Shown: positions 1-64,000 of the stretch, in pieces
Position numbering within the stretch: the first letter of the stretch is position 1
Layout: the number at the start of each line of letters is the position of its first letter
Source of the DNA: Stenotrophomonas sp. ZAC14D1_NAIMI4_1
GTDB lineage: Bacteria; Pseudomonadota; Gammaproteobacteria; Xanthomonadales; Xanthomonadaceae
Reading direction: 5' to 3'
Assembly (NCBI RefSeq): GCF_003086775.1
Contig: NZ_CP026001.1
Span: forward strand, 3,312,407 to 3,376,406
Length of the DNA stretch: 64,000 nucleotides
Program-made: the position numbers and the translations under genes
Notes under the pieces: generated by a model
Databases searched by the model: none
Seen by the model: only the letters and a program-made list of their open reading frames with translations
What the model was told of the DNA's origin: nothing

Positions 1-1269
1 CTTCTGCACGCCATCGTTGGCCGGCAGGTCCGGGCACAGTGCGTCCTCGTCATCCTTGCCGTACACGCACAGGGTCTTGGCCGCAGGCAGCTTCGCCACT
101 TCCGGTGCGATCGGCAGGCCGCCGCCGCCACCGCCCAGCCAGTTGCTGACGTGGAATTCAAAATCGGCCTTGCGCCCCACCGACAGCAGCGCGATGCGCT
201 CGATGCCGTCGCGGGTGCCCGCGTCGAGCTGGTTGATGGTGGCTGGCAGGACGTCGGCGCCCTGCGAGAAACCAACCAGCATCACTTTGTCGCGGCGCCA
301 TTGCTGCTTGTAGTGGGCGATGATCCTCTGCAGGTCGGCGGCGAAGCCCTTGGGCGTGCGCTCGCTCCAGAAGTAGCGCAGTGAATCGATGCCGACCACG
401 GCCACGCCATGTTCGCTCAGCGACGAGGCAACGTTCTTGTCCAGGCCGGCCCAGCCGCCGTCGCCCGACACGAAGATGGCCAGGGTATCGCCGTTGCCGC
501 TGGCCGGCACTTCCACCACCGGCAGTCCCTTCAATGCATCCGGTGGCGGTGCCAGGCTCACTCCGGCCTGCGCGCCGACCACCCGTGCCGCCGCCACCAG
601 GCCGGGCGAGGCGTCACCGCGGGCAGTGCGCTTGAACTCACGCGCCATCGCCACCTGCTGCACGAACGCACTGGCCTGGCCGGCCTTGCAGGCATTGCCG
701 CCGGCCGCGCTCAGCCACGGGAAATTCAGATCGGTCGGCTGCAGCCGGTTGTGCTTCACGCCATCGCCGCAGACCATGCGCTCGTGGCTGTGGTCGGGGC
801 AGAAGCCGGTGGTCAGCAGCCCGGCAAACACCTGCGTGTCGGCCTGCGCAGCCAGCGTATAGGCCATTTCCGCGCCTTCGCCATCACCGCCGACCAGCGG
901 CAGGTGGTAGCCCGGCAGGTGCAGCGAGGCCTGCAGCCAGCGCGAGAAATTCTCGACGTCACCCGCACCGAACGAACAGGTCGGATTGCCTTCGCGCTTG
1001 AGCACGCCACGCAGGTGGCTGATGTCCACCGCCGCCACCAGGGCACCGTCGGCACGCAGGGCTTCAATCGGCAATCGGCTGGTATCGCCACCGGCAGTTG
1101 GTTCATGGAACCAGATCACCACCCGCTGCGGTGTTCCCGCAGGCATGTGCACCGGTACCTGGTCGAAGCGCCCATGGCTGAACTGCTGCACGTTCGCTGC
1201 CGCCATGGCCGGCAACGCAGCCAGCGCCAGCACCACACCCATTGCCCTGCCCAGCCCTGCACGCTTCAT
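1..1269 (-). CDS. AcvB/VirJ-family lipid hydrolase, partial (C-terminus beyond window)
   Basis: The frame is open from an ATG at 1269 to the window edge, giving 423 residues and no stop. The N-terminus is a clear Sec signal peptide ending near AMAAA, so the protein should be periplasmic. Two alpha/beta-hydrolase-like halves are visible. The second half carries VSGDGGWAGLDKNV and the nucleophile elbow GFSQG, with Ser near residue 335. This layout matches the AcvB/VirJ virulence-factor family, whose Agrobacterium member AcvB hydrolyses lysyl-phosphatidylglycerol in the periplasm. Such genes often sit beside mprF (lysyl-PG synthase). That neighbour, if present, lies outside the window. Family assignment is firm; substrate is inferred. 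Confidence 0.85.
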   Translation of the reverse strand, partial: MKRAGLGRAMGVVLALAALPAMAAANVQQFSHGRFDQVPVHMPAGTPQRVVIWFHEPTAGGDTSRLPIEALRADGALVAAVDISHLRGVLKREGNPTCSFGAGDVENFSRWLQASLHLPGYHLPLVGGDGEGAEMAYTLAAQADTQVFAGLLTTGFCPDHSHERMVCGDGVKHNRLQPTDLNFPWLSAAGGNACKAGQASAFVQQVAMAREFKRTARGDASPGLVAAARVVGAQAGVSLAPPPDALKGLPVVEVPASGNGDTLAIFVSGDGGWAGLDKNVASSLSEHGVAVVGIDSLRYFWSERTPKGFAADLQRIIAHYKQQWRRDKVMLVGFSQGADVLPATINQLDAGTRDGIERIALLSVGRKADFEFHVSNWLGGGGGGLPIAPEVAKLPAAKTLCVYGKDDEDALCPDLPANDGVQK

Positions 1270-1347
1270 ATCGCATCCCCGGTGGAATGCGCACACGATA
1301 CGCCGCCACCGCGTGCACGGCACGTACCGGTGCAGGCCGTTGGGGAT

Positions 1348-1962
1348 TCAGTCGGATGCGCTGCGCTGGCCGCGGCGGTACAGGGCAAAAGCCAGCCACA
1401 GCAGCCAGCCGGCAATCACCACGATCACTGTCTTCTGGCCCAGCCCACGCGGTGGCCCGGCCCGCCACAACACGTGCAGCCACAGCAGCACAAACGCCAG
1501 CCACGCCCAGCCCCACAGCAGGGCCGCACTGCGCTGCCAGCCCGGTTCGCGGCGCAGGTACCACGCCTGCAGAAGCATGCCGACGCTGGCGCACAGGAAC
1601 GCGGTGTTGGCCGCCAGGCCATGCACCAGCGGCGCCAGCAGTGGCGTCGCTGAGGGCAACCAGCTGTCGCCGATGGAAACGGTGGCCAGGCCGAGCGCAG
1701 CCACGGTGAACAGCAGCGGTGCGGCGGCACTGCGCCGCGGCCCCGTGCTGTGCCGGTACAGCGCGATGCCCAGCACCGCGATGGCCAGCGCCAGCAGGCA
1801 GTAGGCACTGCGCAGCGCCAGCCCCCAGGGGCCATGCAGGTACAGGCTGAGAGTGGCCTGCACCCAGTCCAGGTCGGCGCGTGCGAACTGGGTCCACACG
1901 GCAGTGGCGATGAACAGCAGCAGCGCAACGATGGCCAGCAACGCCGCCGGCCGCGCGCGCAT
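1348..1962 (-). CDS. DUF998-like integral membrane protein
   Basis: This encodes 204 residues with about six hydrophobic segments and short loops, typical of the DUF998 family of uncharacterised inner-membrane proteins. The ATG at 1962 is chosen because an AGGAG lies about 8 bases upstream and the upstream gene's TGA overlaps it by one base (TGATG). That overlap suggests translational coupling. The C-terminus is short and basic (ALYRRGQRSASD). No catalytic motif is visible and no function can be assigned. Confidence 0.75.
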   Translation of the reverse strand: MRARPAALLAIVALLLFIATAVWTQFARADLDWVQATLSLYLHGPWGLALRSAYCLLALAIAVLGIALYRHSTGPRRSAAAPLLFTVAALGLATVSIGDSWLPSATPLLAPLVHGLAANTAFLCASVGMLLQAWYLRREPGWQRSAALLWGWAWLAFVLLWLHVLWRAGPPRGLGQKTVIVVIAGWLLWLAFALYRRGQRSASD

Positions 1963-2147
1963 CACGGTGTCTCCTGCGGGTGCCGCGCCTGCCACTCGGA
2001 CAGCGCCTTGCGGTAGCGCTGCAGCTCGTCCGAATACAGGTCGAGCACGCACAGCGGGCAGCCGCTGCCGCAGCACTCGTTGGGGCCGGGTTCTTCCGGC
2101 GGCAGCGGGCGCGGATCGGGATCAGGTGCGGGCACGGGGTCGGTCAC
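1962..2147 (-). CDS. small oxidoreductase-like (Oxidored-like) Cys-rich protein
   Basis: The predicted 61-residue protein has a proline-rich N-terminus (PAPDPDPRPLPPEEPGP) followed by ECCGSGCPLCVLDLYSDEL. This is the signature of the 'oxidoreductase-like protein, N-terminal' family (PF09791). A GTG at 2147 is the best start, because no ATG lies close in frame and the longer frame overlaps the next gene. The TGA overlaps the ATG of the DUF998-like gene by one base, so the two are probably co-translated. The clustered Cys residues could bind metal or be redox active, but function is unproven. Confidence 0.7.
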   Translation of the reverse strand: MTDPVPAPDPDPRPLPPEEPGPNECCGSGCPLCVLDLYSDELQRYRKALSEWQARHPQETP

Positions 2148-2193
2148 GGGCAGGCAGAACGTTGCGGACAGGCGCCCAGTGTAACGGCCCCGC

Positions 2194-2796
2194 TCAGGCG
2201 TCCAGTTGTCGGCGCAGGTTGGCGCGCGCGGCCGCGTCCAGCCGCTGGTGGAAGAAATCGCTGAGGAAGATGCGCGGCGCACGCAGCAGGCCCTGCAGGA
2301 AACGGCGGCGGCCAGCGCGATAGAGGAAGCCCGGCACCACGCCCTGGTATTCCTCGGCCACGCCGCGGTCGTAGGCGGAAAACACCGCTTCGGGCGCGGC
2401 CAGGATGGCCATGTCGCAATCCAGGAACAGCGCCGCCTCGGCATCCACGTCGTCCGGCCCCAGTTCGCCGTGGCGCGCGGTCAGCAGGATCAACTGCTCC
2501 ACCCGTGCCGCATCCACGCCAGCCAGCTCCGGCGCCTGGGCGATGGCCCTGCGTGCCAGTTCGGCCGAACGCGCTTCGTTGTCCTTGCGCCCCGCCTGGT
2601 AGATGGCGTCGTGGTAGAGCACCGCCAGGTACACCTCGGCCGGCTGCTGCCAGCCGGGCCCGGCAGCAACGTCCTGGCAGTGCTGCAGCACCGCGCGCAC
2701 GTGGCCGAAGTGATGGTAGGCGCGCGGTGGCGTGGCGTAGGCATCCTGCAGTGCCTGCCACTGCGCCGGTGCCAGCGGGATCGGGGCGAAGTCCAT
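2194..2796 (-). CDS. HD-superfamily predicted metal-dependent hydrolase
   Basis: This encodes 200 residues. YHHFGHVRAVL near residue 27 and AVLYHDAIYQ near residue 58 supply the His/His-Asp metal ligands of the HD fold, and LFLDCDMAIL near residue 125 supplies a later Asp. This pattern matches the COG4339-type predicted metal-dependent phosphohydrolases found as lone genes in many proteobacteria. The substrate is unknown. It precedes the Oxidored-like gene on the same strand with a 46-base gap and may share its transcript. Confidence 0.75.
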   Translation of the reverse strand: MDFAPIPLAPAQWQALQDAYATPPRAYHHFGHVRAVLQHCQDVAAGPGWQQPAEVYLAVLYHDAIYQAGRKDNEARSAELARRAIAQAPELAGVDAARVEQLILLTARHGELGPDDVDAEAALFLDCDMAILAAPEAVFSAYDRGVAEEYQGVVPGFLYRAGRRRFLQGLLRAPRIFLSDFFHQRLDAAARANLRRQLDA

Positions 2797-2920
2797 GCAC
2801 GGATCATCCCGCCGGCAGCCGCTGCGGGCAAGCTGGACAATTTTTCACCAGCCGCTCACATCGCCTGCGCGGCAACGCTGGCAACGGGTTGTCCACAGCT
2901 TTGTCGCGGGCTGGTCCACA

Positions 2921-2935
2921 CCGGGTGTGGATGAA
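2921..2935. repeat. short inverted repeat upstream of the TPR gene
   Basis: A perfect small palindrome of the form CCACACC-G-GGTGTGG lies about 90 bases before the TPR gene start, in the divergent gap 2797-3026. A TTGTCCACA, one base off a DnaA box, lies about 30 bases further upstream. It could be an operator for either divergent gene. No regulator is identifiable. Confidence 0.3.
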
Positions 2936-3026
2936 CCTGTGCCGCCGACCAATGGTTGATACCGGCCTCCCCACGCAGGTCTACACTGCCGGAAGGCGGG
3001 GCTGCCCGCCGCTGCAGGGAACTGCC

Positions 3027-4178
3027 ATGCGCCGTCTTGCCGCTTGTTGCCTTGCCCCCTTGCTGGCTGCCACTGGTGCGTCCAGCGCCCTGGCCCAGGA
3101 TCCGCCGCCACCGGCGCCGTATGTGGCACCGGCCGCGCCGGTTGCGGTGGCCAGCGTGCCGACCCCCGAACAGGTGCTGGCCATTCCCCCGCCGCTGCGG
3201 CAGATGCTGCAGGCACGGGTGATCGCCCGCCACAGTTCACGCGAGCAGCGCCTGCAGGCGCTGGCCGAGATGATCTTCGGTGCGCAGGCACTGGACCTGC
3301 AGTACGACCCCAATGCGACCTACACGCTTTCGGAAATCTGGCAGAAGCGGCAGGCCAACTGCCTGGCCTTCACCCTGCTGTTTGCCACGCTTGCGCGCGA
3401 GGCGGGCATCCAGGCAAGCGTGCAGGAAGTGGATCGCGTCGTGTCCTGGTACCAGGACCAGGACCAGGGCGTGGTCTACAGCGTGGGCCACGTCAATGTT
3501 GGCGTGGTGGTGAACGGGCGCAGCGGCACCGTCGACCTGGACCGCAACATCCTCTATGACCGCCGCGGCCCGCATGCGATCACGCTGGACCGGGCGCTGG
3601 CGCATTTCTACAACAACCGCGGCGCCGAGCGGATGACCGCCGGTGACATGGCCGGCGCGCGCGACTTCTTCAACGCGGCACTGGCCCGCGCGCCGGATTT
3701 TGCACCCGCCTGGAACAACCTCGGCGTGCTGGACAGCCGCCAGGGCGACCTCGCCGGCGCGCGCATCTCGCTGGAGCAGGCGCTGCGGCTGGATGCCCGC
3801 GAGGATTCGGCACTGGTCAACGCCAGCGTGCTCTACCGCAGCCTGGGCCTGGTCACGCAGGCGCAGGCGCTGGAGCAGCGGTTGAAGGCCGTGCAGCGCA
3901 ATGATCCGTTCGCCCAGTACATGGCCGGTGCCGCCGCGGAGCGCAGTGGCGACCTGGCCCTGGCGATCCGCTATTACCGGCGCGCGGTGCAGCTGTACGA
4001 CAACGCGCACCAGTTCCATTTCGGGCTGGCGCGCGCGTATTTCCTCAGTGGGCAGTTGGCGCGTGCCGACCGCGAGCTGACGCGGGCACGTGCGCTGGGC
4101 GGCAACAGCAACCAGCAGCGCTACCAGGCCAAGCTGGACGGCCTGTCGCGCCTGCGCACGCAGCAGGCGCGGCGCTGA
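3027..4178 (+). CDS. exported transglutaminase-like/TPR protein
   Basis: The 383-residue product starts at an ATG preceded by GCAGGGA. A signal peptide (MRRLAACCLAPLLAATGASSALA) is followed by a proline-rich stretch. Residues about 70-190 look like a transglutaminase/cysteine-peptidase-like fold. NCLAF has Cys112, GHVNV has His155 and TVDLD has Asp169/171, in the order of a Cys-His-Asp triad. Residues about 200-370 contain at least four tetratricopeptide repeats (for example AWNNLGVLDSRQGDLAGA). The TPR part should bind a partner. Whether the N-terminal domain cleaves or cross-links anything is not shown. Confidence 0.75.
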   Translation: MRRLAACCLAPLLAATGASSALAQDPPPPAPYVAPAAPVAVASVPTPEQVLAIPPPLRQMLQARVIARHSSREQRLQALAEMIFGAQALDLQYDPNATYTLSEIWQKRQANCLAFTLLFATLAREAGIQASVQEVDRVVSWYQDQDQGVVYSVGHVNVGVVVNGRSGTVDLDRNILYDRRGPHAITLDRALAHFYNNRGAERMTAGDMAGARDFFNAALARAPDFAPAWNNLGVLDSRQGDLAGARISLEQALRLDAREDSALVNASVLYRSLGLVTQAQALEQRLKAVQRNDPFAQYMAGAAAERSGDLALAIRYYRRAVQLYDNAHQFHFGLARAYFLSGQLARADRELTRARALGGNSNQQRYQAKLDGLSRLRTQQARR

Positions 4179-4185
4179 GGACGGC

Positions 4186-4521
4186 TCAGGCCTTCTTGAG
4201 GAAGCAGGTCTTCAGCACCAGGCCCTTGATCTTGTCCGAGTTGCCTTCGATGTGTTCGGCGTCGTCCTCGACCAGGCGGATGTTGCGGATGACCGTGCCC
4301 TGCTTGAGCGGGATGGACGAGCCTTTGACCTTCAGGTCCTTGATGACGGTGACGGTGTCGCCGGCCTGCAGGGTGTTGCCGTTGCTGTCACGCACGACCA
4401 GGGCCGCGCCGGCGCCCTCCTCGGCGGTCCACTCGAAACCGCAGTCGGCGCAGATCCACAGCGCGCCATCGGCATAGGTGTTTTCCAGGGTGCACTGCGG
4501 GCAGGCGGGAGCGGACGACAT
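4186..4521 (-). CDS. zinc-ribbon protein YjdM (PhnA family)
   Basis: This encodes 111 residues. CPQC-(x)n-CADC near the N-terminus forms a four-Cys zinc ribbon. The C-terminal SH3-like domain has GDTVTVIKDLKVKGSS and IKGLVLKTCFLKKA, hallmarks of the YjdM/PhnA family. The start at 4521 is preferred over an ATG 15 bases upstream because GAGGTAC sits at proper distance. Despite the historical name the family is not an established phosphonoacetate hydrolase, and its role is unclear. The stop lies 7 bases from the convergent TPR gene. Confidence 0.85.
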   Translation of the reverse strand: MSSAPACPQCTLENTYADGALWICADCGFEWTAEEGAGAALVVRDSNGNTLQAGDTVTVIKDLKVKGSSIPLKQGTVIRNIRLVEDDAEHIEGNSDKIKGLVLKTCFLKKA

Positions 4522-4617
4522 CAGCAAGTACCTCAAAATGAATCAACGGCCGCCATTGTAACCGGCGGGTCCGTGCTTCCATTTTTCCGCGTGCAGCGCC
4601 TTGACTGATATCGCATG

Positions 4618-4722
4618 GGCGGGACGGAGAGGGGCCGCCGGGACACGCGGTAAATACGTCCATGTAGCTCGTAGGCGCCATCCGTGGCGCCTACGGTCCC
4701 GACGGCCCCTCTCCGTCCCGCC
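4618..4722. repeat. structured palindromic repeat, copy A
   Basis: This is a 105-bp element with outer arms of about 25 bp. The left arm begins GGCGGGACGGAGAGGGGCCG and the right arm ends with its exact complement. The arms enclose a GGCGCC(A)TccGTGGCGCC hairpin and a TACGTCCATGTA hairpin. It lies between the divergent yjdM and hsp70-like genes, together with copy B. No open frame in it looks coding. The gap 4522-5102 otherwise holds only about 90 bp of linker containing GACAGTTTCCC and its reverse. Confidence 0.8.
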
Positions 4723-4813
4723 TTGGACAGTTTCCCGCGCCGGCGGCCGGAAAATTCAAAGGCCAGAGCCGCGCTCTGCCGTTTGCTGCCGCGCTCAGGG
4801 AAACTGTCGAGAG

Positions 4814-4992
4814 CCGAGGGGGCGGCCGGAGCAGGACCGCAGGCGCCATGGGCCCGAGGCATGCCTCGGGCGGGTTGGGCAGGACGCCCAACCCCGGTCT
4901 TGCCGTGTGCGCAGGACAGCGCACACGAGCAAGGCGCCTACGAGCCCCCATGGATGGGTTTACGGCGTGTCCTGCTCCGGCCGCCCCCTCGG
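4814..4992. repeat. structured palindromic repeat, copy B (expanded)
   Basis: The outer arms start CCGAGGGGGCGGCCGGAGC and are complementary over about 24 bp at the two ends. The interior is longer than in other copies. It contains three extra hairpins: CCCGAGGCATGCCTCGGG at about 4854, TTGGGC..GCCCAA at about 4875, and a GTGTGCGC..GCGCACAC stem at about 4905. It then has the family's conserved module GAGCCCCCATGGATGGGTTT. It ends about 110 bases before the hsp70-like start, so it probably lies in that gene's upstream region. Confidence 0.75.
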
Positions 4993-5102
4993 CTGAACAC
5001 GAAGCAGGGAGGCGCTGAACCCATCCGAAGCAGAGGGGGAACTTGCAGGAAGACCCGATCTGCAGCAGAGTGCGCGGCCCCCGCCCGCCCCCGGACCTCC
5101 CC

Positions 5103-6464
5103 ATGCGCCTTGGCATCGACTTCGGTACCAGCAACTCCGCCGCCGCCATCGTCCGTGATGGACAGCTGCTGCCGATCCGCTTCGGTGACGCCGAACAGTT
5201 CCGTACCAGCGTGTATTTCCCCGGCGTGGTGCCCGACCCGGACGACTTCCAGCTCGACGCCGGCCAGGAACACGAACTGCAGCAGATGATCGACAGCGCC
5301 GCCCGTGCCGCGCGCGCCGCCGGCCAGGAACGCACCCCGCAGGCACTGCGCCGCGAAGCCCTGCGCGCCCTGCGCCGTGAGTGGATGGAAGCCCGCGCCG
5401 GCAAGGAACGCAGCGCCAGCGACCTGCTGCAGAACGCCATCTACGGCGATGACGCCCTGGAAGCCTATTTCGAGGAGCACGAAGGCAACCTCGTGCAGAG
5501 CCCGAAGTCGATGCTCGGCTACAACCTGCACCCGCGCGCGCGGCAGACCATCACCGGCATCGCCGCGCACATCCTCGAACACATCCGCCTGACCGCCAGT
5601 GCCCAGCTCGGCCAGCCGCTGCGCGCGGCCCTGCTCGGACGCCCGGTGCAGTTCCGCAGCTCGATCGGCGCCGCCGGCAACGACCAGGCGCTGGACATCC
5701 TGCGCGAGGCCGCCACCCAGGCCGGCTTCGACCAGATCGACTTCCTCGAAGAACCGGCGGCGGCGGCCATGCATTACCACGCCGAAAGCCGCGAGCGGCA
5801 CCAGGCCGTCATCGTCGATATCGGCGGCGGCACCACCGACATCGCCCACGCCGAAGTGGGCGGCGATGCCGCTCCGCGCATCCACCGCGCCTGGGGTATC
5901 GCCCGCGGCGGTACCGATATCGATCTGTCGCTGAGCCTGTCCAGCTACATGCCGCTGTTCGGCCGCGGCGTCACCCGCGTGCCCGCCCACCACTACGTGG
6001 AAGCGGCCACGGTGCAGGACATGACCCGCCAGCGCGACTTCCGCCAGCACAAGTACGACCACGTGGATGATCCGTGGGGTTCGCGCCTGCAGGCGCTGCA
6101 GGACACCGGCAACACCGCACGCCTGTACCGCGACGTCGAACGCGCCAAGATCGCCCTGAGCAGCAGCCCCAGCCACCGCAGCACCCTGGATTACATCGCC
6201 CGCGACCTGCATGCCGACAGCAGCACCGAAGGCCTGGCCACCGCCGCCTCGGGCTACCTGGCCCAGATCCGCGAGCTGCTGGCACAGGTCCGCAGCGATA
6301 TCGGCGGCGACCCGGATGCGGTGTTCCTGACCGGCGGCATGTCCCGCGCCGGCTACCTGCGGCAGGCGGCGGCCGAGGCCTTCCCGGGCGCCCGCATGGT
6401 CCATGGCGAGCCCTCGCTGGGCGTGGTCCAGGGCCTGGCGCTCGCGGCAGCCAGCCGGGATTAA
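5103..6464 (+). CDS. Hsp70-family chaperone (YegD-like)
   Basis: This encodes 453 residues. The phosphate-1 motif LGIDFGTSNS opens the protein, phosphate-2 is VIVDIGGGTTDIAHAEVG, and the adenosine motif is VFLTGGMSRAGYL near the C-terminus. FLEEPAAAAMHY is the usual connecting motif. The length matches E. coli YegD and stops after the nucleotide-binding domain, so the protein lacks the DnaK substrate-binding domain and lid. It is probably an ATP-binding actin-fold protein of uncertain client. The start is the ATG before MRLGIDFG; upstream sequence in this frame is repeat-derived. Confidence 0.85.
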   Translation: MRLGIDFGTSNSAAAIVRDGQLLPIRFGDAEQFRTSVYFPGVVPDPDDFQLDAGQEHELQQMIDSAARAARAAGQERTPQALRREALRALRREWMEARAGKERSASDLLQNAIYGDDALEAYFEEHEGNLVQSPKSMLGYNLHPRARQTITGIAAHILEHIRLTASAQLGQPLRAALLGRPVQFRSSIGAAGNDQALDILREAATQAGFDQIDFLEEPAAAAMHYHAESRERHQAVIVDIGGGTTDIAHAEVGGDAAPRIHRAWGIARGGTDIDLSLSLSSYMPLFGRGVTRVPAHHYVEAATVQDMTRQRDFRQHKYDHVDDPWGSRLQALQDTGNTARLYRDVERAKIALSSSPSHRSTLDYIARDLHADSSTEGLATAASGYLAQIRELLAQVRSDIGGDPDAVFLTGGMSRAGYLRQAAAEAFPGARMVHGEPSLGVVQGLALAAASRD

Positions 6465-6599
6465 CAAAACGTTACGCGGAGTTTGCTACCCTCGGTAGGC
6501 TTGATAGGGCTCTACCTTCCGCCGGCTGCGCCGGTGTGTGTACCCGGGTAGGGCTTGGCCCGCTTGACGGGCCTTGCGGCCATGCCTTCTGGCTCGTTC

Positions 6600-6986
6600 A
6601 TGGTCCGCGTACTACCCGAGCCGCCATCGAGACCCGCTTTGGGCACCCGCCTGGCCCCTGTGGCCGCACAACCTGAAGAAGCACCTGCACCCATCGACTG
6701 CCGCCGTTGTGACGCGGTCTGTTGCCGGTTGCCCGTGCTGCTGCAGGCCGGCGACGACGTGCCCCGCCAGTATACCTCGCGCGACAGGCACGGCCGTGCC
6801 GTGATGGCGCGCAATGACGAGGGCTGGTGCGCGGCGATCGATCCCTATCACCTGCGCTGCACGATCTATTCGCAGCGCCCGGCGATCTGCCGCCAGTTTT
6901 CGATGGGTGGCGACGACTGCCGCCGCGAGCGGCAGGATTACCTGCGCCAGGCTGATGCCTGGTCGCTTTCCTCCCCTTCCACCTGA
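6600..6986 (+). CDS. YkgJ-family cysteine-cluster protein
   Basis: The product is about 128 residues from the ATG at 6600; in-frame ATGs at 6555 and 6585 are alternatives. Conserved cysteines lie in IDCRRCDAVCC, WCAAIDPYHLRCTIYSQRPAICRQF and GGDDCRRER. This is the YkgJ/UPF0153 pattern (CxxCxxxCC...C...C) thought to bind zinc or an iron-sulfur cluster. No reaction is established for the family. A 60-residue basic protein follows after 11 bases and is probably co-transcribed. Confidence 0.75.
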   Translation: MVRVLPEPPSRPALGTRLAPVAAQPEEAPAPIDCRRCDAVCCRLPVLLQAGDDVPRQYTSRDRHGRAVMARNDEGWCAAIDPYHLRCTIYSQRPAICRQFSMGGDDCRRERQDYLRQADAWSLSSPST

Positions 6987-6997
6987 CAGGAGCAACC

Positions 6998-7180
6998 ATG
7001 CCCCGCAAGGCAAAGACCCCCGCGAAGGCTACCAACAGCATCCGCAGCGAACGCAAGGGCGCGGCCGCCAGCACCACGGTCAGCAGCGATTCGATTGCGT
7101 CCGATCTGGCCGCGTTCCGCAAGAGCGGTGGCAAGATCGAAGTGCTTGGCACCACCTGGGCGCTGAAGAAAGCCAGCTGA
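6998..7180 (+). CDS. small basic protein of unknown function
   Basis: The 60-residue product starts 11 bases after the YkgJ-type gene and is preceded by ACAGGAG. The N-terminal half is Lys/Ala/Thr-rich and probably disordered. The C-terminal half, SDLAAFRKSGGKIEVLGTTW, looks like a small folded or binding motif. I do not recognise an assigned family. A GC-rich hairpin (CCGCGGCGGC stem, 7191-7213) lies just downstream, between this gene and the convergent DUF4097 gene, but it lacks a T run. Confidence 0.6.
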   Translation: MPRKAKTPAKATNSIRSERKGAAASTTVSSDSIASDLAAFRKSGGKIEVLGTTWALKKAS

Positions 7181-7228
7181 CCCACCCTGACCGCGGCGGC
7201 GCTGCCGCCGCGGCCTGCCGGGCCGCGC

Positions 7229-8104
7229 TCAGCGGTCCAGGCTGACCCGCACGCTGCCCGAATGCGACTGGATGCGGATGTCACCATCGCCGCCGCCCAG
7301 CTTCGTATCGAGACTGCTGCCCGGCCCATAGCGCGGCCGCTCCACGGTGCCGGCATCACTGTTGATCGAGCCGGCGAAGCTGTTCACCGACAGCTGGGCC
7401 GAGACCTTGACCGGCAACCGCAGGTTGACCGAAGCACTGACCGACTCGACGTTGATGCGACCGCCCGGGGCCAGGCCCGACGTGGACAGGTCGATGCCGC
7501 CGGAGACCGTCTCCACCGCCAGGCGCTGGATGCGGCCGGCATCCACGCCGACCCGCCCGGACACCGTCTGCGCGCCGATATCCCCTGACACGCCCCCACC
7601 CGCCTCGATGCGGCCACTGACGGTGTTCACATCCAGGCGCGGCGTCTGCAGCTTGGCGACGACGTTGCCGCTGACCGTGTTGAGCTTGCTGTCGCCGCTG
7701 CGTCCGGCGGCATTGAGGTCGCCACTGACCGTATCGGCCTGCAGCCGGCGCACGTCGATGCCGCTGATGTCCTGGTCGGCACTGACCGTGCTCAGCAGCA
7801 GTTCCGAGGCACGCGGGACATTCAACACCAGGGTGGCCGTGCCGTTGGTGTGGCGCCGCGGGTATTCCACTTCCCAGCGCACGCGGTTGGCGCTCTTTTC
7901 CTGCCGCAGCTGCAGCCCATCGCCGAGGCTGCCGGTCAGCTGCACTTCGTTGCGGTCCCAGCCGCGCACGGTGACCTTGCCGGCCACGTTGCTCAGCTCG
8001 ATGCGGCCACCGCTGGCCAGGGTGTGGCGCTCATCCACGCGTGTATCGGCCAGGGCCAGGGCAGGCAGCAGCAAGGCAGCGCAGAGCGGGAAAAGGGTTC
8101 GCAT
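7229..8104 (-). CDS. DUF4097-family beta-repeat exported protein
   Basis: This encodes 291 residues with a signal peptide ending ALALA. The body is a ladder of short beta-strand repeats with the recurring motif TVSG (LNTVSGNV, VNTVSGRIEA, AQTVSGRVGV, VETVSGGIDL). This matches the DUF4097 family of right-handed beta-helix-like proteins. It is the last gene of a sigma / anti-sigma-like / DUF4097 operon (13-base gap). The context suggests an envelope structural or sensory partner of the regulatory pair. No catalytic residues are evident. Confidence 0.8.
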   Translation of the reverse strand: MRTLFPLCAALLLPALALADTRVDERHTLASGGRIELSNVAGKVTVRGWDRNEVQLTGSLGDGLQLRQEKSANRVRWEVEYPRRHTNGTATLVLNVPRASELLLSTVSADQDISGIDVRRLQADTVSGDLNAAGRSGDSKLNTVSGNVVAKLQTPRLDVNTVSGRIEAGGGVSGDIGAQTVSGRVGVDAGRIQRLAVETVSGGIDLSTSGLAPGGRINVESVSASVNLRLPVKVSAQLSVNSFAGSINSDAGTVERPRYGPGSSLDTKLGGGDGDIRIQSHSGSVRVSLDR

Positions 8105-8116
8105 GGGGGTCTCTCC

Positions 8117-8659
8117 TCAGGTTGTCAGTCCGGCCGCGGCGGCCTGCGCCGCCTGCCGGGTCAGTTCCAGCCGCAGCGTATAGGTACGCTTGAGCTGTCC
8201 AAGCAGGTGCGGTGCGCGCGGGTCCTGCGCCAGCGCAGCACGGATCTGTGCCGCGCTTTCATCCAGTTCGTGCAGGGCCGGCTGCCATTCCGCGGCGCGG
8301 GCACCGGGCAGCGATGCCACGGCCTGCTGGTACTGCTCGGTCATTGCCGCTGCCTGCAGCTGCAGCATCGATGGCGCAGGTGCCTGCAGCGGTGCCTGCC
8401 GCCACGGGGCCACCGCATACACCGCCAGGCCGGCGGCCAGCGCAGCGCCTGCTGGCAGCCACCAGCGCGGGCGGGCACGGCGCGGCAGGCCCACGACGTT
8501 GCCGGGATGCTCCACCGCTGCCGGTGCCGCTTCGCGCGGTGGCAACTGCGCCGCCAGGCGTGCCCAGCCATCGGCCGGTGGCATGCGCTGCCCGGGCAGT
8601 GCCCGCAGCCGCGCCTGCAGCGCAGGGTCGTGGTCGTGGTCGGTTTCGTGGGTACTCAT
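8117..8659 (-). CDS. single-pass membrane protein, putative anti-sigma factor
   Basis: This encodes 180 residues. A charged N-terminus with DHDHDPALQARLRALPGQRMPPADGWARL is followed by one membrane span (WWLPAGAALAAGLAVYAVA, about residues 68-86) and a helical C-terminal domain. Its ATG overlaps the stop of the upstream ECF sigma gene by four bases (ATGA). Position, topology and coupling suggest a cognate anti-sigma factor. No canonical ZAS His/Cys motif is visible, so the function rests on context. Confidence 0.65.
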   Translation of the reverse strand: MSTHETDHDHDPALQARLRALPGQRMPPADGWARLAAQLPPREAAPAAVEHPGNVVGLPRRARPRWWLPAGAALAAGLAVYAVAPWRQAPLQAPAPSMLQLQAAAMTEQYQQAVASLPGARAAEWQPALHELDESAAQIRAALAQDPRAPHLLGQLKRTYTLRLELTRQAAQAAAAGLTT

Positions 8660-9240
8660 GTCATGTCTCCCAGACGCGCGCGCAACAGACTCCGCGCGCG
8701 GTGCAACTGTGCCTTGGAACTGCCGACGGCCATCTGCAGCTGTGTGGCGATTTCCTGGTGTTTCCAGCCTTCGATGTCGTGCAGCACCAGCACCGCACGC
8801 GCCCGTGGTGGCAGCGTCGCCAGCGCGCGTTCCAGATCGCGCTCGGTGCCGGCGCAGCGATCGTGCACGGCCAGCTCCTGCAGGCCGCCATCGACCTCGT
8901 CCAGGCTGTCATGGTCCGGCCCGGCGGCGCGGCCGCGCAGCTCCATCAGCGCTGCGTTGACGCCCAGCCGGTGCAGCCAGGTCGACAGGCTGCTTTCGAA
9001 GCGGAACCCCGGCAGCGCCTTCCAGGCCTGCAGGAAAGCTTCCTGCAGCGCATCCTCGGCGCGCGCCTGCTGGCCGCCGCACAGGCGCCACAACACCGCA
9101 AACACGCGCGGCGAATGGCGCCGGTAGAGCTGTTCGTAGGCCCCCATGTCGCCCGCCGCCGCGGCCCGCACCAGGGCGGGTTCGTCGACGGCGTCGGCGT
9201 CGGTGGTGGCAGGCAGCGCGGGCATGGTGGTGTCGAGCAT
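8656..9240 (-). CDS. ECF-type RNA polymerase sigma factor
   Basis: The product is 194 residues from the ATG at 9240. Region 2 is visible as YEQLYRRHSPRVFAVLWRLC and EDALQEAFLQAWKALPGF. Region 4 is LPPRARAVLVLHDIEGWKHQEIA followed by a helix-turn-helix and SKAQLHRARSLLRARL. Both are standard sigma-70 extracytoplasmic-function features. The stop overlaps the anti-sigma-like gene, and DUF4097 follows. Upstream in-frame ATGs at 9225 (shorter) and further out make the exact N-terminus uncertain. No autoregulatory promoter was found with confidence. Confidence 0.8.
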   Translation of the reverse strand: MLDTTMPALPATTDADAVDEPALVRAAAAGDMGAYEQLYRRHSPRVFAVLWRLCGGQQARAEDALQEAFLQAWKALPGFRFESSLSTWLHRLGVNAALMELRGRAAGPDHDSLDEVDGGLQELAVHDRCAGTERDLERALATLPPRARAVLVLHDIEGWKHQEIATQLQMAVGSSKAQLHRARSLLRARLGDMT

Positions 9241-9362
9241 ATCGCTTGGATGCGGCGACGCTGGAAAAGGTTTAAGGCCGATTGAAGGCGGCGCCATTGC
9301 AACCTTTTCGATGCTGGCTGCATCCATGCAGGGTCCTTGGTGAAAATCCCCGGAGTCCCGCC

Positions 9363-9542
9363 ATGTCCAGCTCCTCCTGCGCCGCCCTGCTGGTGATCGT
9401 CGCCTGCGTCGTGCTGCAGGCCCTGGACCTGTCGCTGCAGCTTCGCGCGGACAGCAGCCAGGCCTGCCTGCATCAGCATCGGCAGGCGGTGGTCTGCGTG
9501 GCCTGGCCAGGATCGGTCGAAACCCCGGCACGCGCCGGGTAA
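9363..9542 (+). CDS. possible small membrane-associated protein
   Basis: This short frame (59 residues, MSSSSCAALLVIVACVVLQ then a polar tail with two Cys) fills the 337-base gap between the divergent sigma-factor and MscS-like genes. CCCGGAG lies 8 bases upstream of the ATG. The hydrophobic N-terminus could be a signal or membrane anchor. Nothing else in the gap stands out. In this GC-rich genome an open frame of this size is weak evidence, so it may not be real. Confidence 0.35.
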   Translation: MSSSSCAALLVIVACVVLQALDLSLQLRADSSQACLHQHRQAVVCVAWPGSVETPARAG

Positions 9543-9577
9543 CATCAAGGGCCGTTATCGCCACGTGTTGTCGCCCC

Positions 9578-10171
9578 ATGATGTTGTCGCTGAAGGATCA
9601 CCTGCCCGCCTGGAGCCATCCGTGGCTCAACTACATCGGCATCGCCCTGCAGATCGTGCTGGTGCTGGTGGTTGCCTGGCTGCTGCGGGTACTGGCCCGC
9701 CGCCTGATCCGCCGTTTCGCCGAGCACTACACGCTGCCGCCGGAGATGGCGATGGGCGCGCGCCGGATCACCAGTTTCGTGGTCTATTTCAGTGCGCTGC
9801 TGTACATCCTCAGCCTCCTGGGCGCGAAGCCATCGGTGCTGTGGACGGCCTTCACCGGTTTTGCCGCCGTGGGCGCGGTAGCGTTCTTCGCGGCGTGGAG
9901 CGTGCTGTCGAACATTTTCTGCACGCTGCTGATCTTCACCACCCGTCCGTTCCGCCTGCATGACTACATCGAGGTGCTGGAGAACGGCGAGAAGCCGGGG
10001 CTGAAGGGCCGGGTGATCGACGTGAACCTGATCTACACGACGCTGCAGGAAACGGGCAACGGCCACGAGGGCACGGTGCTGCAGCTGCCGAACAACCTGT
10101 TCTTCCAGCGCACGGTGCGGCGCTGGCGGGATCCCTCGCAGGCCCCGGGTGGCATCCAGGGCGACGGCTGA
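9578..10171 (+). CDS. short MscS-family mechanosensitive channel protein
   Basis: This encodes 197 residues with three hydrophobic segments (about 18-40, 65-85, 92-118). The third is followed by an MscS-type beta domain (TRPFRLHDYIEVL, GLKGRVIDVNLIYTTL, GTVLQLPNNLFFQRTVRR). The Gly/Ala-rich segment FTGFAAVGAVAFFAAWSVLSNIF resembles the pore-lining TM3 of MscS. The C-terminal alpha/beta domain of full-length MscS is missing, as in other minimal family members. The expected role is osmotic release across the inner membrane. Confidence 0.8.
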   Translation: MMLSLKDHLPAWSHPWLNYIGIALQIVLVLVVAWLLRVLARRLIRRFAEHYTLPPEMAMGARRITSFVVYFSALLYILSLLGAKPSVLWTAFTGFAAVGAVAFFAAWSVLSNIFCTLLIFTTRPFRLHDYIEVLENGEKPGLKGRVIDVNLIYTTLQETGNGHEGTVLQLPNNLFFQRTVRRWRDPSQAPGGIQGDG

Positions 10172-10250
10172 GGGGTTGAGGGTTTTTGCAGGGCTGCGCC
10201 CTGCACCTGCAGAGGCCAGAGCAAGAGCAGAAGCTGGCTTTCCGTGGGTT

Positions 10251-10352
10251 GGCGGGGCGGGTCCGGTTGAGGGGGACGCTGTGAACCCATCCATGGGGGC
10301 TTGGTCGCGGCATCCATGGCGCTCACACCCCCTCAACCGGACCCACCCCGCC
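10251..10352. repeat. structured palindromic repeat, copy C
   Basis: The outer arms start GGCGGGGCGGGTCCGGTTGA. The right arm is the complement over 25 bp with one mismatch. The interior holds the conserved module AACCCATCCATGGGGGCTT and an imperfect GCGGCATccATGGCGC hairpin. It is part of island 1. Confidence 0.8.
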
Positions 10353-10398
10353 TTCGACAGTTCTCCGCGATCTGTCAGAACGGCGTTCTGCTTTGGTG

Positions 10399-10561
10399 GG
10401 TGCCGACCGTTGGTCGGCACGAATGAATTCATTCGATATCTGACAGATGTGTTGACCAAGGTCGACACCTACCAACAACCGCACGTCCCAGTAGATCCAC
10501 GCCATGCGTGGATGAATTCATTCGATATCTGACAGATGTGCCGACCAACGGTCGGCACCCA
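10399..10561. repeat. cluster of GTAG-type REP palindromes
   Basis: Four short palindromes occur in alternating orientation. They are GTGCCGACCGTTGGTCGGCA near 10400, GTTGACCAAGGTCGACACC near 10450, GTAGATCCACGCCATGCGTG near 10491, and GCCGACCAACGGTCGGC near 10541. They resemble the GTAG/SMAG REP family of Stenotrophomonas, in which a GTAG-like head precedes a variable stem. They occupy the centre of island 1. Confidence 0.7.
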
Positions 10562-10602
10562 CCAACAGCTGCATTTGCCAACAGCGGACGGAATCTGTCA
10601 GA

Positions 10603-10706
10603 GGCGGGGCGGTGTGGGTGGGCAGGACCGTTGGCGCCATGGATGGCGCCATCGAGCCCCCAGGGACGGGTTTACGGCGTGTCCTGACCACCCACACCGC
10701 CCCGCC
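10603..10706. repeat. structured palindromic repeat, copy D (inverted)
   Basis: The arms start GGCGGGGCGGTGTGGGTGGG and pair with the right end over about 25 bp. The interior holds the TTGGCGCCATggATGGCGCC hairpin and the conserved module in reverse (GAGCCCCCAGGGACGGGTTT). The flank CATCCCACGGAATGC follows on the right, where copy C has its mirror-image flank on the left. Confidence 0.8.
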
Positions 10707-10786
10707 ATCCCACGGAATGCCGCTCTGGCTTTTGACGTTGCCTTTGCATTGAGCAGGTGCAGGGCGCAGCCCTGCAATAGAACCCC

Positions 10787-11053
10787 CTACCTCAACTGGC
10801 TGTCCTTGCTGCCACGCCGGTTGTAGCCGGCATGCGCCTGCTCCTCGTCGTCCAGCGCCTGCTGGCAGGCCACGCACAGCCGTACGCCGGGCACGGCCTG
10901 GCGCCGCGCCAACGGAATCGGCGCGTCGCATTCCTCGCAGTGTTCCAGACCCGGGCCTTCGCGCAGCTGGCGCCGCGCGCGGGCAATCGCATCGTCGACG
11001 GTGGCGTCGATCTGGTCCTGGACCGCGCCGTCTCCCGCCCAACCGGTGGCCAT
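10787..11053 (-). CDS. ybiI: DksA/TraR-type zinc-finger protein YbiI
   Basis: This encodes 88 residues, the same length as E. coli YbiI and closely similar from memory (MA(T/S)GWAxDxAV start, YNRRGSKDSQLR end). The C4 zinc finger is CEECDAPIPLARRQAVPGVRLCVACQ. The second of two adjacent in-frame ATGs is chosen because GGAGG lies five bases before it and the resulting N-terminus matches YbiI. It lacks the long coiled coil and acidic tip of DksA, so an RNA-polymerase role is uncertain. Confidence 0.85.
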   Translation of the reverse strand: MATGWAGDGAVQDQIDATVDDAIARARRQLREGPGLEHCEECDAPIPLARRQAVPGVRLCVACQQALDDEEQAHAGYNRRGSKDSQLR

Positions 11054-11159
11054 GGCCATCCTCCGCAGGTGTGTCGCCTGATATGGGGACGATCCACCCC
11101 GCCGCAAACGGTCGCGCCGGGCCGGGCCCGGCGGTCGTATCCGTTGGTTCAGCCGCGCC

Positions 11160-11717
11160 TTACCAGACCAGGTCGTCCGGCACCTGGAACTGGGCGTAGT
11201 AGGCGTCGTCCTCGGCGTTGCCGGTGGAAATCTCCGCAGTCGAGCCCGGCTGGCCGTGGTCGACGATGATCGCCTCCGGGGCACGCTCGCGCACCTTCTC
11301 GGCGGCGGCACGCGGCAGCAGCGCGTAGCCCTCGCCCTGGGCAACGATGACCAGCACGCCCACCGACAGCGCCTTGCGCAGCTTGGGGTCGATCAGCAGG
11401 GTGCGGATCGCTCCGCCGTCGCTGAAGCGGTATTCGTCATCGCCCTTGTGGGGCACGGCATGGGCCGTGATGATCTGCTTCGCCTGCGCCTTCTGTTCAG
11501 CCAGCTTGGCCTGGGCGTTGCGCTCGGCGGCCAGCGCGCGGTCGCGCTCGACCTTCTCGGCGCGGGCGCGTTCAGCTTCCCGCTGGACCTCGGCCGAGGT
11601 CGATTCGGCCTTGCCCTGGCGGGCCTTGGCCTGCGCGCTCGCGGCGGCGCTGGCCTGCGACTTCTTGGCCAGGCCGGCCTTGAGCAATTGTTCCTGCAGC
11701 GCGTTGGGCTTTGCCAT
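11160..11717 (-). CDS. DUF2058-family protein (YaiL-like)
   Basis: This encodes 185 residues. The start MAKPNALQEQLLKAGLAKKSQ, a long charged coiled-coil-like stretch (about 20-85, EREAERARAEKVERDRALAA type) and the C-terminal domain HKGDDEYRFSDGGAIRTLLI are typical of DUF2058/YaiL nucleoprotein-like proteins. Members are conserved in gammaproteobacteria without a settled function. It is transcribed divergently from ygjP. Confidence 0.8.
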   Translation of the reverse strand: MAKPNALQEQLLKAGLAKKSQASAAASAQAKARQGKAESTSAEVQREAERARAEKVERDRALAAERNAQAKLAEQKAQAKQIITAHAVPHKGDDEYRFSDGGAIRTLLIDPKLRKALSVGVLVIVAQGEGYALLPRAAAEKVRERAPEAIIVDHGQPGSTAEISTGNAEDDAYYAQFQVPDDLVW

Positions 11718-11779
11718 GGTCGTTGCGTACCGCGTGTAATCTTGGATGCCCCATTCTACCGACGCCCCGCCGCCCCTGC

Positions 11780-12280
11780 ATGGCAGTCCTGAAGTACCTC
11801 ACCGGCTATCCCGAACCCCTGGTCGCCCAGGTCAGCGAACTGCTGGCCCAGGGCAAGCTCGGCCCCTGGCTGCAGCAGCGCTACCCCGACCCGCACGAGG
11901 TGCGCAGCGACCGCCAGCTGTACGACTACACCCAGGACCTGAAGGACCGCTACCTGCGCAAATCGGTACCGCTCAACAAGGTCTGCTACGACAACACGCT
12001 GGAGGTCATCAAGCATGCGCTGGGCACCCATACCGCCATCTCCCGCGTGCATGGCAGCCGCCTCAAGGCCAGTCGCGAGATCCGCATCGCCACCGTGTTC
12101 CGCCAGGCGCCGGCGGCCTTCCTGCGCATGATCGTGGTGCATGAACTGGCCCACCTGAAGGAAGCCGACCACAACAAGGCCTTCTACCAGCTGTGCCAGC
12201 ACATGGAGCCGGACTACCTGCAGCTGGAGTTCGATACCCGCCTGTACCTGACCGAGCTGGCCAACCGCAGCCAGCGCTGA
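11780..12280 (+). CDS. ygjP: YgjP-like metallopeptidase-fold protein
   Basis: The 166-residue product is nearly the length of E. coli YgjP (167). It shares GYPEPLVAQV, NKVCYDNTLEVIKHALG, ATVFRQAPAAFLRMIVVHEL and EFDTRLYLTEL with that protein as I recall it. HELAH with the downstream DHNKAF forms the zinc-binding HExxH motif of the M48/WLM-like fold. The E. coli protein has been annotated as a UTP pyrophosphatase; whether that holds here is inference. The ATG at 11780 gives the family N-terminus. Confidence 0.85.
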   Translation: MAVLKYLTGYPEPLVAQVSELLAQGKLGPWLQQRYPDPHEVRSDRQLYDYTQDLKDRYLRKSVPLNKVCYDNTLEVIKHALGTHTAISRVHGSRLKASREIRIATVFRQAPAAFLRMIVVHELAHLKEADHNKAFYQLCQHMEPDYLQLEFDTRLYLTELANRSQR

Positions 12281-12327
12281 CCGGCCGCAGCAGCTACACT
12301 GCGCGCCCCCTGACCGACCTGCCCACC

Positions 12328-13026
12328 ATGGAACCGACCCGCCTCGACAAACGCCTGTCCGCCCTGCTCGGGATCCCGCGCGGCGAAGCGCGCCGCTACA
12401 TCGAAGGTGGCTGGGTGACGGTCAACGGCGAGGTGGTGGAGCAGCCGCAGCGCCCGGTCGATGAGAGCGCCGTGATCGTGATGGCCGAACAGGCCGAAGA
12501 CAGCAAGGCCGAGCGGGTCACCATGCTGCTGCACAAGCCGGCCGGCGTCGCCGCCGAGACGCTGTGCGCGCTGGTCAGCAGCGCCACCCGCAGCGAGCTC
12601 GATGCCAGCGACATCCGCCCGCTGCAGCGTCATTTCCACGGGCTGCAGCTGGCGGCATCGCTGCCGGCCGCCGACAGTGGCCTGGTGGTGGTCAGCCAGG
12701 ATCCGGCCACCCTCGCCCACCTGCAGCGCAACCTGGGCCGCACCGAGCAGGAGTACCTGGTGGAAGTGGCCGACGGTGGCCCGGAGCGCGGCCCCTGGCT
12801 GATGGCCCGGCTGCAGCACGAATCCGGCGGCGCCAAGGTCAGCTGGCAGAACGAGCAGCGCCTGCGTTTTGCCGGCAAGGGCCTGACCGCCAAGGGCCTG
12901 CGGACGGCGGTCGGCAACGCCGGCCTGCAGGTTGCCGCGGTTCGCCGCCTGCGTATCGGCCGCGTGGCCCTGGGGCCGCTGCCGCCGGCGCAGTGGCGTT
13001 ACCTGGGCAGCGACGAGCGGTTCTGA
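12328..13026 (+). CDS. S4/pseudouridine-synthase-like protein, catalytic Asp apparently lost
   Basis: This encodes 232 residues. An N-terminal S4 RNA-binding domain (RLDKRLSALLGIPRGEARRY then GGWVTVNGEVV) precedes an RsuA/RluF-type domain (TMLLHKPAGV, GLVVVSQDPATL, EQEYLVEV). In active enzymes the segment before the GL motif reads GRLDxxTxGL. Here it reads AASLPAADSGL, which puts Pro where the catalytic Asp should be. The protein probably binds RNA but may not isomerise uridine. The start follows from the S4 domain. Confidence 0.75.
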   Translation: MEPTRLDKRLSALLGIPRGEARRYIEGGWVTVNGEVVEQPQRPVDESAVIVMAEQAEDSKAERVTMLLHKPAGVAAETLCALVSSATRSELDASDIRPLQRHFHGLQLAASLPAADSGLVVVSQDPATLAHLQRNLGRTEQEYLVEVADGGPERGPWLMARLQHESGGAKVSWQNEQRLRFAGKGLTAKGLRTAVGNAGLQVAAVRRLRIGRVALGPLPPAQWRYLGSDERF

Positions 13027-13040
13027 TTGCCGCAGTGGTG

Positions 13041-13065
13041 GCATCCACGCAGGGCGTGGATCTAC
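13041..13065 (-). repeat. GTAG-type REP
   Basis: On the minus strand this reads GTAGATCCACGCC with its complementary half CGTGGATGC. It is the same stem type as the REP at 10491. It lies in the 49-base gap between the pseudouridine-synthase-like gene and the phospholipase-D gene. Confidence 0.7.
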
Positions 13066-13075
13066 CATCGATGGC

Positions 13076-14644
13076 ATGAGCCTGCGCAAACCCATGTGGC
13101 GACGCGTGCTGCGTGTCGTCGCACTGATCATCGCCGCCCTGCTGGTGCTGGTGCTGTCCGGCCTGCTGCTGGCCGACCACCTGACGCCGCAGGCGCGGGG
13201 GCCCGTCTCGCACGTGCTGCCGCTGCAGCCGGCGCAGACCGCCATTGATCGCCAGCTGGTACCCGAACAGAACGCGCGGCCCGGGCAATCGGGCGTGGCG
13301 TTCCTCAGCGATGGCATGGATGCATTCGCCGCGCGCGCGAAGATCACCGAACAGGCCGGGCGCAGCCTGGACCTGCAGTACTACATCTGGCACGACGACC
13401 TGGTGGGCCACCTGATGGCCAAGGCGCTGTACGACGCGGCCGAACGCGGCGTGCGCGTGCGCATCCTGCTGGATGACATGAATGCCAAGGACAAGGACGC
13501 GCTGATGATGGCGCTCGATGCGCACCCCAACATCGAGATCCGCCTGTACAACCCGTTCCGCAACCGCAGCGGCATCGCGCGGACGCTGGAAATGATCCAG
13601 CGCGCCTTCAGCGTCAACCACCGCATGCACAACAAGAGCTGGATCGCCGACGGCCGCGTGGCGATCGTCGGCGGCCGCAACATCGGCGAGGAATATTTCA
13701 GCGCGCGCAACGACGTCAACTTCCAGGACCTGGACCTGGTGGTGGCCGGGCCTGCGGTGGAACAGGCCAACCGCATCTTCGACGACTACTGGAACAGCGC
13801 GGCGGCCATTCCCATCGGCGCGCTGGCCAGCTACACCGATGCGCAGCTGCGCGCCCTGCTGCGCCAGTCCGACCGCGATGCACTGCACGCCCGGGCGCAA
13901 CCCTACCTGCAGCGCGTCAAGGCGTCGCGTGCGCTGCGCCAGCCGGGCCCGGACCCGCTGCACTGGAGCGCGAGCGTGCGCATCCTGTCCGACCCGCCGA
14001 TGAAGCATCGCGATGATGCGCGCGATGGCTGGCTGGTCAGCGCACTGGTCGAGGAGCTGCAGTCCACCCGCCATGCCGCGCTGCTGGTATCGCCCTACTT
14101 CGTGCCCGGTCGCGATGGCCTGCAGGGCCTGTCGGCGATGGCCGCGCGCGGTGCCCAGGTGGGCGTGGTGACCAATTCGCTGGCCGCCACCGACGTGGCG
14201 GCGGTACACGGCGGCTACATGGGCTATCGGGCACCGCTGCTGAAGGCCGGCGTGCAGCTGTACGAATTGAAGGCGCACGGCGAGCCGGGCGAATCCAGCC
14301 TGTTCGGCAGCAGTGGTGCCAGCCTGCACACCAAGGCCTTCGTCATCGACGACCGCCGCGGCTTCGTCGGTTCATTCAACCTCGACCCTCGTTCGGCCTA
14401 CCTCAACACCGAAATGGGCGTGCTGTTCGATGACCCGGTGCTGGGTGCGCGGCTGCGCGAGGAATACCTGCGCCTGGCCGACCCGCTGCACAGCTGGTGG
14501 CTGGCGCTCGGGCCGGACGATGACCTGCGCTGGCTGGAGCGGCAGCCACCGCCGCACTGGGTGGGCCGCGAGCCCGGCAGCACCCTGGGCGCGCGCCTGA
14601 CCGCCCACGTGATCAGCTGGTTGCCGGTGGAATCGCAGCTGTAG
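13076..14644 (+). CDS. phospholipase D / cardiolipin-synthase-like protein
   Basis: This encodes 522 residues. One N-terminal membrane anchor (VVALIIAALLVLVLSGLLLA, about residues 14-33) is followed by two PLD domains. The first has HNKSWIADGRVAIVGGRNIG and the second HTKAFVIDDRRGFVGSFN, both fitting HxKxxxxD. LDLQYYIWHDD is a further family motif. This matches the periplasm-facing cardiolipin synthase C-like (YmdC) group rather than ClsA, which has two membrane spans. The likely role is phosphatidyl transfer in phospholipid synthesis. The start is set by the basic, then hydrophobic, N-terminus. Confidence 0.85.
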   Translation: MSLRKPMWRRVLRVVALIIAALLVLVLSGLLLADHLTPQARGPVSHVLPLQPAQTAIDRQLVPEQNARPGQSGVAFLSDGMDAFAARAKITEQAGRSLDLQYYIWHDDLVGHLMAKALYDAAERGVRVRILLDDMNAKDKDALMMALDAHPNIEIRLYNPFRNRSGIARTLEMIQRAFSVNHRMHNKSWIADGRVAIVGGRNIGEEYFSARNDVNFQDLDLVVAGPAVEQANRIFDDYWNSAAAIPIGALASYTDAQLRALLRQSDRDALHARAQPYLQRVKASRALRQPGPDPLHWSASVRILSDPPMKHRDDARDGWLVSALVEELQSTRHAALLVSPYFVPGRDGLQGLSAMAARGAQVGVVTNSLAATDVAAVHGGYMGYRAPLLKAGVQLYELKAHGEPGESSLFGSSGASLHTKAFVIDDRRGFVGSFNLDPRSAYLNTEMGVLFDDPVLGARLREEYLRLADPLHSWWLALGPDDDLRWLERQPPPHWVGREPGSTLGARLTAHVISWLPVESQL

Positions 14645-14647
14645 CGC

Positions 14648-15727
14648 TCATGCCCCGGCCTCGCCGTGCGCGTCATGCATGGCCTCGTCGAGGGTTTCCA
14701 CGTTGCGCCCGTGCAGGCGCCGCCAGATCCAGCGCAGGGCGTGCGGCGGTGCCGAAGGCAGCTGCTCCAGCAGCGCCAGCATGCGCGCCTGGGGGCCGTG
14801 GCCGTGCCGGCACAGCAGGCTGGCGGCAGCCGCCGCGCTGCCCAGGCGCAGGCTGTCGGCCAGCGGGCCCTGGGCATCGGCCGCCAGCGCCTGGTGCACC
14901 GGTTCGGGCAGGTCCCAGGCCGCGGCCACGCGCTGGGCCAGCGGCAGCGACCAGCGCTGCAGCAGGTCCAGCACCACCTCCGGCGCGACCGTCTCGCCAC
15001 GTGCCTGCGCTTCCTGCAGCAGCTGGCGCATCACCAGGGCCGCGCCCAGGCCCTGCACCAGGCCCAGCCACTGCGCGGCGAAGGCATCGCCGAAGGTGAC
15101 CGTGCGCGCATGGTCGGCGGCCGCGCGCGAGGCCAGCAGCGCGTGCTCCCAGATGATCGCGCTGAACTGCGGGAACACCTCGCACTGCACCTGCATGACC
15201 GGCTGCACCAGCACGGCACTGATGATCTGCCGCACGCCCTCGGTGCCGACCAGGGTCACCGCCCGCTGCAGGCTGTCCACCGGCCGTTCGTGCACTTTGT
15301 AGGCCGGGCTGTTGGCGATGCGCAGCAGGTTGCCGGTCAGCACCGGGTCCTGACCGATGATCGCCGCCATCACCCGGGCCGAGGCCACCTCGTCGTTGAC
15401 GGTCTGGATCAGCTGCGGCAACAGCTGCGGGCGCCGCGGCAGCTGCCGGGTCGCCCAGTCGCGGTCCTGCAGGGCACGGTCCACCGCGTCGGCCAACGCC
15501 GAGGGCTGCCCTTCAGGCAGCTCGCCCACCAGGTGCGGGTACAGCGCCAGCGCATGCAGGCCGCGCTGCAGGTGGGCGGCAATCTCCGCCGGCTGCAGCG
15601 CCTCGCCCTGCAGGCTTGCCGCAGCGGCGGCCACGGCCTGCCGCGGTGCCGTGGCCAGCCGCACCGGGTCCGTGCCAGCCCGCCGGGACACCCATTCCAC
15701 CAGCGATTGCCACCAGGCCGGCCTCAT
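14648..15727 (-). CDS. HDOD-domain signalling protein
   Basis: The product is 359 residues from the ATG at 15727; a GTG at 15859 would add 44 low-complexity residues. The HDOD core spans about residues 90-300, with LPRRPQLLPQLIQTVND, AAIIGQDPVLTGNLLRIANS, SLQRAVTLVGTEGVRQIISA and HALLASRAAADHAR. HDOD proteins are non-hydrolytic HD relatives that act in bacterial signalling, often with c-di-GMP or chemosensory systems. No partner domain is fused. It converges on the phospholipase-D gene with a three-base gap. Confidence 0.75.
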   Translation of the reverse strand: MRPAWWQSLVEWVSRRAGTDPVRLATAPRQAVAAAAASLQGEALQPAEIAAHLQRGLHALALYPHLVGELPEGQPSALADAVDRALQDRDWATRQLPRRPQLLPQLIQTVNDEVASARVMAAIIGQDPVLTGNLLRIANSPAYKVHERPVDSLQRAVTLVGTEGVRQIISAVLVQPVMQVQCEVFPQFSAIIWEHALLASRAAADHARTVTFGDAFAAQWLGLVQGLGAALVMRQLLQEAQARGETVAPEVVLDLLQRWSLPLAQRVAAAWDLPEPVHQALAADAQGPLADSLRLGSAAAAASLLCRHGHGPQARMLALLEQLPSAPPHALRWIWRRLHGRNVETLDEAMHDAHGEAGA

Positions 15728-15913
15728 CCGGGTCGGCCCTGTCGTTGCACTGCTGCTGCCACTGACTGCCCCTGCGCGTTCTTCACATCGGCCACCTGCC
15801 GTCGACGCTGCATCGGCCGCACTTTCATCTTCTTTAACCCGGACCGCTCGGATCTGCACGGCAGATGCCGGGGGAATGGACTAGAATGGCGCCGCGCGAC
15901 CCGTCCCCCAGCC

Positions 15914-15982
15914 ATGACGACGTCGCTTTTTTTGTTTTGGGACCCTACCGTTCATTGGCAGTTCGCTGCAGTTCGCCGCTGA
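15914..15982 (+). other. possible 22-residue upstream reading frame before leucine dehydrogenase
   Basis: An ATG at 15914 opens a short frame rich in Phe and Trp (SLFLFWDPTVHWQF). It stops 19 bases before the dehydrogenase ATG. A T-rich tract (TTTTTTTGTTTT) lies inside. It could be a leader peptide affecting translation of the dehydrogenase, or chance. The ribosome-binding sequence is poor. Confidence 0.3.
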
Positions 15983-16001
15983 TCGCGCCATCGGAGACGC
16001 C

Positions 16002-17099
16002 ATGCTATTCGAAACCCTCGCCACCACCGGCCACGAACAGGTTGTGTTCTGCCACAACCAGGATGCCGGCCTGAAGGCGATCATCGCCATCCACAACACC
16101 ACCCTGGGCCCGGCCCTGGGCGGCGTGCGCATGCGCCCCTACGCCAGCACCGACGAGGCGCTGGCCGACGTGCTGCGGCTGAGCCGGACGATGACCTACA
16201 AGAATGCACTGGCCGGCCTCAACGTCGGTGGCGGCAAGGCCGTCATCATCGGTGACCCGAAGGTGGACAAGACCGAGGTGCTGTTCCGCGCCTTCGGCCG
16301 CTACGTCGATTCGCTGGGCGGTCGCTACATCACCGCCGAGGACGTTGGCACCGACGTCAACGACATGGAAAACATCTACCTGGAAAGCCAGTTCGTGACC
16401 GGCGTGCACCAGGTCCACGGTGGCTCGGGCGACCCGGCCCCGTTCACCGCCTATGGCGCGCTGCAGGCGTTGATGGCGTCACTGCGCTTCAAGTTCGGCC
16501 ACGAGGAAGTGGGCAAGACCAGCATTGCCGTGCAGGGCCTGGGCCACATCGGCATGGAACTGGTGAAGCTGCTGCGCGACCGCGGTGCCAAGCTGTACGT
16601 GACCGACCTGGACAGCAGCCTGGTCGATCGCGCGGTCAGTGATTTCGGCGCCGAGGCGGTCAAGCCGGACGAGATCCACGAGGTCAACGCCGACGTGTTC
16701 GCACCGTGCGCGCTGGAAAGCGCCATCAACGCCGACACCCTGCCGCGCATCAAGGCCAAGATCATCTGCGGCACCGCCAACAACCAGCTCTCCAGCCTGG
16801 AGATCGGCGATGAACTGCATGCGCGCGGCATCCTCTACGCGCCGGACTATGCGGTCAATGCCGGCGGCGTGATGAACGTTTCGCTGGAGATCGACGGCTA
16901 CAACCGCGAACGCGCGATGCGCCTGATCCGCAGCATCTACCACAACCTCACGCGCATCTTCGAGCTGTCGCAGCGCGAGAACATCGCACCGCAGCGCGCC
17001 GCCGACCGCATCGCCGAAGCGCGCATCCTGTCCATCGGCAAGCTGAAGATGCCGCTGGGCCGCAGCACTCCGCGCCTGGGCAACCTGCGCGGCGGTTGA
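16002..17099 (+). CDS. leucine (branched-chain amino acid) dehydrogenase
   Basis: This encodes 365 residues, the usual length for octameric leucine dehydrogenases. GPALGGVRMRPY and MTYKNALAGLNVGGGKAVI carry the catalytic Lys and substrate site of the Glu/Leu/Phe/Val dehydrogenase family. VQGLGHIGMELVKLL is the NAD-binding Rossmann glycine motif, and YAPDYAVNAGGVMNV closes the active site. It catalyses NAD-dependent oxidative deamination of leucine, valine and isoleucine to 2-keto acids in the cytosol. Those keto acids can feed iso-branched fatty acid synthesis, common in Xanthomonadaceae. A GTAG REP follows. Confidence 0.9.
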   Translation: MLFETLATTGHEQVVFCHNQDAGLKAIIAIHNTTLGPALGGVRMRPYASTDEALADVLRLSRTMTYKNALAGLNVGGGKAVIIGDPKVDKTEVLFRAFGRYVDSLGGRYITAEDVGTDVNDMENIYLESQFVTGVHQVHGGSGDPAPFTAYGALQALMASLRFKFGHEEVGKTSIAVQGLGHIGMELVKLLRDRGAKLYVTDLDSSLVDRAVSDFGAEAVKPDEIHEVNADVFAPCALESAINADTLPRIKAKIICGTANNQLSSLEIGDELHARGILYAPDYAVNAGGVMNVSLEIDGYNRERAMRLIRSIYHNLTRIFELSQRENIAPQRAADRIAEARILSIGKLKMPLGRSTPRLGNLRGG

Positions 17100-17120
17100 T
17101 CCACCCGGCAAGGAATACCG

Positions 17121-17145
17121 GTAGTGCCGGCCAGCGGCCGGCACT
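17121..17145 (+). repeat. GTAG-type REP (SMAG-like)
   Basis: GTAGTGCCGGCC followed by the complementary GGCCGGCACT forms a near-perfect stem with the GTAG head. This is the classic form of the Stenotrophomonas REP. It lies between the convergent leucine dehydrogenase and subtilase autotransporter genes. The same stem recurs at 53408 and 53479. Confidence 0.85.
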
Positions 17146-17159
17146 CCCAGGCAACCCGA

Positions 17160-20015
17160 TCAGAACGCCGCGCTGTAGCGCAGCGCCACCTGGCGCAGAT
17201 CGCCGCGCGGACCGAAGCGCTGGTCGTAGCCAAACGCCAGCCGCGTGTTGCGGCTCAACCACGATTCCACCGACACGCCGAACAGGCCACCGGAACGGGT
17301 CGGCTGCAGGCCGGCCATCGGTGCCCACGCATCGACGCCGACGAAGCTCGCGTCCGCATCCAGGCCTTGGCTGGACAGCAGCTGCTGCCACTCGGCATAA
17401 CCGCGCAGCGACCAGCCACGCCATTGCCGTTCGGCGCGCACGCCGGCCAGTGCCTGGCTGCGGCTGCTGCTACCGCCCTGCGTGCGCAGGCCGAAGCCCA
17501 GCCCGCCCTGTTCGCTGAAGCGATCGTTGTCCACGCGCGCGTAGTCGGCGCCCACGTAGGGTGTCAGCGCGGCGCGGGCCGAGCCGAAGCGGTAACCGGT
17601 CTCCACGCTGGCCATGCTGAAGCTGCCGCCATAGCGCGCATTGACGCCGTACTGGCCGGCCCCCAGCAGCAGCTGGCGGTCGATCTGGCGGGTGAACTGG
17701 CCGGCGCCGACCTGCCCCAGTGCGTAGGCGCCGCCACTGCTCCAGCCGGCGTACAGCTGCGCCTGCGATTGCCGGTCACGCCCGCGATCACCGCCCCAGC
17801 TGCTGTTGCTGTAGCTGCGCAGTTCGCCGAAGGCAAAGCCCAGCACGCCGTTGCCGCCCATCGCCACGTCCTGGCCCATCATCCAGCCGCGGGTGTCGGT
17901 GCCGCTGGCCGAGAAGCTGCCCTGGCCGGCATCGCCCAGCGCGTTCTGCCACGAACCGCCCAGCCGCGGCGCGGCCTGCACCTGGCCGAAGCGGGCTGAC
18001 AACGCGCGACGGCCCAGGTCGATGCTGTCGAAAGTGGCCGCCGCGGCCAGCGCATGCGCCTTGCCGGACAGGCTGTCCAGGCTGGCCTGCAGGGCTTGGT
18101 TGCCGTCCACGCGCTGCAGCGCGGCGGCACCGTCGGCGAAGGAGGACGAGCCGGCGCCAAGATCGAGGCGTTCGAACGCCGACTCCACGCGCAATGCCGA
18201 TGCCAACGCCGCATCCGATGCGCGCGCCAGGCTGGCGGCCTGGGTCACGTTGATGCGGTCGGTGACCAGCACCACGTTGTCGCTGCCGTAATTCAGCGAG
18301 CTCTGCAGCAGGGTGCCCTGCGGCAGGCTGTTGCTGACCCCGTCGAACCTGCCGGTGACACCCTGGCCGGCATGCAGCACGGTCTGGGTGCGGCCATCGG
18401 CGGCCACGTAGCCGCTGATGATGCTGGCCACGTGCACGTCACCGCCCTGCAGGGTGGCCGTGCCGGTGATCTCCAGCGGGTTGGAACCCAGCGAGATGCT
18501 CAGCCGCGCGCCCGCGCGATGCAGGTAGTTGCCCTCGATGGTGGCCGTGGTGTTGGCGTTGCGCAGGATGACGGTGGCGCCGTTGTCGACGTTGCCCTTG
18601 ATCCGGCTGGTACCGGTCATGAACTGCAGCGCGGCGGCCTCGGGAACACCGGCCTGCGGCACCACGACCACGTTGGAGGTGATCGACGCACCGTCGCGCA
18701 GCGCCAGCGTGCCCTGCTCGATGCGGGTATCGCCGGTGTAGGTATTGGTGCCCGACAGGCCCAGCGCGCCGACGCCCTGCTTGACCAGCCCGCCGCTGCC
18801 GCTGATGTCGTTGCTCCAGACCGAATCAAGGCCGGTCTGCGAGACGTTGACCGTGGCATTGCCCCAGTCGAACTTCGCCGGGCCGTTGATGGCCTTGGCG
18901 ATGTTCAGCAGGCCATAGCCGAAGACGTTGTCCACGCCGGGCGCACCGAGGTCGGTGGCGGTGCCCAGCAGGGTCTGCCGCACCAGGTCGTTGCTGAAGT
19001 ACGGGTATTTCTGCCACACCAGCGCCGCCGCACCGGATACCAGCGGCGCGGCGAACGAAGTGCCGTAGTTCCACAGCAGCGCGGAGCCGGTCGGGTACTC
19101 CGGATTGACGAAGATCGCCGCGCCCGGTGCGGCCAGGCAGTAGCTGGCGGCCACGCCGCAGGCATTGGCATAGCTGGCGCGCTTGCTGGGATCGGTGGAA
19201 TCGACGGCGGTCACCGCCAGCCAGCCGCGCTCCAGGTCGGCCGCCGGGCGCGAGTTGCCCGGGCCCGCCTGGCTGGGCAGCGCCGCCATGTCGGACGGAT
19301 CAGCCTTGGCTTCATTGCCGGTGGCAAACACCACCAGGCCGTTGTTGTTGATGATGAAGGGACGGTACTCGGCGGCGATGGGGGCGGTGGCGGCGGCGTT
19401 GGTCCAGTACAACCCGCCCCATGAGTTGTTCATGACCTTCACGCCCTGGTTGATCAGGTCCTGATGGACCCCGGCCAGTCCAAGCGCACCATCGACCTCG
19501 TTGCCATTGCCCGTGCCATCGTCGGTGGGACGCGTGTCGGAAATGATCCGTGCCGAGACGATCTGCGCATTCGGCGCGATGCCACCGGGCCACGAACCGA
19601 ACGCCTTGCCCGCCGCCAGCTCGGCAACCGCCGTACCGTGGCCGACCACGTCATCGTTGTTGAGGTTGTTGCTGCGCGGGTCGACGTAGCTGTAGTTGGC
19701 CAGCACCCGTCCGCTCAGGGTGGGATGGTTGCGCTGCACGCCCGAATCGACGATGCCGATGCGCACGCCGCTGCCATCCAGCCCCGCGCTGCGCGCCGCG
19801 TCGGCCTGGGTGATGGACAGGTGCGCGTTGATGGCCGGTTCGGCCGGCGTGGCCGGTGGCGGTGTCGTCGGCGGTGGCGTGGTGGGGGGCGTGGTCGGTG
19901 GAGGATCGACGCGCACGTTGCCGCCGCCACCTCCGCCGCCACATGCCGTCAACGCCACCACCAGTGCCGATCCCAGGATCGACCTTGCCATCGTCGTGCG
20001 TTCCATCGATTCCAT
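17160..20015 (-). CDS. subtilisin-like serine protease autotransporter (lipoprotein-type signal)
   Basis: This encodes 951 residues. The signal ends in a lipobox, VALTAC (Cys25), followed by seven Gly residues and a Pro/Thr linker (TTPPTTPPPTTPPP). The S8 domain has Asp90 (GIVDSGV), His126 (GHGTAV) and Ser320 (YGTSFAAPL). A beta-helical passenger segment with GTNTYTGDTRIEQGTLALRDG follows at about 410-440. The last 270 or so residues form a type Va beta-barrel ending in Phe (VALRYSAAF). Bordetella SphB1 has a comparable lipoprotein/subtilase/autotransporter build. It probably acts as a surface protease; an ATG nine bases downstream is an alternative start. Confidence 0.9.
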   Translation of the reverse strand: MESMERTTMARSILGSALVVALTACGGGGGGGNVRVDPPPTTPPTTPPPTTPPPATPAEPAINAHLSITQADAARSAGLDGSGVRIGIVDSGVQRNHPTLSGRVLANYSYVDPRSNNLNNDDVVGHGTAVAELAAGKAFGSWPGGIAPNAQIVSARIISDTRPTDDGTGNGNEVDGALGLAGVHQDLINQGVKVMNNSWGGLYWTNAAATAPIAAEYRPFIINNNGLVVFATGNEAKADPSDMAALPSQAGPGNSRPAADLERGWLAVTAVDSTDPSKRASYANACGVAASYCLAAPGAAIFVNPEYPTGSALLWNYGTSFAAPLVSGAAALVWQKYPYFSNDLVRQTLLGTATDLGAPGVDNVFGYGLLNIAKAINGPAKFDWGNATVNVSQTGLDSVWSNDISGSGGLVKQGVGALGLSGTNTYTGDTRIEQGTLALRDGASITSNVVVVPQAGVPEAAALQFMTGTSRIKGNVDNGATVILRNANTTATIEGNYLHRAGARLSISLGSNPLEITGTATLQGGDVHVASIISGYVAADGRTQTVLHAGQGVTGRFDGVSNSLPQGTLLQSSLNYGSDNVVLVTDRINVTQAASLARASDAALASALRVESAFERLDLGAGSSSFADGAAALQRVDGNQALQASLDSLSGKAHALAAAATFDSIDLGRRALSARFGQVQAAPRLGGSWQNALGDAGQGSFSASGTDTRGWMMGQDVAMGGNGVLGFAFGELRSYSNSSWGGDRGRDRQSQAQLYAGWSSGGAYALGQVGAGQFTRQIDRQLLLGAGQYGVNARYGGSFSMASVETGYRFGSARAALTPYVGADYARVDNDRFSEQGGLGFGLRTQGGSSSRSQALAGVRAERQWRGWSLRGYAEWQQLLSSQGLDADASFVGVDAWAPMAGLQPTRSGGLFGVSVESWLSRNTRLAFGYDQRFGPRGDLRQVALRYSAAF

Positions 20016-20188
20016 CCCATGAACGTTGGCCTGCTACCGTCCCTGCAGGCATCAAGGGCTGCCCAGCGGCAGCCATCGCCGACCCTCTATACTTGGGCCG
20101 ACCCCCACGCAGTCTGCCGGGAAACAGCGCTGCATCCAACAGCCGCCGTCTCCTTTCCGAACATTGCTCACGCATCAACGAGATTGCC

Positions 20189-21364
20189 ATGTCCAACATC
20201 GTCATCGCCGCCGCCAAGCGCACCGCCATCGGCTCCTTCCTCGGCCAGTTCAACGGCGTGCCCACCCCGACCCTCGGCGCGGCTGCCATCGCCGCCGCCC
20301 TTGAGCAGTCCGGGGTTCCGGCCAGCGACGTTTCCGAAGTCCTGATGGGCTGCGTGCTGCCGGCCAACCTCGGCCAGGCGCCGGCCCGCCAGGCCGCCAT
20401 CGCTGCCGGCATCCCGCTGTCGGCCGGTGCCACCACGCTGAACAAGGTGTGCGGCTCGGGCATGAAGACCATCATGCTCGGCCATGACCTGATCAAGGCC
20501 GGTTCGGCCAAGGTGGTTGTGGCCGGCGGCATGGAGTCGATGTCCAACGCCCCGCACATGCTGCCCAATTCACGCACCGGCAACCGCTTCGGCAACTTCC
20601 AGGCGGTGGACCACATGGCCCACGATGGCCTGGTCAACGCCTACGACGGCAAGGCCATGGGTGAGTTCGCCGAATGCGCGGTGGACAAGTACCAGTTCAC
20701 CCGCGAGGAACAGGACGCCTACGCGATCGAATCGGTGCGCCGTGCCCAGGCCGCACAGGCCAATGGCGCCTTCGCCGGCGAGATCGTCGCGGTGAAGGTC
20801 GCCACCCGCAAGGGTGAGGTCGAGTTCGCCACCGACGAGCAGCCGGGCCGTTCGGACATCGCCAAGATCCCGACCCTGCGCCCCGCATTCAAGAAGGACG
20901 GCAGCGTCACCGCCGCCAGCTCCTCCAGCATTTCCGACGGCGCCGCCGCCGTGGTCCTGCTGGCCGAGGAAGACGCCGCTGCGCGCGGCATCACCCCGCT
21001 GGCGCGCATCGTTGGCCATGCCACCCATTCGCAGGAACCGGAATGGTTCACCACCGCCCCGATCGGCGCGATCCACAGCCTGCTGCAGAAGACCGGCTGG
21101 ACGCTCGACCAGGTGGACCTGTTCGAGATCAACGAAGCCTTCGCCGTTGTCGCCATGGCGCCGATGCGTGAACTGGGCATCCCGCATGCGAAGATCAACG
21201 TGAATGGCGGTGCCTGCGCACTGGGCCATCCGATCGGTGCCTCCGGTGCGCGTCTGGTGGTGACCCTGGTCAACGCCTTGCGCACGCACGGCGGCAAGCG
21301 CGGCATTGCCACGCTCTGCATCGGTGGCGGCGAAGCAACGGCTATCGCCATCGAATTGATCTGA
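20189..21364 (+). CDS. acetyl-CoA C-acetyltransferase (thiolase)
   Basis: This encodes 391 residues. Nucleophile Cys88 lies in TTLNKVCGSGMK. NEAFAVVAM supplies the active-site Asn, and CALGHPIGASGAR near residue 377 holds the second catalytic Cys and His region. Length and motifs match biosynthetic/degradative tetrameric thiolases (AtoB/PhaA type). These condense two acetyl-CoA or cleave acetoacetyl-CoA in the cytosol. The frame extends far upstream, but the thiolase N-terminus MSNIVIAAAKRTAIGSF sets the start. No other beta-oxidation genes adjoin it. Confidence 0.9.
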   Translation: MSNIVIAAAKRTAIGSFLGQFNGVPTPTLGAAAIAAALEQSGVPASDVSEVLMGCVLPANLGQAPARQAAIAAGIPLSAGATTLNKVCGSGMKTIMLGHDLIKAGSAKVVVAGGMESMSNAPHMLPNSRTGNRFGNFQAVDHMAHDGLVNAYDGKAMGEFAECAVDKYQFTREEQDAYAIESVRRAQAAQANGAFAGEIVAVKVATRKGEVEFATDEQPGRSDIAKIPTLRPAFKKDGSVTAASSSSISDGAAAVVLLAEEDAAARGITPLARIVGHATHSQEPEWFTTAPIGAIHSLLQKTGWTLDQVDLFEINEAFAVVAMAPMRELGIPHAKINVNGGACALGHPIGASGARLVVTLVNALRTHGGKRGIATLCIGGGEATAIAIELI

Positions 21365-21406
21365 AAGGGATTAACGCTGATTTCGCAAAAATGAATGCGG
21401 GATCGC

Positions 21407-21434
21407 TTGACAGCCAAACGTGGCTTGTCATCAT
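21407..21434 (+). promoter_or_regulatory. candidate sigma-70 promoter of the first Ala-rich lipoprotein
   Basis: A perfect TTGACA is followed after 16 bases by CATCAT (4 of 6 matches to TATAAT), about 55 bases before the ATG at 21487. GAGGA precedes the start. The local AT content is higher than in most gaps of this window. Confidence 0.45.
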
Positions 21435-21486
21435 GTTGTCGGCGCGCAGTTGCGCGTTGCCTAATTCAACGACGAGGATTCACACA

Positions 21487-21828
21487 ATGAGCATCAACAA
21501 GCTGCTGGTCGCTATGTCCCTGGCCCTGGCCCTGGCCGCCTGCTCGAAGCAGGAAGCTGCCCAGGACGCCGCTGCTTCGGCCAACGAAGCCGCCACCGAA
21601 GCCCAGGCTGCTGCCGACCAGGCCGCCGCTGCTGGCGCCCAGACCGCCGACGCTGCCCAGCAGGCCGCTGACACCGCCGCCACCGCTGCCGACGCTTCGA
21701 CCGACGCTGCTGCCCAGGCTGGCGCTGCTGCCACCGACGCTGCTGCCGGCGCTGCTGCCGACGCTGCCAAGGCTGCCGAAGGCACCGCCGAGCAGGCCAA
21801 GGACGCTGCTGAAGAAGCCAAGAAGTAA
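21487..21828 (+). CDS. small Ala-rich lipoprotein 1
   Basis: This encodes 113 residues. The signal peptide ends in a lipobox, LALAAC, so the mature N-terminal Cys should be lipidated. The mature part is almost entirely Ala, Asp, Gln, Glu, Thr and Lys in helix-forming repeats (AADQAAAAGAQTADAAQQAA and similar). It resembles LEA-like or coiled-coil periplasmic lipoproteins. No enzyme motif is present. A strong terminator follows directly, and a second lipoprotein of the same type lies 150 bases downstream. Envelope stress protection or structural spacing are plausible roles, not shown. Confidence 0.8.
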   Translation: MSINKLLVAMSLALALAACSKQEAAQDAAASANEAATEAQAAADQAAAAGAQTADAAQQAADTAATAADASTDAAAQAGAAATDAAAGAAADAAKAAEGTAEQAKDAAEEAKK

Positions 21829-21854
21829 TAACTTCTTTCTTCACGCTGTTCTGG

Positions 21855-21883
21855 AAAAGCCGCTGGTTCGCCAGCGGCTTTTT
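21855..21883 (+). terminator. rho-independent terminator of lipoprotein 1
   Basis: AAAAGCCGCTGG-TTCG-CCAGCGGCTTTTT is a ten-pair stem with a TTCG tetraloop and a T run, starting 26 bases after the stop codon. Confidence 0.9.
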
Positions 21884-21978
21884 CTTTGCCTGCTGCAGTG
21901 CTGCACGCACCACCACCGGGCCTTCACGAAGGCATGAATAGGCTGGCGTCCCCATCCATTGCAGCACTGGAGCCCGCC

Positions 21979-22389
21979 ATGAAGACCCGTCCGCTGACCA
22001 CCACCCTGCTGGCCGCCTCCCTGCTGCTGGCACTGGCCGCCTGCAAGGGCCCCGAGGCCGAGCAGGCCAGGCAGGACGCCGCGCAGGCTGCCGACAGCGC
22101 CGGCGCCGCCGCACGCGAAGCCGTGGACAAGGCCGCCGCCGCAACCCGCGACGCCGCCGACAAGACGGCCGAAGCGTCCGAGCACGCCGCCGCCGACACC
22201 CAGCAGGCGCTGGACAATGCTGCCGACGCCACCGCCAACGCTGCCGACCAGGCCAAGGCCGCTGCCACCGATGCCGCCGCCCACGCCAGCGATGCCACCG
22301 CCACGGCCGCGCAGAAGGTCGCCGACAAGGCCAGCGACGTCGCCGCCGACGCCCGCGCCAACGCCGCCAAGGAAGAAGCCAAGCACTGA
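21979..22389 (+). CDS. small Ala-rich lipoprotein 2 (paralogue)
   Basis: This encodes 136 residues with signal peptide and lipobox LALAAC. The mature region again consists of Ala/Asp/Lys-rich roughly 11-residue helical repeats (AVDKAAAATRDAADKTAEAS). It differs from its neighbour in detail but is the same kind of protein, so the pair probably arose by duplication. It has its own downstream terminator and so its own transcript. Function is unknown. Confidence 0.8.
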   Translation: MKTRPLTTTLLAASLLLALAACKGPEAEQARQDAAQAADSAGAAAREAVDKAAAATRDAADKTAEASEHAAADTQQALDNAADATANAADQAKAAATDAAAHASDATATAAQKVADKASDVAADARANAAKEEAKH

Positions 22390-22413
22390 CGCAGCGCAGC
22401 GCGCGTTATCCGC

Positions 22414-22437
22414 AGCCGAGCATGGGCTCGGCTCTAC
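22414..22437 (-). repeat. GTAG-type REP
   Basis: On the minus strand this reads GTAGAGCCGAGC with the complementary GCTCGGCT, a GTAG head on a short stem. It lies between the lipoprotein 2 stop and its terminator. Confidence 0.6.
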
Positions 22438-22440
22438 AGG

Positions 22441-22466
22441 AAAAGCCGCGGCACTGCCGCGGCTTT
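22441..22466 (+). terminator. rho-independent terminator of lipoprotein 2
   Basis: AAAAGCCGCGGCA-CT-GCCGCGGCTTTT forms a long GC stem with flanking A and T runs, so it could act in both directions. It separates lipoprotein 2 from the convergent AidB-like gene. Confidence 0.8.
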
Positions 22467-22521
22467 TCTGCTTTCTGCTTTTCAGTCGATTCCGTGGTGG
22501 ACGCGCCCGGAAACCGTCCGG

Positions 22522-22625
22522 GGCCGCGCGGGTGGGTTGCGCAGGGGCGTAAGCGCCATGGATGGCGCGCTCGAGCCTACAAGGACGTATTCACGGCGTC
22601 CCCTGCGCAACCCACCCGCGCGGCC
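22522..22625. repeat. structured palindromic repeat, copy E
   Basis: The outer arms start GGCCGCGCGGGTGGGTTGCG and pair perfectly with the right end over 28 bp. Inside are AGCGCCATggATGGCGCG and GAGCCTACAAGGACGTATTC, the family's two hairpin modules. The left flank carries TTCCGTGG and GGAAACCGTC. It lies between convergent genes. The rest of the 22390-22671 gap holds the REP, the terminator and a short linker. Confidence 0.8.
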
Positions 22626-22671
22626 CGCTCACGATACAGAGACCACCACGAGGGGCCCCGCCGTTGGCCAC

Positions 22672-24312
22672 CTACTGCGGCAATGCCCGCGCCATCATCG
22701 CGCCCACATCCACCCCGCCCGGCAGCGTCCCGAACACCAACCCATGCTCGCCCTGCAGCCGGCTGCGCACGAACACCCCGGCCATCGGGCTGCGCGCCCG
22801 CAGCAGCAGCGCCGCCTGCAGCAGCAGCACCGTGCGCTCGCAGAACAGCCGAGCCTGCGATTCATCCGGCGCCGGTGCCGACGCCCAGCGCTGCAGCGCG
22901 GCCGCATAACCTGTGTCGCGATCAGCCACCACTTCCAGCTCCGCGCGCAGCGCCCGCATCGCGTCCGGCTCGCGCCCCAGCGCGCGCAGCACGTCCAGGC
23001 ACTGCACGTTGCCGCTGCCTTCCCAGATCGAATTCAGCGGCGCCTGCCGGTACAGCCGCGGCAGCATCGACTCTTCCACATAGCCGGCACCGCCCAGGCA
23101 TTCCTGCGCCTCGTTGACGAACGCAGCCGCGCGCTTGCACACCCAGTATTTGCCCAGCGCCGTGCCCAGCCGCGCCAGCGCGGCCTCCTGCGGATCGCTG
23201 CCGGCACGATCGACCGCGCGCGCGATACGCATCGCCAGCACCGTGGCCGCCTCCGATTCCAGCGCCAGGTCGGCCAGTACGTTGCCCATCAGCGCGTGCT
23301 CCACCAGCGGCTTGCCGAAGGTGCGCCGGTGGCGTGCATGGTGCAGGGCCTGCGCCAGCGCCATGCGCATTTCCGCGGCTGCGCCCAGCATGCAGTCCAG
23401 CCGGGTCATCATCACCATGCCGATGATGGTGGCCACGCCCCTGCCCTCCTCGCCCACGCGCCAGGCCTGCGCGCCACAGAACTCCACCTCGCTGGACGCA
23501 TTGGACCAGTCACCCAGCTTGTCCTTCAGCCGCATCAGGTGGAAGGCGTTGCGATCACCATCAGCCAGCCGCCGCGGCATCAGCAGGCAGGTCAGCCCAC
23601 CCGGCGCCTGCGCCAGCACCAGGAAGCCATCGGACATCGGCGCCGAGAAGAACCACTTGTGGCCGACCAGGCGATAGCGCTCACCGTCGATGGGCTCGGC
23701 GCGCGTGCTGTTGGCGCGCACGTCCGAGCCGCCCTGTTTCTCGGTCATGCCCATGCCCAGGGTGATGCCGGCCTTGTCGGCCACCGGGACGTCGCGCGCG
23801 TCGTAGACCGGTGAGGCCGCCTTGCGCGCCCATTCGGCCAGGTGCGGCTGCGACTGCAGCACTGCCACCGCGGCATGGGTCATGGTCAGCGGGCAGCTGG
23901 TGCCCGCTTCCGCCTGGTGGTGCAGGTAGCTCAACGCCGCCCGCGCGACGTGCGCGCCGGGCTGCGGCTCGTGCCATGACAGTCCCGCCACGCCATGCTG
24001 CTTGGCGGCGTGCATCAGCTGGTGGTACGCCGGGTGGAACTCCACCGTGTCGATGCGATGGCCCTGCGCATCGTGCGTGCGCAGCCGTGGCCGGTCACGG
24101 TTGGCATCAAAGCCCAGCTGGTAGAGCTGGTTGCCCGCCAGCGCGCCATACACGCCCAGCCGTGGCGCGAACGCGGCACCGCCTTCGCGCTGCACCGCCT
24201 CGGCCAGGGCCACGTCGTCGGTCCATAGATGGCGGCCCGCAAACGGCGGCGGCTGGTTGAGCACCACATGGGTTTCAAAGGGCGCGCTGCTGCTGAAGCT
24301 CGGTCCGTTCAT
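22672..24312 (-). CDS. aidB: AidB-like acyl-CoA dehydrogenase
   Basis: This encodes 546 residues (E. coli AidB has 541). MGMTEKQGGSDVRANST and GHKWFFSAPMSDGFLVLAQ form the FAD-binding acyl-CoA dehydrogenase core. TRLDCMLGAAAEMRMAL and HHARHRRTFGKPLVEHALMG are typical helices, and QECLGGAGYVEESMLPRLYRQ with SIWEGSGNVQCLD is diagnostic of the AidB/isovaleryl branch. AidB is an adaptive-response flavoprotein that binds DNA and is implicated in alkylation damage defence. The ATG at 24312 is preferred for its GGATGGAACCG leader. Confidence 0.85.
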   Translation of the reverse strand: MNGPSFSSSAPFETHVVLNQPPPFAGRHLWTDDVALAEAVQREGGAAFAPRLGVYGALAGNQLYQLGFDANRDRPRLRTHDAQGHRIDTVEFHPAYHQLMHAAKQHGVAGLSWHEPQPGAHVARAALSYLHHQAEAGTSCPLTMTHAAVAVLQSQPHLAEWARKAASPVYDARDVPVADKAGITLGMGMTEKQGGSDVRANSTRAEPIDGERYRLVGHKWFFSAPMSDGFLVLAQAPGGLTCLLMPRRLADGDRNAFHLMRLKDKLGDWSNASSEVEFCGAQAWRVGEEGRGVATIIGMVMMTRLDCMLGAAAEMRMALAQALHHARHRRTFGKPLVEHALMGNVLADLALESEAATVLAMRIARAVDRAGSDPQEAALARLGTALGKYWVCKRAAAFVNEAQECLGGAGYVEESMLPRLYRQAPLNSIWEGSGNVQCLDVLRALGREPDAMRALRAELEVVADRDTGYAAALQRWASAPAPDESQARLFCERTVLLLQAALLLRARSPMAGVFVRSRLQGEHGLVFGTLPGGVDVGAMMARALPQ

Positions 24313-24425
24313 CGGTTCCATCCTGCCGGCGAGAGGGCTGCGCGCCGATTGTGCAGCATCGCCCGGCAACCCCGCGTTCAGGCCGGTTCTCGCCCCGTGC
24401 ACGAGCATCGCGCGACAGTGCAGGC

Positions 24426-25424
24426 ATGGCAGTCAACGACGATCTGGTAGTGCTTCGCCCCGAAGGGCTTTACTGCGCCGCGGGCGATTTCCACATCGAC
24501 CCGTGGCGGCCGGTGCCGCGCGCGGTCATCACCCACGGCCATGGCGACCACGCGCGGCCCGGCATGGGCGAGTACCACTGCAGCCCGGGCAGTGCGCCGA
24601 TCCTGCGCTGGCGGCTGGGCGACGTGCCGCTGCAGGTACACGCCGAAGGCCAGCCGTTCACCCTGGGCCAGGTGCAGGTCTCGCTGCATCCGGCCGGCCA
24701 CGTGCTGGGTTCTTCGCAGGTACGCATCGACGATGGCCGCCAGGTCTGGGTCGCATCGGGCGACTACAAGCGCCAGCCCGACCCCACCTGTGCGCCGTTC
24801 GAAGTGGTGCCCTGCGATACGTTCATCACCGAAGCGACCTTCGCCCTGCCGATCTACCGCTGGCCCGATACCACCGAGGTAGCCGCCGAGATCGTGGCGT
24901 GGCGCCGCGAATGCGGGCATCGCGGGGAAGCCGCCGTGCTGCTCTGCTATTCGCTGGGCAAGGCGCAGCGGGTGCTGGGCGAACTGCTCGCGCTGGATGA
25001 CACGCCCGCCTGGCTGCACGGTGCGGTTGCCAATGGCGTGGCGGTGTACCGCGAGGCGGGCATCCCCATGCTGGAAACACTGACGGTGGCCGAGCAGGGC
25101 CGCCAGCCGGATGCCGCCGGCAAACTGATCATCGCGCCGCCGTCGGCCGCCGGCACGCCCTGGCTGCGCCGCTTCGGCCGCCACCAGCTCGGTTTCGCCT
25201 CGGGCTGGATGCAGCTGCGCGGCAACCGCCGGCGGCGCAATGTAGATCGCGGTTTCGTGGTGTCCGACCACGCCGACTGGCCCGCCCTGCTGCAGACCAT
25301 CGAACAGACCGGCGCGACCCGCGTGATCGCCACCCATGGCAACACCGATGCGCTGATTCCCTTCCTGCGCGAACGTGGCGTGGCCGCCGAGGCCTTCCGT
25401 ACCGATTTCGGGAGCGAGGAATGA
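24426..25424 (+). CDS. ligase-associated MBL-fold DNA exonuclease
   Basis: This encodes 332 residues. ITHGHGDHARPGMG is the HxHxDH metal-binding motif of the metallo-beta-lactamase fold. HPAGHVLGSSQVRI and SGDYKRQPDPT add ligands, and a beta-CASP-like region with CYSLGKAQRVL, VVSDHADWPAL and ATHGNTDALI follows. This is the ligase-associated exonuclease family. Its stop overlaps the ligase start by four bases. It heads the four-gene repair operon and should trim DNA ends before sealing. Confidence 0.9.
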   Translation: MAVNDDLVVLRPEGLYCAAGDFHIDPWRPVPRAVITHGHGDHARPGMGEYHCSPGSAPILRWRLGDVPLQVHAEGQPFTLGQVQVSLHPAGHVLGSSQVRIDDGRQVWVASGDYKRQPDPTCAPFEVVPCDTFITEATFALPIYRWPDTTEVAAEIVAWRRECGHRGEAAVLLCYSLGKAQRVLGELLALDDTPAWLHGAVANGVAVYREAGIPMLETLTVAEQGRQPDAAGKLIIAPPSAAGTPWLRRFGRHQLGFASGWMQLRGNRRRRNVDRGFVVSDHADWPALLQTIEQTGATRVIATHGNTDALIPFLRERGVAAEAFRTDFGSEE

Positions 25425-27028
25425 AGGCCTTCGCCGCGCTCTACCAGCGGCTGGACCGCAGCACGGCCACGCTGGACAAGCGTGCGGCGCTGGTCGACTA
25501 CTTCGCCCACGCCAACGCGCACGATGCGGCCTGGGCGCTGTACCTGCTCAGTGGCGGCAAGGTCGGTGGCGCGCGCAGGAAGATCGCCGCCAGTGGCGAA
25601 CTGCGCGCGTGGGTGAGCGGGGAATCGGGGCTGCCGCCATGGCTGGTCGAGGACAGCTACGCGCAGGTGGGCGACCTCGCCGAAACGCTGACCCTGCTGC
25701 TGGATGATCCCGCGCAGCGCGCCCCCGACCGCCCGCTGGCCGACTGGATCGAACAGCATCTGCTGGCCGTGGCCAACCAGCCCGAGGACGTGCGTCGCGC
25801 CGCCGTGGTGGCCGGCTGGCGGCAGCTGCCCGCCCGCGAGCGCCTGGTGTTCAACAAGCTGCTGACCGGCGCGCTGCGCGTGGGCGTATCGCAACGGCTG
25901 GTGCAGCAGGCCCTGGCCGAATGGTCGGGGCTGGACATCGCCCGCATCGCCCAGCGCATGCTCGGTGAGTGGGTGCCCTCGCCCGGCCTGCTGGCGCAGC
26001 TGCTGTCGCCGGAGGAGTTGCCGCTGGACCGCCAGCAGCCCTATCCGTTCTTCCTGGCGTCACCGCTGGAAGGCGAACCGGGCGAACGCCTGGGCGCGAT
26101 CGAGGACTGGCTGCTGGAATGGAAGTGGGATGGCATCCGCCTGCAACTGCTGTGCCGGCAGGGCGAAGTGGCGCTGTGGTCGCGCGGCGAGGAGCGGCTG
26201 GATGGGCGCTTCCCCGAGATCGAACAGGCTGCAGCGGCGCTCCCCGATGGCTGCGTGATCGATGGCGAATTGCTGGCGTGGGATGAGGCCGACGATGCGC
26301 CGCGCGCATTCACCGCGCTGCAGACGCGCATCCAGCGCCGCAAGCCCGGTGCGGCAACGCTGCGTAACACGCCGGTGCGCGTGCTCGCCTACGACCTGCT
26401 GGAACGCGATGGCCAGGATCTGCGCGAACAGCCGCTGCGGCAGCGGCGCGCACAGTTGGCCGAACTGATCGGTGCACTCGGCGATACGCGCATCCAGCTG
26501 TCGCCCGACGTACACGCCGACGACTGGACGCACGCCGCGCAGCTGCGCGAAGCATCGCGCGAACGCGGTGTCGAAGGGCTGATGCTCAAGCGCCGTGATT
26601 CGATCTACCAGGCCGGGCGCCGCCGCGGCGACTGGTGGAAGTGGAAGGTCGAGCCGCTGACCATCGACGCCGTGCTGCTGTACGCGCAGGCCGGCCACGG
26701 GCGGCGCAGCACGCTGTACACCGATTACACCTTCGGCGTCTGGGACGGCGACACCCTGGTGCCGGTGGCCAAGGCTTACTCCGGGCTGGACGACAAGGAG
26801 ATCCTGGCGCTGGACCGCTGGATCCGTGCCAATACCCGCGAACGCTTCGGCCCGGTGCGCAGCGTGCGCGGCGAGCAGGTGTTCGAGCTTGGCTTCGAGG
26901 CGGTCAACCGCAGCACGCGGCACAAGTCCGGCATTGCCGTGCGCTTCCCGCGCATCCTGCGCTGGCGCCACGACAAGCCGGCCAGCGAAGCGGACCAGCT
27001 GGCGACCCTGCAGGCACTGGCGCGATGA
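25421..27028 (+). CDS. ATP-dependent DNA ligase
   Basis: This encodes 535 residues. The nucleotidyl-transferase motif EWKWDGIRLQ holds the adenylated Lys235. DGRFPEIEQAAAALPDGCVIDGELLAW, VEGLMLKRRDSIYQAGRR and WWKWKVEPLTIDAVLLYAQAG are motifs III to V. An N-terminal helical DNA-binding domain and a C-terminal OB fold frame the core. It joins nicks with ATP rather than NAD, in addition to the cell's expected LigA. ATGA overlaps link it to both the exonuclease and the helicase, showing one translational unit. Confidence 0.92.
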   Translation: MKAFAALYQRLDRSTATLDKRAALVDYFAHANAHDAAWALYLLSGGKVGGARRKIAASGELRAWVSGESGLPPWLVEDSYAQVGDLAETLTLLLDDPAQRAPDRPLADWIEQHLLAVANQPEDVRRAAVVAGWRQLPARERLVFNKLLTGALRVGVSQRLVQQALAEWSGLDIARIAQRMLGEWVPSPGLLAQLLSPEELPLDRQQPYPFFLASPLEGEPGERLGAIEDWLLEWKWDGIRLQLLCRQGEVALWSRGEERLDGRFPEIEQAAAALPDGCVIDGELLAWDEADDAPRAFTALQTRIQRRKPGAATLRNTPVRVLAYDLLERDGQDLREQPLRQRRAQLAELIGALGDTRIQLSPDVHADDWTHAAQLREASRERGVEGLMLKRRDSIYQAGRRRGDWWKWKVEPLTIDAVLLYAQAGHGRRSTLYTDYTFGVWDGDTLVPVAKAYSGLDDKEILALDRWIRANTRERFGPVRSVRGEQVFELGFEAVNRSTRHKSGIAVRFPRILRWRHDKPASEADQLATLQALAR

Positions 27029-29484
27029 AGCGTGGTGACGCGCTGCAGCGGCTGCAGGCCTGGTTCGAACACCGTGGCTGGAAGCCGCTGCCGTTCCAGC
27101 GCGCGATGTGGCGCCATTACCTGGCGGGCAGCTCGGGCCTGCTGCACACCCCCACCGGCAGCGGCAAGACCCTGGCGATGTTCGGTGGCCCGCTGCTGCA
27201 GGCCATGATCGATCCGCCGCCTGCGCCGCCGCGGGCAAATGCTGTGCGCCCGCTGCAGGTGCTGTGGGTGACGCCGCTGCGGGCGCTGGCCAGCGACACC
27301 GCCCGCGCCCTGCAGGCGCCCATCGAGGGCCTCGGGCTGGGCTGGAAGGTCGGCCTGCGCAGTGGCGATGCCAGCAGCCGCGACCGCCGCCTCGCCCGCG
27401 AAGGCCGCATCGACGTGCTGGTCACCACGCCCGAATCGCTGGCCCTGCTGCTCAGTTACCCCGACACCCTGGAACGCATGCGCCAGCTGCGCTGCGTGGT
27501 GGTGGACGAGTGGCACGAGCTGATGGGCAACAAGCGCGGCGTGCTGCTGCAGTTGAACCTCGCGCTGCTGCGCGAGACCGCGCCGGCACTGCAGCTGTGG
27601 GGCCTGTCGGCAACGCTGGGCAACCTGCAGCAGGCGCGCGATGTGCTGCTGCCGGGGATGCCCGACGCGGTGCGGGTGGAAGGTGCACGGCAGCGACCGG
27701 TGGCGATCAGCAGCCTGCTGCCTTCCAGCGGCGAACGCTTCCCGTGGGCCGGGCACCTCGGCCTGGGCCAGTTGTCGCGCGTGCTCGATGCGCTGATGGC
27801 CGCGCGCAGCAGCCTGCTGTTCACCAACACGCGCGCGCAGGCCGAGCTGTGGCACCAGGCGCTTGCCGCAGTCTGGCCGGAAGATCCGCAGACACTGGCC
27901 CTGCACCATGGCTCGCTCGATCCCACGCTGCGCCAGCAGGTGGAAGACGGCCTGCGTACCGGCACCCTGCGCTGCGTGGTGGCCACGTCCAGCCTGGACC
28001 TGGGCGTGGATTTCCCCGAAGTGGACCAGGTGCTGCAGCTGGGCAGCCCCAAGGGCGTGGCCCGCCTGCGCCAGCGCGCAGGACGCGCACGGCATCGGCC
28101 CGGCGCGAGCGGCAGCGTGCTGTGCGTGCCCACCCACGCGTTGGAGCTGGCCGAGTACGCAGCCGTGCGCCGGGCGCTGCGCGAGGGCATCACCGAACCG
28201 CGCACGCCGCCCAGGCTGTCGCTGGATGTGCTGGCCCAGCACGCGGTCAGCTGCGCACTGGCGGGCGGCTTCCAGGCCGATGCCCTGCTCGCGCAGGTGC
28301 GCCGCACGGATGCCTTCGCCGCGCTGCAGGACGCGCAGTGGCAGGCCGTGCTCGAGTTCATCGTGCAGGGCGGGCGCGCCCTCGCGCAGTACCCCGAGTA
28401 CCGCAAGGTGGTGCTGGACGACGATGGCCGGTACCGCATGCATGATCGCCGCCAGGCACTGCGCCACCGCCTGTCGATCGGCACCATCAGCAGCGATGGC
28501 AGCGTGCGCGTGCAGTTCCTGCGTGGCGGCGGGCTGGGCGCGGTGGAAGAACAGTTCGCCAGCCGCCTGCGCCGCGGCGACCGCTTCCAGTTTGCCGGAC
28601 GCCTGCTGGAGCTGGTTCAACTGCGCGACATGACCGCGTACGTGCGCCTGGCGCGTGGCAGCGGCAGTGGCGTGGTGCCGCGCTGGCAGGGCGGCCAGCT
28701 GCCACTGTCGATGGCGCTGGGCCTCGAACTTGAAGCGGTCCTGTCCGGTGCCGATGCCAGCGCCGAGGCGCGCTGGCTGGCGCCGCTGCTTGGCCTGCAG
28801 GCATCGCTCTCGGAACGACCCGCGCCGTCGCGGCTGCTGCTGGAAGATGTGCGCCGTCGCGAAGGCCAGTTCCTGTTCGTCTACCCCTTCGCCGGCCGCC
28901 ACGTGCACGAGGCGCTGGCGGCGTTGCTGTCGCTGCGCTGCACGCGCCGGCAACGCAACAGCATCGGCTATGCGGTCAACGACCATGGCCTGGTGCTGGC
29001 ACCGGCGGAAACCATCGACCTCGATGCAGCGGCATGGCAGGCGCTGTTCGATCCGGCCGACCTGCTCGACGATCTGCGCGCAGCAGTGAACCTGGGCGAG
29101 CTGGCACGACGGCAGTTCCGCGGCATCGCACGCGTGGCCGGCCTGCTGGTGCCGAGCCTGCCCGGCGGCGTGCCGCGTTCGCTGCGCCAGCTGCAGGCCT
29201 CGGCGGGCCTGCTCTACGACGTGCTGCGCGAACATGACCCCGGCCACGTGCTGCTGGCCCAAGCCGAACAGGAAGTCCTCACCGATGCACTCGACCTGCC
29301 TGGCCTGCAGCAGGCGCTGCAGCGCATCGCCACGCAGGTAGTGTCACTGCAGCGGCCGCCCACGCTGACCCCGCTGGGCTTTCCGCTGTGGGCCGAGCGC
29401 CTGCGGGGGCAGTTCAGCAACGAGGACTGGCGCACGCGCGTGCAGCGCGCGGCACAGCAGCTGGAGCGCCGCCATGGCCACTGA
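27025..29484 (+). CDS. lhr: Lhr-family ligase-associated DEXH helicase
   Basis: This encodes 819 residues. Walker A is TPTGSGKT (42-49), the DExH box is VVVDEWHELMG, motif III is LWGLSATLGN, and motif VI is LRQRAGRARHRPG. The remaining 400 or so residues form the winged-helix and beta-barrel Lhr-core domains, without the long C-terminal extension of mycobacterial Lhr. Lhr proteins translocate 3' to 5' on single-stranded DNA and unwind hybrids. It overlaps the ligase by four bases and PdeM by eleven. Confidence 0.92.
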   Translation: MKRGDALQRLQAWFEHRGWKPLPFQRAMWRHYLAGSSGLLHTPTGSGKTLAMFGGPLLQAMIDPPPAPPRANAVRPLQVLWVTPLRALASDTARALQAPIEGLGLGWKVGLRSGDASSRDRRLAREGRIDVLVTTPESLALLLSYPDTLERMRQLRCVVVDEWHELMGNKRGVLLQLNLALLRETAPALQLWGLSATLGNLQQARDVLLPGMPDAVRVEGARQRPVAISSLLPSSGERFPWAGHLGLGQLSRVLDALMAARSSLLFTNTRAQAELWHQALAAVWPEDPQTLALHHGSLDPTLRQQVEDGLRTGTLRCVVATSSLDLGVDFPEVDQVLQLGSPKGVARLRQRAGRARHRPGASGSVLCVPTHALELAEYAAVRRALREGITEPRTPPRLSLDVLAQHAVSCALAGGFQADALLAQVRRTDAFAALQDAQWQAVLEFIVQGGRALAQYPEYRKVVLDDDGRYRMHDRRQALRHRLSIGTISSDGSVRVQFLRGGGLGAVEEQFASRLRRGDRFQFAGRLLELVQLRDMTAYVRLARGSGSGVVPRWQGGQLPLSMALGLELEAVLSGADASAEARWLAPLLGLQASLSERPAPSRLLLEDVRRREGQFLFVYPFAGRHVHEALAALLSLRCTRRQRNSIGYAVNDHGLVLAPAETIDLDAAAWQALFDPADLLDDLRAAVNLGELARRQFRGIARVAGLLVPSLPGGVPRSLRQLQASAGLLYDVLREHDPGHVLLAQAEQEVLTDALDLPGLQQALQRIATQVVSLQRPPTLTPLGFPLWAERLRGQFSNEDWRTRVQRAAQQLERRHGH

Positions 29485-30115
29485 ACTGCCGGTGCAGCTG
29501 GGCGGTGAGCCGATGTGCCTGCTCGGCCCGCGCGCGTTGTGGTGGCCGGCACGACAGGCGTTGCTGATCGCCGACCTGCACCTGGGCAAGGCCGACGTGT
29601 TCCGGCGCGCCGGCATTGCCCTGCCCAGCGGCGGCACCGAAGACGACCTGCAGCGCCTGCAGGCGCTGGTACAGCAGCAGGCGTGCCGCGAACTGTGGAT
29701 CCTCGGCGACATCCTGCACGGGCCGGCGCACCGCGCGGCATGGCATCGGCAATGGCTGGGCTGGCGCGAGCAGCACGCCGCGCTGGACGTACACGTGGTG
29801 CGCGGCAACCATGATCGGCAGCTACCGCACGCCGCGCTGCAGGTGCAGATCCACGACGACCTGCGGCTGGGACCGTTCCTGCTCTGTCACGAGCCGCGGC
29901 AGGATGCGCAGGCCCACGTGATTGCCGGCCACGTGCATCCACAGGTGGCCCTGCCCGCACTTCGGCGGCGCTTTCCTGCCTTCTGGCTGCGGCAGGCACA
30001 GACGGTGCTGCCGGCGTTCTCGGCATTCACCGCCGGCGTGGTGCCAGCGCGGCAACGCGGCGAACAGTGGATCGCCTGCGTGGAAGACCAACTGGTCCCG
30101 CTGCCCGTGCGTTGA
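29474..30115 (+). CDS. pdeM: ligase-associated endonuclease/phosphoesterase PdeM
   Basis: This encodes 213 residues. The calcineurin-like metallophosphoesterase motifs are in order: ADLHLGKAD, ILGDILHG, VRGNHDRQL, LCHEP and AGHVHPQV. This is the PdeM family, described as a Mn-dependent nuclease encoded with Lhr, ATP-dependent ligase and MBL exonuclease. The start lies inside the lhr coding end, so translation is coupled. It completes the operon; the next gene runs the other way. Confidence 0.9.
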   Translation: MATELPVQLGGEPMCLLGPRALWWPARQALLIADLHLGKADVFRRAGIALPSGGTEDDLQRLQALVQQQACRELWILGDILHGPAHRAAWHRQWLGWREQHAALDVHVVRGNHDRQLPHAALQVQIHDDLRLGPFLLCHEPRQDAQAHVIAGHVHPQVALPALRRRFPAFWLRQAQTVLPAFSAFTAGVVPARQRGEQWIACVEDQLVPLPVR

Positions 30116-30142
30116 TGACGGGCGGGTGCAACGGCGCTCCGG

Positions 30143-30412
30143 TCAGGCCGGGCGCGCGAGCAGTTCCGGCATCACCCGGAAATCAGCGCTGCGCTCGCTG
30201 CTGCGGCGTGGCAAGGCCTGGATGGCGACCAGCATTTCCCGCGCGCAGGTACGGATGCGCGCGTGGTGCGCCGGTGCCGAATGGCTGATCAGGCTGCCCA
30301 CATGGAACTCGAACACATCTTCCAGGACGTCGGGCTGGTCCTCGTGCAGCATCTGCAGCAGGCCCCTCAGCTTGCAGATTTCCGATTCCAGCTCATCGAC
30401 CGCGAACAACAT
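30143..30412 (-). CDS. hypothetical 89-residue protein
   Basis: The ATG at 30412 is preceded by a strong GAGGAGG six bases away, which decides the start against longer frames. The protein begins MLFAVDELESEICKLRGLLQ, an amphipathic coiled-coil-like helix, and ends with a basic tail. No family is recognised. It lies convergent with pdeM (27-base gap) and downstream of the FAD monooxygenase on the opposite strand from the repair operon. Confidence 0.6.
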   Translation of the reverse strand: MLFAVDELESEICKLRGLLQMLHEDQPDVLEDVFEFHVGSLISHSAPAHHARIRTCAREMLVAIQALPRRSSERSADFRVMPELLARPA

Positions 30413-30589
30413 GGCATCCTCCTCGAATACTGCGGCGCATCCGGGCCGCAACAGGCCGCGACGGCGGTGCCGCCCGGCCACGCGCGATGTTCGATCACGG
30501 AAAGGAAAACGGGCGACGCGCCAATGGCGTGCTCCCCTCTTCTCGCATATCCGGGGTGAGGTGTTCGTTAATTGCCGTGACGGCGCGGT

Positions 30590-31858
30590 TCACGCACGCA
30601 GCGGAATCGCGCCCACCGGCGGGCTCGCCGGCGCCTGTGAAAGCGCCTCGATGAAGGCCGGATCCAGCGCCATCGCACCGAACCAGCCGTGCTGGGTGCC
30701 GCTGAGCACGCGCAGCATGTGGCCACGTCCACCGGGCATGCGACCCATCGGCCCGAGCAGCACATCGCGCGCCTTGGCCCATACATCGCGCTCGGACTGG
30801 AACAACGGCGTCAGCCAGCGGCTCCAGCGCTGGTAGACCGCCACGTGCGCGCGGCGCTGCGCCTGGTAGGCCTGCAGCGCGAATGCGCCGCCACCGTGCG
30901 TGCGCAGCGCATCGCGCAGGGCCAGCGCATCCAGCAGCGCCATGTTCACGCCCTGCCCCAGCTGCGGGCTCATGGCATGGGCGGCATCGCCGGCCAGCAC
31001 CAGCCGGTCCTGGTGCCAGCGCTTCATCACCGCATCGCGGTAGACCGCGCGCGCCAGCTGGCCCGGCTCCTGCAGGTGGGCGAAGCGCGCACTGGCCTGC
31101 GGCCACAGCGCATGCAGTTCCTCCAGCCATGGGGCCATGCCATCGGCCTGCCAGCGCTCGAAGTCGGCACGCGGCAGGCTCCAGAAGAAACTCAGGCGCG
31201 GCGTGCCGTCACCCGGGCGGGTGCCGACCGGCAGCAGGCCGATCATCTTGCGCGCGGCCACGTAGCGCTGGCGAAGCTCGTTCGCATGCGGCCAGTCTTC
31301 CGCGGGCAGCAGGCACCACAGCGCGCCCCACGGGTAGACCCGGTCCAGGCCGATGCCTTCCTCGACGCCGCCGCGCAGCGTGGACGCCGCGCCATCGGCG
31401 GCCACCACCAGATCGAACGGCCCGTGCTGGCGCCCCTCGCTGTCACGCAGCCGCCCCTGCACGGCATCCACCGAAACAATGGTGGTGCCGACATGCAGCT
31501 GGCCTTCGCCGGCGCGGGCCTGGTCCAGCAGCGAGAACAGCGCCCCGCGCTGCATGCCCAGGCCATGCAGGCGCACATCCAGCCCGGCATAGCCCATGTC
31601 CATCACCGCGCGCTCGCACGGCGTATCGCCATACAGCCGGTGCACCGGTGCCGCATGCGCGCGCACCTCGTCCAGCAGGCCCATCTGCCACAGCACCTGC
31701 AGGCCGCTGGGTTGCAGCAGGAAGCCGGCCCCCACCGGGCCGGGCGTCGGCACCCGTTCGAAGATCTCCACCTCGTGGCCATCACGGGTGAGCAGGATGG
31801 CCAATGCCTGGCCGGCGGTGCCGTAGCCGATCACGGCGATGCGCAGTCGTTCCGTCAT
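30590..31858 (-). CDS. FAD-dependent monooxygenase (PHBH/salicylate hydroxylase type)
   Basis: This encodes 422 residues. The dinucleotide-binding motif is RIAVIGYGTAGQALAILL. The DG motif is DLVVAADGAASTLR, and LVLAGDAAHAMSPQLGQGVNMALLDALAL is the GD FAD-ribityl motif. These define class A flavin hydroxylases. Typical reactions are NAD(P)H-dependent hydroxylation of aromatic or quinone-precursor substrates; the substrate here is unknown. Glu-Arg after the third strand (EIFERVPTPGPVGAGFLLQP) fits the FAD-dependent oxidoreductases seen in secondary metabolism. It reads away from the cold-shock gene terminator. Confidence 0.8.
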   Translation of the reverse strand: MTERLRIAVIGYGTAGQALAILLTRDGHEVEIFERVPTPGPVGAGFLLQPSGLQVLWQMGLLDEVRAHAAPVHRLYGDTPCERAVMDMGYAGLDVRLHGLGMQRGALFSLLDQARAGEGQLHVGTTIVSVDAVQGRLRDSEGRQHGPFDLVVAADGAASTLRGGVEEGIGLDRVYPWGALWCLLPAEDWPHANELRQRYVAARKMIGLLPVGTRPGDGTPRLSFFWSLPRADFERWQADGMAPWLEELHALWPQASARFAHLQEPGQLARAVYRDAVMKRWHQDRLVLAGDAAHAMSPQLGQGVNMALLDALALRDALRTHGGGAFALQAYQAQRRAHVAVYQRWSRWLTPLFQSERDVWAKARDVLLGPMGRMPGGRGHMLRVLSGTQHGWFGAMALDPAFIEALSQAPASPPVGAIPLRA

Positions 31859-31894
31859 GCCCGCATTGTGCCCGCCAGCCGATGCCGTGCGCAA

Positions 31895-31921
31895 AAAAAA
31901 ACCCCGCCGTAGCGGGGTTTT
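31895..31921 (-). terminator. rho-independent terminator of the cold-shock gene
   Basis: On the minus strand AAAACCCCGCTACGGCGGGG is followed by eight to nine T residues, about 20 bases after the cold-shock stop codon. It is a strong intrinsic terminator and keeps the monooxygenase transcript separate. Confidence 0.9.
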
Positions 31922-31940
31922 CAACGCACTGTCGAGTGGA

Positions 31941-32147
31941 TCACTCGGCCGGCGTGATGTTCGAAGCCTGCGCACCCTTCGGGCCCTGGGTCACGTCATA
32001 GGTGACACGCTGGCCTTCCTGCAGGCTGCGGAAGCCCTTGGAGTTGATGGCGGAGAAGTGCGCGAACACGTCGGCGCTGCCATCCTCCGGCGAGATGAAG
32101 CCAAATCCCTTGGCGTCGTTGAACCACTTGACGGTACCGTTCGGCAT
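31941..32147 (-). CDS. cold-shock protein, CspA family
   Basis: This encodes 68 residues. It starts [20 protein letters not shown], with RNA-binding motifs RNP1 (KGFGFI) and RNP2 (VFAHF). [24 protein letters not shown] is the standard C-terminal half of the OB fold. It binds single-stranded RNA/DNA as an RNA chaperone in the cytoplasm. About 87 bases of leader separate it from the stop of the upstream purine phosphorylase gene. No cold-box was identified with confidence. Which paralogue it is cannot be told. Confidence 0.92.
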
Positions 32148-32234
32148 GTTAATGCGAGACCTTTGCAATGAATGGGTGGTGTACGCTGAACCCGCGTACC
32201 GGCTGAGTATGCAAAGCTTGCCCGAGGATGACAA

Positions 32235-32981
32235 TCACCCCCGCGCCAATTCGCCGACCAGTTCCGGAAGTCCGTTGCTGGCGGCCTGCACGTTGGCCAG
32301 TACTTCGGCCATGGTGATCTCCTCGCCGTCGCCACAGCCTGCGGCCCAGTTCGCCACGATCGCCAGGCAGGCGTAATCCAGCCCCAGCTCCCGTGCCAGC
32401 GCGGCTTCCGGCATGCCGGTCATGCCCACCAGGTCGCAGCCGTCGCGGCGCATGCGGGCGATTTCGGCGATGGTTTCCAGCCGCGGGCCCTGGGTGGCGC
32501 CATAGCAGCCGCCGTCGTGCACCTTCACGCCGGTCACCTTCGCCGCCGCCAGGATCTTGCTGCGCAGCATCGGCGTGTAGGGGTGGCCGAAGTCCACGTG
32601 CACCACGTCGGTGCCCTCTTCCTCGCAGATGGTGCTGATCCGGCCCCAGGTGTAGTCGATGATCTGGTCCGGGCAGGCCAGCACGCGCGGGCCGAAATCG
32701 TCACCGATGCCGCCGACCGTGTTCAGCGCCAGCACCCGCTGCGCACCGATCTGCTGCAGCGCGGCCAGGTTGGCGCGGTAGTTGATCTTGTGCGGCGGCA
32801 GCGAATGGCCCTCGCCATGGCGCGCCAGGAAGGCCACGCGGTTGCCCAGCAGCGTGCCCACGCGCACCGGGCCGGACGGACGGCCGAAACGGGTTTCGAC
32901 CTCGTGCGTCTGCACGTCGTCGAGCTTGGCCAGGTTGTAGACACCGGTGCCGCCAATCACGGCCAGGGCGATCTGTTGCAT
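32235..32981 (-). CDS. S-methyl-5'-thioinosine phosphorylase (MTIP)
   Basis: This encodes 248 residues. VIGGTGVYNL, FLARHGEGHSLPPHKINYRANL, GATQGPRLETIAEIARM and GMTGMPEAALARELGLDYACL define the PNP/MTAP family. In the base-binding strand the sequence is IVANWAAG. It lacks the Asp pair used by methylthioadenosine phosphorylases for adenine, and it resembles Pseudomonas MTI phosphorylase. It should split methylthioinosine (or inosine-like nucleosides) into hypoxanthine and methylthioribose-1-phosphate. GGAG precedes the start. The adjacent Hpt can salvage the hypoxanthine. Confidence 0.82.
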   Translation of the reverse strand: MQQIALAVIGGTGVYNLAKLDDVQTHEVETRFGRPSGPVRVGTLLGNRVAFLARHGEGHSLPPHKINYRANLAALQQIGAQRVLALNTVGGIGDDFGPRVLACPDQIIDYTWGRISTICEEEGTDVVHVDFGHPYTPMLRSKILAAAKVTGVKVHDGGCYGATQGPRLETIAEIARMRRDGCDLVGMTGMPEAALARELGLDYACLAIVANWAAGCGDGEEITMAEVLANVQAASNGLPELVGELARG

Positions 32982-33006
32982 GCAATGCACTCCAGGAAAA
33001 GACAAA

Positions 33007-33030
33007 CGCCGGCACCCGAAGATGCCGGCG
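33007..33030 (-). terminator. terminator after hpt
   Basis: On the minus strand CGCCGGCATC-TTCG-GGTGCCGGCG is followed by TTTGTCTTTT. It lies between hpt and the MTI phosphorylase gene. It should end the nagZ-hpt transcript, at least partly, before the phosphorylase. Confidence 0.75.
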
Positions 33031-33072
33031 CGGGACAGGACAGGACAAGGACAGGCCGCGAACGGCCAGCCC

Positions 33073-33627
33073 TTATTCCTTCATCGCGTAGATGGCCGGC
33101 ACGCAGCGCAGGGTTTCGTTGACGTCCATGCCGAAGCCGAAGACATAACGGTCCGGCAGTTCGATGCCCGCGTAGTCAGCGGTGACGTCCGGCAGGCCAC
33201 GGTCGTGCTTCTTCACCGTCATCGCGGCGATGCGCACGTCGGTGGCGCCCTGTTCCAGGCACCAGGTGCGCACGCCCTGCAGGGTGTAGCCCTCGTCGAG
33301 GATGTCATCGACCAGCAGCACGCGGCGGCCGAACAGCGCGGTGGCCGGCTTGTGCTTCCAGACCAGGTCGCCGCCGGTGGTTTCACCGCGGTAACGGGTG
33401 GCATGCAGGTAATCGAACTGCACGTCCTGGCCGCGCGCGCCCAGTTCCAGCGCCAGCTGGCCGGCGAACGGCAGCGCACCGTGCATGATGGACAGGAACA
33501 GCGGGACCTCGCCCTCGTAGTCGCGTGCGATCGCGTCGGCGATGCTGGCGATGGCCTTGTCGATGGTGGGACGGTCGACCAGCAGGTCGGCCTGGGCCAG
33601 GGCCTGGGAAATGGTGAGGTTCGGCAT
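33073..33627 (-). CDS. hpt: hypoxanthine-guanine phosphoribosyltransferase
   Basis: This encodes 184 residues. The PRPP loop is VLLVDDILDEGYTLQGV, and LFLSIMHGALPFAGQLALEL and KPATALFGRRVLL are typical flanks. It converts hypoxanthine or guanine plus PRPP to IMP or GMP in the cytosol. The ATG overlaps the nagZ stop by one base (TGATG), so the two are coupled. Confidence 0.9.
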   Translation of the reverse strand: MPNLTISQALAQADLLVDRPTIDKAIASIADAIARDYEGEVPLFLSIMHGALPFAGQLALELGARGQDVQFDYLHATRYRGETTGGDLVWKHKPATALFGRRVLLVDDILDEGYTLQGVRTWCLEQGATDVRIAAMTVKKHDRGLPDVTADYAGIELPDRYVFGFGMDVNETLRCVPAIYAMKE

Positions 33628-34634
33628 CAGACGGTTCTTCCAAGGGTGTGGAGCAAACGGGATTGGGTGTCGCCATGGCGGGCATCGGCCAGCAGGCCAT
33701 CCCAGCCAAGCGCGCCGCGGCCCAGCAGGCCCAGCAGCGCGGCGGTATTGAGTGAACGCCCCTGCACGGCCTGCAGGGCTTCGTCGACCAGTTCGGGGTG
33801 GCAGACCAGCACCACATCGCAGCCGGCATCCAGGTGCGCGTGCACGCGCGCCGGCACGCCACCGGCGCTGTGCGAAGCAGCCATGCCGATGTCGTCGGAG
33901 AACACCACGCCACGGAAGCCGAGCTCGCCGCGCAGGATGTCCTGGATCCAGCGCGGCGAATAGCCGGCCGGTTCCGCTGCCACCTGCGGGTAGATCACGT
34001 GCGCCATCATCACCGCGTCGGCCCCGGCGGCAATGCCGGCACTGAACGGGACCAGGTCCTGCGCGCGCAGCTCATCCAGCCCGCGCGGGTCGATGGCGGT
34101 ATCGACGTGGGTGTCTTCCAGCACGGTGCCGTGGCCGGGGAAATGCTTGAGGGTGGCGCCCATGCCGGCCGCGTGCATGCCACGCACGTAGGCCGCGGTG
34201 AACGCGGCCACCACCTGCGGGTCTTCGCTGAAGGCGCGGTTGCCGATGGCACGGTTGCCACGGCCGAGGTCGACCACCGGGGCGAAACTGAGGTCCAGGC
34301 CGCTTGCGCGCACTTCGCTGGCCATCAGCCAGCCGTGCTGTTCGGCCAGGGCCAGCGCCTGCTGCGGATCGCTGGCGTACTGCGCGCCGATGTCCTGCAG
34401 CGGCGGCAGGTCGCTGTAACCCTCGCGGAAGCGCTGTACGCGGCCGCCTTCCTGGTCCACGCAGATCAGCTGCGGGCGCGGGGCGGCCGCGCGGATGGCC
34501 GCGCTCAGATCGGTCACCTGCTGGCGCGAGGCGAAGTTGCGCTTGAACAGCACCACCCCGGCCACGGCATCGTGCTGCAGCCACTCGCGTTCCTGGGCGG
34601 TCAGTTCAGTGCCGGCAACGCCGATCAGCAGCAT
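33627..34634 (-). CDS. nagZ: beta-N-acetylhexosaminidase NagZ
   Basis: This encodes 335 residues. LICVDQEGGRVQRF, FAPVVDLGRGNRAIGNRAF, KHFPGHGTVLEDTHVD and VVFSDDIGMAA (nucleophile Asp) are the GH3 NagZ motifs; the His on the flexible loop is in GHGTVLEDTH. It removes GlcNAc from anhydromuropeptides during cell-wall recycling in the cytosol. Recycling intermediates made by NagZ govern AmpR-type beta-lactamase induction in related species. It is the first gene of the nagZ-hpt unit. Confidence 0.92.
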   Translation of the reverse strand: MLLIGVAGTELTAQEREWLQHDAVAGVVLFKRNFASRQQVTDLSAAIRAAAPRPQLICVDQEGGRVQRFREGYSDLPPLQDIGAQYASDPQQALALAEQHGWLMASEVRASGLDLSFAPVVDLGRGNRAIGNRAFSEDPQVVAAFTAAYVRGMHAAGMGATLKHFPGHGTVLEDTHVDTAIDPRGLDELRAQDLVPFSAGIAAGADAVMMAHVIYPQVAAEPAGYSPRWIQDILRGELGFRGVVFSDDIGMAASHSAGGVPARVHAHLDAGCDVVLVCHPELVDEALQAVQGRSLNTAALLGLLGRGALGWDGLLADARHGDTQSRLLHTLGRTV

Positions 34635-34725
34635 GGTCGATCTCCACTACGGGCGCCCGCATGGCGCAGTGCCGCATTGTCGCAGAACCAGCCGGCAGGC
34701 GCAGTGTTCAGGGCAAACGGAGGTT

Positions 34726-34756
34726 GGGGTCGGATCCCCGCAGGGGCTCCGACCCC
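34726..34756. repeat. GGGGTCGGA inverted repeat
   Basis: GGGGTCGGA and TCCGACCCC flank an inner TCCCC..GGGG hairpin. It sits in the 129-base gap between nagZ and the DsbA-like gene. A related repeat with GGGGTCAGATCC arms is found at 57108. They may belong to one dispersed family or act as terminators. Confidence 0.6.
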
Positions 34757-34763
34757 AGCCCGC

Positions 34764-35456
34764 TCAGACGGCGCAGCCGTCCGGGCCGCAGGCTTCGTCA
34801 CCGGCCGCGGCGGCGGGCGCACCCTGCTCGGCGGCGATCTGGCGCAGCGCGTTGGCGAACGCTTCGGGCGGCTGTGCACCGGAAATGGCCCAGCGGCCGT
34901 CGATGACGAAGGTCGGCACCGAGGAGATGCCCAGTGCGTGCGCCTGGGCCAGCTTGGCCTCGACCTCGGCCAGGCCACGGTCGGAGGCCAGCATCTGGGC
35001 GATTTCGGCGCCGTCGAGGCCGCCGGCCACGCCGGCCTTCACCAGCACGGCGGTGTCGGCCAGGTTCTGGCCATGTTCGAAGTGCGCGCGGAACAGGGCC
35101 TCGCCCACCGCGTCCTGCACGCCCTGTTCGCCGGCCAGCCACAGCACCCGGTGCGCCGGCAGCGTGGTCACCCGCACCTGGCCCTGGCTGAAGTCCATTG
35201 GCAGGCCTTCGGCGCGTGCGGTGGTCTGGGTCTGGCCCAGGATCTGCTCGGCGCGCTCGGCACCGCCGAACTTGGCGGCGTAGGCCTGGCGCAGCGGGAC
35301 CGGGGTGTCCCCGGCATCCGGATCCAGCTGGAACGGCTGCCACTGGATGTCGAGTTCAGGCGCATCGGCGCCCAGCAACTGCACACCCTGCTCGAATCGA
35401 TGCTTGCCGATCCAGCACCAGGGGCAGACCACGTCGGAGTAGATATCGATCTTCAT
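34764..35456 (-). CDS. DsbA-family oxidoreductase (FrnE-like)
   Basis: This encodes 230 residues. It opens MKIDIYSDVVCPWCWIGKHR, a thioredoxin-fold CxxC (CPWC) with no signal peptide, so it acts in the cytoplasm. FQLDPDAGDTPVPLR and ISSVPTFVIDGRWAISGAQP (cis-Pro loop) are typical of the FrnE/polyketide-associated DsbA group. The C-terminus has a further CGPDGC motif. The likely role is thiol-disulfide exchange, possibly in oxidative stress; the partner is unknown. Confidence 0.85.
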   Translation of the reverse strand: MKIDIYSDVVCPWCWIGKHRFEQGVQLLGADAPELDIQWQPFQLDPDAGDTPVPLRQAYAAKFGGAERAEQILGQTQTTARAEGLPMDFSQGQVRVTTLPAHRVLWLAGEQGVQDAVGEALFRAHFEHGQNLADTAVLVKAGVAGGLDGAEIAQMLASDRGLAEVEAKLAQAHALGISSVPTFVIDGRWAISGAQPPEAFANALRQIAAEQGAPAAAAGDEACGPDGCAV

Positions 35457-35496
35457 GCAGGTGACATGGGGACCGCTGCGGACGAAAAAAGGGGGT

Positions 35497-35982
35497 TCAC
35501 CACTGTGAATAGGGGTGACTGGCCAAGGCGACGTTGTAGTAGCGGGTGTCGTCGGTCACTTCGGCACCGGCCCAGTCCGGCAGGTCGATGGCCTGGTCGG
35601 CGCTGTCCAGCTCGACTTCGGCCACCACCAGCCCGGCGTTGTCGCCGAGGAACTCGTCCACTTCCCAGATCAGGCCGGCGTGCTCGACCAGGTGCCGGCG
35701 CTTGTCGACCAGCCCGCCCACGCACAGCGCCAGCAGCGCCCGCGCATCCTCCACCGGAATCGGATAATCGAACTCCTGGCGGGTGTGGCCGATCGTGCGC
35801 GACTTCAGGTTCAGCGCGGCGTGGTCGCCTTCGATGCGCACCCGCACCGAGGCGTTCTGGGTGCCGCGGTCAAGCGAGCCCATGTCGTTGATGTAGCCTT
35901 GCGCCATCGGGATCACCCGGTGCGCGGCGGCACGCCAACCGTCGTGGGTGACGAGGAATTTGCGTTCGATTTCAATGCCCAT
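35497..35982 (-). CDS. CYTH-domain triphosphate-binding protein
   Basis: This encodes 161 residues. EIERKFLV at the N-terminus is the ExExK signature, followed by QGYI, VRVRIEGD, LNLKSRT, YPIPVEDARAL, VDKRRHLV, WEVDEF and AEVELDSADQ. These are the strands of a triphosphate tunnel. The size matches stand-alone CYTH enzymes such as NeuTTM-type inorganic triphosphatases. It probably hydrolyses tripolyphosphate. It reads toward the DsbA-like gene with a 40-base gap. Confidence 0.85.
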   Translation of the reverse strand: MGIEIERKFLVTHDGWRAAAHRVIPMAQGYINDMGSLDRGTQNASVRVRIEGDHAALNLKSRTIGHTRQEFDYPIPVEDARALLALCVGGLVDKRRHLVEHAGLIWEVDEFLGDNAGLVVAEVELDSADQAIDLPDWAGAEVTDDTRYYNVALASHPYSQW

Positions 35983-36074
35983 GCGGCCATTATGCGCGAT
36001 GCCTGTGACCAGCCCGGTACCCGGCGCGGTGCGGCCACCTACAATGGCGCTCCCTCCTGCATGGATGCCGGTCG

Positions 36075-36665
36075 ATGCGCCGTCTGTTGCTGCTGTTGTG
36101 CTGCCCACCCGCACTGGCCCTGGCCGCCTCCGCGCCCGACCTGCAACAGGTGCAGGCCGCATTGGCTTCGGAGATGGAGGCCGGACTGCAGGGCAGGAGC
36201 ACGGGCAGCCAGATCGCCGCCGCGATGTTCGCACCGCGCTTGAACGCGCTGCCCTGGTGCATACCGGCCGGGGACGGCGCCGTCGATTGCAGCGTGGGCT
36301 ACGAGCGTGGCATGGACCAGCGCCATCGGATGATGCGGCTGGCGCCGCAGGGCGATGGCTGGCGGCTGCAGTCAACGCGCCTGCAGGCACCGCAGCCGCC
36401 GTTGGCAGAACTGGCCCCGCAGCTGCAGGCCCGCATCGAGGAAGCGATCGCGACCGGTGCCGATGCCTCGGAACGCGAAGCGCTGCGCGCCGATTTCAAT
36501 GGCATGCGCCTGGCCGGCGTGGACGGCTGCGACCTGGCCCAGGCCAGCGGCCAGCTGCAGTGCGACCTGCTGCTGGCCTTCGACAGTGGCCATGATGGGC
36601 AGATGACGCTGGGCCTGCAGCGGATCGGCGACCAGTGGCGCCTGGACCCGCTGCCGGCCGGGTGA
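36075..36665 (+). CDS. exported hypothetical protein
   Basis: This encodes 196 residues with a signal peptide (MRRLLLLLCCPPALALAASA). The mature region has three Cys residues in WCIPAGDGAVDC and GCDLAQ and another in LQCDLL, which could form disulfides in the periplasm. No family is recognised. Its stop lies one base from the rlmD stop on the opposite strand. Confidence 0.6.
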   Translation: MRRLLLLLCCPPALALAASAPDLQQVQAALASEMEAGLQGRSTGSQIAAAMFAPRLNALPWCIPAGDGAVDCSVGYERGMDQRHRMMRLAPQGDGWRLQSTRLQAPQPPLAELAPQLQARIEEAIATGADASEREALRADFNGMRLAGVDGCDLAQASGQLQCDLLLAFDSGHDGQMTLGLQRIGDQWRLDPLPAG

Positions 36666-36666
36666 C

Positions 36667-38001
36667 TCAGCGCTTCTCGAACACCGCGATGCTTTCCACA
36701 TGCGCGGTGTGCGGGAACATGTCCATGGCGCCGGCGCTGACCAGGGTGAACCCCTGTTCGTTGACCAGATAGCCGGCATCGCGGGCCAGCGAGCCCGGGT
36801 GGCAGCTGACGTAGACGATGCGCTTGAACTGCTTCAGCGGCAGCTGCTGCAGCACTTCGATGGCGCCCGAACGCGGCGGGTCCAGCAGCAGCTTGTCGAA
36901 GCCCTGGCGCATCCACGCGGTGCTGCGCTGGTCCTGGGTCAGGTCGGCGCTGAAGAACTGGGCGTTGGCCAGGCCGTTGCGCTCCGCGTTTTCACGGGCA
37001 CGCGCGACCAGGCCGGCATCGCCTTCCACGCCCACCACTTCGCGCACGCGGCGGGCCAGCGGCAGGGTGAAGTTGCCCAGGCCGCAGAACAGGTCCAGTA
37101 CGCGCTCGTCCTCGCCCGGCTCCAGCAGGTCCAGGGCGTGGGCGATCATCTTCTCGTTAAGCTTGGCGTTGACCTGGATGAAGTCCAGCGGGCGGAACGC
37201 CAGCTCGACATCCCACGGCGCCAGCCGGAACGACAGCGGCACGCCCTGCCCGTCCAGCGGCTGCACGGTGTCCACGCCGCCGGACTGCAGGTAGATCACG
37301 AAGCCATGCTGCTGGCCGAAGGCGGCCCAGGCCGCACGGTCGGCATCGCTGAGCGGCTGCAGGTGGCGCACGGTCAGGACCACGGCCTGGTCGCCAGCGA
37401 TGAACTCGATCTGCGGGATGTCGCGTTTGCCATCCAGCGACTCGATGAAAGTCGACAGCGCCTCGACCTTGGTGCCGATCTCCGGGATCACGGTCAGGCA
37501 CTGGCTGAGATCAGCCACGAAGCGCGGATCCTGCTCGCGGAAGCCGACCAGGGTCTTGTCCTTCTTCTCCACGCGGCGCACCGAGAACCGGCCCTTGCGG
37601 CGGTAGCCCCAGCTTTCGCCGACCAGCGGCGGCAGCACGGCGCCCGGCTTCACGTGGCCGATGCGCTCGAGGTTGTCCATCAGCACGCGCTGCTTGGCGA
37701 CGATCTGCTGGTCTTCGTCCAGATGCTGCAGCACGCAGCCCGCGCAGGTGCCGAAATGCGGGCACTTGGGGGTTACCCGCTGCGGCGAGGGCTGCAGCAC
37801 CTCGACGGTGCGCGCCTCGTCGAAATGACGGCTGCGGGCGGTCTGTTCAGCCATCACCACTTCGCCCGGCAGGGCGCCACTGACGAAGGTGACCTTGCCG
37901 CCCTCGCCTTCACGGCGGGCGACGCCACGACCATCATGGCTGAGGTCGAGGATCTCGGTCTGGAACGGAGTACGGTCGATGCGGGAGCGGGATCGGGCCA
38001 C
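36667..38001 (-). CDS. rlmD: 23S rRNA (uracil-1939-C5)-methyltransferase RlmD
   Basis: The product is 444 residues from a GTG at 38001 (VARSRSRIDRTPFQ). A TRAM domain (about 10-70) is followed by the iron-sulfur cysteines CPHFGTCAGC and a later QC. The SAM-binding motif is VLDLFCGLGNFTLPLA, and LLLDPPRSGA with YVSCHPGSLARD gives the catalytic Cys and motif IV. It methylates U1939 of 23S rRNA. A longer ATG frame exists upstream, but it overlaps the divergent receiver gene's promoter region. Confidence 0.9.
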   Translation of the reverse strand: MARSRSRIDRTPFQTEILDLSHDGRGVARREGEGGKVTFVSGALPGEVVMAEQTARSRHFDEARTVEVLQPSPQRVTPKCPHFGTCAGCVLQHLDEDQQIVAKQRVLMDNLERIGHVKPGAVLPPLVGESWGYRRKGRFSVRRVEKKDKTLVGFREQDPRFVADLSQCLTVIPEIGTKVEALSTFIESLDGKRDIPQIEFIAGDQAVVLTVRHLQPLSDADRAAWAAFGQQHGFVIYLQSGGVDTVQPLDGQGVPLSFRLAPWDVELAFRPLDFIQVNAKLNEKMIAHALDLLEPGEDERVLDLFCGLGNFTLPLARRVREVVGVEGDAGLVARARENAERNGLANAQFFSADLTQDQRSTAWMRQGFDKLLLDPPRSGAIEVLQQLPLKQFKRIVYVSCHPGSLARDAGYLVNEQGFTLVSAGAMDMFPHTAHVESIAVFEKR

Positions 38002-38096
38002 GTGGCAACAGGCTGCGGGCAAAAATGGGTGCGTATTGTCGCAGATCCGGGACGCGGGGGCCCGATGGCCGCTTGCGCCCGCCGCTCCCGTGATTG

Positions 38097-38852
38097 ATGA
38101 TGGACGCAGCTGACATGGAGGCAGCCCTGATGCAGATGACCCCGCGGGCCAGTCGGCCACGCTTCCTGCTTGTCGAGGATGACATCATCAGCCGCGGTTT
38201 TTTCAAGGCGGCGTTGGAAACGTTACCAGCGGATGTGGACACCGCTGACTCACTTGCAAGTGCATTGGCGCGCGCCGAACCTGGTGCCCATGACCTGTGG
38301 CTGATCGACGTCAACCTGCCCGACGGCAATGGCGCGCAGCTGCTGCATGAACTGCGCCGCTCGCATCCGGACACGCCTGCCCTGGCCCATACCGCCGATG
38401 GCGATGTGAGCATCCACGCGCGCCTGCGCGAGGCCGGCTTCAGCGACACCCTGGTCAAGCCGCTGGGCCGCGACCAGCTGCTGAAGGCGGTGCGTCGCGC
38501 ACTGGTCAACAGCCCCGCGGGCGCGACCCCGCCGCCGGCAGCGATCGAGCTGGTGGTCGAGGACTGGGACGAGACGGCGGCCCTGGCGGCGCTGAATGGC
38601 CAGCGCAACCACCTGATCGCCCTGCGCGAGCTGTTCCTGGCGGAACTGCCGGGGGTGCGCGATGCGGTGGAACAGGCGGTGGACCAGCACGACGCGTCGA
38701 GCCTGCGCAACCAGCTGCATCGCCTGCAGGCCAGCTGTGGGTTTGTGGGTGCGGCGCGGTTGGCGCGGGCGGTGCGGCAGCTGCATCATGCGCCGGAGTC
38801 GGGGCCGGCGCAGGCCGGATTCCGGGCAGCGGTGGCAGCCCTCCTGCACTGA
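38097..38852 (+). CDS. response regulator with C-terminal Hpt domain
   Basis: This encodes about 251 residues; several in-frame ATGs cluster at 38097, 38100 and 38115. The receiver domain (about 20-140) has FLLVEDD, LWLIDVNLPDGNG (phospho-Asp) and TLVKPLGRDQ (Lys). The C-terminal 90 residues look like a histidine phosphotransfer domain, with QLHRLQASCGFVGAARL matching the HxLKGxxxxxGA pattern. No kinase lies next to it, so it probably takes phosphate from a distant hybrid kinase. It is divergent from rlmD. Confidence 0.75.
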   Translation: MMDAADMEAALMQMTPRASRPRFLLVEDDIISRGFFKAALETLPADVDTADSLASALARAEPGAHDLWLIDVNLPDGNGAQLLHELRRSHPDTPALAHTADGDVSIHARLREAGFSDTLVKPLGRDQLLKAVRRALVNSPAGATPPPAAIELVVEDWDETAALAALNGQRNHLIALRELFLAELPGVRDAVEQAVDQHDASSLRNQLHRLQASCGFVGAARLARAVRQLHHAPESGPAQAGFRAAVAALLH

Positions 38853-38937
38853 GGGTGTTCGGCAGGGCTGCGCCCTGCACCTGCTCAATGCAACGGCAAC
38901 GGCCAAGGCCAGAGCAACAGCGGGCATTCCGTGGGAT

Positions 38938-39041
38938 GGCGGGGCGGTGTGGGTGGTCAGGACACGCCGTAAACCCGTCCATGGGGGCTCGATGGCGCCA
39001 TCCATGGCGCCAACGGTCCTGCCCACCCACACCGCCCCACC
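38938..39041. repeat. structured palindromic repeat, copy F
   Basis: The outer arms start GGCGGGGCGGTGTGGGTGGT and end with the complement (two mismatches in 26). Inside are GTAAACCCGTCCATGGGGGC and TGGCGCCATccATGGCGCCA. It is part of island 2; the flank GCATTCCGTGGGAT lies on the left. Confidence 0.8.
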
Positions 39042-39065
39042 TCTGACAGTTGGCCGGTGGCTGTT

Positions 39066-39161
39066 GGTGGGTGCCGACCGTTGGTCGGCACATCTGTCAG
39101 ATATCGATATTCAAAAATTGGATCCAACCCCGTGCCGACCAACGGTCGGCACCCACCTCCA
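39066..39161. repeat. inverted pair of GTAG-type REPs
   Basis: GGTGGGTGCCGACC..GGTCGGCAC and, about 60 bases later, the reverse GTGCCGACC..GGTCGGCACC flank a short AT-rich linker containing ATATCGATATTC. They form the centre of island 2. Confidence 0.7.
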
Positions 39162-39200
39162 ACAGCAGCAGGTTCTGACAGACCGCGGGAAACTGTCGAA

Positions 39201-39302
39201 GGCGGGGTGGGTCCGGTTGAGGGGGTGTGAGCGGCATGGATGCCGCGACCAAGCCCCCATGGATGGGTTTACGGCGTCCCCCTCAACCGGACCCACCCCG
39301 CC
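39201..39302. repeat. structured palindromic repeat, copy G (inverted)
   Basis: The arms GGCGGGGTGGGTCCGGTTGA... and their complement pair perfectly over 25 bp. The interior has GCGGCATggATGCCGC and AAGCCCCCATGGATGGGTTT. The arm sequence is nearly that of copy C, and copies D, F and H share another arm type. Confidence 0.8.
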
Positions 39303-39372
39303 ATCCCACGGAATGCAGGCCTTTGACGTTGACGTTGACGTTGATTCTGCGGGTGCAGGGCTGCAAGCCCTG

Positions 39373-39389
39373 CCCCCCCCCCCCCCCCC
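39373..39389. repeat. 17-base poly-C tract beside recO
   Basis: Seventeen consecutive C residues lie between the end of island 2 and the recO stop codon (TAA on the minus strand at 39390-39392). It would be a poly-G run in recO mRNA just after the stop. Such tracts mutate by slippage and are prone to sequencing error. Confidence 0.9.
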
Positions 39390-40109
39390 TTATCTCCGGG
39401 GAGTGAGCTGCTCGAGCAGTTCCCAGGATTTGAGGCCCTTGGCCCCCAGGTGATGGGACAGCACCCGCCGCATCGGCAGCCGCAGACTGGCCAGGTCTGC
39501 TGCATCCGGCTCGTCGTCCGCCGCCAGCGCCAACAGCGCCGAGCCCGTCGCCGCCGCCTGACGTTCACCGCCACGCTCGCTCAGCAACCGTTGCGGCCCC
39601 TCCTGCGGGTCAAGTTCGTAACGTGCCGCCGGGTCCACCGGCTGGCCGTCACTGGCCGTGTCCAGTTCGAACCCCAGCCCCAGCGCCGCCAGCAGCTCAC
39701 GCTCGAAACGGCGCAGCGTCCACGCCAGCCCCGCCCCCACCGCCAGGCGCGCACGCGCCTCGCCGTAGGCGAGGTACAGCTCCGGCAGCGGGTCCTGGCG
39801 GGGAGCCAGGCGCAGGGTCAGTTCACTCAGGTAGAAACCGGCCAGCATTGCCTGGCCGACCAGGCGCGGGGCCGCATCCAGCGCCTCGGCGCCGCGCAGC
39901 TGGGCCAGTTCACCACGCTGCAGGGCGCTGAAACGTATCCACTGCAGCGGCTGCAGGGCCGCACGCAGCACCTGGCCCTTGGCCGTGGACACTCCGCGCG
40001 CCAGCACGCCGATGCGGCCGTGCTGCGCGCTCAGTACCTCCACCAGCAGGCTGGTCTCACGGTAGGCCCGTGCATGCAGCACGAACCCGGTGTCGTCCTC
40101 GATCAGCAT
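39390..40109 (-). CDS. recO: DNA repair protein RecO
   Basis: This encodes 239 residues. The start [20 protein letters not shown] and [20 protein letters not shown] form the N-terminal OB fold, and [20 protein letters not shown] with [15 protein letters not shown] is the helical domain. The zinc-finger Cys residues found in some RecO proteins are not seen. RecO loads RecA on SSB-coated DNA with RecR. It is the last gene of the lepA/lepB-rnc-era-recO cluster (18-base gap after era). Confidence 0.9.
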
Positions 40110-40127
40110 CGAAGCGACCGCCGCGGC

Positions 40128-41024
40128 TTATTCGTAGCCGAAGGCCTTCAGTGCGGCCTCGTCATCGGACCAGCCTTCACGCACACGCACCCAGGTTTCC
40201 AGGAACACCTTGGCCCCGAACAGACGTTCCATCTGCAGGCGGGATTTGGCGCCGATCTCCTTCAGGCGGGCGCCGCCCTTGCCGATCACGATGGCCTTCT
40301 GGCCTTCGCGCTCGACCCAGATGACCGCGCCGATGCGCAGCAGGTTGCCGTCTTCGGTGAAGCGCTCGATCTCCACCGTGGTGGCGTACGGCAGCTCTTC
40401 GCCAAGCTGGCGCATCAGCTGTTCACGCACCAGCTCGCCGGCCAGGAAGCGCTGGCTGCGGTCGGTGATCTCGTCTTCGCCGAACATCGGCGGCGCTTCC
40501 GGCAGCAGGGCCAGCACGTCGCGGACCAGGGCTTCCAGGCCGTTGCGCTTCTGCGCGGAAATCGGGTGCACGGCCGAGAAATCGCGGCCTTCGGTCACCT
40601 GCTGCAGGAACGGCAGCAGCGCGCCCTTGTCCTTCATGCGGTCGATCTTGTTGACCACCAGCACCACCGGGATGCCGGCATCGCGCAGCACGTTGAAGGC
40701 CAGGCTGTCTTCCTCGTCCCAGCGACCGGCTTCGATCACCAGCAAGCCGGCGTCGACACCTTCCAGCGAGCCACGCGCGGCGCGGTTCATCACCCGGTTC
40801 ATCGCCCGCTTCTGCACCTTGTGCAGGCCGGGAGTATCGACCAGCACCAGCTGGCCTTCCGGATACGTGGCGATGCCCAGCAGGCGATGGCGCGTGGTCT
40901 GCGGGCGGTTGGAGACGATGCTGACCTTGGCGCCGACCAGGGCATTGGTCAGGGTCGACTTGCCCACGTTCGGGCGGCCGATGACGGCCACGCTGCCGCA
41001 ATGATGGGGAGTTTGTTCGCTCAC
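40128..41024 (-). CDS. era: GTPase Era
   Basis: This encodes 298 residues. G1 is [11 protein letters not shown]3 is DTPGLH, G4 is NKID and G5 is SAQK. The C-terminal KH domain holds the motif [15 protein letters not shown]. Era binds 16S rRNA near the anti-Shine-Dalgarno end and helps 30S assembly. Its ATG overlaps the rnc stop by four bases. Confidence 0.95.
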
Positions 41025-41701
41025 TTGGAATCCAGTTGTTCTAGGACGGCAGCAGCCGCTTGTTGTTCGGCAAGCCGGCGCGAGGGGCCTTCGCCCTCGG
41101 TGCTGGCGGCAGGGTCCGCGACGTTGCAGCGTACCCGGAAGTGCTTGGCGTGGTCGTCACCGGATTCTGACACCAGTTCGTACTGCGGCAACGCCTTCTG
41201 TCGGGCCTGCAGCCATTCCTGCAGGCGGGTCTTGGGGTCTTTCTCGGGCCGGCCGGTGGCCGGCAGGGCCTCCATCGAGGCGGCAAACCAGGGCAGCACG
41301 ACGGCCCGGCAGGCCTCGAAGCCGACATCCAGGTAGATCGCGGCCACGACCGCCTCCAGGGCGTCGGCCAGGATCGAGTCACGGCGGTGGCCGCCGGACT
41401 TCAGCTCACCCGGGCCCAGGGTCAGGCGTTCGCCCAGCTCGAGGGTGCGGGCGATCACCGCCAGGGCGCCTTCACGCACCAGCTCGGCGCGGGCGCGGGT
41501 CATGGCCCCCTCGTCGGCCTTGGGCCAGCGCTGGTACAGCGCCTCGGCGACCATCATGTTGACGATGCTGTCGCCGAGGAATTCCAGGCGCTCGTTATGC
41601 GGCGCACCGGCACTGCGATGGGTCAGCGCCTGCTTGAGCAGGGCTGGATCGCTGAAAACGTGACCGATCAGGTCACCACGTTGGATGAATTTACTGGGCA
41701 C
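41021..41701 (-). CDS. rnc: ribonuclease III
   Basis: The product is 226 residues from a GTG at 41701, which lies inside the end of the DUF4845 gene (11-base overlap). [21 protein letters not shown] is the catalytic signature and [17 protein letters not shown] holds the second metal site. The C-terminal double-stranded RNA-binding domain runs from [14 protein letters not shown] to the end. It processes rRNA precursors and other duplex RNA. The usual RNase III length and the overlap support the GTG start. Confidence 0.92.
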
Positions 41702-42074
41702 CGCTACGAACGAGGTCCTGGGATGATTCGAATTTGCCAACCACATCGAGGTTGCCCACCAGCGGCTGGCGCACTTCGTAGTTGACGTTGAGGGTCCAGC
41801 CGTTGTCACGACGGTTGAACTTGACGTTGGCCGGCTTCACGTTTTCCGAGTAGTTGATGTACAGGCGCCTGAAGAACAGATCCTGGATCTGCGCCGGGGC
41901 CATGGAGCCCACTTCCGGTTCCTTGGCCAGGCTCTTCATCGCCGAGCGCACGGCGTAGTACTCCTGGTACATCGGGAACAGCTTCATGCCGATGTAGAGG
42001 AAGAAACCCACCACGATCAGGACCACCAGGAAGGAGGTCAGGGTCATGCCGCGCTGCGTGTTCATCGTCTTCAT
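41691..42074 (-). CDS. DUF4845 membrane protein
   Basis: This encodes 127 residues. After [12 protein letters not shown] a single hydrophobic helix ([17 protein letters not shown]) resembles a type IV pilin-like N-terminus, followed by a small domain ([36 protein letters not shown]). DUF4845 proteins lie between lepB and rnc in many gammaproteobacteria. GGGGAGAA precedes the start, and the end overlaps rnc. Function is unknown. Confidence 0.85.
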
Positions 42075-42106
42075 TGCGTTCTCCCCAGATACGCGTGGAT
42101 GTGAAG

Positions 42107-42901
42107 TCAGTTGATGCCCGAGCCGATGCGCGACGGCTGGAAGCCATCCTTGCAGAACCAGCCCTGGCAGTTCAGCCAGATCAGGAACGCGCGGCCGCGC
42201 AGGTTTTCTTCCGGCAGCAGGCCCCAGAAACGGCCGTCATCGCTGTTGTCGCGATTGTCGCCCATCACCAGGTACTTGCCCGCCGGCACGGTCCACTGTC
42301 CCTGGCCGCGAGGATAATCGGTCTCCAGCACGGTGTGGGTGCGGCCCGGCAGGTGCTCGACCAGCAGGTTGGCGCCCTCGCCCTGGCCCTTGTCGCCGGC
42401 GTAGATGCCCTTGTTGTCGTACTTCAGCGGCTCGCCATTGAGGATGACGCCGTCGCCTTCGAAGACTACGGTGTCACCCGGCACGCCGATGACGCGCTTG
42501 ATGAAGTTCTCGCCCTTGGCCGGATCGTTGTCACCGTGGCCGGGGAAGTGGAACACCACCACGTCACCCCGCGACGGCTCGCCCAGCGGGACGAACTTGG
42601 TGTTGGAGATCGGCAGGCGCAGGCCGTAGGAGAACTTGTTGACCAGGATGAAATCGCCGATCAGCAGGTTCGGCATCATCGAGCTGGACGGGATCTTGTA
42701 CGGCTCGGCGATGAAGCTGCGCACGATCAGCACGACCACCAGCACCGGGAAGAACGCCCGCGAGTAGTCCACCAGCACCGGCTCGGTATCGAGCAGGCCC
42801 GCGCGCTGCGCCCGGCGCTTGGCCAGGTACAGCTTGTCGGCCAGCAGGATCAGGCCCGAGGCCAGGGTCAGTACGACCAGGAGGATCTCAAACAGTTTCA
42901 T
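42107..42901 (-). CDS. lepB: signal peptidase I
   Basis: This encodes 264 residues. Two N-terminal membrane segments precede the catalytic region. IPSSSMMPNLLIGDFILV has the nucleophile Ser, ENFIKRVIGVPGD the general-base Lys, and GDNRDNSDDGRFWG is box E. It cleaves signal peptides of Sec- and Tat-exported proteins at the outer face of the inner membrane. It lies 54 bases after lepA and 32 before DUF4845, in the usual lepA-lepB-rnc-era operon order. Confidence 0.95.
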   Translation of the reverse strand: MKLFEILLVVLTLASGLILLADKLYLAKRRAQRAGLLDTEPVLVDYSRAFFPVLVVVLIVRSFIAEPYKIPSSSMMPNLLIGDFILVNKFSYGLRLPISNTKFVPLGEPSRGDVVVFHFPGHGDNDPAKGENFIKRVIGVPGDTVVFEGDGVILNGEPLKYDNKGIYAGDKGQGEGANLLVEHLPGRTHTVLETDYPRGQGQWTVPAGKYLVMGDNRDNSDDGRFWGLLPEENLRGRAFLIWLNCQGWFCKDGFQPSRIGSGIN

Positions 42902-42955
42902 TCAGGGTCCTTTGCAACGTCACCGGACGAACGGCCCCGAAGGGCCGCTGCGGGC

Positions 42956-44764
42956 TTACTTGTTGTCCATCTGCAGCACGGCCAGGAAGGCTTCCTGCGG
43001 GATTTCCACGCGGCCGACCTGCTTCATGCGCTTCTTGCCTTCCTTCTGCTTTTCCAGAAGCTTCTTCTTGCGCGAAACGTCGCCACCATAGCACTTGGCC
43101 AGCACGTTCTTGCGCATGGCCTTGACCGTGGTGCGGGCGATGATCTGCGAGCCGACGGCGGCCTGGATGGCCACGTCGAACTGCTGGCGCGGGATCAGGT
43201 CCTTCATCTTCTCGCACAGCTCGCGGCCGCGGCGGTCGGCATGGCTGCGGTGCACGATCAGCGACAGCGCATCGACCTTGTCACCATTGATCAGCACGTC
43301 CACGCGCACGAACGGGCCGGCGTCGAAGCGCACGAAGTGGTAGTCCAGCGAGGCGTAGCCACGGCTGACCGACTTCAGCTTGTCGAAGAAGTCCAGCACC
43401 ACTTCGGCCATCGGCAGCTCGTAGCTGATCTGCACCTGGCTGCCCAGGTAGTTGATGCCGAGCTGGCTGCCGCGCTTTTCTTCGCACAGCTTGATGATGT
43501 TGCCGATGTACTCCTCGGGCGTGAGCACGTTGGCGCGGATGATCGGCTCGCGGATCTCTTCGACGTGGTTGACCGGCGGCAGCTTGGCCGGGTTGTCCAT
43601 GTTGACGATGGTGCCGTCGGTCTTCAGGACTTCATAGATCACCGTCGGTGCGGTGCTGATCAGGTCCAGGTTGTATTCGCGCTCCAGGCGCTCCTGCACG
43701 ATTTCCATGTGCAGCATGCCGAGGAAGCCGCAGCGGAAGCCGAAGCCCATCGCCTCGGAGCTTTCCGGCTCGAAGCGCAGCGCGGCGTCGTTCAGGCGCA
43801 GCTTGTCCAGTGCCTCGCGCAGGTCCGGGTAGTCCTCGGCGTCGACCGGGAACAGGCCGGCGAACACGCGCGGCTGCATCTCCTGGAAGCCCGGCAGCGG
43901 CTTGGCAGCCGGATCGGCGGCCAGGGTCAGCGTATCGCCGACCGGCGCACCGTGGACGTCCTTGATGCTGGCGGTGACCCAGCCCACTTCACCGGCACGC
44001 AGCGCCGGCAGCACCTTGCGCTTGGGCGTGAACACGCCGACGTTGTCGACCTGGTGGGTGCGGCCGGTGGACATCACCTGCAGCTTGTCGCCGGCCTTGA
44101 TCTGGCCCTGCATGACACGCACCAGCGACACCACGCCGAGGTAGTTGTCGAACCAGGAGTCGATGATCAGCGCCTGCAGCTTGTCGGTATCGCGCGGCAC
44201 CGGGGCCGGGATGCGATGGACGATGGCTTCCAGCACGTCCTGCACGTTCAGGCCGGTCTTGGCGCTGACCGGCACGGCGTCGGCGGCGTCGATGCCGATG
44301 ACGGCCTCGATCTCGGCCTTGGCGCGCTCGATGTCGGCGGTGGGCAGGTCGATCTTGTTGATCACCGGCACCACTTCCAGGCCCTGCTCGACGGCGGTGT
44401 AGCAGTTGGCCACCGACTGCGCTTCCACGCCCTGGGCGGCATCGACCACCAGCAGCGCGCCTTCGCAGGCGGCCAGCGAGCGGCTGACTTCATAGGAGAA
44501 GTCGACGTGGCCGGGGGTGTCGATGAAGTTCAGGTGGTAGGTCTGGCCGTCCTTCGCTACATACGGCAGCGAGACCGACTGGGCCTTGATGGTGATGCCA
44601 CGCTCGCGCTCGATCGGGTTCGAATCGAGCACCTGCGCTTCCATCTCGCGGGCCTGCAGGCCGCCGCAAAGCTGGATGATGCGGTCGGCAAGCGTGGACT
44701 TGCCGTGGTCGACGTGGGCAATGATGGAGAAGTTGCGGATGTTCCGCATCGAATCAGAAGACAT
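42956..44764 (-). CDS. lepA: elongation factor 4 (LepA)
   Basis: This encodes 602 residues. [25 protein letters not shown] holds G1, DTPGHVDF is G3 and NKIDLPTAD is G4. The EF4-specific C-terminal domain includes [20 protein letters not shown] and [24 protein letters not shown]. It is a ribosomal GTPase that acts on stalled or assembling ribosomes. It leads the lepB-rnc-era-recO cluster. The ATG at 44764 is preferred; an ATG 15 bases downstream is possible. Confidence 0.95.
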
Positions 44765-44864
44765 AGGTGGCGGCGGCGCGCGGCGTCGTCAGGGTAACGG
44801 TCGATTATCGCATGCCCGGGCCTCTGCCGCGAAAGCAGCCTGATCGGACCGGGCCCGGAATGGC

Positions 44865-44891
44865 CAAAGCCCCGCCGGGGCGGGGCTTTGG
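44865..44891 (-). terminator. terminator after mucD
   Basis: On the minus strand CAAAGCCCCGCC-CC-GGCGGGGCTTTGG forms a twelve-pair stem. It lies about 40 bases beyond the mucD stop and before lepA, and separates the two units. The trailing T run is short (three T). Confidence 0.7.
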
Positions 44892-44929
44892 GGGAGTACC
44901 AGGGCCGCCCGGGGGCGGCCGTGAAGGCC

Positions 44930-46465
44930 TTACTGGCCGGCCTTGACCGCCACGAAGGCGCTGTTGCCGCTGCTGGCGCGGACCAGCAGCATCACCACGT
45001 CGCCCTTCTTGTAGCCGGACAGCGCGCGGTTGAGGGCATCGACGCTGCCGACCGCGGTGCGGCCGACCTGCAGGATGACCATGCCCGGGGACAGGCCGGC
45101 GTCACGGGCACCCTCGCCCTTGACCCCGGTGATGCGCACGCCCTCACCCGAATCCAGGCCCAGCTGCTTGCGCTGCGGCGCGGTCAGCTCGGTCACGTCC
45201 AGGCCCAGCAGCGCATTGGCGCCGGTCTGCGGTGCGGCGTCGGCATTGGCGGCGGACGGGCCGCGGGCCGTGCCCTGGCCGTCGTCGGTCAGTGCGGTCA
45301 GGGTGGCACTGAGCTCACGCGGCTTGCCATCGCGGTACACGACCAGGGTGACCTTGCTGCCCGGGGCCATCGCGCCGATCAGCGGCGGCAGGTCGGACCA
45401 GGTGTTGACCGTGCTGCCGTTGACCGAGCGGATGACATCGCCGAGCTGCACGCCCGCCTTGGCGGCGGCACTGCCGGGCACGATCTGGTTGACCAGCGCG
45501 CCACGGCTGTCCGGCAGGCCCAGGCCCTGCGCCTTCAGCGAATCGATCGGTTCGACCACCGCGCCCAGCTGGCCACGGGTGACCTTGCCGCTCTTCTTGA
45601 TCTGCTCGACCGCGCTCATCGCCAGGTCGATCGGGATCGCGAAGCTGATGCCCATGTAACCGCCGGAGGCGGAGAAGATCTGCGAGTTGATGCCAACGAC
45701 TTCCCCGCGGGTATTCAGCAACGGGCCACCGGAGTTGCCCTGGTTGATCGCCACGTCGGTCTGGATGAAGGGCACATAGCGCTGGTCCGGCCCGCCGGTG
45801 CTGCGGCCGACGGCACTGACCACGCCGGCGGTGACCGAATGGTCGAGGCCGAACGGCGAGCCGATCGCGACAACCCACTGGCCCGGCTTGAGGGTGTTCG
45901 AATCGCCCACGCGCACGGTCGGCAGGTTCTTGCCGTCGATCTTCAGCAGGGCCACGTCGTACTGCTGGTCGCTGCCGACCACCTTGGCAGTGAACTCGCG
46001 GCTGTCGCCCAGCTTCACCTTCACTTCGCTGGCGTCTGCCACCACGTGGTAGTTGGTCAGCACGTAGCCGTCGGGCGAGATGATGAAGCCCGAGCCCATG
46101 CCACGCCCCTTGATGCTGGGACCGCCATCCTGGCCACCCGGCCCCTGCCCCGGCATCGGGAAATCAGGGCCGAAGAAGCGGCGGAAGAACTCAGGCATGT
46201 CGTCGTCGCCCATCGGGCCGCGCGAGGCCTGGCGGTTGTTGCGGACGATGGTGACATCGACGTTGACCACGCCGGGGCCGACCTGTTCGACCAGGTTGGT
46301 GAAATCAGGCAGGCCGCTGACCAGCGGCTGCGCCGGGGCACGCGGTGCGGCGGCAGCGGCCGGGGCCGCCTGCGGTGCGGCCGGCGCGGCGGGCTGGGCA
46401 CAGGCCACCAGCGGCAGGGTCAGGGCGAGCAGGCCCATGGCCTGCGTGCGGAGTCGGTGAGTCAT
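44930..46465 (-). CDS. mucD: periplasmic Do-type serine protease (MucD/DegP family)
   Basis: This encodes 511 residues. The signal peptide (LLALTLPLVACAQP) may carry a lipobox-like LVAC. The protease domain has His in LTNYHVVADA, Asp in QYDVALLKI and Ser in GNSGGPLLN. Two PDZ domains follow (about 280-370 and 410-505). It degrades or refolds damaged envelope proteins. Its position after rpoE and rseA is the conserved mucD arrangement. Confidence 0.92.
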   Translation of the reverse strand: MTHRLRTQAMGLLALTLPLVACAQPAAPAAPQAAPAAAAAPRAPAQPLVSGLPDFTNLVEQVGPGVVNVDVTIVRNNRQASRGPMGDDDMPEFFRRFFGPDFPMPGQGPGGQDGGPSIKGRGMGSGFIISPDGYVLTNYHVVADASEVKVKLGDSREFTAKVVGSDQQYDVALLKIDGKNLPTVRVGDSNTLKPGQWVVAIGSPFGLDHSVTAGVVSAVGRSTGGPDQRYVPFIQTDVAINQGNSGGPLLNTRGEVVGINSQIFSASGGYMGISFAIPIDLAMSAVEQIKKSGKVTRGQLGAVVEPIDSLKAQGLGLPDSRGALVNQIVPGSAAAKAGVQLGDVIRSVNGSTVNTWSDLPPLIGAMAPGSKVTLVVYRDGKPRELSATLTALTDDGQGTARGPSAANADAAPQTGANALLGLDVTELTAPQRKQLGLDSGEGVRITGVKGEGARDAGLSPGMVILQVGRTAVGSVDALNRALSGYKKGDVVMLLVRASSGNSAFVAVKAGQ

Positions 46466-46540
46466 CGGACGGCAACCTCCGGATCGGATGGAGAGGGGGA
46501 AGGAGGGCCCCGCCAGTGGCGGGGCATGGGCCCGCACGCG

Positions 46541-47416
46541 TCAGTCGCGCGGGCGCTGCGGCGCCGGCAGTTCTTCCTGCAGGCGCGGTTCGAACGGGTA
46601 AAACGCGGCGCCACCGGACGAGGTCGGGAAGCTGGCGTTGAGCGCGCCGCCGGCGGCCGGGGCCAGGCTGGACTTCGGCCACGGCCGGGCCTGCAGGCTG
46701 CCGACATCACCGAAGGGCAGATGGCGGGCGCTGCTGGCCGGGACGCTGGGGCTCAGCGCCGGCTGCGCAGTGGCCACCGCACGCTGCGGCGCGTCATCGC
46801 GCTGGGCCACGCGTGCGGCCTGCTGGCTGCGGGTGGCGCTGGCGCGGCGGGCGTCCTGGCGGCGGCTGGCGGCCATCGCTACGGCCGGTGCGGCGGCCAC
46901 GGCCATCGCGGCGCTGTCGACCGAGGCCTCGGTCACGGCGGACGGACCCGGCGCAGGTGCCAGTTCGGCCTGGCTGGCCACCACCTGCGGCGGCAGGGGC
47001 TCGCCAGGGCCGGCATCCTTCAGCTTCTCGCCGCCCATGAACAGGGCCACGGCGGCCACCGACGCGGCCAGTGCGGCACCACCGCCCCAGGCACGCCAAC
47101 CGGTGCGGCGCACCTGGCGGCGCGGCTCGGCCTGCGGTGCCGGATCGGCGGCGATGGCGGCGGCCACGGCCGCGCTGAAACCGGCCGGGGCCAGCAGCGA
47201 CGCCTGGCCACGCATCACGTCGCCGAGCAGCTGCCAGCGTTCCTGGCTGCCGGACAGCTCGGGATCGTGTTCCATGCGGCGCAGCAGGAAGCGCGCCTCA
47301 TCGGCACCGAGCTCGCCATCGACCAGGGCCGACAGCTGTTCGCGGTGGCGCTGGTCCAGGCGCTGGCCGGCGGGGGATTGATGGTTCTGCGATTCGTTCA
47401 GGGGACTGTGGGTCAT
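46541..47416 (-). CDS. rseA: RseA-type anti-sigma-E factor
   Basis: This encodes 291 residues. The N-terminal domain (REQLSALVDGELGADEARFLLRRMEHD... SGSQERWQLLGDVMRG) matches the RseA sigma-binding domain. One membrane span (GGGAALAASVAAVALFMGG, about residues 111-129) follows, then a long Ala/Pro-rich periplasmic tail. It holds RpoE at the inner membrane until regulated proteolysis. Its ATG overlaps the rpoE stop by four bases. It lacks an adjacent rseB; mucD follows directly after a 75-base gap. Confidence 0.88.
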   Translation of the reverse strand: MTHSPLNESQNHQSPAGQRLDQRHREQLSALVDGELGADEARFLLRRMEHDPELSGSQERWQLLGDVMRGQASLLAPAGFSAAVAAAIAADPAPQAEPRRQVRRTGWRAWGGGAALAASVAAVALFMGGEKLKDAGPGEPLPPQVVASQAELAPAPGPSAVTEASVDSAAMAVAAAPAVAMAASRRQDARRASATRSQQAARVAQRDDAPQRAVATAQPALSPSVPASSARHLPFGDVGSLQARPWPKSSLAPAAGGALNASFPTSSGGAAFYPFEPRLQEELPAPQRPRD

Positions 47417-48033
47417 ACGCGGCTCTTCTCACGGGTGGCGCTGCCGATGTCCAGCAGCGGCCGGAGTTCGGTGTCGATCGCCTCGCGCGCCCGGAAGATC
47501 CGGGACCGCACGGTGCCGATCGGGCACCCCATCTTCTGCGCGATTTCCTCGTAACTCAGGCCTTCCACCTCGCGCAGGGTGATCGCCGACCGGAGTTCTT
47601 CCGGCAGCGCGTTGACGGCCTTCATCACCGTCTGTTCCAGCTCCTGGCGCATCAACTCGCGTTCCGGCGTGTCGGTGTCGCGCAGGCGTGTTCCGGTATC
47701 GAACTGCTCGGCGTCGCCGATGTCGATGTCATCGGTCGGCGGGCGTCGATTGTGTGAAGCCAGGTAGTTTTTGGCGGTGTTCACGGCGATCCGATGCAAC
47801 CAGGTGGAGAACTGGGCATCGCCACGGAAACTTCCGATCGCGCGGTAGGCGCGGATGAAAGTGTCCTGGGCGACGTCCTGACATTCGCTCCAGTCGGCGA
47901 TGTAGCGACCGACCAGACCGACGACCCGGTGCTGGTACTTGCGTACCAGGACATCGAAGGCCGCGCTCTCGCCGCGCTGCACGCGCCGGACCAGTTCCAG
48001 ATCCAGCTCCTGTGGTGTTTCAACATCGGCCAT
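47413..48033 (-). CDS. rpoE: RNA polymerase sigma-E factor
   Basis: This encodes 206 residues. Region 2 is visible in FDVLVRKYQHRVVGLVGRYI and DVAQDTFIRAYRAIGSFRGD with FSTWLHRIAVNTAKNYL; region 4 is ALPEELRSAITLREVEGLSYEEIAQKMGCPIGTVRSRIFRARE. This is the RpoE/AlgU group. It directs envelope-stress transcription and is coupled to rseA by an ATGA overlap. A sigma-E-type promoter lies about 40 bases upstream. The start at 48033 gives the family N-terminus MADVETPQELDLELVRRVQ. Confidence 0.94.
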   Translation of the reverse strand: MADVETPQELDLELVRRVQRGESAAFDVLVRKYQHRVVGLVGRYIADWSECQDVAQDTFIRAYRAIGSFRGDAQFSTWLHRIAVNTAKNYLASHNRRPPTDDIDIGDAEQFDTGTRLRDTDTPERELMRQELEQTVMKAVNALPEELRSAITLREVEGLSYEEIAQKMGCPIGTVRSRIFRAREAIDTELRPLLDIGSATREKSRV

Positions 48034-48073
48034 GAGGGGCCGCACTCCTGTCAGCCCAACCGACGTCGGGCAA

Positions 48074-48100
48074 TGAGACTGCCAATCCCGGGAAAAGTTC
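48074..48100 (-). promoter_or_regulatory. sigma-E-type promoter of rpoE
   Basis: On the minus strand GAACTT and TCTCA are separated by 16 bases. This closely fits the RpoE consensus (GAACTT, 16-17 bases, TCTGA or similar). It lies about 40 bases before the rpoE ATG and suggests autoregulation. Confidence 0.7.
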
Positions 48101-48267
48101 AGTCGCCGATCACCTGGCGCCGCACCAGCTTTTAACCACCGTTCCGCTAGCGTCCCGGTCCGGGGCCATGGATCCGGGGTCGCCACCCCCAGCTATAGGG
48201 ATTTGACGCGGGGGAAACAACCTCTGGATCATAGCCGCTTCTCCATACACAACCGGATGGAACGTCC

Positions 48268-50331
48268 ATGCTCTCAGGCTTCGATGGTCTCCGCTTCAGC
48301 CACTGGCACCCCGAGATCCGCGATGACGGCGTGGTCGTGCTGTCACTGGATCGTCAGGACAGCAGTGTCAACGCAATGTCGCAGGACGTGCTGCTGGAGC
48401 TGGGCGACCTGCTCGAGCGCATCGCCCTGGACCCGCCCAAGGGCGTGGTCATCCAGTCGCTGAAGAAGGCCGGCTTCATCGCCGGGGCGGACCTGAAGGA
48501 GTTCCAGGAGTTCGACCGGCGCGGCACCGTGAACGACGCGATCCGCCGCGGCCAGTCCACCTACCAGAAGCTGGCCGAGCTGCCCTGCCCCACCGTGGCG
48601 GCCATCCACGGCCACTGCCTGGGCGGCGGCACCGAGCTGGCGCTGGCCTGCCGCTACCGCGTGGCCTCCAATGACAGCAGCACCCGCATCGGCCTGCCGG
48701 AGACCCAGCTGGGCATCTTCCCGGGCTGGGGTGGCAGCGCGCGCCTGCCGCAGCTGGTGGGCGCCCCGGCGGCGATGGACATGATGCTGACCGGCCGCAC
48801 CCTGTCGGCCTCGGCCGCCCGTGGCATCGGCCTGGTAGACAAGGTGGTGGCACCGGCAGTGGTACTCGATACGGCCGTGGCCCTGGCCCTGTCCGGCACC
48901 ACCCGCCCGTTCAAGCAGCGCGCCACCGCCTGGGCCACCAACACCTGGCTGGCACGCAAGCTGCTGGCCCCGCAGATGGTCAAGCAGGTCGCCCGCAAGG
49001 CCAAGAAGGACCAGTACCCGGCGCCGTACGCGCTGATCAGCACCTGGCAGCGCACCGCCGGCAAGCCGGTGCAGGCGCGCCTGGACGCCGAGCGCCGCGC
49101 GGTGGTGAAGCTGGCCAGCACGCCGACCGCGCGCAACCTGATCCGCATCTTCTTCCTGACCGAGCGCCTGAAGGGGCTGGGCAGCGGTGATGCCGGCATC
49201 CGCCACGTGCACGTGGTCGGCGCCGGCGTGATGGGTGGCGACATTGCCGCCTGGGCCGCGTACAAGGGCTTCGAGGTGACCCTGCAGGACCGCGAGCAGC
49301 GTTTCATCGACCCGGCCATGGAACGCGCGCAGGCGCTGTTCGCCAAGAAGGTGCGCGATGAGAGCAAGCGCCCGGCGGTGGCCGCGCGCCTGCGTGCCGA
49401 CCTGGAGGGCAATGGCGTGGCCGAGGCCGACCTGGTCATCGAAGCGATCATCGAGAACCCGGAAGCCAAGCGTGCGCTGTACCAGACGCTGGAACCGAAG
49501 ATGAAGCTGGACGCGCTGCTGACCACCAACACCTCCTCGATTCCGCTGGTGGAACTGCGCGACCACATCCAGCGCCCGGCGCAGTTTGCCGGCCTGCACT
49601 ATTTCAACCCGGTGGCGCAGATGCCGCTGGTGGAAATCATCCACCACGACGGCATGGCGCCGGAAACCGAGCGCCGCCTGGCCGCGTTCTGCAAGGCGCT
49701 GGGCAAGTTCCCGGTGCCGGTGGCCGGCAGCCCTGGCTTCCTGGTCAACCGCGTGCTGTTCCCGTACATGCTGGAAGCCGCCACGGCGTACGCCGAGGGC
49801 ATTCCGGGCCCGGTGATCGACAAGGCCGCGGTGAAGTTCGGCATGCCGATGGGCCCGATCGAGCTGATCGACACGGTGGGCCTGGACGTGGCCGCCGGCG
49901 TGGGCAAGGAGCTGGCGCCGTTCCTGGGCCTGCAGGTGCCCGAGGCACTGGCGACGGTGGACCCGGCCAAGCGCGGCAAGAAGGATGGCCAGGGCATCTA
50001 CACCTGGGAGAACGGCCGGGCGAAGAAGCCGGACGTGGCGCGTGACTACCAGGCCCCTGCGGACCTGGAAGACCGCCTGATCCTGCCGCTGCTGAACGAA
50101 GCGGTGGCCTGCCTGCACGAAGGCGTGGTGGCCGATGCGGACCTGCTGGATGCGGGCGTGATCTTCGGCACGGGGTTTGCTCCGTTCCGTGGGGGTCCGA
50201 TCCAGCACATCCGCGCGGTGGGCGCCGATGCGATCGTCGAGCGGCTGAAGGCGCTGCAGCAGCGCCACGGCGACCGTTTCGCCCCGCGCCCGGGCTGGGA
50301 CAACCCCGTCCTGCGCGAACCGGTGGTGTGA
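48268..50331 (+). CDS. FadJ/FadB-like bifunctional enoyl-CoA hydratase / 3-hydroxyacyl-CoA dehydrogenase
   Basis: This encodes 687 residues. The crotonase part (about 15-200) has GFIAGADLKEF, AIHGHCLGGGTELALACRYR and LPETQLGIFPGWGGSARLP, with the two catalytic Glu positions filled. The dehydrogenase part starts with VHVVGAGVMGGDIAAWAA and has HYFNPVAQMPLVEII, SPGFLVNRVLFPY and FGMPMGPIELIDTVGL. It hydrates enoyl-CoA and oxidises the 3-hydroxy product with NAD in fatty-acid beta-oxidation. The length is near E. coli FadJ. No thiolase adjoins it. It diverges from rpoE. Confidence 0.9.
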   Translation: MLSGFDGLRFSHWHPEIRDDGVVVLSLDRQDSSVNAMSQDVLLELGDLLERIALDPPKGVVIQSLKKAGFIAGADLKEFQEFDRRGTVNDAIRRGQSTYQKLAELPCPTVAAIHGHCLGGGTELALACRYRVASNDSSTRIGLPETQLGIFPGWGGSARLPQLVGAPAAMDMMLTGRTLSASAARGIGLVDKVVAPAVVLDTAVALALSGTTRPFKQRATAWATNTWLARKLLAPQMVKQVARKAKKDQYPAPYALISTWQRTAGKPVQARLDAERRAVVKLASTPTARNLIRIFFLTERLKGLGSGDAGIRHVHVVGAGVMGGDIAAWAAYKGFEVTLQDREQRFIDPAMERAQALFAKKVRDESKRPAVAARLRADLEGNGVAEADLVIEAIIENPEAKRALYQTLEPKMKLDALLTTNTSSIPLVELRDHIQRPAQFAGLHYFNPVAQMPLVEIIHHDGMAPETERRLAAFCKALGKFPVPVAGSPGFLVNRVLFPYMLEAATAYAEGIPGPVIDKAAVKFGMPMGPIELIDTVGLDVAAGVGKELAPFLGLQVPEALATVDPAKRGKKDGQGIYTWENGRAKKPDVARDYQAPADLEDRLILPLLNEAVACLHEGVVADADLLDAGVIFGTGFAPFRGGPIQHIRAVGADAIVERLKALQQRHGDRFAPRPGWDNPVLREPVV

Positions 50332-50436
50332 GTTTGTCGGCCGGGCCTGCGGCCCGGCACCCGCAGAGGCAACAGCAACTGCAGAAGCCAGAGCCAGAGC
50401 CGGAGCTACAGCCGGCTCTGGCTTTTCTGTTTGTTG

Positions 50437-50540
50437 GGCGGGGCGGTGTGGGCTTGCAGGACACGCCGTAAACCCGTCCATGGGGGCTCGTAGGCGCCAT
50501 CCATGGCGCCTGCGGTCCTGCAAGCCCACACCGCCCCACC
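50437..50540. repeat. structured palindromic repeat, copy H
   Basis: The arms start GGCGGGGCGGTGTGGGCTTG and pair over 26 bp with one mismatch. The interior has GTAAACCCGTCCATGGGGGC and AGGCGCCATccATGGCGCCT. Compared with copy F the arm differs at several bases, and the opposite arm has changed to match. Confidence 0.8.
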
Positions 50541-50704
50541 CCCGACAGTTTCCCGGTGACGGTGAGTGAACTCCCATTGCGGTAGGTGTCGACCTTGGTC
50601 GACACGCTTGGTCCACGCTTGCGTGGATGCGAGCGAAGCGACCGGCGTTTGATTTTGATTTTCTTTTTTCTTTTCCGTGGCTGACGCGCCCGGAAACTGT
50701 CGGG

Positions 50705-50808
50705 GGCCGGGCGGGTGGGTTGCGCCGGGGCGTGAGCCGCATGGATGCGGCGACCGAGCTTACATGGACGTACTTGCAGCGTCCCCTGCGCAGCCCACCC
50801 GCCCGGCC
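50705..50808. repeat. structured palindromic repeat, copy I
   Basis: The arms start GGCCGGGCGGGTGGGTTGCG and pair with the right end (one mismatch). Inside are AGCCGCATggATGCGGC and GCTTACATGGACGTACTTG. With copy E it forms a subgroup that shares arm type and a left flank containing TTCCGTGG, GACGCGCCCGGAAAC and TGTC. Confidence 0.8.
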
Positions 50809-50820
50809 AGCCACAGCGCC

Positions 50821-50843
50821 AGTCGACTAACAGTCGACTCTAC
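50821..50843 (-). repeat. GTAG-type REP
   Basis: On the minus strand this reads GTAGAGTCGACTGTTAGTCG, a GTAG head followed by an AGTCGACT-type stem. Confidence 0.6.
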
Positions 50844-50967
50844 CGATCGACCAGCCACGAGGGGCTGCGCCGTTGGCTGGAACAACCTGTTACCCGCATG
50901 GGGCATGTGCCCGCCACGACCGCATGCCATGCTGGCCACCTTGATCCCTGCCAGCGAGAACGCCCGC

Positions 50968-51831
50968 ATGACCACCATCATCGCCCCGCGCGTCCACGAC
51001 ATCGGCGGCCTGGAAGTGCGCCGCGCGGTGCCCACCCTGCAGGCCCGCAGCATCGGCTCGTTCGTGTTCGTCGACCAGATGGGCCCGGCCATCATGCACC
51101 CCGGCACCGCCATCGACGTGCGCCCGCACCCGCATATCGGCCTGGCCACCGTCACCTACCTGTGGTCCGGCGCCATCGGCCACCGCGATACGCTGGGCTC
51201 GGACCAGGTCATCCGCCCCGGCGACGTGAACTGGATGACCGCCGGCCGCGGCATCGCCCATTCCGAGCGCACCCCGCCGCCGGACCGCAGCCACGACAAC
51301 CCGATCCACGGCATGCAGACCTGGGTCGCGCTGCCGAAGTCGCACGAGGAAATCGAACCGGCGTTCTACCACCATGCCGCGGCCACCCTGCCCGAGCAGC
51401 GCCGCAACGGCGCGTGGCTGCGCGTCATCGCCGGCCGTGCCTATGGTGAAGAATCACCGGTGAAGGTCTTCGCCGATACGCTCAACGTGGCCATCGATCT
51501 CGACCCGGATGCGGAGATCGACATCGACAACGGCCATCGCGAACGCGCGCTGTACATCCTCGAAGGCCAGGCGCAGCTGGATGGCGTGGATATTCCGGCC
51601 CAGCACCTGGTCATCCCCGAGGCCGGCGCCGTTGGCCGCCTGCGCGCGAAGACACCGGTGAAGGCGATGCTGTTCGGTGGCGAACCGCTCGATGGCCCGC
51701 GCCACCTGTGGTGGAACTTCGTGTCCAGCTCCAAGGAGCGCATCGAACAGGCCAAGCACGATTGGGAAGCCGGGCGCTTCGGCACCATCCCCGGCGATGA
51801 CAAGGAATTCATTCCGCTGCCGCAGTACTGA
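50968..51831 (+). CDS. pirin-family protein 1
   Basis: This encodes 287 residues. [23 protein letters not shown] holds the cupin metal-binding His pair, and [15 protein letters not shown] provides the remaining His/Glu. [10 protein letters not shown] and the C-terminal [20 protein letters not shown] are pirin features. Pirins are iron-binding bicupins; E. coli YhhW has quercetinase activity. The role here is unknown. Aquaporin follows on the same strand after 145 bases that contain a REP. Confidence 0.85.
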
Positions 51832-51841
51832 GACAGAAAGC

Positions 51842-51863
51842 AGTCGAGCAAGCTCGACGCTAC
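51842..51863 (-). repeat. GTAG-type REP
   Basis: On the minus strand this reads GTAGCGTCGAGC-TT-GCTCGA, a GTAG head with a seven-pair stem. It lies between the first pirin and the aquaporin gene. Confidence 0.6.
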
Positions 51864-51976
51864 GGCAAGGCCTCGGCACATCCCGCCGGGGCTCCACGCC
51901 GCGTATACGCGGCCATCACCTGCTGCGCACTCCAATGCGACCGCACGCATCCGCGCGCCTCATTGGAGAGCACGTC

Positions 51977-52696
51977 ATGGGCATGGGCAAACGCTTGGCC
52001 GCCGAGTTCCTCGGCACGTTCTGGCTGGTCCTGGGTGGCTGTGGCAGCGCGGTGCTGGCCGCGAAATTCGGCGGCGACGGCAATCCGCTGGGCATCGGCT
52101 TCCTCGGCGTGGCACTGGCTTTCGGCCTGACGGTGGTGACCGGCGCCTACGCGTTCGGCCACGTGTCCGGCGCGCACTTCAATCCGGCGGTCAGCGTCGG
52201 GCTCTGGGCCGGCGGCCGCTTCCCAGCCCGCGACCTGCTGCCCTACGTCATCGCCCAGTGCGCCGGCGGCCTGCTGGCCGGCTTCATCCTCCTGCAGATC
52301 GCCTCCGGTGCGCCCGGCTTCGGCATTGACAGCAGCCAGGCCGGGGCATTCGCCAGCAATGGCTACGGCGCACTGTCGCCGGGTGGCTACAGCGTGGCCG
52401 CCGCCTTCCTGTGCGAGGTGGTGCTCACCGCCGTGTTCCTGGTGGTCATCATGGGGGCCACGCACGGCAAGGCACCGGCCGGCTTCGCCCCGCTGGCCAT
52501 CGGCCTGGCCCTCACCCTGATCCACCTGATCAGCATCCCGGTCACCAATACGTCGGTGAACCCGGCCCGCTCCACCGCCGTGGCTTTCTTTGCCGGCAGC
52601 GGCGCGACCGGCCAGTTGTGGCTGTTCTGGGTGGCCCCGCTGCTGGGCGGCATGATCGGCGGGATGATTTACAAGTGGGTCGGCAGCGACCACTGA
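51977..52696 (+). CDS. aqpZ: aquaporin Z
   Basis: This encodes 239 residues with six membrane spans and two re-entrant NPA loops: [10 protein letters not shown] (NPA 69-71) and [10 protein letters not shown] (about 191-193). The selectivity-filter Arg follows the second NPA. Small residues and a Cys in GGCGSAV match AqpZ-type water channels rather than glycerol facilitators. It is an inner-membrane water pore. The upstream frame is longer, but [18 protein letters not shown] is the family start, 9 bases after GGAGAG. Confidence 0.9.
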
Positions 52697-52708
52697 GCCC
52701 TGCCCTGG

Positions 52709-52737
52709 CCATCACGGCCGACACTCGGCCGTGATGG
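52709..52737 (+). terminator. hairpin after aqpZ
   Basis: CCATCACGGCCG-ACACT-CGGCCGTGATGG is a perfect twelve-pair stem starting 13 bases after the stop. The trailing sequence TTACGGTT has only a weak T run, so termination may be partial. Confidence 0.6.
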
Positions 52738-52892
52738 TTACGGTTGTAACCGCAATTTGTGCGATCGCTCACGTTCCGTTAAGGTCGGAATGACCGTCCG
52801 TACACATGCGGACGGCCACGGCATCCGGGGATGGGATGCCACCGCCACCGGCGCGCCGGTGGCGCCTTACGACACGCCACCTTGGGGGATGC

Positions 52893-53351
52893 ATGAAGTT
52901 CGTGCCTGTTGTGTTGTCGAGCCTGCTGTTCGTCGCGGCCCATGCCGCCGCACAGGCTCCGGTCGAGTGCCCGTCGCTGCCCGCCGGCAGTGGCCTGCAA
53001 TGGCAGCAGCAGGCACAGCCCGATTTCGTGGTGTGCCGTGCGGCCACCGCCGAAGGCCGCGAAGTGCTGAGCCTGATGCTCAGCCAGCGCGACCCGGGCA
53101 TTCCACTCAGCCGCTCGCTGCGCCAGGAAAAAGGCAGCTTCGGCGGTGAATCGATGTACTGGTACCAGCCCGACCTGGGCGGCCAGCAACCGCCCGGCTA
53201 CGCCGAGCGGCGCATCAGCGTGGTCAAGCTGGACAAGGGACGCTATGCGCAGATCGCGCTGTACCCGGACAGCAGCCAGGAACTGGGCAGCCTGCAGCAG
53301 CTGGCGCAGGGCATGAGCCTGACCCCGTCGGCCGTGGCCGACGGTCGCTGA
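52893..53351 (+). CDS. exported hypothetical protein
   Basis: This encodes 152 residues with a signal peptide (MKFVPVVLSSLLFVAAHAAA). VECPSLP and FVVCRAAT contain two Cys residues that could pair in the periplasm. The rest has no family I recognise. TTGGGGG precedes the ATG. The 196-base gap upstream holds the aqpZ hairpin and two further GC-rich stems near 52790 and 52840, and AT-rich sequence around 52740 that could carry a promoter. Confidence 0.6.
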   Translation: MKFVPVVLSSLLFVAAHAAAQAPVECPSLPAGSGLQWQQQAQPDFVVCRAATAEGREVLSLMLSQRDPGIPLSRSLRQEKGSFGGESMYWYQPDLGGQQPPGYAERRISVVKLDKGRYAQIALYPDSSQELGSLQQLAQGMSLTPSAVADGR

Positions 53352-53407
53352 GCGGTTGCGGGGATGACTGCCTGGCAGCATCCCCGCACTTCAACCCGAT
53401 CGATCGG

Positions 53408-53479
53408 TAGTGCCGGCCGCTGGCCGGCACGCTCGTCTGCCGCCATCGCAGGCGGTTGCCGGCCAGCGGCCGGCACTAC
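53408..53479. repeat. inverted pair of SMAG-type REPs
   Basis: GTAGTGCCGGCC..GGCCGGCAC at the left and its reverse complement ending CACTAC at the right are separated by about 20 bases containing GCCGCC. Such head-to-head GTAG dimers are typical of Stenotrophomonas REP clusters. It lies between a hypothetical gene and pirin 2 (convergent). Confidence 0.85.
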
Positions 53480-53480
53480 C

Positions 53481-54332
53481 TCAGAAGCGGCCTTCCTGGA
53501 AATCCACGAAGGCCTGCATCAGCTCCTGCCGGGTGTTCATCACGAACGGGCCGTGGCGCATGACCGGCTCGCGCAGCGGGCGACCCGCCACCAGGATCAG
53601 CCGTGCGCCTTCGCTTCCGGCCGACAGGTGCAGCTGCTCGCCGCCGCCCAGCACCGCCAGTTCCTGGCGCGCCACGTCACGCGCGGCGTCCTGCTCACCC
53701 ACCGTCACCCCGCCCTCGAAAACATAAGCGAAGGCGTTGTGCCCTTCCGGCAGCGTGTAGGTCCAGGCGCGGTCGGCCTCGAGGCGGATGTCCAGGTACA
53801 CCGGATCGGTGGCCGGCTGGACGATCGGGCCGGCCGTGCCATCGACGGTACCGGCGATCACCTTCACCTCCACGCCCGCCGCCGGCTGCACCACCGGAAT
53901 GCGCTCTGGCGCGAATTCCTGGTACTTGGGGTCGGTCATCTTGTCGCGCGCCGGCAGGTTCACCCACAGCTGGAAACCGCGCATCTGCCCGCTTTCCTGC
54001 TCCGGCATTTCCGAATGGACCAGGCCGCGGCCAGCGGTCATCCACTGCACGCTACCCGGGGTCAGCAGGCCTTCGTTGCCGTGGTTGTCGCGGTGGCGCA
54101 TGCGCCCGTCGAGCATGTAGGTGACGGTCTCGAAGCCACGGTGCGGGTGTTCCGGGAAGCCGGCGATGTAGTCCTCGGCACGATCGGTGCCGAATTCATC
54201 CAGCAGCAGGAACGGATCGAGGTCGGGCAGCGACGGGCCGCCGATGACGCGGGTCAGGCGCACGCCGGCACCGTCGGAGGTGGGCATGCCACGGATGGTG
54301 CGCTGCACGCGCACCGGCTCGGGAAGGCTCAT
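53481..54332 (-). CDS. pirin-family protein 2
   Basis: This encodes 283 residues. DPFLLLDEFG, FPEHPHRGFETVTYMLDGRMRHRD and VQWMTAGRGLVHSEMPE carry the metal-binding His/Glu set, and QLWVNLPARDKMTDPKYQEF is typical of the main pirin branch. It is clearly distinct in sequence from pirin 1 about 2 kb away. ACAGGAG precedes the start. The role, iron-dependent oxidase or regulator, is not determined. Confidence 0.88.
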   Translation of the reverse strand: MSLPEPVRVQRTIRGMPTSDGAGVRLTRVIGGPSLPDLDPFLLLDEFGTDRAEDYIAGFPEHPHRGFETVTYMLDGRMRHRDNHGNEGLLTPGSVQWMTAGRGLVHSEMPEQESGQMRGFQLWVNLPARDKMTDPKYQEFAPERIPVVQPAAGVEVKVIAGTVDGTAGPIVQPATDPVYLDIRLEADRAWTYTLPEGHNAFAYVFEGGVTVGEQDAARDVARQELAVLGGGEQLHLSAGSEGARLILVAGRPLREPVMRHGPFVMNTRQELMQAFVDFQEGRF

Positions 54333-54565
54333 GGCGACTCCTGTTGGATGGATGCCGATGAAGATGGACGCCGCACGCCGCAACGCCAATGGGCGGCACC
54401 GCAACCGATTGTTCCACCACTGGTGTTCGCCGGGCGTCATGTCCGCCGCGCGGCGGCGCCTGCGTTGTGTTCGACCAAAGTACTACCGCAGAAAAGTCCC
54501 GCACACATTGACCGTGCACAGGTCACGCGGGACTCTTTGAACATCTTTCCGGGAGAGAGCACCTC

Positions 54566-56647
54566 ATGAAAGGGTTTTCCAAAATAGGCTGGGCGGCCCT
54601 CGCCCTGCTTGGCGCATTCTGTCTGGGCACAGTGGCCCTGCGCCGCGGCGAGCACATCAACGCATTGTGGATCGTGGTCGCCGCGGTATCGCTGTACCTG
54701 GTGGCCTACCGCTTCTACAGCCTGTTCATCGCCGACAAGGTGATGCAGCTCGATCCGACCCGGGCCACCCCGGCGGTGATCAACAACGATGGCCTGGACT
54801 ACGTCCCGACCAACAAGCACGTGCTGTTCGGCCACCACTTCGCCGCCATCGCCGGCGCCGGCCCGCTGGTCGGCCCGGTGCTGGCCGCGCAGATGGGCTA
54901 CCTGCCCGGCCTGCTGTGGCTGGTGGTGGGCGTGGTGCTGGCCGGCGCGGTGCAGGACTTCGTGGTCCTGTTCCTGTCCAGCCGCCGCAACGGCCGTTCG
55001 CTGGGCGACCTGGTGCGTGAGGAAATGGGCCAGGTGCCCGGCACCATTGCGCTGTTCGGCGCCTTCCTGATCATGATCATCATCCTGGCGGTGCTGGCGA
55101 TGGTGGTGGTCAAGGCACTGGCCGAAAGCCCCTGGGGCATGTTCACGGTGATCGCGACGATGCCCATCGCGATCCTGATGGGCGTGTACATGCGCTACAT
55201 CCGCCCCGGCAAGATCGGCGAGATCTCGGTGGTCGGCCTGATCCTGCTGCTGGCCGCGATCTGGTTCGGCGGCAAGGTGGCGGCGGACCCGACCTGGGGC
55301 CCGGCCTTCACCTTCACCGGCACCCAGATCACCTGGATGCTGATCGGCTATGGTTTCGTCGCCTCGGTGCTGCCGGTGTGGCTGCTGCTGGCCCCGCGCG
55401 ACTACCTGTCCACCTTCCTGAAGATCGGCACGATCATCGCCCTGGCGATCGGCATCCTGGTGGTCATGCCGGAACTGAAGATGCCGGCCCTGACCCAGTT
55501 CGCCGCCAGCGGCGACGGCCCGGTGTGGAAGGGCGGCATGTTCCCCTTCCTGTTCATCACCATTGCCTGCGGCGCGGTGTCCGGCTTCCACGCACTGATC
55601 TCCTCCGGCACCACGCCCAAGCTGCTCGCCAATGAAGCGCACATGCGCTACATCGGCTACGGCGGCATGCTGATGGAATCGTTCGTGGCAGTGATGGCGC
55701 TGGTGGCGGCCTCGATCATCGATCCGGGCATCTACTTCGCAATGAACAGCCCGGCGGCGGTGATCGGTGCCGATGCGGCCTCGGCGGCGCACTTCATCAC
55801 CAACACGTGGGGCTTCACCATCAGCCCGGAACAGCTCACCGCGACGGCGGCGGCCATTGGTGAACCGACAATCCTGCATCGCGCCGGTGGCGCCCCCACG
55901 CTGGCGGTTGGCATCGCGCAGATCCTGCATGAGGCGATCCCCAGCAGCAGCGACGCGATGATGGCGTTCTGGTACCACTTCGCGATCCTGTTCGAAGCAC
56001 TGTTCATCCTGACCGCGGTGGACGCCGGCACCCGCGCCGGGCGTTTCATGCTGCAGGACCTGCTCGGCAACTTCGTGCCGGCCTTGAAGAAGACCGAGTC
56101 GTGGACCGCCAACATCATCGGTACCGCAGGCTGCGTGGCGCTGTGGGGCTACCTGCTCTACACCGGCGTGGTCGATCCGTTCGGCGGCATCCAGACGCTG
56201 TGGCCGCTGTTCGGCATCTCCAACCAGATGCTGGCCGGTATCGCGCTGATGCTGGGCACGGTGGTGCTGTTCAAGATGAAGCGTGACCGCTACGCGTGGG
56301 TCACTGCCGTGCCGGCGGTGTGGCTGCTGATCTGCACCACCTACGCCGGTTTCATCAAGATCTTCGACAGCAATCCGGCGCAGGGCTTCCTGGCGCAGGC
56401 GCACAAGTTCCAGGCTGCGCTTGCCAGCGACACGATCACCGCGCCGGCCAAGTCGGTAGCGCAGATGAAGCAGATCGTGGTCAACGCCTACGTCAACACC
56501 GGCCTGACCGCACTGTTCCTGCTGGTGGTGGGTGCCGTGCTGGTGTATTCGATCAAGACCATCCTGGCGGCGCGCCGCAATCCGCAGCGGACTGACCGTG
56601 AGACCCCGTACGTGGCACTGAAGCCACATGAAATGGTGGATCTGTGA
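54566..56647 (+). CDS. cstA: CstA-family carbon starvation / pyruvate transporter
   Basis: This encodes 693 residues with many membrane spans. [62 protein letters not shown] and [19 protein letters not shown] are CstA hallmarks. CstA proteins take up pyruvate and are linked to peptide use during carbon limitation. The GGGAGAGAG site lies just before the ATG. The stop overlaps the small downstream partner gene by one base, as in cstA-ybdD/yjiX operons. Confidence 0.92.
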
Positions 56648-56871
56648 TGAGCACGCAACTGGTTCCTGCCGGCCAGTACCAGGCGCACCGCCGCATCTGG
56701 CGGCGCCTGGTGCAGACCGCACGGCTGTGCTGTGGGATTCCTGATTACGACAACTACGTCCGGCACATGCTGGAGAAGCATCCGGACCAGGAGCCGATGG
56801 ACTACAAGACGTTCTTCCGTGAGCGGCAGGAAGCGCGGTACGGCGGTCGCAACGGCGGTCGCTGCTGTTGA
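56647..56871 (+). CDS. YbdD/YjiX-family small partner of CstA
   Basis: This encodes 74 residues. [21 protein letters not shown] and [16 protein letters not shown] match the YbdD/YjiX (DUF466) family, which always lies after a CstA-type transporter. The start overlaps the cstA stop (TGATG). The protein is soluble and probably needed for transporter activity. It ends in RCC. Confidence 0.9.
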
Positions 56872-56971
56872 AATTTTGTGCGGGTGCCGGGCTTGCAGCC
56901 CGGCGCCCGCCGATTCAACAGCGACTGCAACTGCAACTGCAAGAGCGTCGGCTCCGGGTTTCTGTTTGGTT

Positions 56972-57073
56972 GGCGGGGCGGTGTCGGATTGCGGGGACGC
57001 CGCAAGTACGTCCCTGTAGGCTTGGCCGCCGCATCCATGCGGCGGACACCCCGCAATCCGACACCGCCCCGCC
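56972..57073. repeat. structured palindromic repeat, copy J
   Basis: The arms start GGCGGGGCGGTGTCGGATTG and pair perfectly with the right end over 25 bp. Inside are AAGTACGTCCCTGTAGGCTT and GCCGCCGCATccATGCGGCG. The variable arm bases differ from copies F and H, with matching changes on the other side. Confidence 0.8.
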
Positions 57074-57107
57074 TTCGACAGATTGCCGGTGACGGCGAGA
57101 CACATGC

Positions 57108-57147
57108 GGGGTCAGATCCGTTTTCCGAAGGAAACGGATCTGACCCC
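57108..57147. repeat. GGGGTCAGATCC inverted repeat
   Basis: GGGGTCAGATCCGTTTTCC and its complement are separated by a two-base loop region, giving a 19-pair stem. ATTTTGTTT follows on the plus strand, so it could act as a terminator. It resembles the shorter repeat at 34726. Confidence 0.8.
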
Positions 57148-57307
57148 ATTTTGTTTATCGATATCTGACACATGTGCCGACCAACGGTCGGCACCCACCA
57201 ACAGCCGCGTGAACCTGTCGGACCCACCCCGCCATCCCACGGAATGCCGCTTTTGATCTTGCTTGGGCTTCGGCCTCTGCGGGTGCAGGGCTGCAAGCCC
57301 TGCCGGC

Positions 57308-58453
57308 CTACTCCACCAGGGTGATGGGGGTGAGCGTGACCTTGGCGTTGTTGGCTGTCCCCATGCGATCGGTATAGGCCTGCCCGCGCTGCAGCAGGTA
57401 GAAGCTGTCCAGGTAGTCGATATCGTTGGCGAACCAGGACGACGGCATGGCTTTGAGGATGGCACCGGCGATGTCGGCGATGACCGCGTACTCCGGCGCG
57501 AACACGCCCAGCGCGGTCTTCACCCCGGTGGTCAACGCTACCAGCAGTTCCTGGTAGTTGGTATCGCCGTCATCCTCGAACAGCTGCACGTTGGCGGCGT
57601 TGAAACGGTAGTTGCCCCAGATCACCAACGCCTGCTGCGGGGTGTAATCGGTGTTTTCATAGTCCAGGTACGGCATGTCGACGGTGACCATTTCCGGCTC
57701 GGCCTTGTCGACCTGCAAGCCGGAAACGACAGCAAACACCTCTGCCGCACCCAGTGCCCACGGCTCCTGGTCATCGGCCAGGCGGATGCGATCCAGCCGG
57801 GTGATGTCCAACGACGCGCTGGCGCCATTGGCAGCGATGCTGATGCGCTCCGGGGACTGCAGGCCGCGTTCACGCAGGCCGGCGTTGACCAGGGCCATGC
57901 CCTCGGCCACCGAGCGGCGGGTATCGACATCGACGATCAGCACGGGGAAATCCGGCGCCCGCTTCGCATCCAGCAGGTGCGCGCGGCCCTGTGCGTCATA
58001 GGCGGTCAGCGTGGTCCAGTCGCGGTCATTGCCGCGTGGGAGGCTGGCGACCCACAACTGGCCCGGAGCTGCATCAGCAAGCGACTGGCCCTCGGGCACA
58101 TAGGCGCGCAACTGCAGCAGGCCCGGCCCCTGCATCGGCAGCCCCTTCCGTTCTCTCAGCTGCTGATCCTTCCATGACAATTCCCTGCTGACCACTGTGA
58201 GTGCCTGCGGATCGAAATGGGAAATCACCTGTTGCAGTGCCACGCCATTTTCAGGCCCAGTCTGCAATGCCGAACTTGCACTCTCGACAAATCCCGGTTG
58301 AGCCATCAATCCAGCAACATCACGCGCGACAGTATCGGTAATGGAACGCACATCGCTCCCGCCACTCTGCTGTATCGGCTGAGCAAAGGCTGTAGCACTT
58401 ACCAGCCAAAGAGATAGTAGCGACCCCCGGACGATTTTTTCTGTTCTGTTCAT
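57308..58453 (-). CDS. exported hypothetical protein (possibly DUF3103-like)
   Basis: This encodes 381 residues with a signal peptide (MNRTEKIVRGSLLSLWLVSATAFA). GGAGG seven bases before the ATG at 58453 fixes the start. The mature protein has LWVASLPRGNDRDWTTLTAYD, FPVLIVDVDTRRS, YLDYENTDYTPQQALVIWG and LFEDDGDTNYQELL. I suspect the DUF3103 family of secreted proteins but cannot confirm it. The 5' end and upstream 150 bases are notably AT-richer than the surroundings, which hints at recent acquisition or a strong promoter. Confidence 0.6.
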   Translation of the reverse strand: MNRTEKIVRGSLLSLWLVSATAFAQPIQQSGGSDVRSITDTVARDVAGLMAQPGFVESASSALQTGPENGVALQQVISHFDPQALTVVSRELSWKDQQLRERKGLPMQGPGLLQLRAYVPEGQSLADAAPGQLWVASLPRGNDRDWTTLTAYDAQGRAHLLDAKRAPDFPVLIVDVDTRRSVAEGMALVNAGLRERGLQSPERISIAANGASASLDITRLDRIRLADDQEPWALGAAEVFAVVSGLQVDKAEPEMVTVDMPYLDYENTDYTPQQALVIWGNYRFNAANVQLFEDDGDTNYQELLVALTTGVKTALGVFAPEYAVIADIAGAILKAMPSSWFANDIDYLDSFYLLQRGQAYTDRMGTANNAKVTLTPITLVE

Positions 58454-58605
58454 AATCACACCTCCGAAAAGCTGGCGGATGCCAGCGGCGTGATCACGCT
58501 ATGAAGTAACTCAGTATCAATTTACAACGTAGCGCACAGTTTCTGCCTCTGTGTTCCATGGCGTCATATAAAGGCGCTCCCACCCTATAAACAATACTGT
58601 CTGCT

Positions 58606-59856
58606 CTACATATCAGCCATCCACTTCAGGATGAGGCCGGTGACATAGGCCAATCCCGTACCGGTGGCATAGCCCACCGTGCCCAGCAGCACGCCCACCG
58701 GCGCCAGCGAGGGGTGGAATGCCGCCGCCACCACCGGTGCCGACGCCGCCGCACCGATGTTGCCCTGCGACCCGATGGCGAAGAAGAACAGTGGCGCACG
58801 CAGCAGTTTGGCCACGATCCACAGCACCAGCACGTGGGTCGCCATCCAGATGGCGCCGAGCAGGAACAGCCACGGCCGGTCCAGGAGCGACAGCAGGTTC
58901 ATCTGCATGCCGATGCAGGCGATCAGGAAATACAGGAACACGGTGCCCAGTCGCGAGGCACCGGCCGCTTCCAGCCGGCGCGCGCGGGTGAAGCTCAGGC
59001 CCAGGCCCATCGCCGTGGACAACAGGATGACCCAGACGAACTGGCTGTCCAGGCTGAACTGGCTGGCCCAGCTGATGTTGGCCTTGAACCAGCCCGCCAG
59101 CGGCGCGGCGATGGCATGCGCCAGGCCGACACCACCGAGCGCCACGCCGACGATGATCATCAGGTCGGTCATGCTGGGAATGCGCGCGTTCTGCGCGTCA
59201 TAGGCACTGATGCGCGCCTTCATCTCATCGATGGCGCGGGTGTCGGCACCATTGCGCGTATCGATCTGCTGCGCGCGGTTGGCCAGGAACAGCAGGATGG
59301 CCATCCACAGGCTGGCACAGGCCACGTCGACCACCGCGAACTGGCCGAAGGTGGTCGCATCGACGCCGAACACCTCGCGCATGGCCACCATGTTGGCGCC
59401 GCCGCCGATCCAGCTGCCGGCCAGCGCGGCCATGCCTGCCCAGGTGTCGCCGGCCACCGTTTCCGGGTGGATCAGCTTCATCACCTGGAAGGAGACGATG
59501 GCGCCGAGCACGATGCCGGCGGTACCGGCGCAGAACACGACCAGCAGCTTGGGGCCAAGCTTGGCGATGCCCTTCAGGTCGATCGACAGCGTCAGCAGCA
59601 CCAGCGCCGCCGGCAGCAGCACGTCGCGCGCCACCGGGTTGTACAGCGCGGTGTTGTGGCCGTCGATGACGCCGGCAGTGTTGTAGATGGCGGGAATGAA
59701 GTAGCACAGCAGCAGGGCCGGCACCCAGGCGAAGATCTTCTTCAGCAGGGGGGTCGGGCCGCTGGCGGCCCAGAAGATCAGGGCAAGGGTGGCGGCAATC
59801 AGGCCGAGGCCAACGATGTCGTTGCTGATCAGGGCAGTAGCGGGTTCGGTCGGCAT
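58606..59856 (-). CDS. DUF819-family membrane permease
   Basis: This encodes 416 residues with about ten to twelve membrane spans. LAGSWIGGGANMVAMREVFGV and the later FAIGSQGNIGAAASAPVVAAAFHPSLAPVGVLLGTVGYATGT are typical of DUF819 (YjcL-like) proteins, which resemble keto-acid or anion permeases. The substrate is unknown. The start at 59856 follows GAGGATCCC. A terminator-like hairpin lies in its leader, and the frame is also open upstream through it. Confidence 0.82.
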   Translation of the reverse strand: MPTEPATALISNDIVGLGLIAATLALIFWAASGPTPLLKKIFAWVPALLLCYFIPAIYNTAGVIDGHNTALYNPVARDVLLPAALVLLTLSIDLKGIAKLGPKLLVVFCAGTAGIVLGAIVSFQVMKLIHPETVAGDTWAGMAALAGSWIGGGANMVAMREVFGVDATTFGQFAVVDVACASLWMAILLFLANRAQQIDTRNGADTRAIDEMKARISAYDAQNARIPSMTDLMIIVGVALGGVGLAHAIAAPLAGWFKANISWASQFSLDSQFVWVILLSTAMGLGLSFTRARRLEAAGASRLGTVFLYFLIACIGMQMNLLSLLDRPWLFLLGAIWMATHVLVLWIVAKLLRAPLFFFAIGSQGNIGAAASAPVVAAAFHPSLAPVGVLLGTVGYATGTGLAYVTGLILKWMADM

Positions 59857-59882
59857 GGGATCCTCTGTCGATCGAAAGAGCG

Positions 59883-59910
59883 GAAAAAAAACGCCGCAGG
59901 ATGCGGCGTT
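59883..59910 (-). promoter_or_regulatory. terminator-like hairpin in the DUF819 leader
   Basis: On the minus strand AACGCCGCA-TCC-TGCGGCGTT is followed by about eight T residues, starting about 50 and ending about 27 bases before the DUF819 ATG. No minus-strand gene lies close upstream that would need a terminator. It may therefore be an attenuator. The mechanism, if any, is unknown. Confidence 0.5.
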
Positions 59911-60022
59911 GCCCGAGATTAACATCGCCTTCACGCCGGGTCATGCTGCGCTGCTTGCCGCAGCACGGCAACGTGCCCAGAATTGCCCCATCCCCCACGG
60001 CGCATCGCCATCGGAGCCTGTC

Positions 60023-60412
60023 ATGCAACTGGGTGCTTTCTCGGTCAGCCTGTCAGTGAAGGATCTGGCGGCGTCGCGTGCGTTCTACGAAGCCCTGGGC
60101 TTCGTGGTGAGCGGCGGTGATGCGGCACGCAACTGGCTGGTGCTGCGCAACGATGGCATCGTGATCGGCCTGTTCCAAGGCATGTTCGAGGGCAACCTGC
60201 TGACCTTCAACCCGGGCTGGGACCAGTACCGGCAGGAACTGGGCCAGTTCCAGGACGTGCGCGAACTGCAGGATGCGCTGGATGCACAGGGCATCGCGCT
60301 GACGACACGCACTGATCCCGATGGCCAGGGCACCGGCTACCTGCAGCTGGCCGATCCTGATGGCAATGTGATCCTGATCGACCAGCACGTGGAGCGCCCG
60401 AAGGCGCGGTGA
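60023..60412 (+). CDS. VOC-family (glyoxalase-like) protein
   Basis: This encodes 129 residues. SVSLSVKDLAASRAFYEALGF is the standard first beta-alpha-beta unit of the vicinal oxygen chelate fold, and GYLQLADPDGNVILIDQHV the last. FQGMFEGNLLTFNPGW is typical of lactoylglutathione-lyase-like proteins of this size. The metal ligands are not all obvious. The substrate is unknown. Confidence 0.8.
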   Translation: MQLGAFSVSLSVKDLAASRAFYEALGFVVSGGDAARNWLVLRNDGIVIGLFQGMFEGNLLTFNPGWDQYRQELGQFQDVRELQDALDAQGIALTTRTDPDGQGTGYLQLADPDGNVILIDQHVERPKAR

Positions 60413-60425
60413 CTGCTCTGGCAGG

Positions 60426-60473
60426 CGTCGACCTTGGTCGACGGAAAACATGCCAACCAAGGTTGGCATCTAC
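60426..60473. repeat. two short palindromes, one GTAG-type REP
   Basis: GTCGACCTTGGTCGAC at 60427 and, on the minus strand, GTAGATGCCAACCTTGGTTG starting at 60473. They lie between the convergent VOC and histidine kinase genes. Confidence 0.6.
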
Positions 60474-60485
60474 CGGGGCGAGCGG

Positions 60486-61790
60486 TCAGCCCGGACGCGA
60501 CGCACCGAAATCGAGGGTGACCAGGGTGCCGCGCGGCTCGACCGGTTGCAGGTGCAGGGTCCAGCCCAGGTGTTCGCACAGGCGGGCAATCAGGTCCAGG
60601 CCGATGCCGCCGCGATCAGCACGCTCACCACGGGCCATGCGCGCGTGGATGGCAGCGATTTCCTCCGGCGCCATGCCATGGCCCGGGTCCTGCAGGGTCA
60701 GCACTGCCTGCGGGCTCAAGCGCAGTTCGATGTGGCCACGGCCACTGTTCTCGATGGCGTTGCGCAGCAGGTTGCCGATCGCGGCCTGCACCACGGCCAG
60801 CGGGGCCACGATGTCCACCGGTGCGGCCTGGATGCCGATACTCAGGTCCTTGTCCCCGAGCAGGTGGCGATGGTCGGCGACGATCTCCGGCAGCAGCTGG
60901 TCCAGTGCGATGCGCTCGGCGCGCGCGGCCAGCCGGGCCGGATCACGGGCCAGCACCAGCAGCAGCTCGATCAGCTGCTCCACGCCCTGCGCCGTCCGCA
61001 GCACGCGCTGCATCTGCTGGCGTGCGCGCTCGGGCAACCCCGGCTGTTCCAGCGCCAGTTCGGCCGCGCCGGTCATCACCGCGATGGGCGTGCGCAGCTC
61101 GTGGCTGGCCGTACTGATGAACACCCGCTCGCGCTCGACGAACTGCTCGTTGCGGTCGAGGTAGTCGTTGAGCGCGTCGGCGATCGTGTGCAGCTCGGAA
61201 CTGCCACGCGGGTCGACATCAATGCGCTGGCCCTGCTCGCCGGGCCGCAGCGCACCGATGTGATGGGCCAGCAGGCTGAGCGGGCGCACCACCCGTTCCA
61301 TGCCGAAGGACGCCATCAGCACGGTGACGAAGACCATGATGATGCCGGCCAGCATCACCCAGCGCGTGGCGAACTGCTCCAGGTCGTGGAAGTCGGAGAT
61401 GTCCAGCGCCAGCGCCACGCGCCCCATCGATGCGGTGTCGCGCACCATCACCGCGGTCTCGCGCTCGCCGACCATCACCCCGTCGTGCAGGCCCGGATGC
61501 AGGCCGCGCAGGGTGGCCGGCATGTTGGTCTCGTCGAAGCGGTAGAGGCTGAGCGTGTCCGAATCCTGCCAGTGGTACTGCGGCTCGTGCTCGGTGTGCT
61601 CGACGATGCTGTCCAGTTCGGAATTGAGCAGCGCGCGCCAGGCCGCATGCTCGGCGTGCTCATGCACGTAGTTGCCGACACTGAACACCGCCAGCGAGAT
61701 CAGCGCCAGGTAGCCCAGCAGCCAGCCGATCACGCGCCGGTACAGCGGCCCCGGCTTACGCGCCTTCTTCATCGTTTCCATTGCCTGCAC
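60486..61790 (-). CDS. sensor histidine kinase
   Basis: This encodes 434 residues; starts at 61781 and 61772 are also possible. Two membrane spans (VIGWLLGYLALISLAVFSVG, about 20-40, and WVMLAGIIMVFVTVLMASFG, about 144-163) flank a roughly 100-residue periplasmic domain. A HAMP-like region precedes the H box ASHELRTP (His230). The N box is NLLRNAIENS and the G boxes are QDPGHGMAPEE and RGGIGLDLI. Its start lies inside the end of the response regulator gene (35-base overlap), so the pair is translated together. Confidence 0.9.
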   Translation of the reverse strand: MQAMETMKKARKPGPLYRRVIGWLLGYLALISLAVFSVGNYVHEHAEHAAWRALLNSELDSIVEHTEHEPQYHWQDSDTLSLYRFDETNMPATLRGLHPGLHDGVMVGERETAVMVRDTASMGRVALALDISDFHDLEQFATRWVMLAGIIMVFVTVLMASFGMERVVRPLSLLAHHIGALRPGEQGQRIDVDPRGSSELHTIADALNDYLDRNEQFVERERVFISTASHELRTPIAVMTGAAELALEQPGLPERARQQMQRVLRTAQGVEQLIELLLVLARDPARLAARAERIALDQLLPEIVADHRHLLGDKDLSIGIQAAPVDIVAPLAVVQAAIGNLLRNAIENSGRGHIELRLSPQAVLTLQDPGHGMAPEEIAAIHARMARGERADRGGIGLDLIARLCEHLGWTLHLQPVEPRGTLVTLDFGASRPG

Positions 61791-62466
61791 TGCCGCTGGC
61801 CGCCAACCGGTAACCCACGCGCGGCAGGGTGTGGATCAGCTTGTCGTTGAAGGGGCCGTCCACGCTGCGGCGCAGTTCATAGACGTGCGAACGCAGCAGG
61901 TCGCCATCCGGCGGCTCGTCGCCCCACAGGGCGAACTCCAGCTGCTGGCGGGTGACCGCGCCGGGGCTGGCGCGCATCAGCACTTCCAGCAGCTTGCGGC
62001 AGGCCGGGTACAGGTGCAGCGCCTGGCCGCCACGCTGGGCCTCCAGGGTGGCCAGGTCCAGCACCAGGTCGGCCACCTGCAGGCGCTTGCGCGGGTTGCG
62101 CCCCTGCGCGCGCAGCAGCAGGGCCTCCAGCCGCACTTCCAGCTCGGGCAGGGCGAAGGGCTTGGTCAGGTAGTCATCGGCACCGGCGCGGAACCCGGCA
62201 ATCTTGTCCGGCAGCTCGTCGCGGGCGGTCAGCATGATCACCGGCACTTCCGAACCCTGGTCCGCGCGCAGGCGGCGCAGCACTTCCGGCCCTTCCATGC
62301 GCGGCAGCATCCAGTCCAGGATGACCGCGTCATAAGGGTGGCTGCCCGCCAGGTGCAGGCCGGTGATGCCATCGGGGGCCACGTCCAGCACGTGCCCGCG
62401 CGACTCGAAATAGTCGAACAGGTTGGCCACCAACTGGCGGTTGTCCTCGATCACCAACAGGCGCAT
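61756..62466 (-). CDS. OmpR-family response regulator
   Basis: This encodes 236 residues. The receiver has LLVIEDN, YDAVILDWMLPRMEG (phospho-Asp), VIMLTARD and DDYLTKPFALPELEVRLEALL. The winged-helix DNA-binding domain includes LLEVLMRASPGAVTRQQLEFALWG and HVYELRRSVDGPF with TLPRVGYRL. It pairs with the overlapping kinase. Targets are unknown; the divergent ArnT-like gene is a natural candidate, since lipid A modification is often controlled by such a pair. Confidence 0.9.
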   Translation of the reverse strand: MRLLVIEDNRQLVANLFDYFESRGHVLDVAPDGITGLHLAGSHPYDAVILDWMLPRMEGPEVLRRLRADQGSEVPVIMLTARDELPDKIAGFRAGADDYLTKPFALPELEVRLEALLLRAQGRNPRKRLQVADLVLDLATLEAQRGGQALHLYPACRKLLEVLMRASPGAVTRQQLEFALWGDEPPDGDLLRSHVYELRRSVDGPFNDKLIHTLPRVGYRLAASGSAGNGNDEEGA

Positions 62467-62598
62467 GCACGGAATGTCCACGGAAGTTCGTACCATGGTA
62501 GCGCTGCCCATGTCGGAATGCGGTCGCCCTGCGCCCACCTCCGACGCCTTTCCCACGCCTGCCCTTCCACAATGGCCGTTTTGCTCCCGGAGCCCGCC

Positions 62599-64000
62599 GT
62601 GCCCGTAGCCCTGTCCCGCCGCTGGTTCCTGCCCCTGTTGTGGCTGCTCTTGATCGCCTCGCTGGGCGCCGGCATCGGCATGCGCCAGCCGCAGCCGCCG
62701 GACGAGCCGCGCTTCGTGCTGGCCGCGCGCACCATGGTGGAAAGCGGGGAATGGCTGCTGCCGCACCGTGGCAGCGAGCTCTACGCGGAAAAGCCGCCGG
62801 TGTTCATGTGGCTGCAGGCGGTGGCGCACCAGGTGGTCGGCAGCTGGCAATGGTCCTTCCTGCTGCCCTCGCTGCTGGCCGCCCTGCTGAGCCTGTGGCT
62901 GGTCTCGGACCTGGCGCGCCGGCTGTGGTCGCCACGGCATTCGCTGTACGCGATGGCTGCGCTGTTCTGCACGCTGCAGTTCGGGCTGATGGCCAAGCGC
63001 GCACAGATCGACATGGTGCTGGTGGGGATGACCACCGTGGCCCTGTGGGGCCTCCTGCGCCATCTGGCTGAGCGCCGCAACCTGCCGGCGCTGTGGCTGG
63101 CCGGCTTCGCCGCCGGCCTGGGTACGGTCACCAAGGGCGTGGGCTTCCTGCCGCTGCTGATGGTGCTGCCGTGGTTCGGCTGGTGGCTGTACCAGCGCCG
63201 CCGCGGGCAGGCCGTAGCGGGCCCGCACCCGGCCACCCTGCTGTGGCTGGTGCCGGCATTCCTGCTGGGCGTGGCGGTGTGGCTGGCACCGCTGGGCTGG
63301 GCGCTGCTGCACGAGCCCAGTGCATCGCTGCAGTCCTACGCGCACGAACTGCTGTTCAAGCAGACCGGCACGCGCTACGCCAACGCCTGGCACCACCGCC
63401 AGCCCGTCTGGTACTACCTGCAGGTGATCCTGACGCTGTGGCTGCCCGGCAGCCTGCTGCTGCCGCTGCTGGCCAGGCCGTGGTGGCGCCGCCTGCGCCG
63501 TGCCGACCGCCGGCAATGGCTGCTGCTGGGCTGGGCGTTGCTGGTGCTGCTGTTCTTCACCGCCAGCCCGGGCAAGCGCGAGGTGTACGTGCTGCCGATG
63601 CTGCCGGCGATGGCGCTGGCCGTGGCCCCGCTGTTGCCGGGCCTGCTGCGCCGCCTGTGCGTGCGCCGCTACCTGTTCGGCTACAGCCTGCTGCTGATGC
63701 TCGCCACCGGCACCCTGGGCGCGATGATGATGACCGACAGCCACTGGGCGCAGGCCCAGCTGGCACGGCGGGCGATGCCCGATTCACTGCTGCCGGTGCT
63801 GGGCAACGGCCTGCTGGTCTTCGCCATTGCCGTGGCCACGCTGGCGGTGTGGCTGCGCGTGCGCCGTGCGGCCGTGCTGGTCCTGCTCACCCACGGCATG
63901 CTGTGGATGCTCTATGGGCTGGTGCTGATGCCGACGCTGGACCCCTACGCCTCCGCCTCGTCGCTGATGCATCGCGTTGGCAAGCGGATCGGACCCGATG
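62599..64000 (+). CDS. ArnT/GT39-family glycosyltransferase, partial (3' end beyond window)
   Basis: The frame is open from the GTG at 62599 to the window edge (467 residues). GGAG lies seven bases upstream; an ATG at 62572 would add nine residues. PQPPDEPRFVLAARTMVESGEWLLPHRG carries the acidic DE motif of the GT-C fold, and YAEKPPVFMWLQAV is the ArnT/PMT periplasmic-loop motif. About ten membrane spans follow. Such enzymes transfer a sugar from a polyprenyl carrier, for example 4-amino-arabinose to lipid A. The acceptor here is inferred. It diverges from a two-component system. Confidence 0.8.
   Translation, partial: MPVALSRRWFLPLLWLLLIASLGAGIGMRQPQPPDEPRFVLAARTMVESGEWLLPHRGSELYAEKPPVFMWLQAVAHQVVGSWQWSFLLPSLLAALLSLWLVSDLARRLWSPRHSLYAMAALFCTLQFGLMAKRAQIDMVLVGMTTVALWGLLRHLAERRNLPALWLAGFAAGLGTVTKGVGFLPLLMVLPWFGWWLYQRRRGQAVAGPHPATLLWLVPAFLLGVAVWLAPLGWALLHEPSASLQSYAHELLFKQTGTRYANAWHHRQPVWYYLQVILTLWLPGSLLLPLLARPWWRRLRRADRRQWLLLGWALLVLLFFTASPGKREVYVLPMLPAMALAVAPLLPGLLRRLCVRRYLFGYSLLLMLATGTLGAMMMTDSHWAQAQLARRAMPDSLLPVLGNGLLVFAIAVATLAVWLRVRRAAVLVLLTHGMLWMLYGLVLMPTLDPYASASSLMHRVGKRIGPD

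Follow-up and report, generated by a model that had tools for sequence, protein, structure and literature searches.

A dispersed, fold-conserved intergenic repeat family of Stenotrophomonas, related to TwoAYGGAY and YPAL, as a putative two-site CsrA/RsmA module

Ten copies of a repeat of about 100 bp are scattered over the window analysed here, a 64,000-nucleotide stretch of Stenotrophomonas sp. ZAC14D1_NAIMI4_1 (contig NZ_CP026001.1, positions 3,312,407 to 3,376,406). Their arms differ in sequence from copy to copy, which raises the question of what is kept in them and what kind of element they are. A preliminary description had proposed that the folded form is kept, and that the family could be a non-autonomous mobile element, a bidirectional transcription barrier or a structured RNA.

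Window copies and their fold

The ten copies and the spacer of one pair are as follows.

4618..4722, forward: intact element; loops 4657-4664 and 4679-4686
4812..4994, reverse: interrupted element; arms 4812-4837 and 4969-4994, single loop left at 4949-4956
10251..10352, forward: intact element, left pair partner, arm type GTCCGGTTGA; loops 10288-10295 and 10311-10318
10603..10706, reverse: intact element, right pair partner, arm type GTGTGGGTGG; loops 10638-10645 and 10661-10668
22521..22626, reverse: intact single element; loops 22557-22564 and 22580-22587; core matching Yersinia RU-2/YPAL at 48/54 bases
38938..39041, forward: intact element, left pair partner; loops 38976-38983 and 38999-39006
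39042..39200, no strand: 159-bp spacer of this pair; holds two GGTGGGTGCCGACC-type REPs in inverted orientation (39066-39091 and 39132-39157)
39201..39302, reverse: intact element, right pair partner, different arm type; loops 39235-39242 and 39258-39265
50437..50540, forward: intact element, left pair partner; loops 50475-50482 and 50498-50505
50705..50808, reverse: intact element, right pair partner; loops 50740-50747 and 50763-50770
56972..57073, forward: intact single element; loops 57009-57016 and 57032-57039

All ten proved to be real. Nine were intact (102-106 nt), and the tenth, at 4814, was interrupted within its second hairpin by an additional palindrome, an insert of about 80 nt, and was unreported by the covariance model. 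The predicted outer stem of about 25 bp with two small hairpins was borne out by outer inverted repeats of 25-34 nt, 85-100% complementary, in the nine intact copies. The loop described as CC/GG within AT-x-AT was present in both hairpins of 9/9 intact copies, and is given more exactly as CNTCCNTG. The element at 39201..39302 adjoins recO (Pfam RecO, 39390-40109), and that at 56972..57073 comes after a cstA-like gene (Pfam CstA, 54632-56647).

RNA folding gave z-scores of -6.0 to -11.3 for the nine intact copies, and for each of them none of 200 shuffles folded as well. In the nine-copy alignment, 97.1% of 383 cells were paired and 24 of 43 pairs had changed on both sides. The covariation score was 0.512, compared to a shuffled mean of 0.164 (0/500 reached 0.512) and to 0.05-0.10 in slid registers. 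Because this alignment supplied its own structure, elements from other genomes were registered by their loops only in two further tests, and arms at least 70% alike were dropped. With all loci of the class (58 of 89 kept), part of which were found by the model and hence selected for pairing, 24/24 arm pairs covaried, with a mutual information of 1.09 observed versus 0.12; no permutation out of 100 reached the observed value, and registers shifted by 1-3 gave 0-2/24 pairs. With loci retrieved solely by an exact pattern of the core, which left the arms out (25 of 46 kept, all unlike), 22/24 arm pairs covaried, against 0-1/24 in shifted registers. These results uphold the compensating change of the arms and indicate that the folded form is what is kept. 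The elements amount to a natural series of stems in which the sequence is nearly free and the fold is fixed.

Copy number, sites and distribution

A covariance model search revealed at least 146 copies in the own genome. In a per-copy check against the genes called here, none of the 146 overlapped a gene, although the stretches were 81% coding, so the family is dispersed as described. All 51 two-copy groups were in one inverted order. Empty and filled sites were compared between related species, and one site was seen filled, partly filled and empty; the sites were nested composites. Copy number and site states both fit a non-autonomous mobile element, and the kept fold that covariation indicates would fit a structured RNA.

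The model built from the copies matched 63 of the 369 genomes sampled from the class (gammaproteobacteria). Methylotuvimicrobium buryatense 5G is one host that carries many copies. A phylum sample gave matches in 14 of 200 genomes, all 14 from the same class, the class split of the sample not being tabulated. Plasmid and phage collections yielded no match to a single element, L137, used as a distant blastn query. Across the class, pair order judged by loop pattern was not strict (+- 3, -+ 2, -- 1, ++ 1). By manual count, csrA was present in 58/63 genomes with the element and in 255/306 without it, so its presence hardly discriminates. One of the five element-bearing genomes without a csrA match, G196, is listed as 98% complete.

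Described relatives

Like the window elements, the Rfam motif TwoAYGGAY (RF01731) has an outer stem and two terminal hairpins whose ANGGAN loops lie on the same strand; 18/18 loops of the nine intact window copies were ANGGAN, closed by C-G and on one strand. The RF01731 gathering score of 43 bits was reached on one match of our model (L139, 44.0 bits). Hits of our covariance model on the element (R1) were co-located with RF01731, on opposite strands, at 6 of 20 RF01731 loci with E <=4.3e-6 (L336, L326, L330 and L331 at E <=1.3e-11; L320 and L323 at E <=4.3e-6), and weak hits (E 0.014-0.074) occurred at 3 more. Element orientation agreed with that of RF01731 in 6/6 loci co-located at E <=4.3e-6. 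In some relatives the element coincides with TwoAYGGAY. Over the whole window, RF01731 gave no match at 43 bits, and over 38900-39350 none up to E 10; window copies are therefore not filed as RF01731 members. A permissive Rfam scan placed RF01731 in only 2/30 loci. RF01731 had up to 7 matches per genome (7 scored), and 4 of 5 listed close pairs were in the pair order of the window. Its loops were 14-17 nt apart in 4/11 loci with two strict loops and 20-21 nt apart in 7/11, compared to 15 nt in the window, 9 of the 20 loci having no strict loop pair. The 2010 listing, in the portion consulted, gives TwoAYGGAY as a probable RNA, with human gut, gamma-Proteobacteria and Clostridiales as its sources, and does not give it as a dispersed repeat; in a source likewise consulted in part, CsrA binding had already been predicted for it independently. 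A branch that numbers more than 100 copies in one genome escapes the Rfam model.

Yersinia YPAL (RU-2) is the other relative. Its core scored 40 against window copy 22521 (shuffled maximum 16), and 26-32 against four other window copies tried (shuffled 15-24). YPAL shares with the window elements this core and two CANGGANG loops on the same strand, and from the excerpts consulted it also consists of dispersed intergenic repeats. Its unit is 168 bp, compared to 102-106 nt here, and its loops are 16 nt apart instead of 15 nt. The part of a review consulted describes YPAL as having moved recently and gives 3-26 bp for its target duplications. A search for YPAL and CsrA as words together found no paper in the collection covered, and element sequence strings returned nothing relevant among the matches listed. 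The Yersinia sRNA model Ysr224 (RF02770) aligned with the forward strand of the core, always below threshold (best 38.0 of 70 bits). The preliminary description had recognised no named family and had counted a match to a described one against its own reading. Described relatives do exist in YPAL/RU-2 and TwoAYGGAY, but the window copies lie below the Rfam threshold and are not filed in RF01731. Judged from sequence, the homology to both is well supported.

Other palindromic repeats were considered. The S. maltophilia TIR repeats and GTAG REPs (Di Nocera 2013, PMC3733652) resemble the element, as far as the consulted part of that paper goes, in being palindromic, dispersed and often dimeric; they lie on either side of Y1 transposase genes, with GTAG at the end or GGGGWSAS in common. 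No core-bearing element was found at 34 Y1 loci (5 weak matches, with a middle too short for the core) or at 30 in a second scan (two weak matches, 66 and 79 nt), the loci being those that the searches returned from a longer list of Y1 matches. The four Y1 genes of the own genome were flanked by other, GTAG-type repeats. A REP/RAYT association was rejected on these own-genome, class and genus loci. Identity with the TIR repeats, which flank the TIRYT gene, was rejected as well: in six relatives (L385-L389, L392) the Y1 genes near 1.1-1.2 Mb, which are probably Smlt1152, were bracketed by inverted repeats of the GGGGTCAG type, and the element was absent there. An element-flanked transposon in L192 was rejected, the DNA between the elements being EPSP synthase. 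The consulted part of an Alcanivorax sRNA paper (PMC9788540) reports two CsrA-related sRNAs and names no dispersed family.

Loops, strand and competing explanations

On the reverse strand, 18/18 loops of the nine intact copies read CANGGANG. The Rsm motif is printed as CANGGANG, with a fuller consensus of A/UCANGGANGU/A, in the source as far as consulted; in their letters, the loops match the core of the RsmA/CsrA consensus. All letters of the ten-letter consensus fitted in 4/18 window loops, A/U stood on both outer sides in 77/162 loops of other genomes, and 7/18 window loops were GGACG, not GGAUG. These counts lowered our confidence in the CsrA reading from 0.60 to 0.57. Both loops were intact in 137/146 own-genome matches, 8 of the 9 exceptions having hairpin 1 interrupted by this palindromic insert or one like it, and in 28/31 model matches from other genera, where the model itself contains loop letters. 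The two N positions of the ANGGAN loop varied, also in hairpin 2, which lay outside the search pattern. Loop spacing was 15 nt in 132/137 own-genome elements and in 78/80 elements of other genomes, most of this stretch being fixed by the pattern in pattern-found loci.

Arm mispairs were one-sided. G-U on the reverse strand outnumbered G-U on the forward strand by 56:13 (80 elements, two from the same genus), by 33:6 when counted by element, and by 44:3 distinct cases in the own genome; in a fixed register the excess was weaker (50:31). The flanks of the four largest arm types had no matching G>A excess (G>A:C>T 41:41 and 9:33).

Such tolerance would suit a single strand of folded DNA as well, and this bears on the strongest rival: an element mobile as DNA only, whose reverse single strand folds in replication and whose loop motif is the site of a hairpin-recognising recombinase, HUH/Y1-type or other. 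The high copy number, the fixed pair order, the empty and filled sites and the mobility ascribed to YPAL all suit it. We nevertheless consider it rather unlikely, since neither set of Y1 loci held a core-bearing element, the own-genome Y1 genes lie between other repeats, and the identity of the loops with the CsrA/RsmA core motif is left unexplained.

Gene context suggests two further readings. The upstream gene lay on the forward strand, not the CANGGANG strand, for 91/146 own-genome copies, at a median of 84 nt past its stop; in other genomes, co-directional neighbours gave 18 forward versus 9 (55 of 80 elements could be classed, and 9 of 80 fell within ORFs called crudely). A stem read with the upstream gene could therefore act at the 3' end of the mRNA, blocking exonucleases or being cut by RNase III and so altering message life. 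For this role a stem alone suffices, so the conserved loops and the 15-nt spacing are unexplained, as is G-U tolerance on the other strand, and we regard it as improbable. GC-rich intergenic hairpins, with 31/93 own-genome groups between converging genes (17/52 multi-copy, 14/41 single), would suit a two-way intrinsic terminator or transcription barrier. However, T runs of at least 4 stood beside the stem in 6/87 (forward) and 3/87 (reverse) elements from other genomes, and L192 has two elements in gaps of a co-directional prephenate dehydrogenase - EPSP synthase - cytidylate kinase run. The barrier of the preliminary description is thus hardly credible.

We favour, at a probability of about 0.57, a family of non-autonomous dispersed repeats in which the RNA of the reverse strand would be a two-site CsrA/RsmA module. 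The repeats would form a high-copy branch of a superfamily that includes Rfam TwoAYGGAY RNAs and Yersinia YPAL repeats, and copy number and site states suggest non-autonomous intergenic blocks that come and go in evolution. The covariation, the conserved loops and the G-U tolerance of one strand point to selection for a folded reverse-strand molecule: a long stem of almost free sequence bears two short hairpins, joined to it at a three-way junction, and their C-ANGGAN-G loops are 15 nt apart. We infer that this molecule is RNA, transcribed from the element, and that the two loops of each element together hold one CsrA/RsmA dimer; the many copies may jointly titrate CsrA/RsmA, or label the transcripts in which they lie. 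Against this reading stand the forward-strand upstream gene of most own-genome copies, the forward-strand alignment of Ysr224, the presence of RF01731 in only 2 of 30 permissively scanned loci, the weaker mispair excess in the fixed register, the small share of window loops that fit the ten-letter consensus, and csrA counts that hardly discriminate. The family link between YPAL, TwoAYGGAY and the window copies, the one-sided G-U tolerance and the presence of CANGGANG in every intact window loop are new.

CsrB/RsmZ-type sRNAs come from a few dedicated genes. From the partial sources consulted, these CsrA-sequestering sRNAs resemble the element in their paired GGA motifs in hairpin loops. The element differs in having two putative sites per copy and more than 100 dispersed copies. 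More tentatively, and somewhat short of even odds, the class-wide superfamily of YPAL, TwoAYGGAY and the window branch could be a scattered CsrB, each copy being a putative two-site CsrA/RsmA dock. If this is true, more than 100 copies per genome would buffer CsrA/RsmA, a message carrying a copy would come under CsrA control, and a supposed miniature transposon would be a spreading regulatory RNA. The family link gives one identity to repeats that have been filed apart, YPAL among mobile sequences, Ysr224 among sRNAs and TwoAYGGAY as an orphan RNA motif. The loop match would join "junk" repeats to a known RNA-control system, and it opens the question of whether dispersed repeats may sequester a global regulator.

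Elements in the window and in related genomes

The chromosome carrying the window (3312407-3376406) was 4.70 Mb long. The preliminary description had assigned ten copies to one plan. Nine of them were intact elements of 102-106 nt with an outer stem enclosing two inner hairpins; in the tenth, the second hairpin was split by another palindrome. The interrupted copy and other repeats of the window were as follows.

Further repeat features of the window
4812-4994: interrupted element; palindromic insert within the second hairpin, so that one repeat sits inside another
10188-10204 and 57285-57303, and beside further copies of the element: GCAGGGCTGC..CCCTGC hairpins
38862-38878 and 39355-39373: GCAGGGCTGC..CCCTGC hairpins on the outer sides of an element pair, separated from the elements by short GTCAAC-like repeats
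53406-53480: two GGTAGTGCCGGCC REPs in inverted orientation to each other

A 17-C run at 39373-39389, possibly variable in length, directly adjoined the recO stop.

A covariance model (R1), a step proposed earlier, was built from the nine intact copies, and relatives were searched with it. At E of 0.001 or better, R1 gave at least 146 matches in the own genome (150 candidates scored of 2009). Matches were found in 49 of the 61 genomes of the genus, own genome counted, in 63/369 class genomes and 55/271 genera (no more than nine candidates per genome were scored), and in 14/200 phylum genomes, all 14 from the same class. A strict core pattern was present in at least 119 stretches in genomes of named species; Methylotuvimicrobium, Marinobacter, Thiohalophilus, Nitrococcus and Lysobacteraceae were among the 80 core-pattern matches listed.

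Covariation and the strand of the kept fold

Alignment of the nine intact copies revealed changes on both sides in 24 of 43 base pairs. For a class-wide statistical test, elements were aligned by their loops alone and similar arms were removed, and all 24 arm pairs covaried (58 elements kept of 89). Because part of the 89 loci had been found with R1, loci found by core letters only provided a cleaner set, in which 22/24 arm pairs covaried (25 kept of 46), compared to 0-1/24 in shifted registers. The compensating change between opposite arms that had been read from the window copies was thereby upheld in a larger set, beyond shared descent. Outer arm sequences were free to differ between most genomes and were common to copies inside one genome, for example in Methylotuvimicrobium.

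Arm mispairs were asymmetric. In 80 elements, two of which (locus L130) came from the same genus as the window, mispairs forming G-U in reverse-strand RNA outnumbered those forming G-U in the forward strand by 56:13, or by 33:6 when counted by element; distinct cases in the own genome gave 44:3. With a strict fixed register and misregistered rows included, the excess was only 50:31. Among own-genome elements of the four largest arm types, reverse-strand wobble was reached by both mutational routes, and their flanks showed no excess of mutation matching it. The asymmetry therefore indicates that it is the fold of the reverse strand that is kept, either as RNA or as single-stranded DNA.

Loops and relation to TwoAYGGAY, YPAL and Ysr224

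In the nine intact copies, every one of the 18 loops was CNTCCNTG, which reads CANGGANG on the reverse strand. PMC6849547 gives the Rsm motif as CANGGANG and a fuller consensus as A/UCANGGANGU/A; the outer A/U positions were also matched in only 4/18 window loops and in 77/162 loops of other genomes. Both loops were intact in 28 of the 31 R1 matches from other genera and in 137/146 own-genome matches. Eight of the nine own-genome exceptions carried the same or a similar GCGCTTGCGAAGCAGTGCTTCGCAAGC-like palindromic insert in hairpin 1 (G000:C1 987120, 1170810, 3060315, 3481543, 3513989, 3533113, 4305949 and 4656920). Loop spacing was 15 nt in 78/80 elements of other genomes and 132/137 of the own genome. 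The first N of hairpin 2, which lay outside the core search pattern, was free (A 42, T 26, G 16, C 5, gap 10) in 99 rows, some of them second-strand or cut. Several copies at Methylotuvimicrobium/Methylomicrobium loci (L193-L267) had a longer hairpin 2 loop with the reverse-strand GGA kept.

Rfam at its own thresholds matched nowhere in the window. When 30 loci from relatives were scanned permissively, two gave a reverse-strand match to RF01731 (TwoAYGGAY): L150 (35.3 bits) and L139 (44.0 bits against a threshold of 43). RF01731, shown under the CsrA-binding clan CL00106, matched 23/369 class genomes, 15 above threshold. Among 20 RF01731 loci, six had an R1 match (E up to 4.3e-6) at the same place and, as expected, on the opposite strand, and three more had a weak co-located one. 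The 11 RF01731 loci with two strict loops fell into two layouts, spaced 14-17 nt (four) and 20-21 nt (seven). Ysr224 aligned with the forward strand of the element core, below its Rfam threshold every time. Window copy 22521 shared 48/54 core bases with Yersinia RU-2/YPAL as printed in PMC2759123; four other window copies scored lower and still clearly. The homology of the elements to TwoAYGGAY/YPAL is strong, although the window copies fell below the Rfam threshold and are not filed under RF01731. CsrA binding by TwoAYGGAY was already proposed by Gardner and Eldai (PMC4333381). In the literature searched, with subscription papers mostly outside it, YPAL and CsrA were not found together, and only PMC3733652 combined two of TwoAYGGAY, YPAL, Stenotrophomonas and Ysr224.

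Genomic layout, site states and predicted function

When matches within 1 kb of each other were grouped, the 146 own-genome matches gave 93 groups, made up of 51 forward-reverse pairs, one forward-reverse-reverse triple and 41 singles, with no other order among the 51 pairs. Partners were seldom of the same arm type (3/45 classed pairs, against 19% by chance). Among the groups listed, many copies had GCAGGGCTTGCAGCCCTGC-like hairpins and short repeats of GTCAAC type on the outer side, and REPs lay on the inner side of paired copies, as in the window spacers. Pair order was less strict in other genomes, though 4/5 close RF01731 pairs listed kept it. None of the 146 copies overlapped genes called by a simple gene caller, in stretches 81% coding; in other genomes, a cruder caller placed 9/80 elements inside an ORF. 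At locus L192, two elements (2320-2444 and 3779-3903) lay between the genes of a run encoding prephenate dehydrogenase, EPSP synthase and cytidylate kinase.

At site 38300-40100, the whole query aligned in 14/61 genus genomes, own one counted, and 14 stretches from other genus genomes were compared.

States of the 38300-40100 site
Short gap without the unit: G395, G389, G406, G397, G407, G379, G384
Single GCAGGG hairpin: G405
Outer flanks on both sides plus a partial arm, no core: G392
Remnants: G421, G374
Other sequence: G371, G422
One side only visible: G408

The family was present elsewhere in six of the seven genomes with an empty site and absent from G384. Filled and empty states of the site both occurred among related genomes, which shows gain or loss of the unit, in either direction.

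Such states, and a kept fold that may be single-stranded DNA, would fit a purely DNA-level non-autonomous mobile element, whose folded reverse strand would serve as a recombinase substrate; no core-bearing element was found at any Y1 transposase locus examined, and we consider this explanation unlikely. Four own-genome Y1 transposase genes (L035-L038) were each flanked by their own GTAG-type REP family. Taken singly, the explanation that best covers loops, spacing and strand is a predicted CsrA/RsmA role, in which the elements would be transcribed and bind the regulator, with a probability of roughly 0.57. Counting against it are the missing outer A/U letters, the forward-sense excess and the undiscriminating presence of csrA. 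Our confidence in CsrA/RsmA readings was reduced slightly because most window loops are without the outer letters, and that in the DNA-level mobile element was raised slightly. Upstream genes more often ran in the forward-strand direction, for 91 versus 55 own-genome copies and 18 versus 9 elements of other genomes. csrA was present in 58/63 element-bearing genomes and in 255/306 without the element (hand count), which hardly separates hosts from non-hosts. More tentatively, the dispersed repeats might act as a scattered CsrB, their copies being predicted CsrA/RsmA docks that would buffer the regulator.
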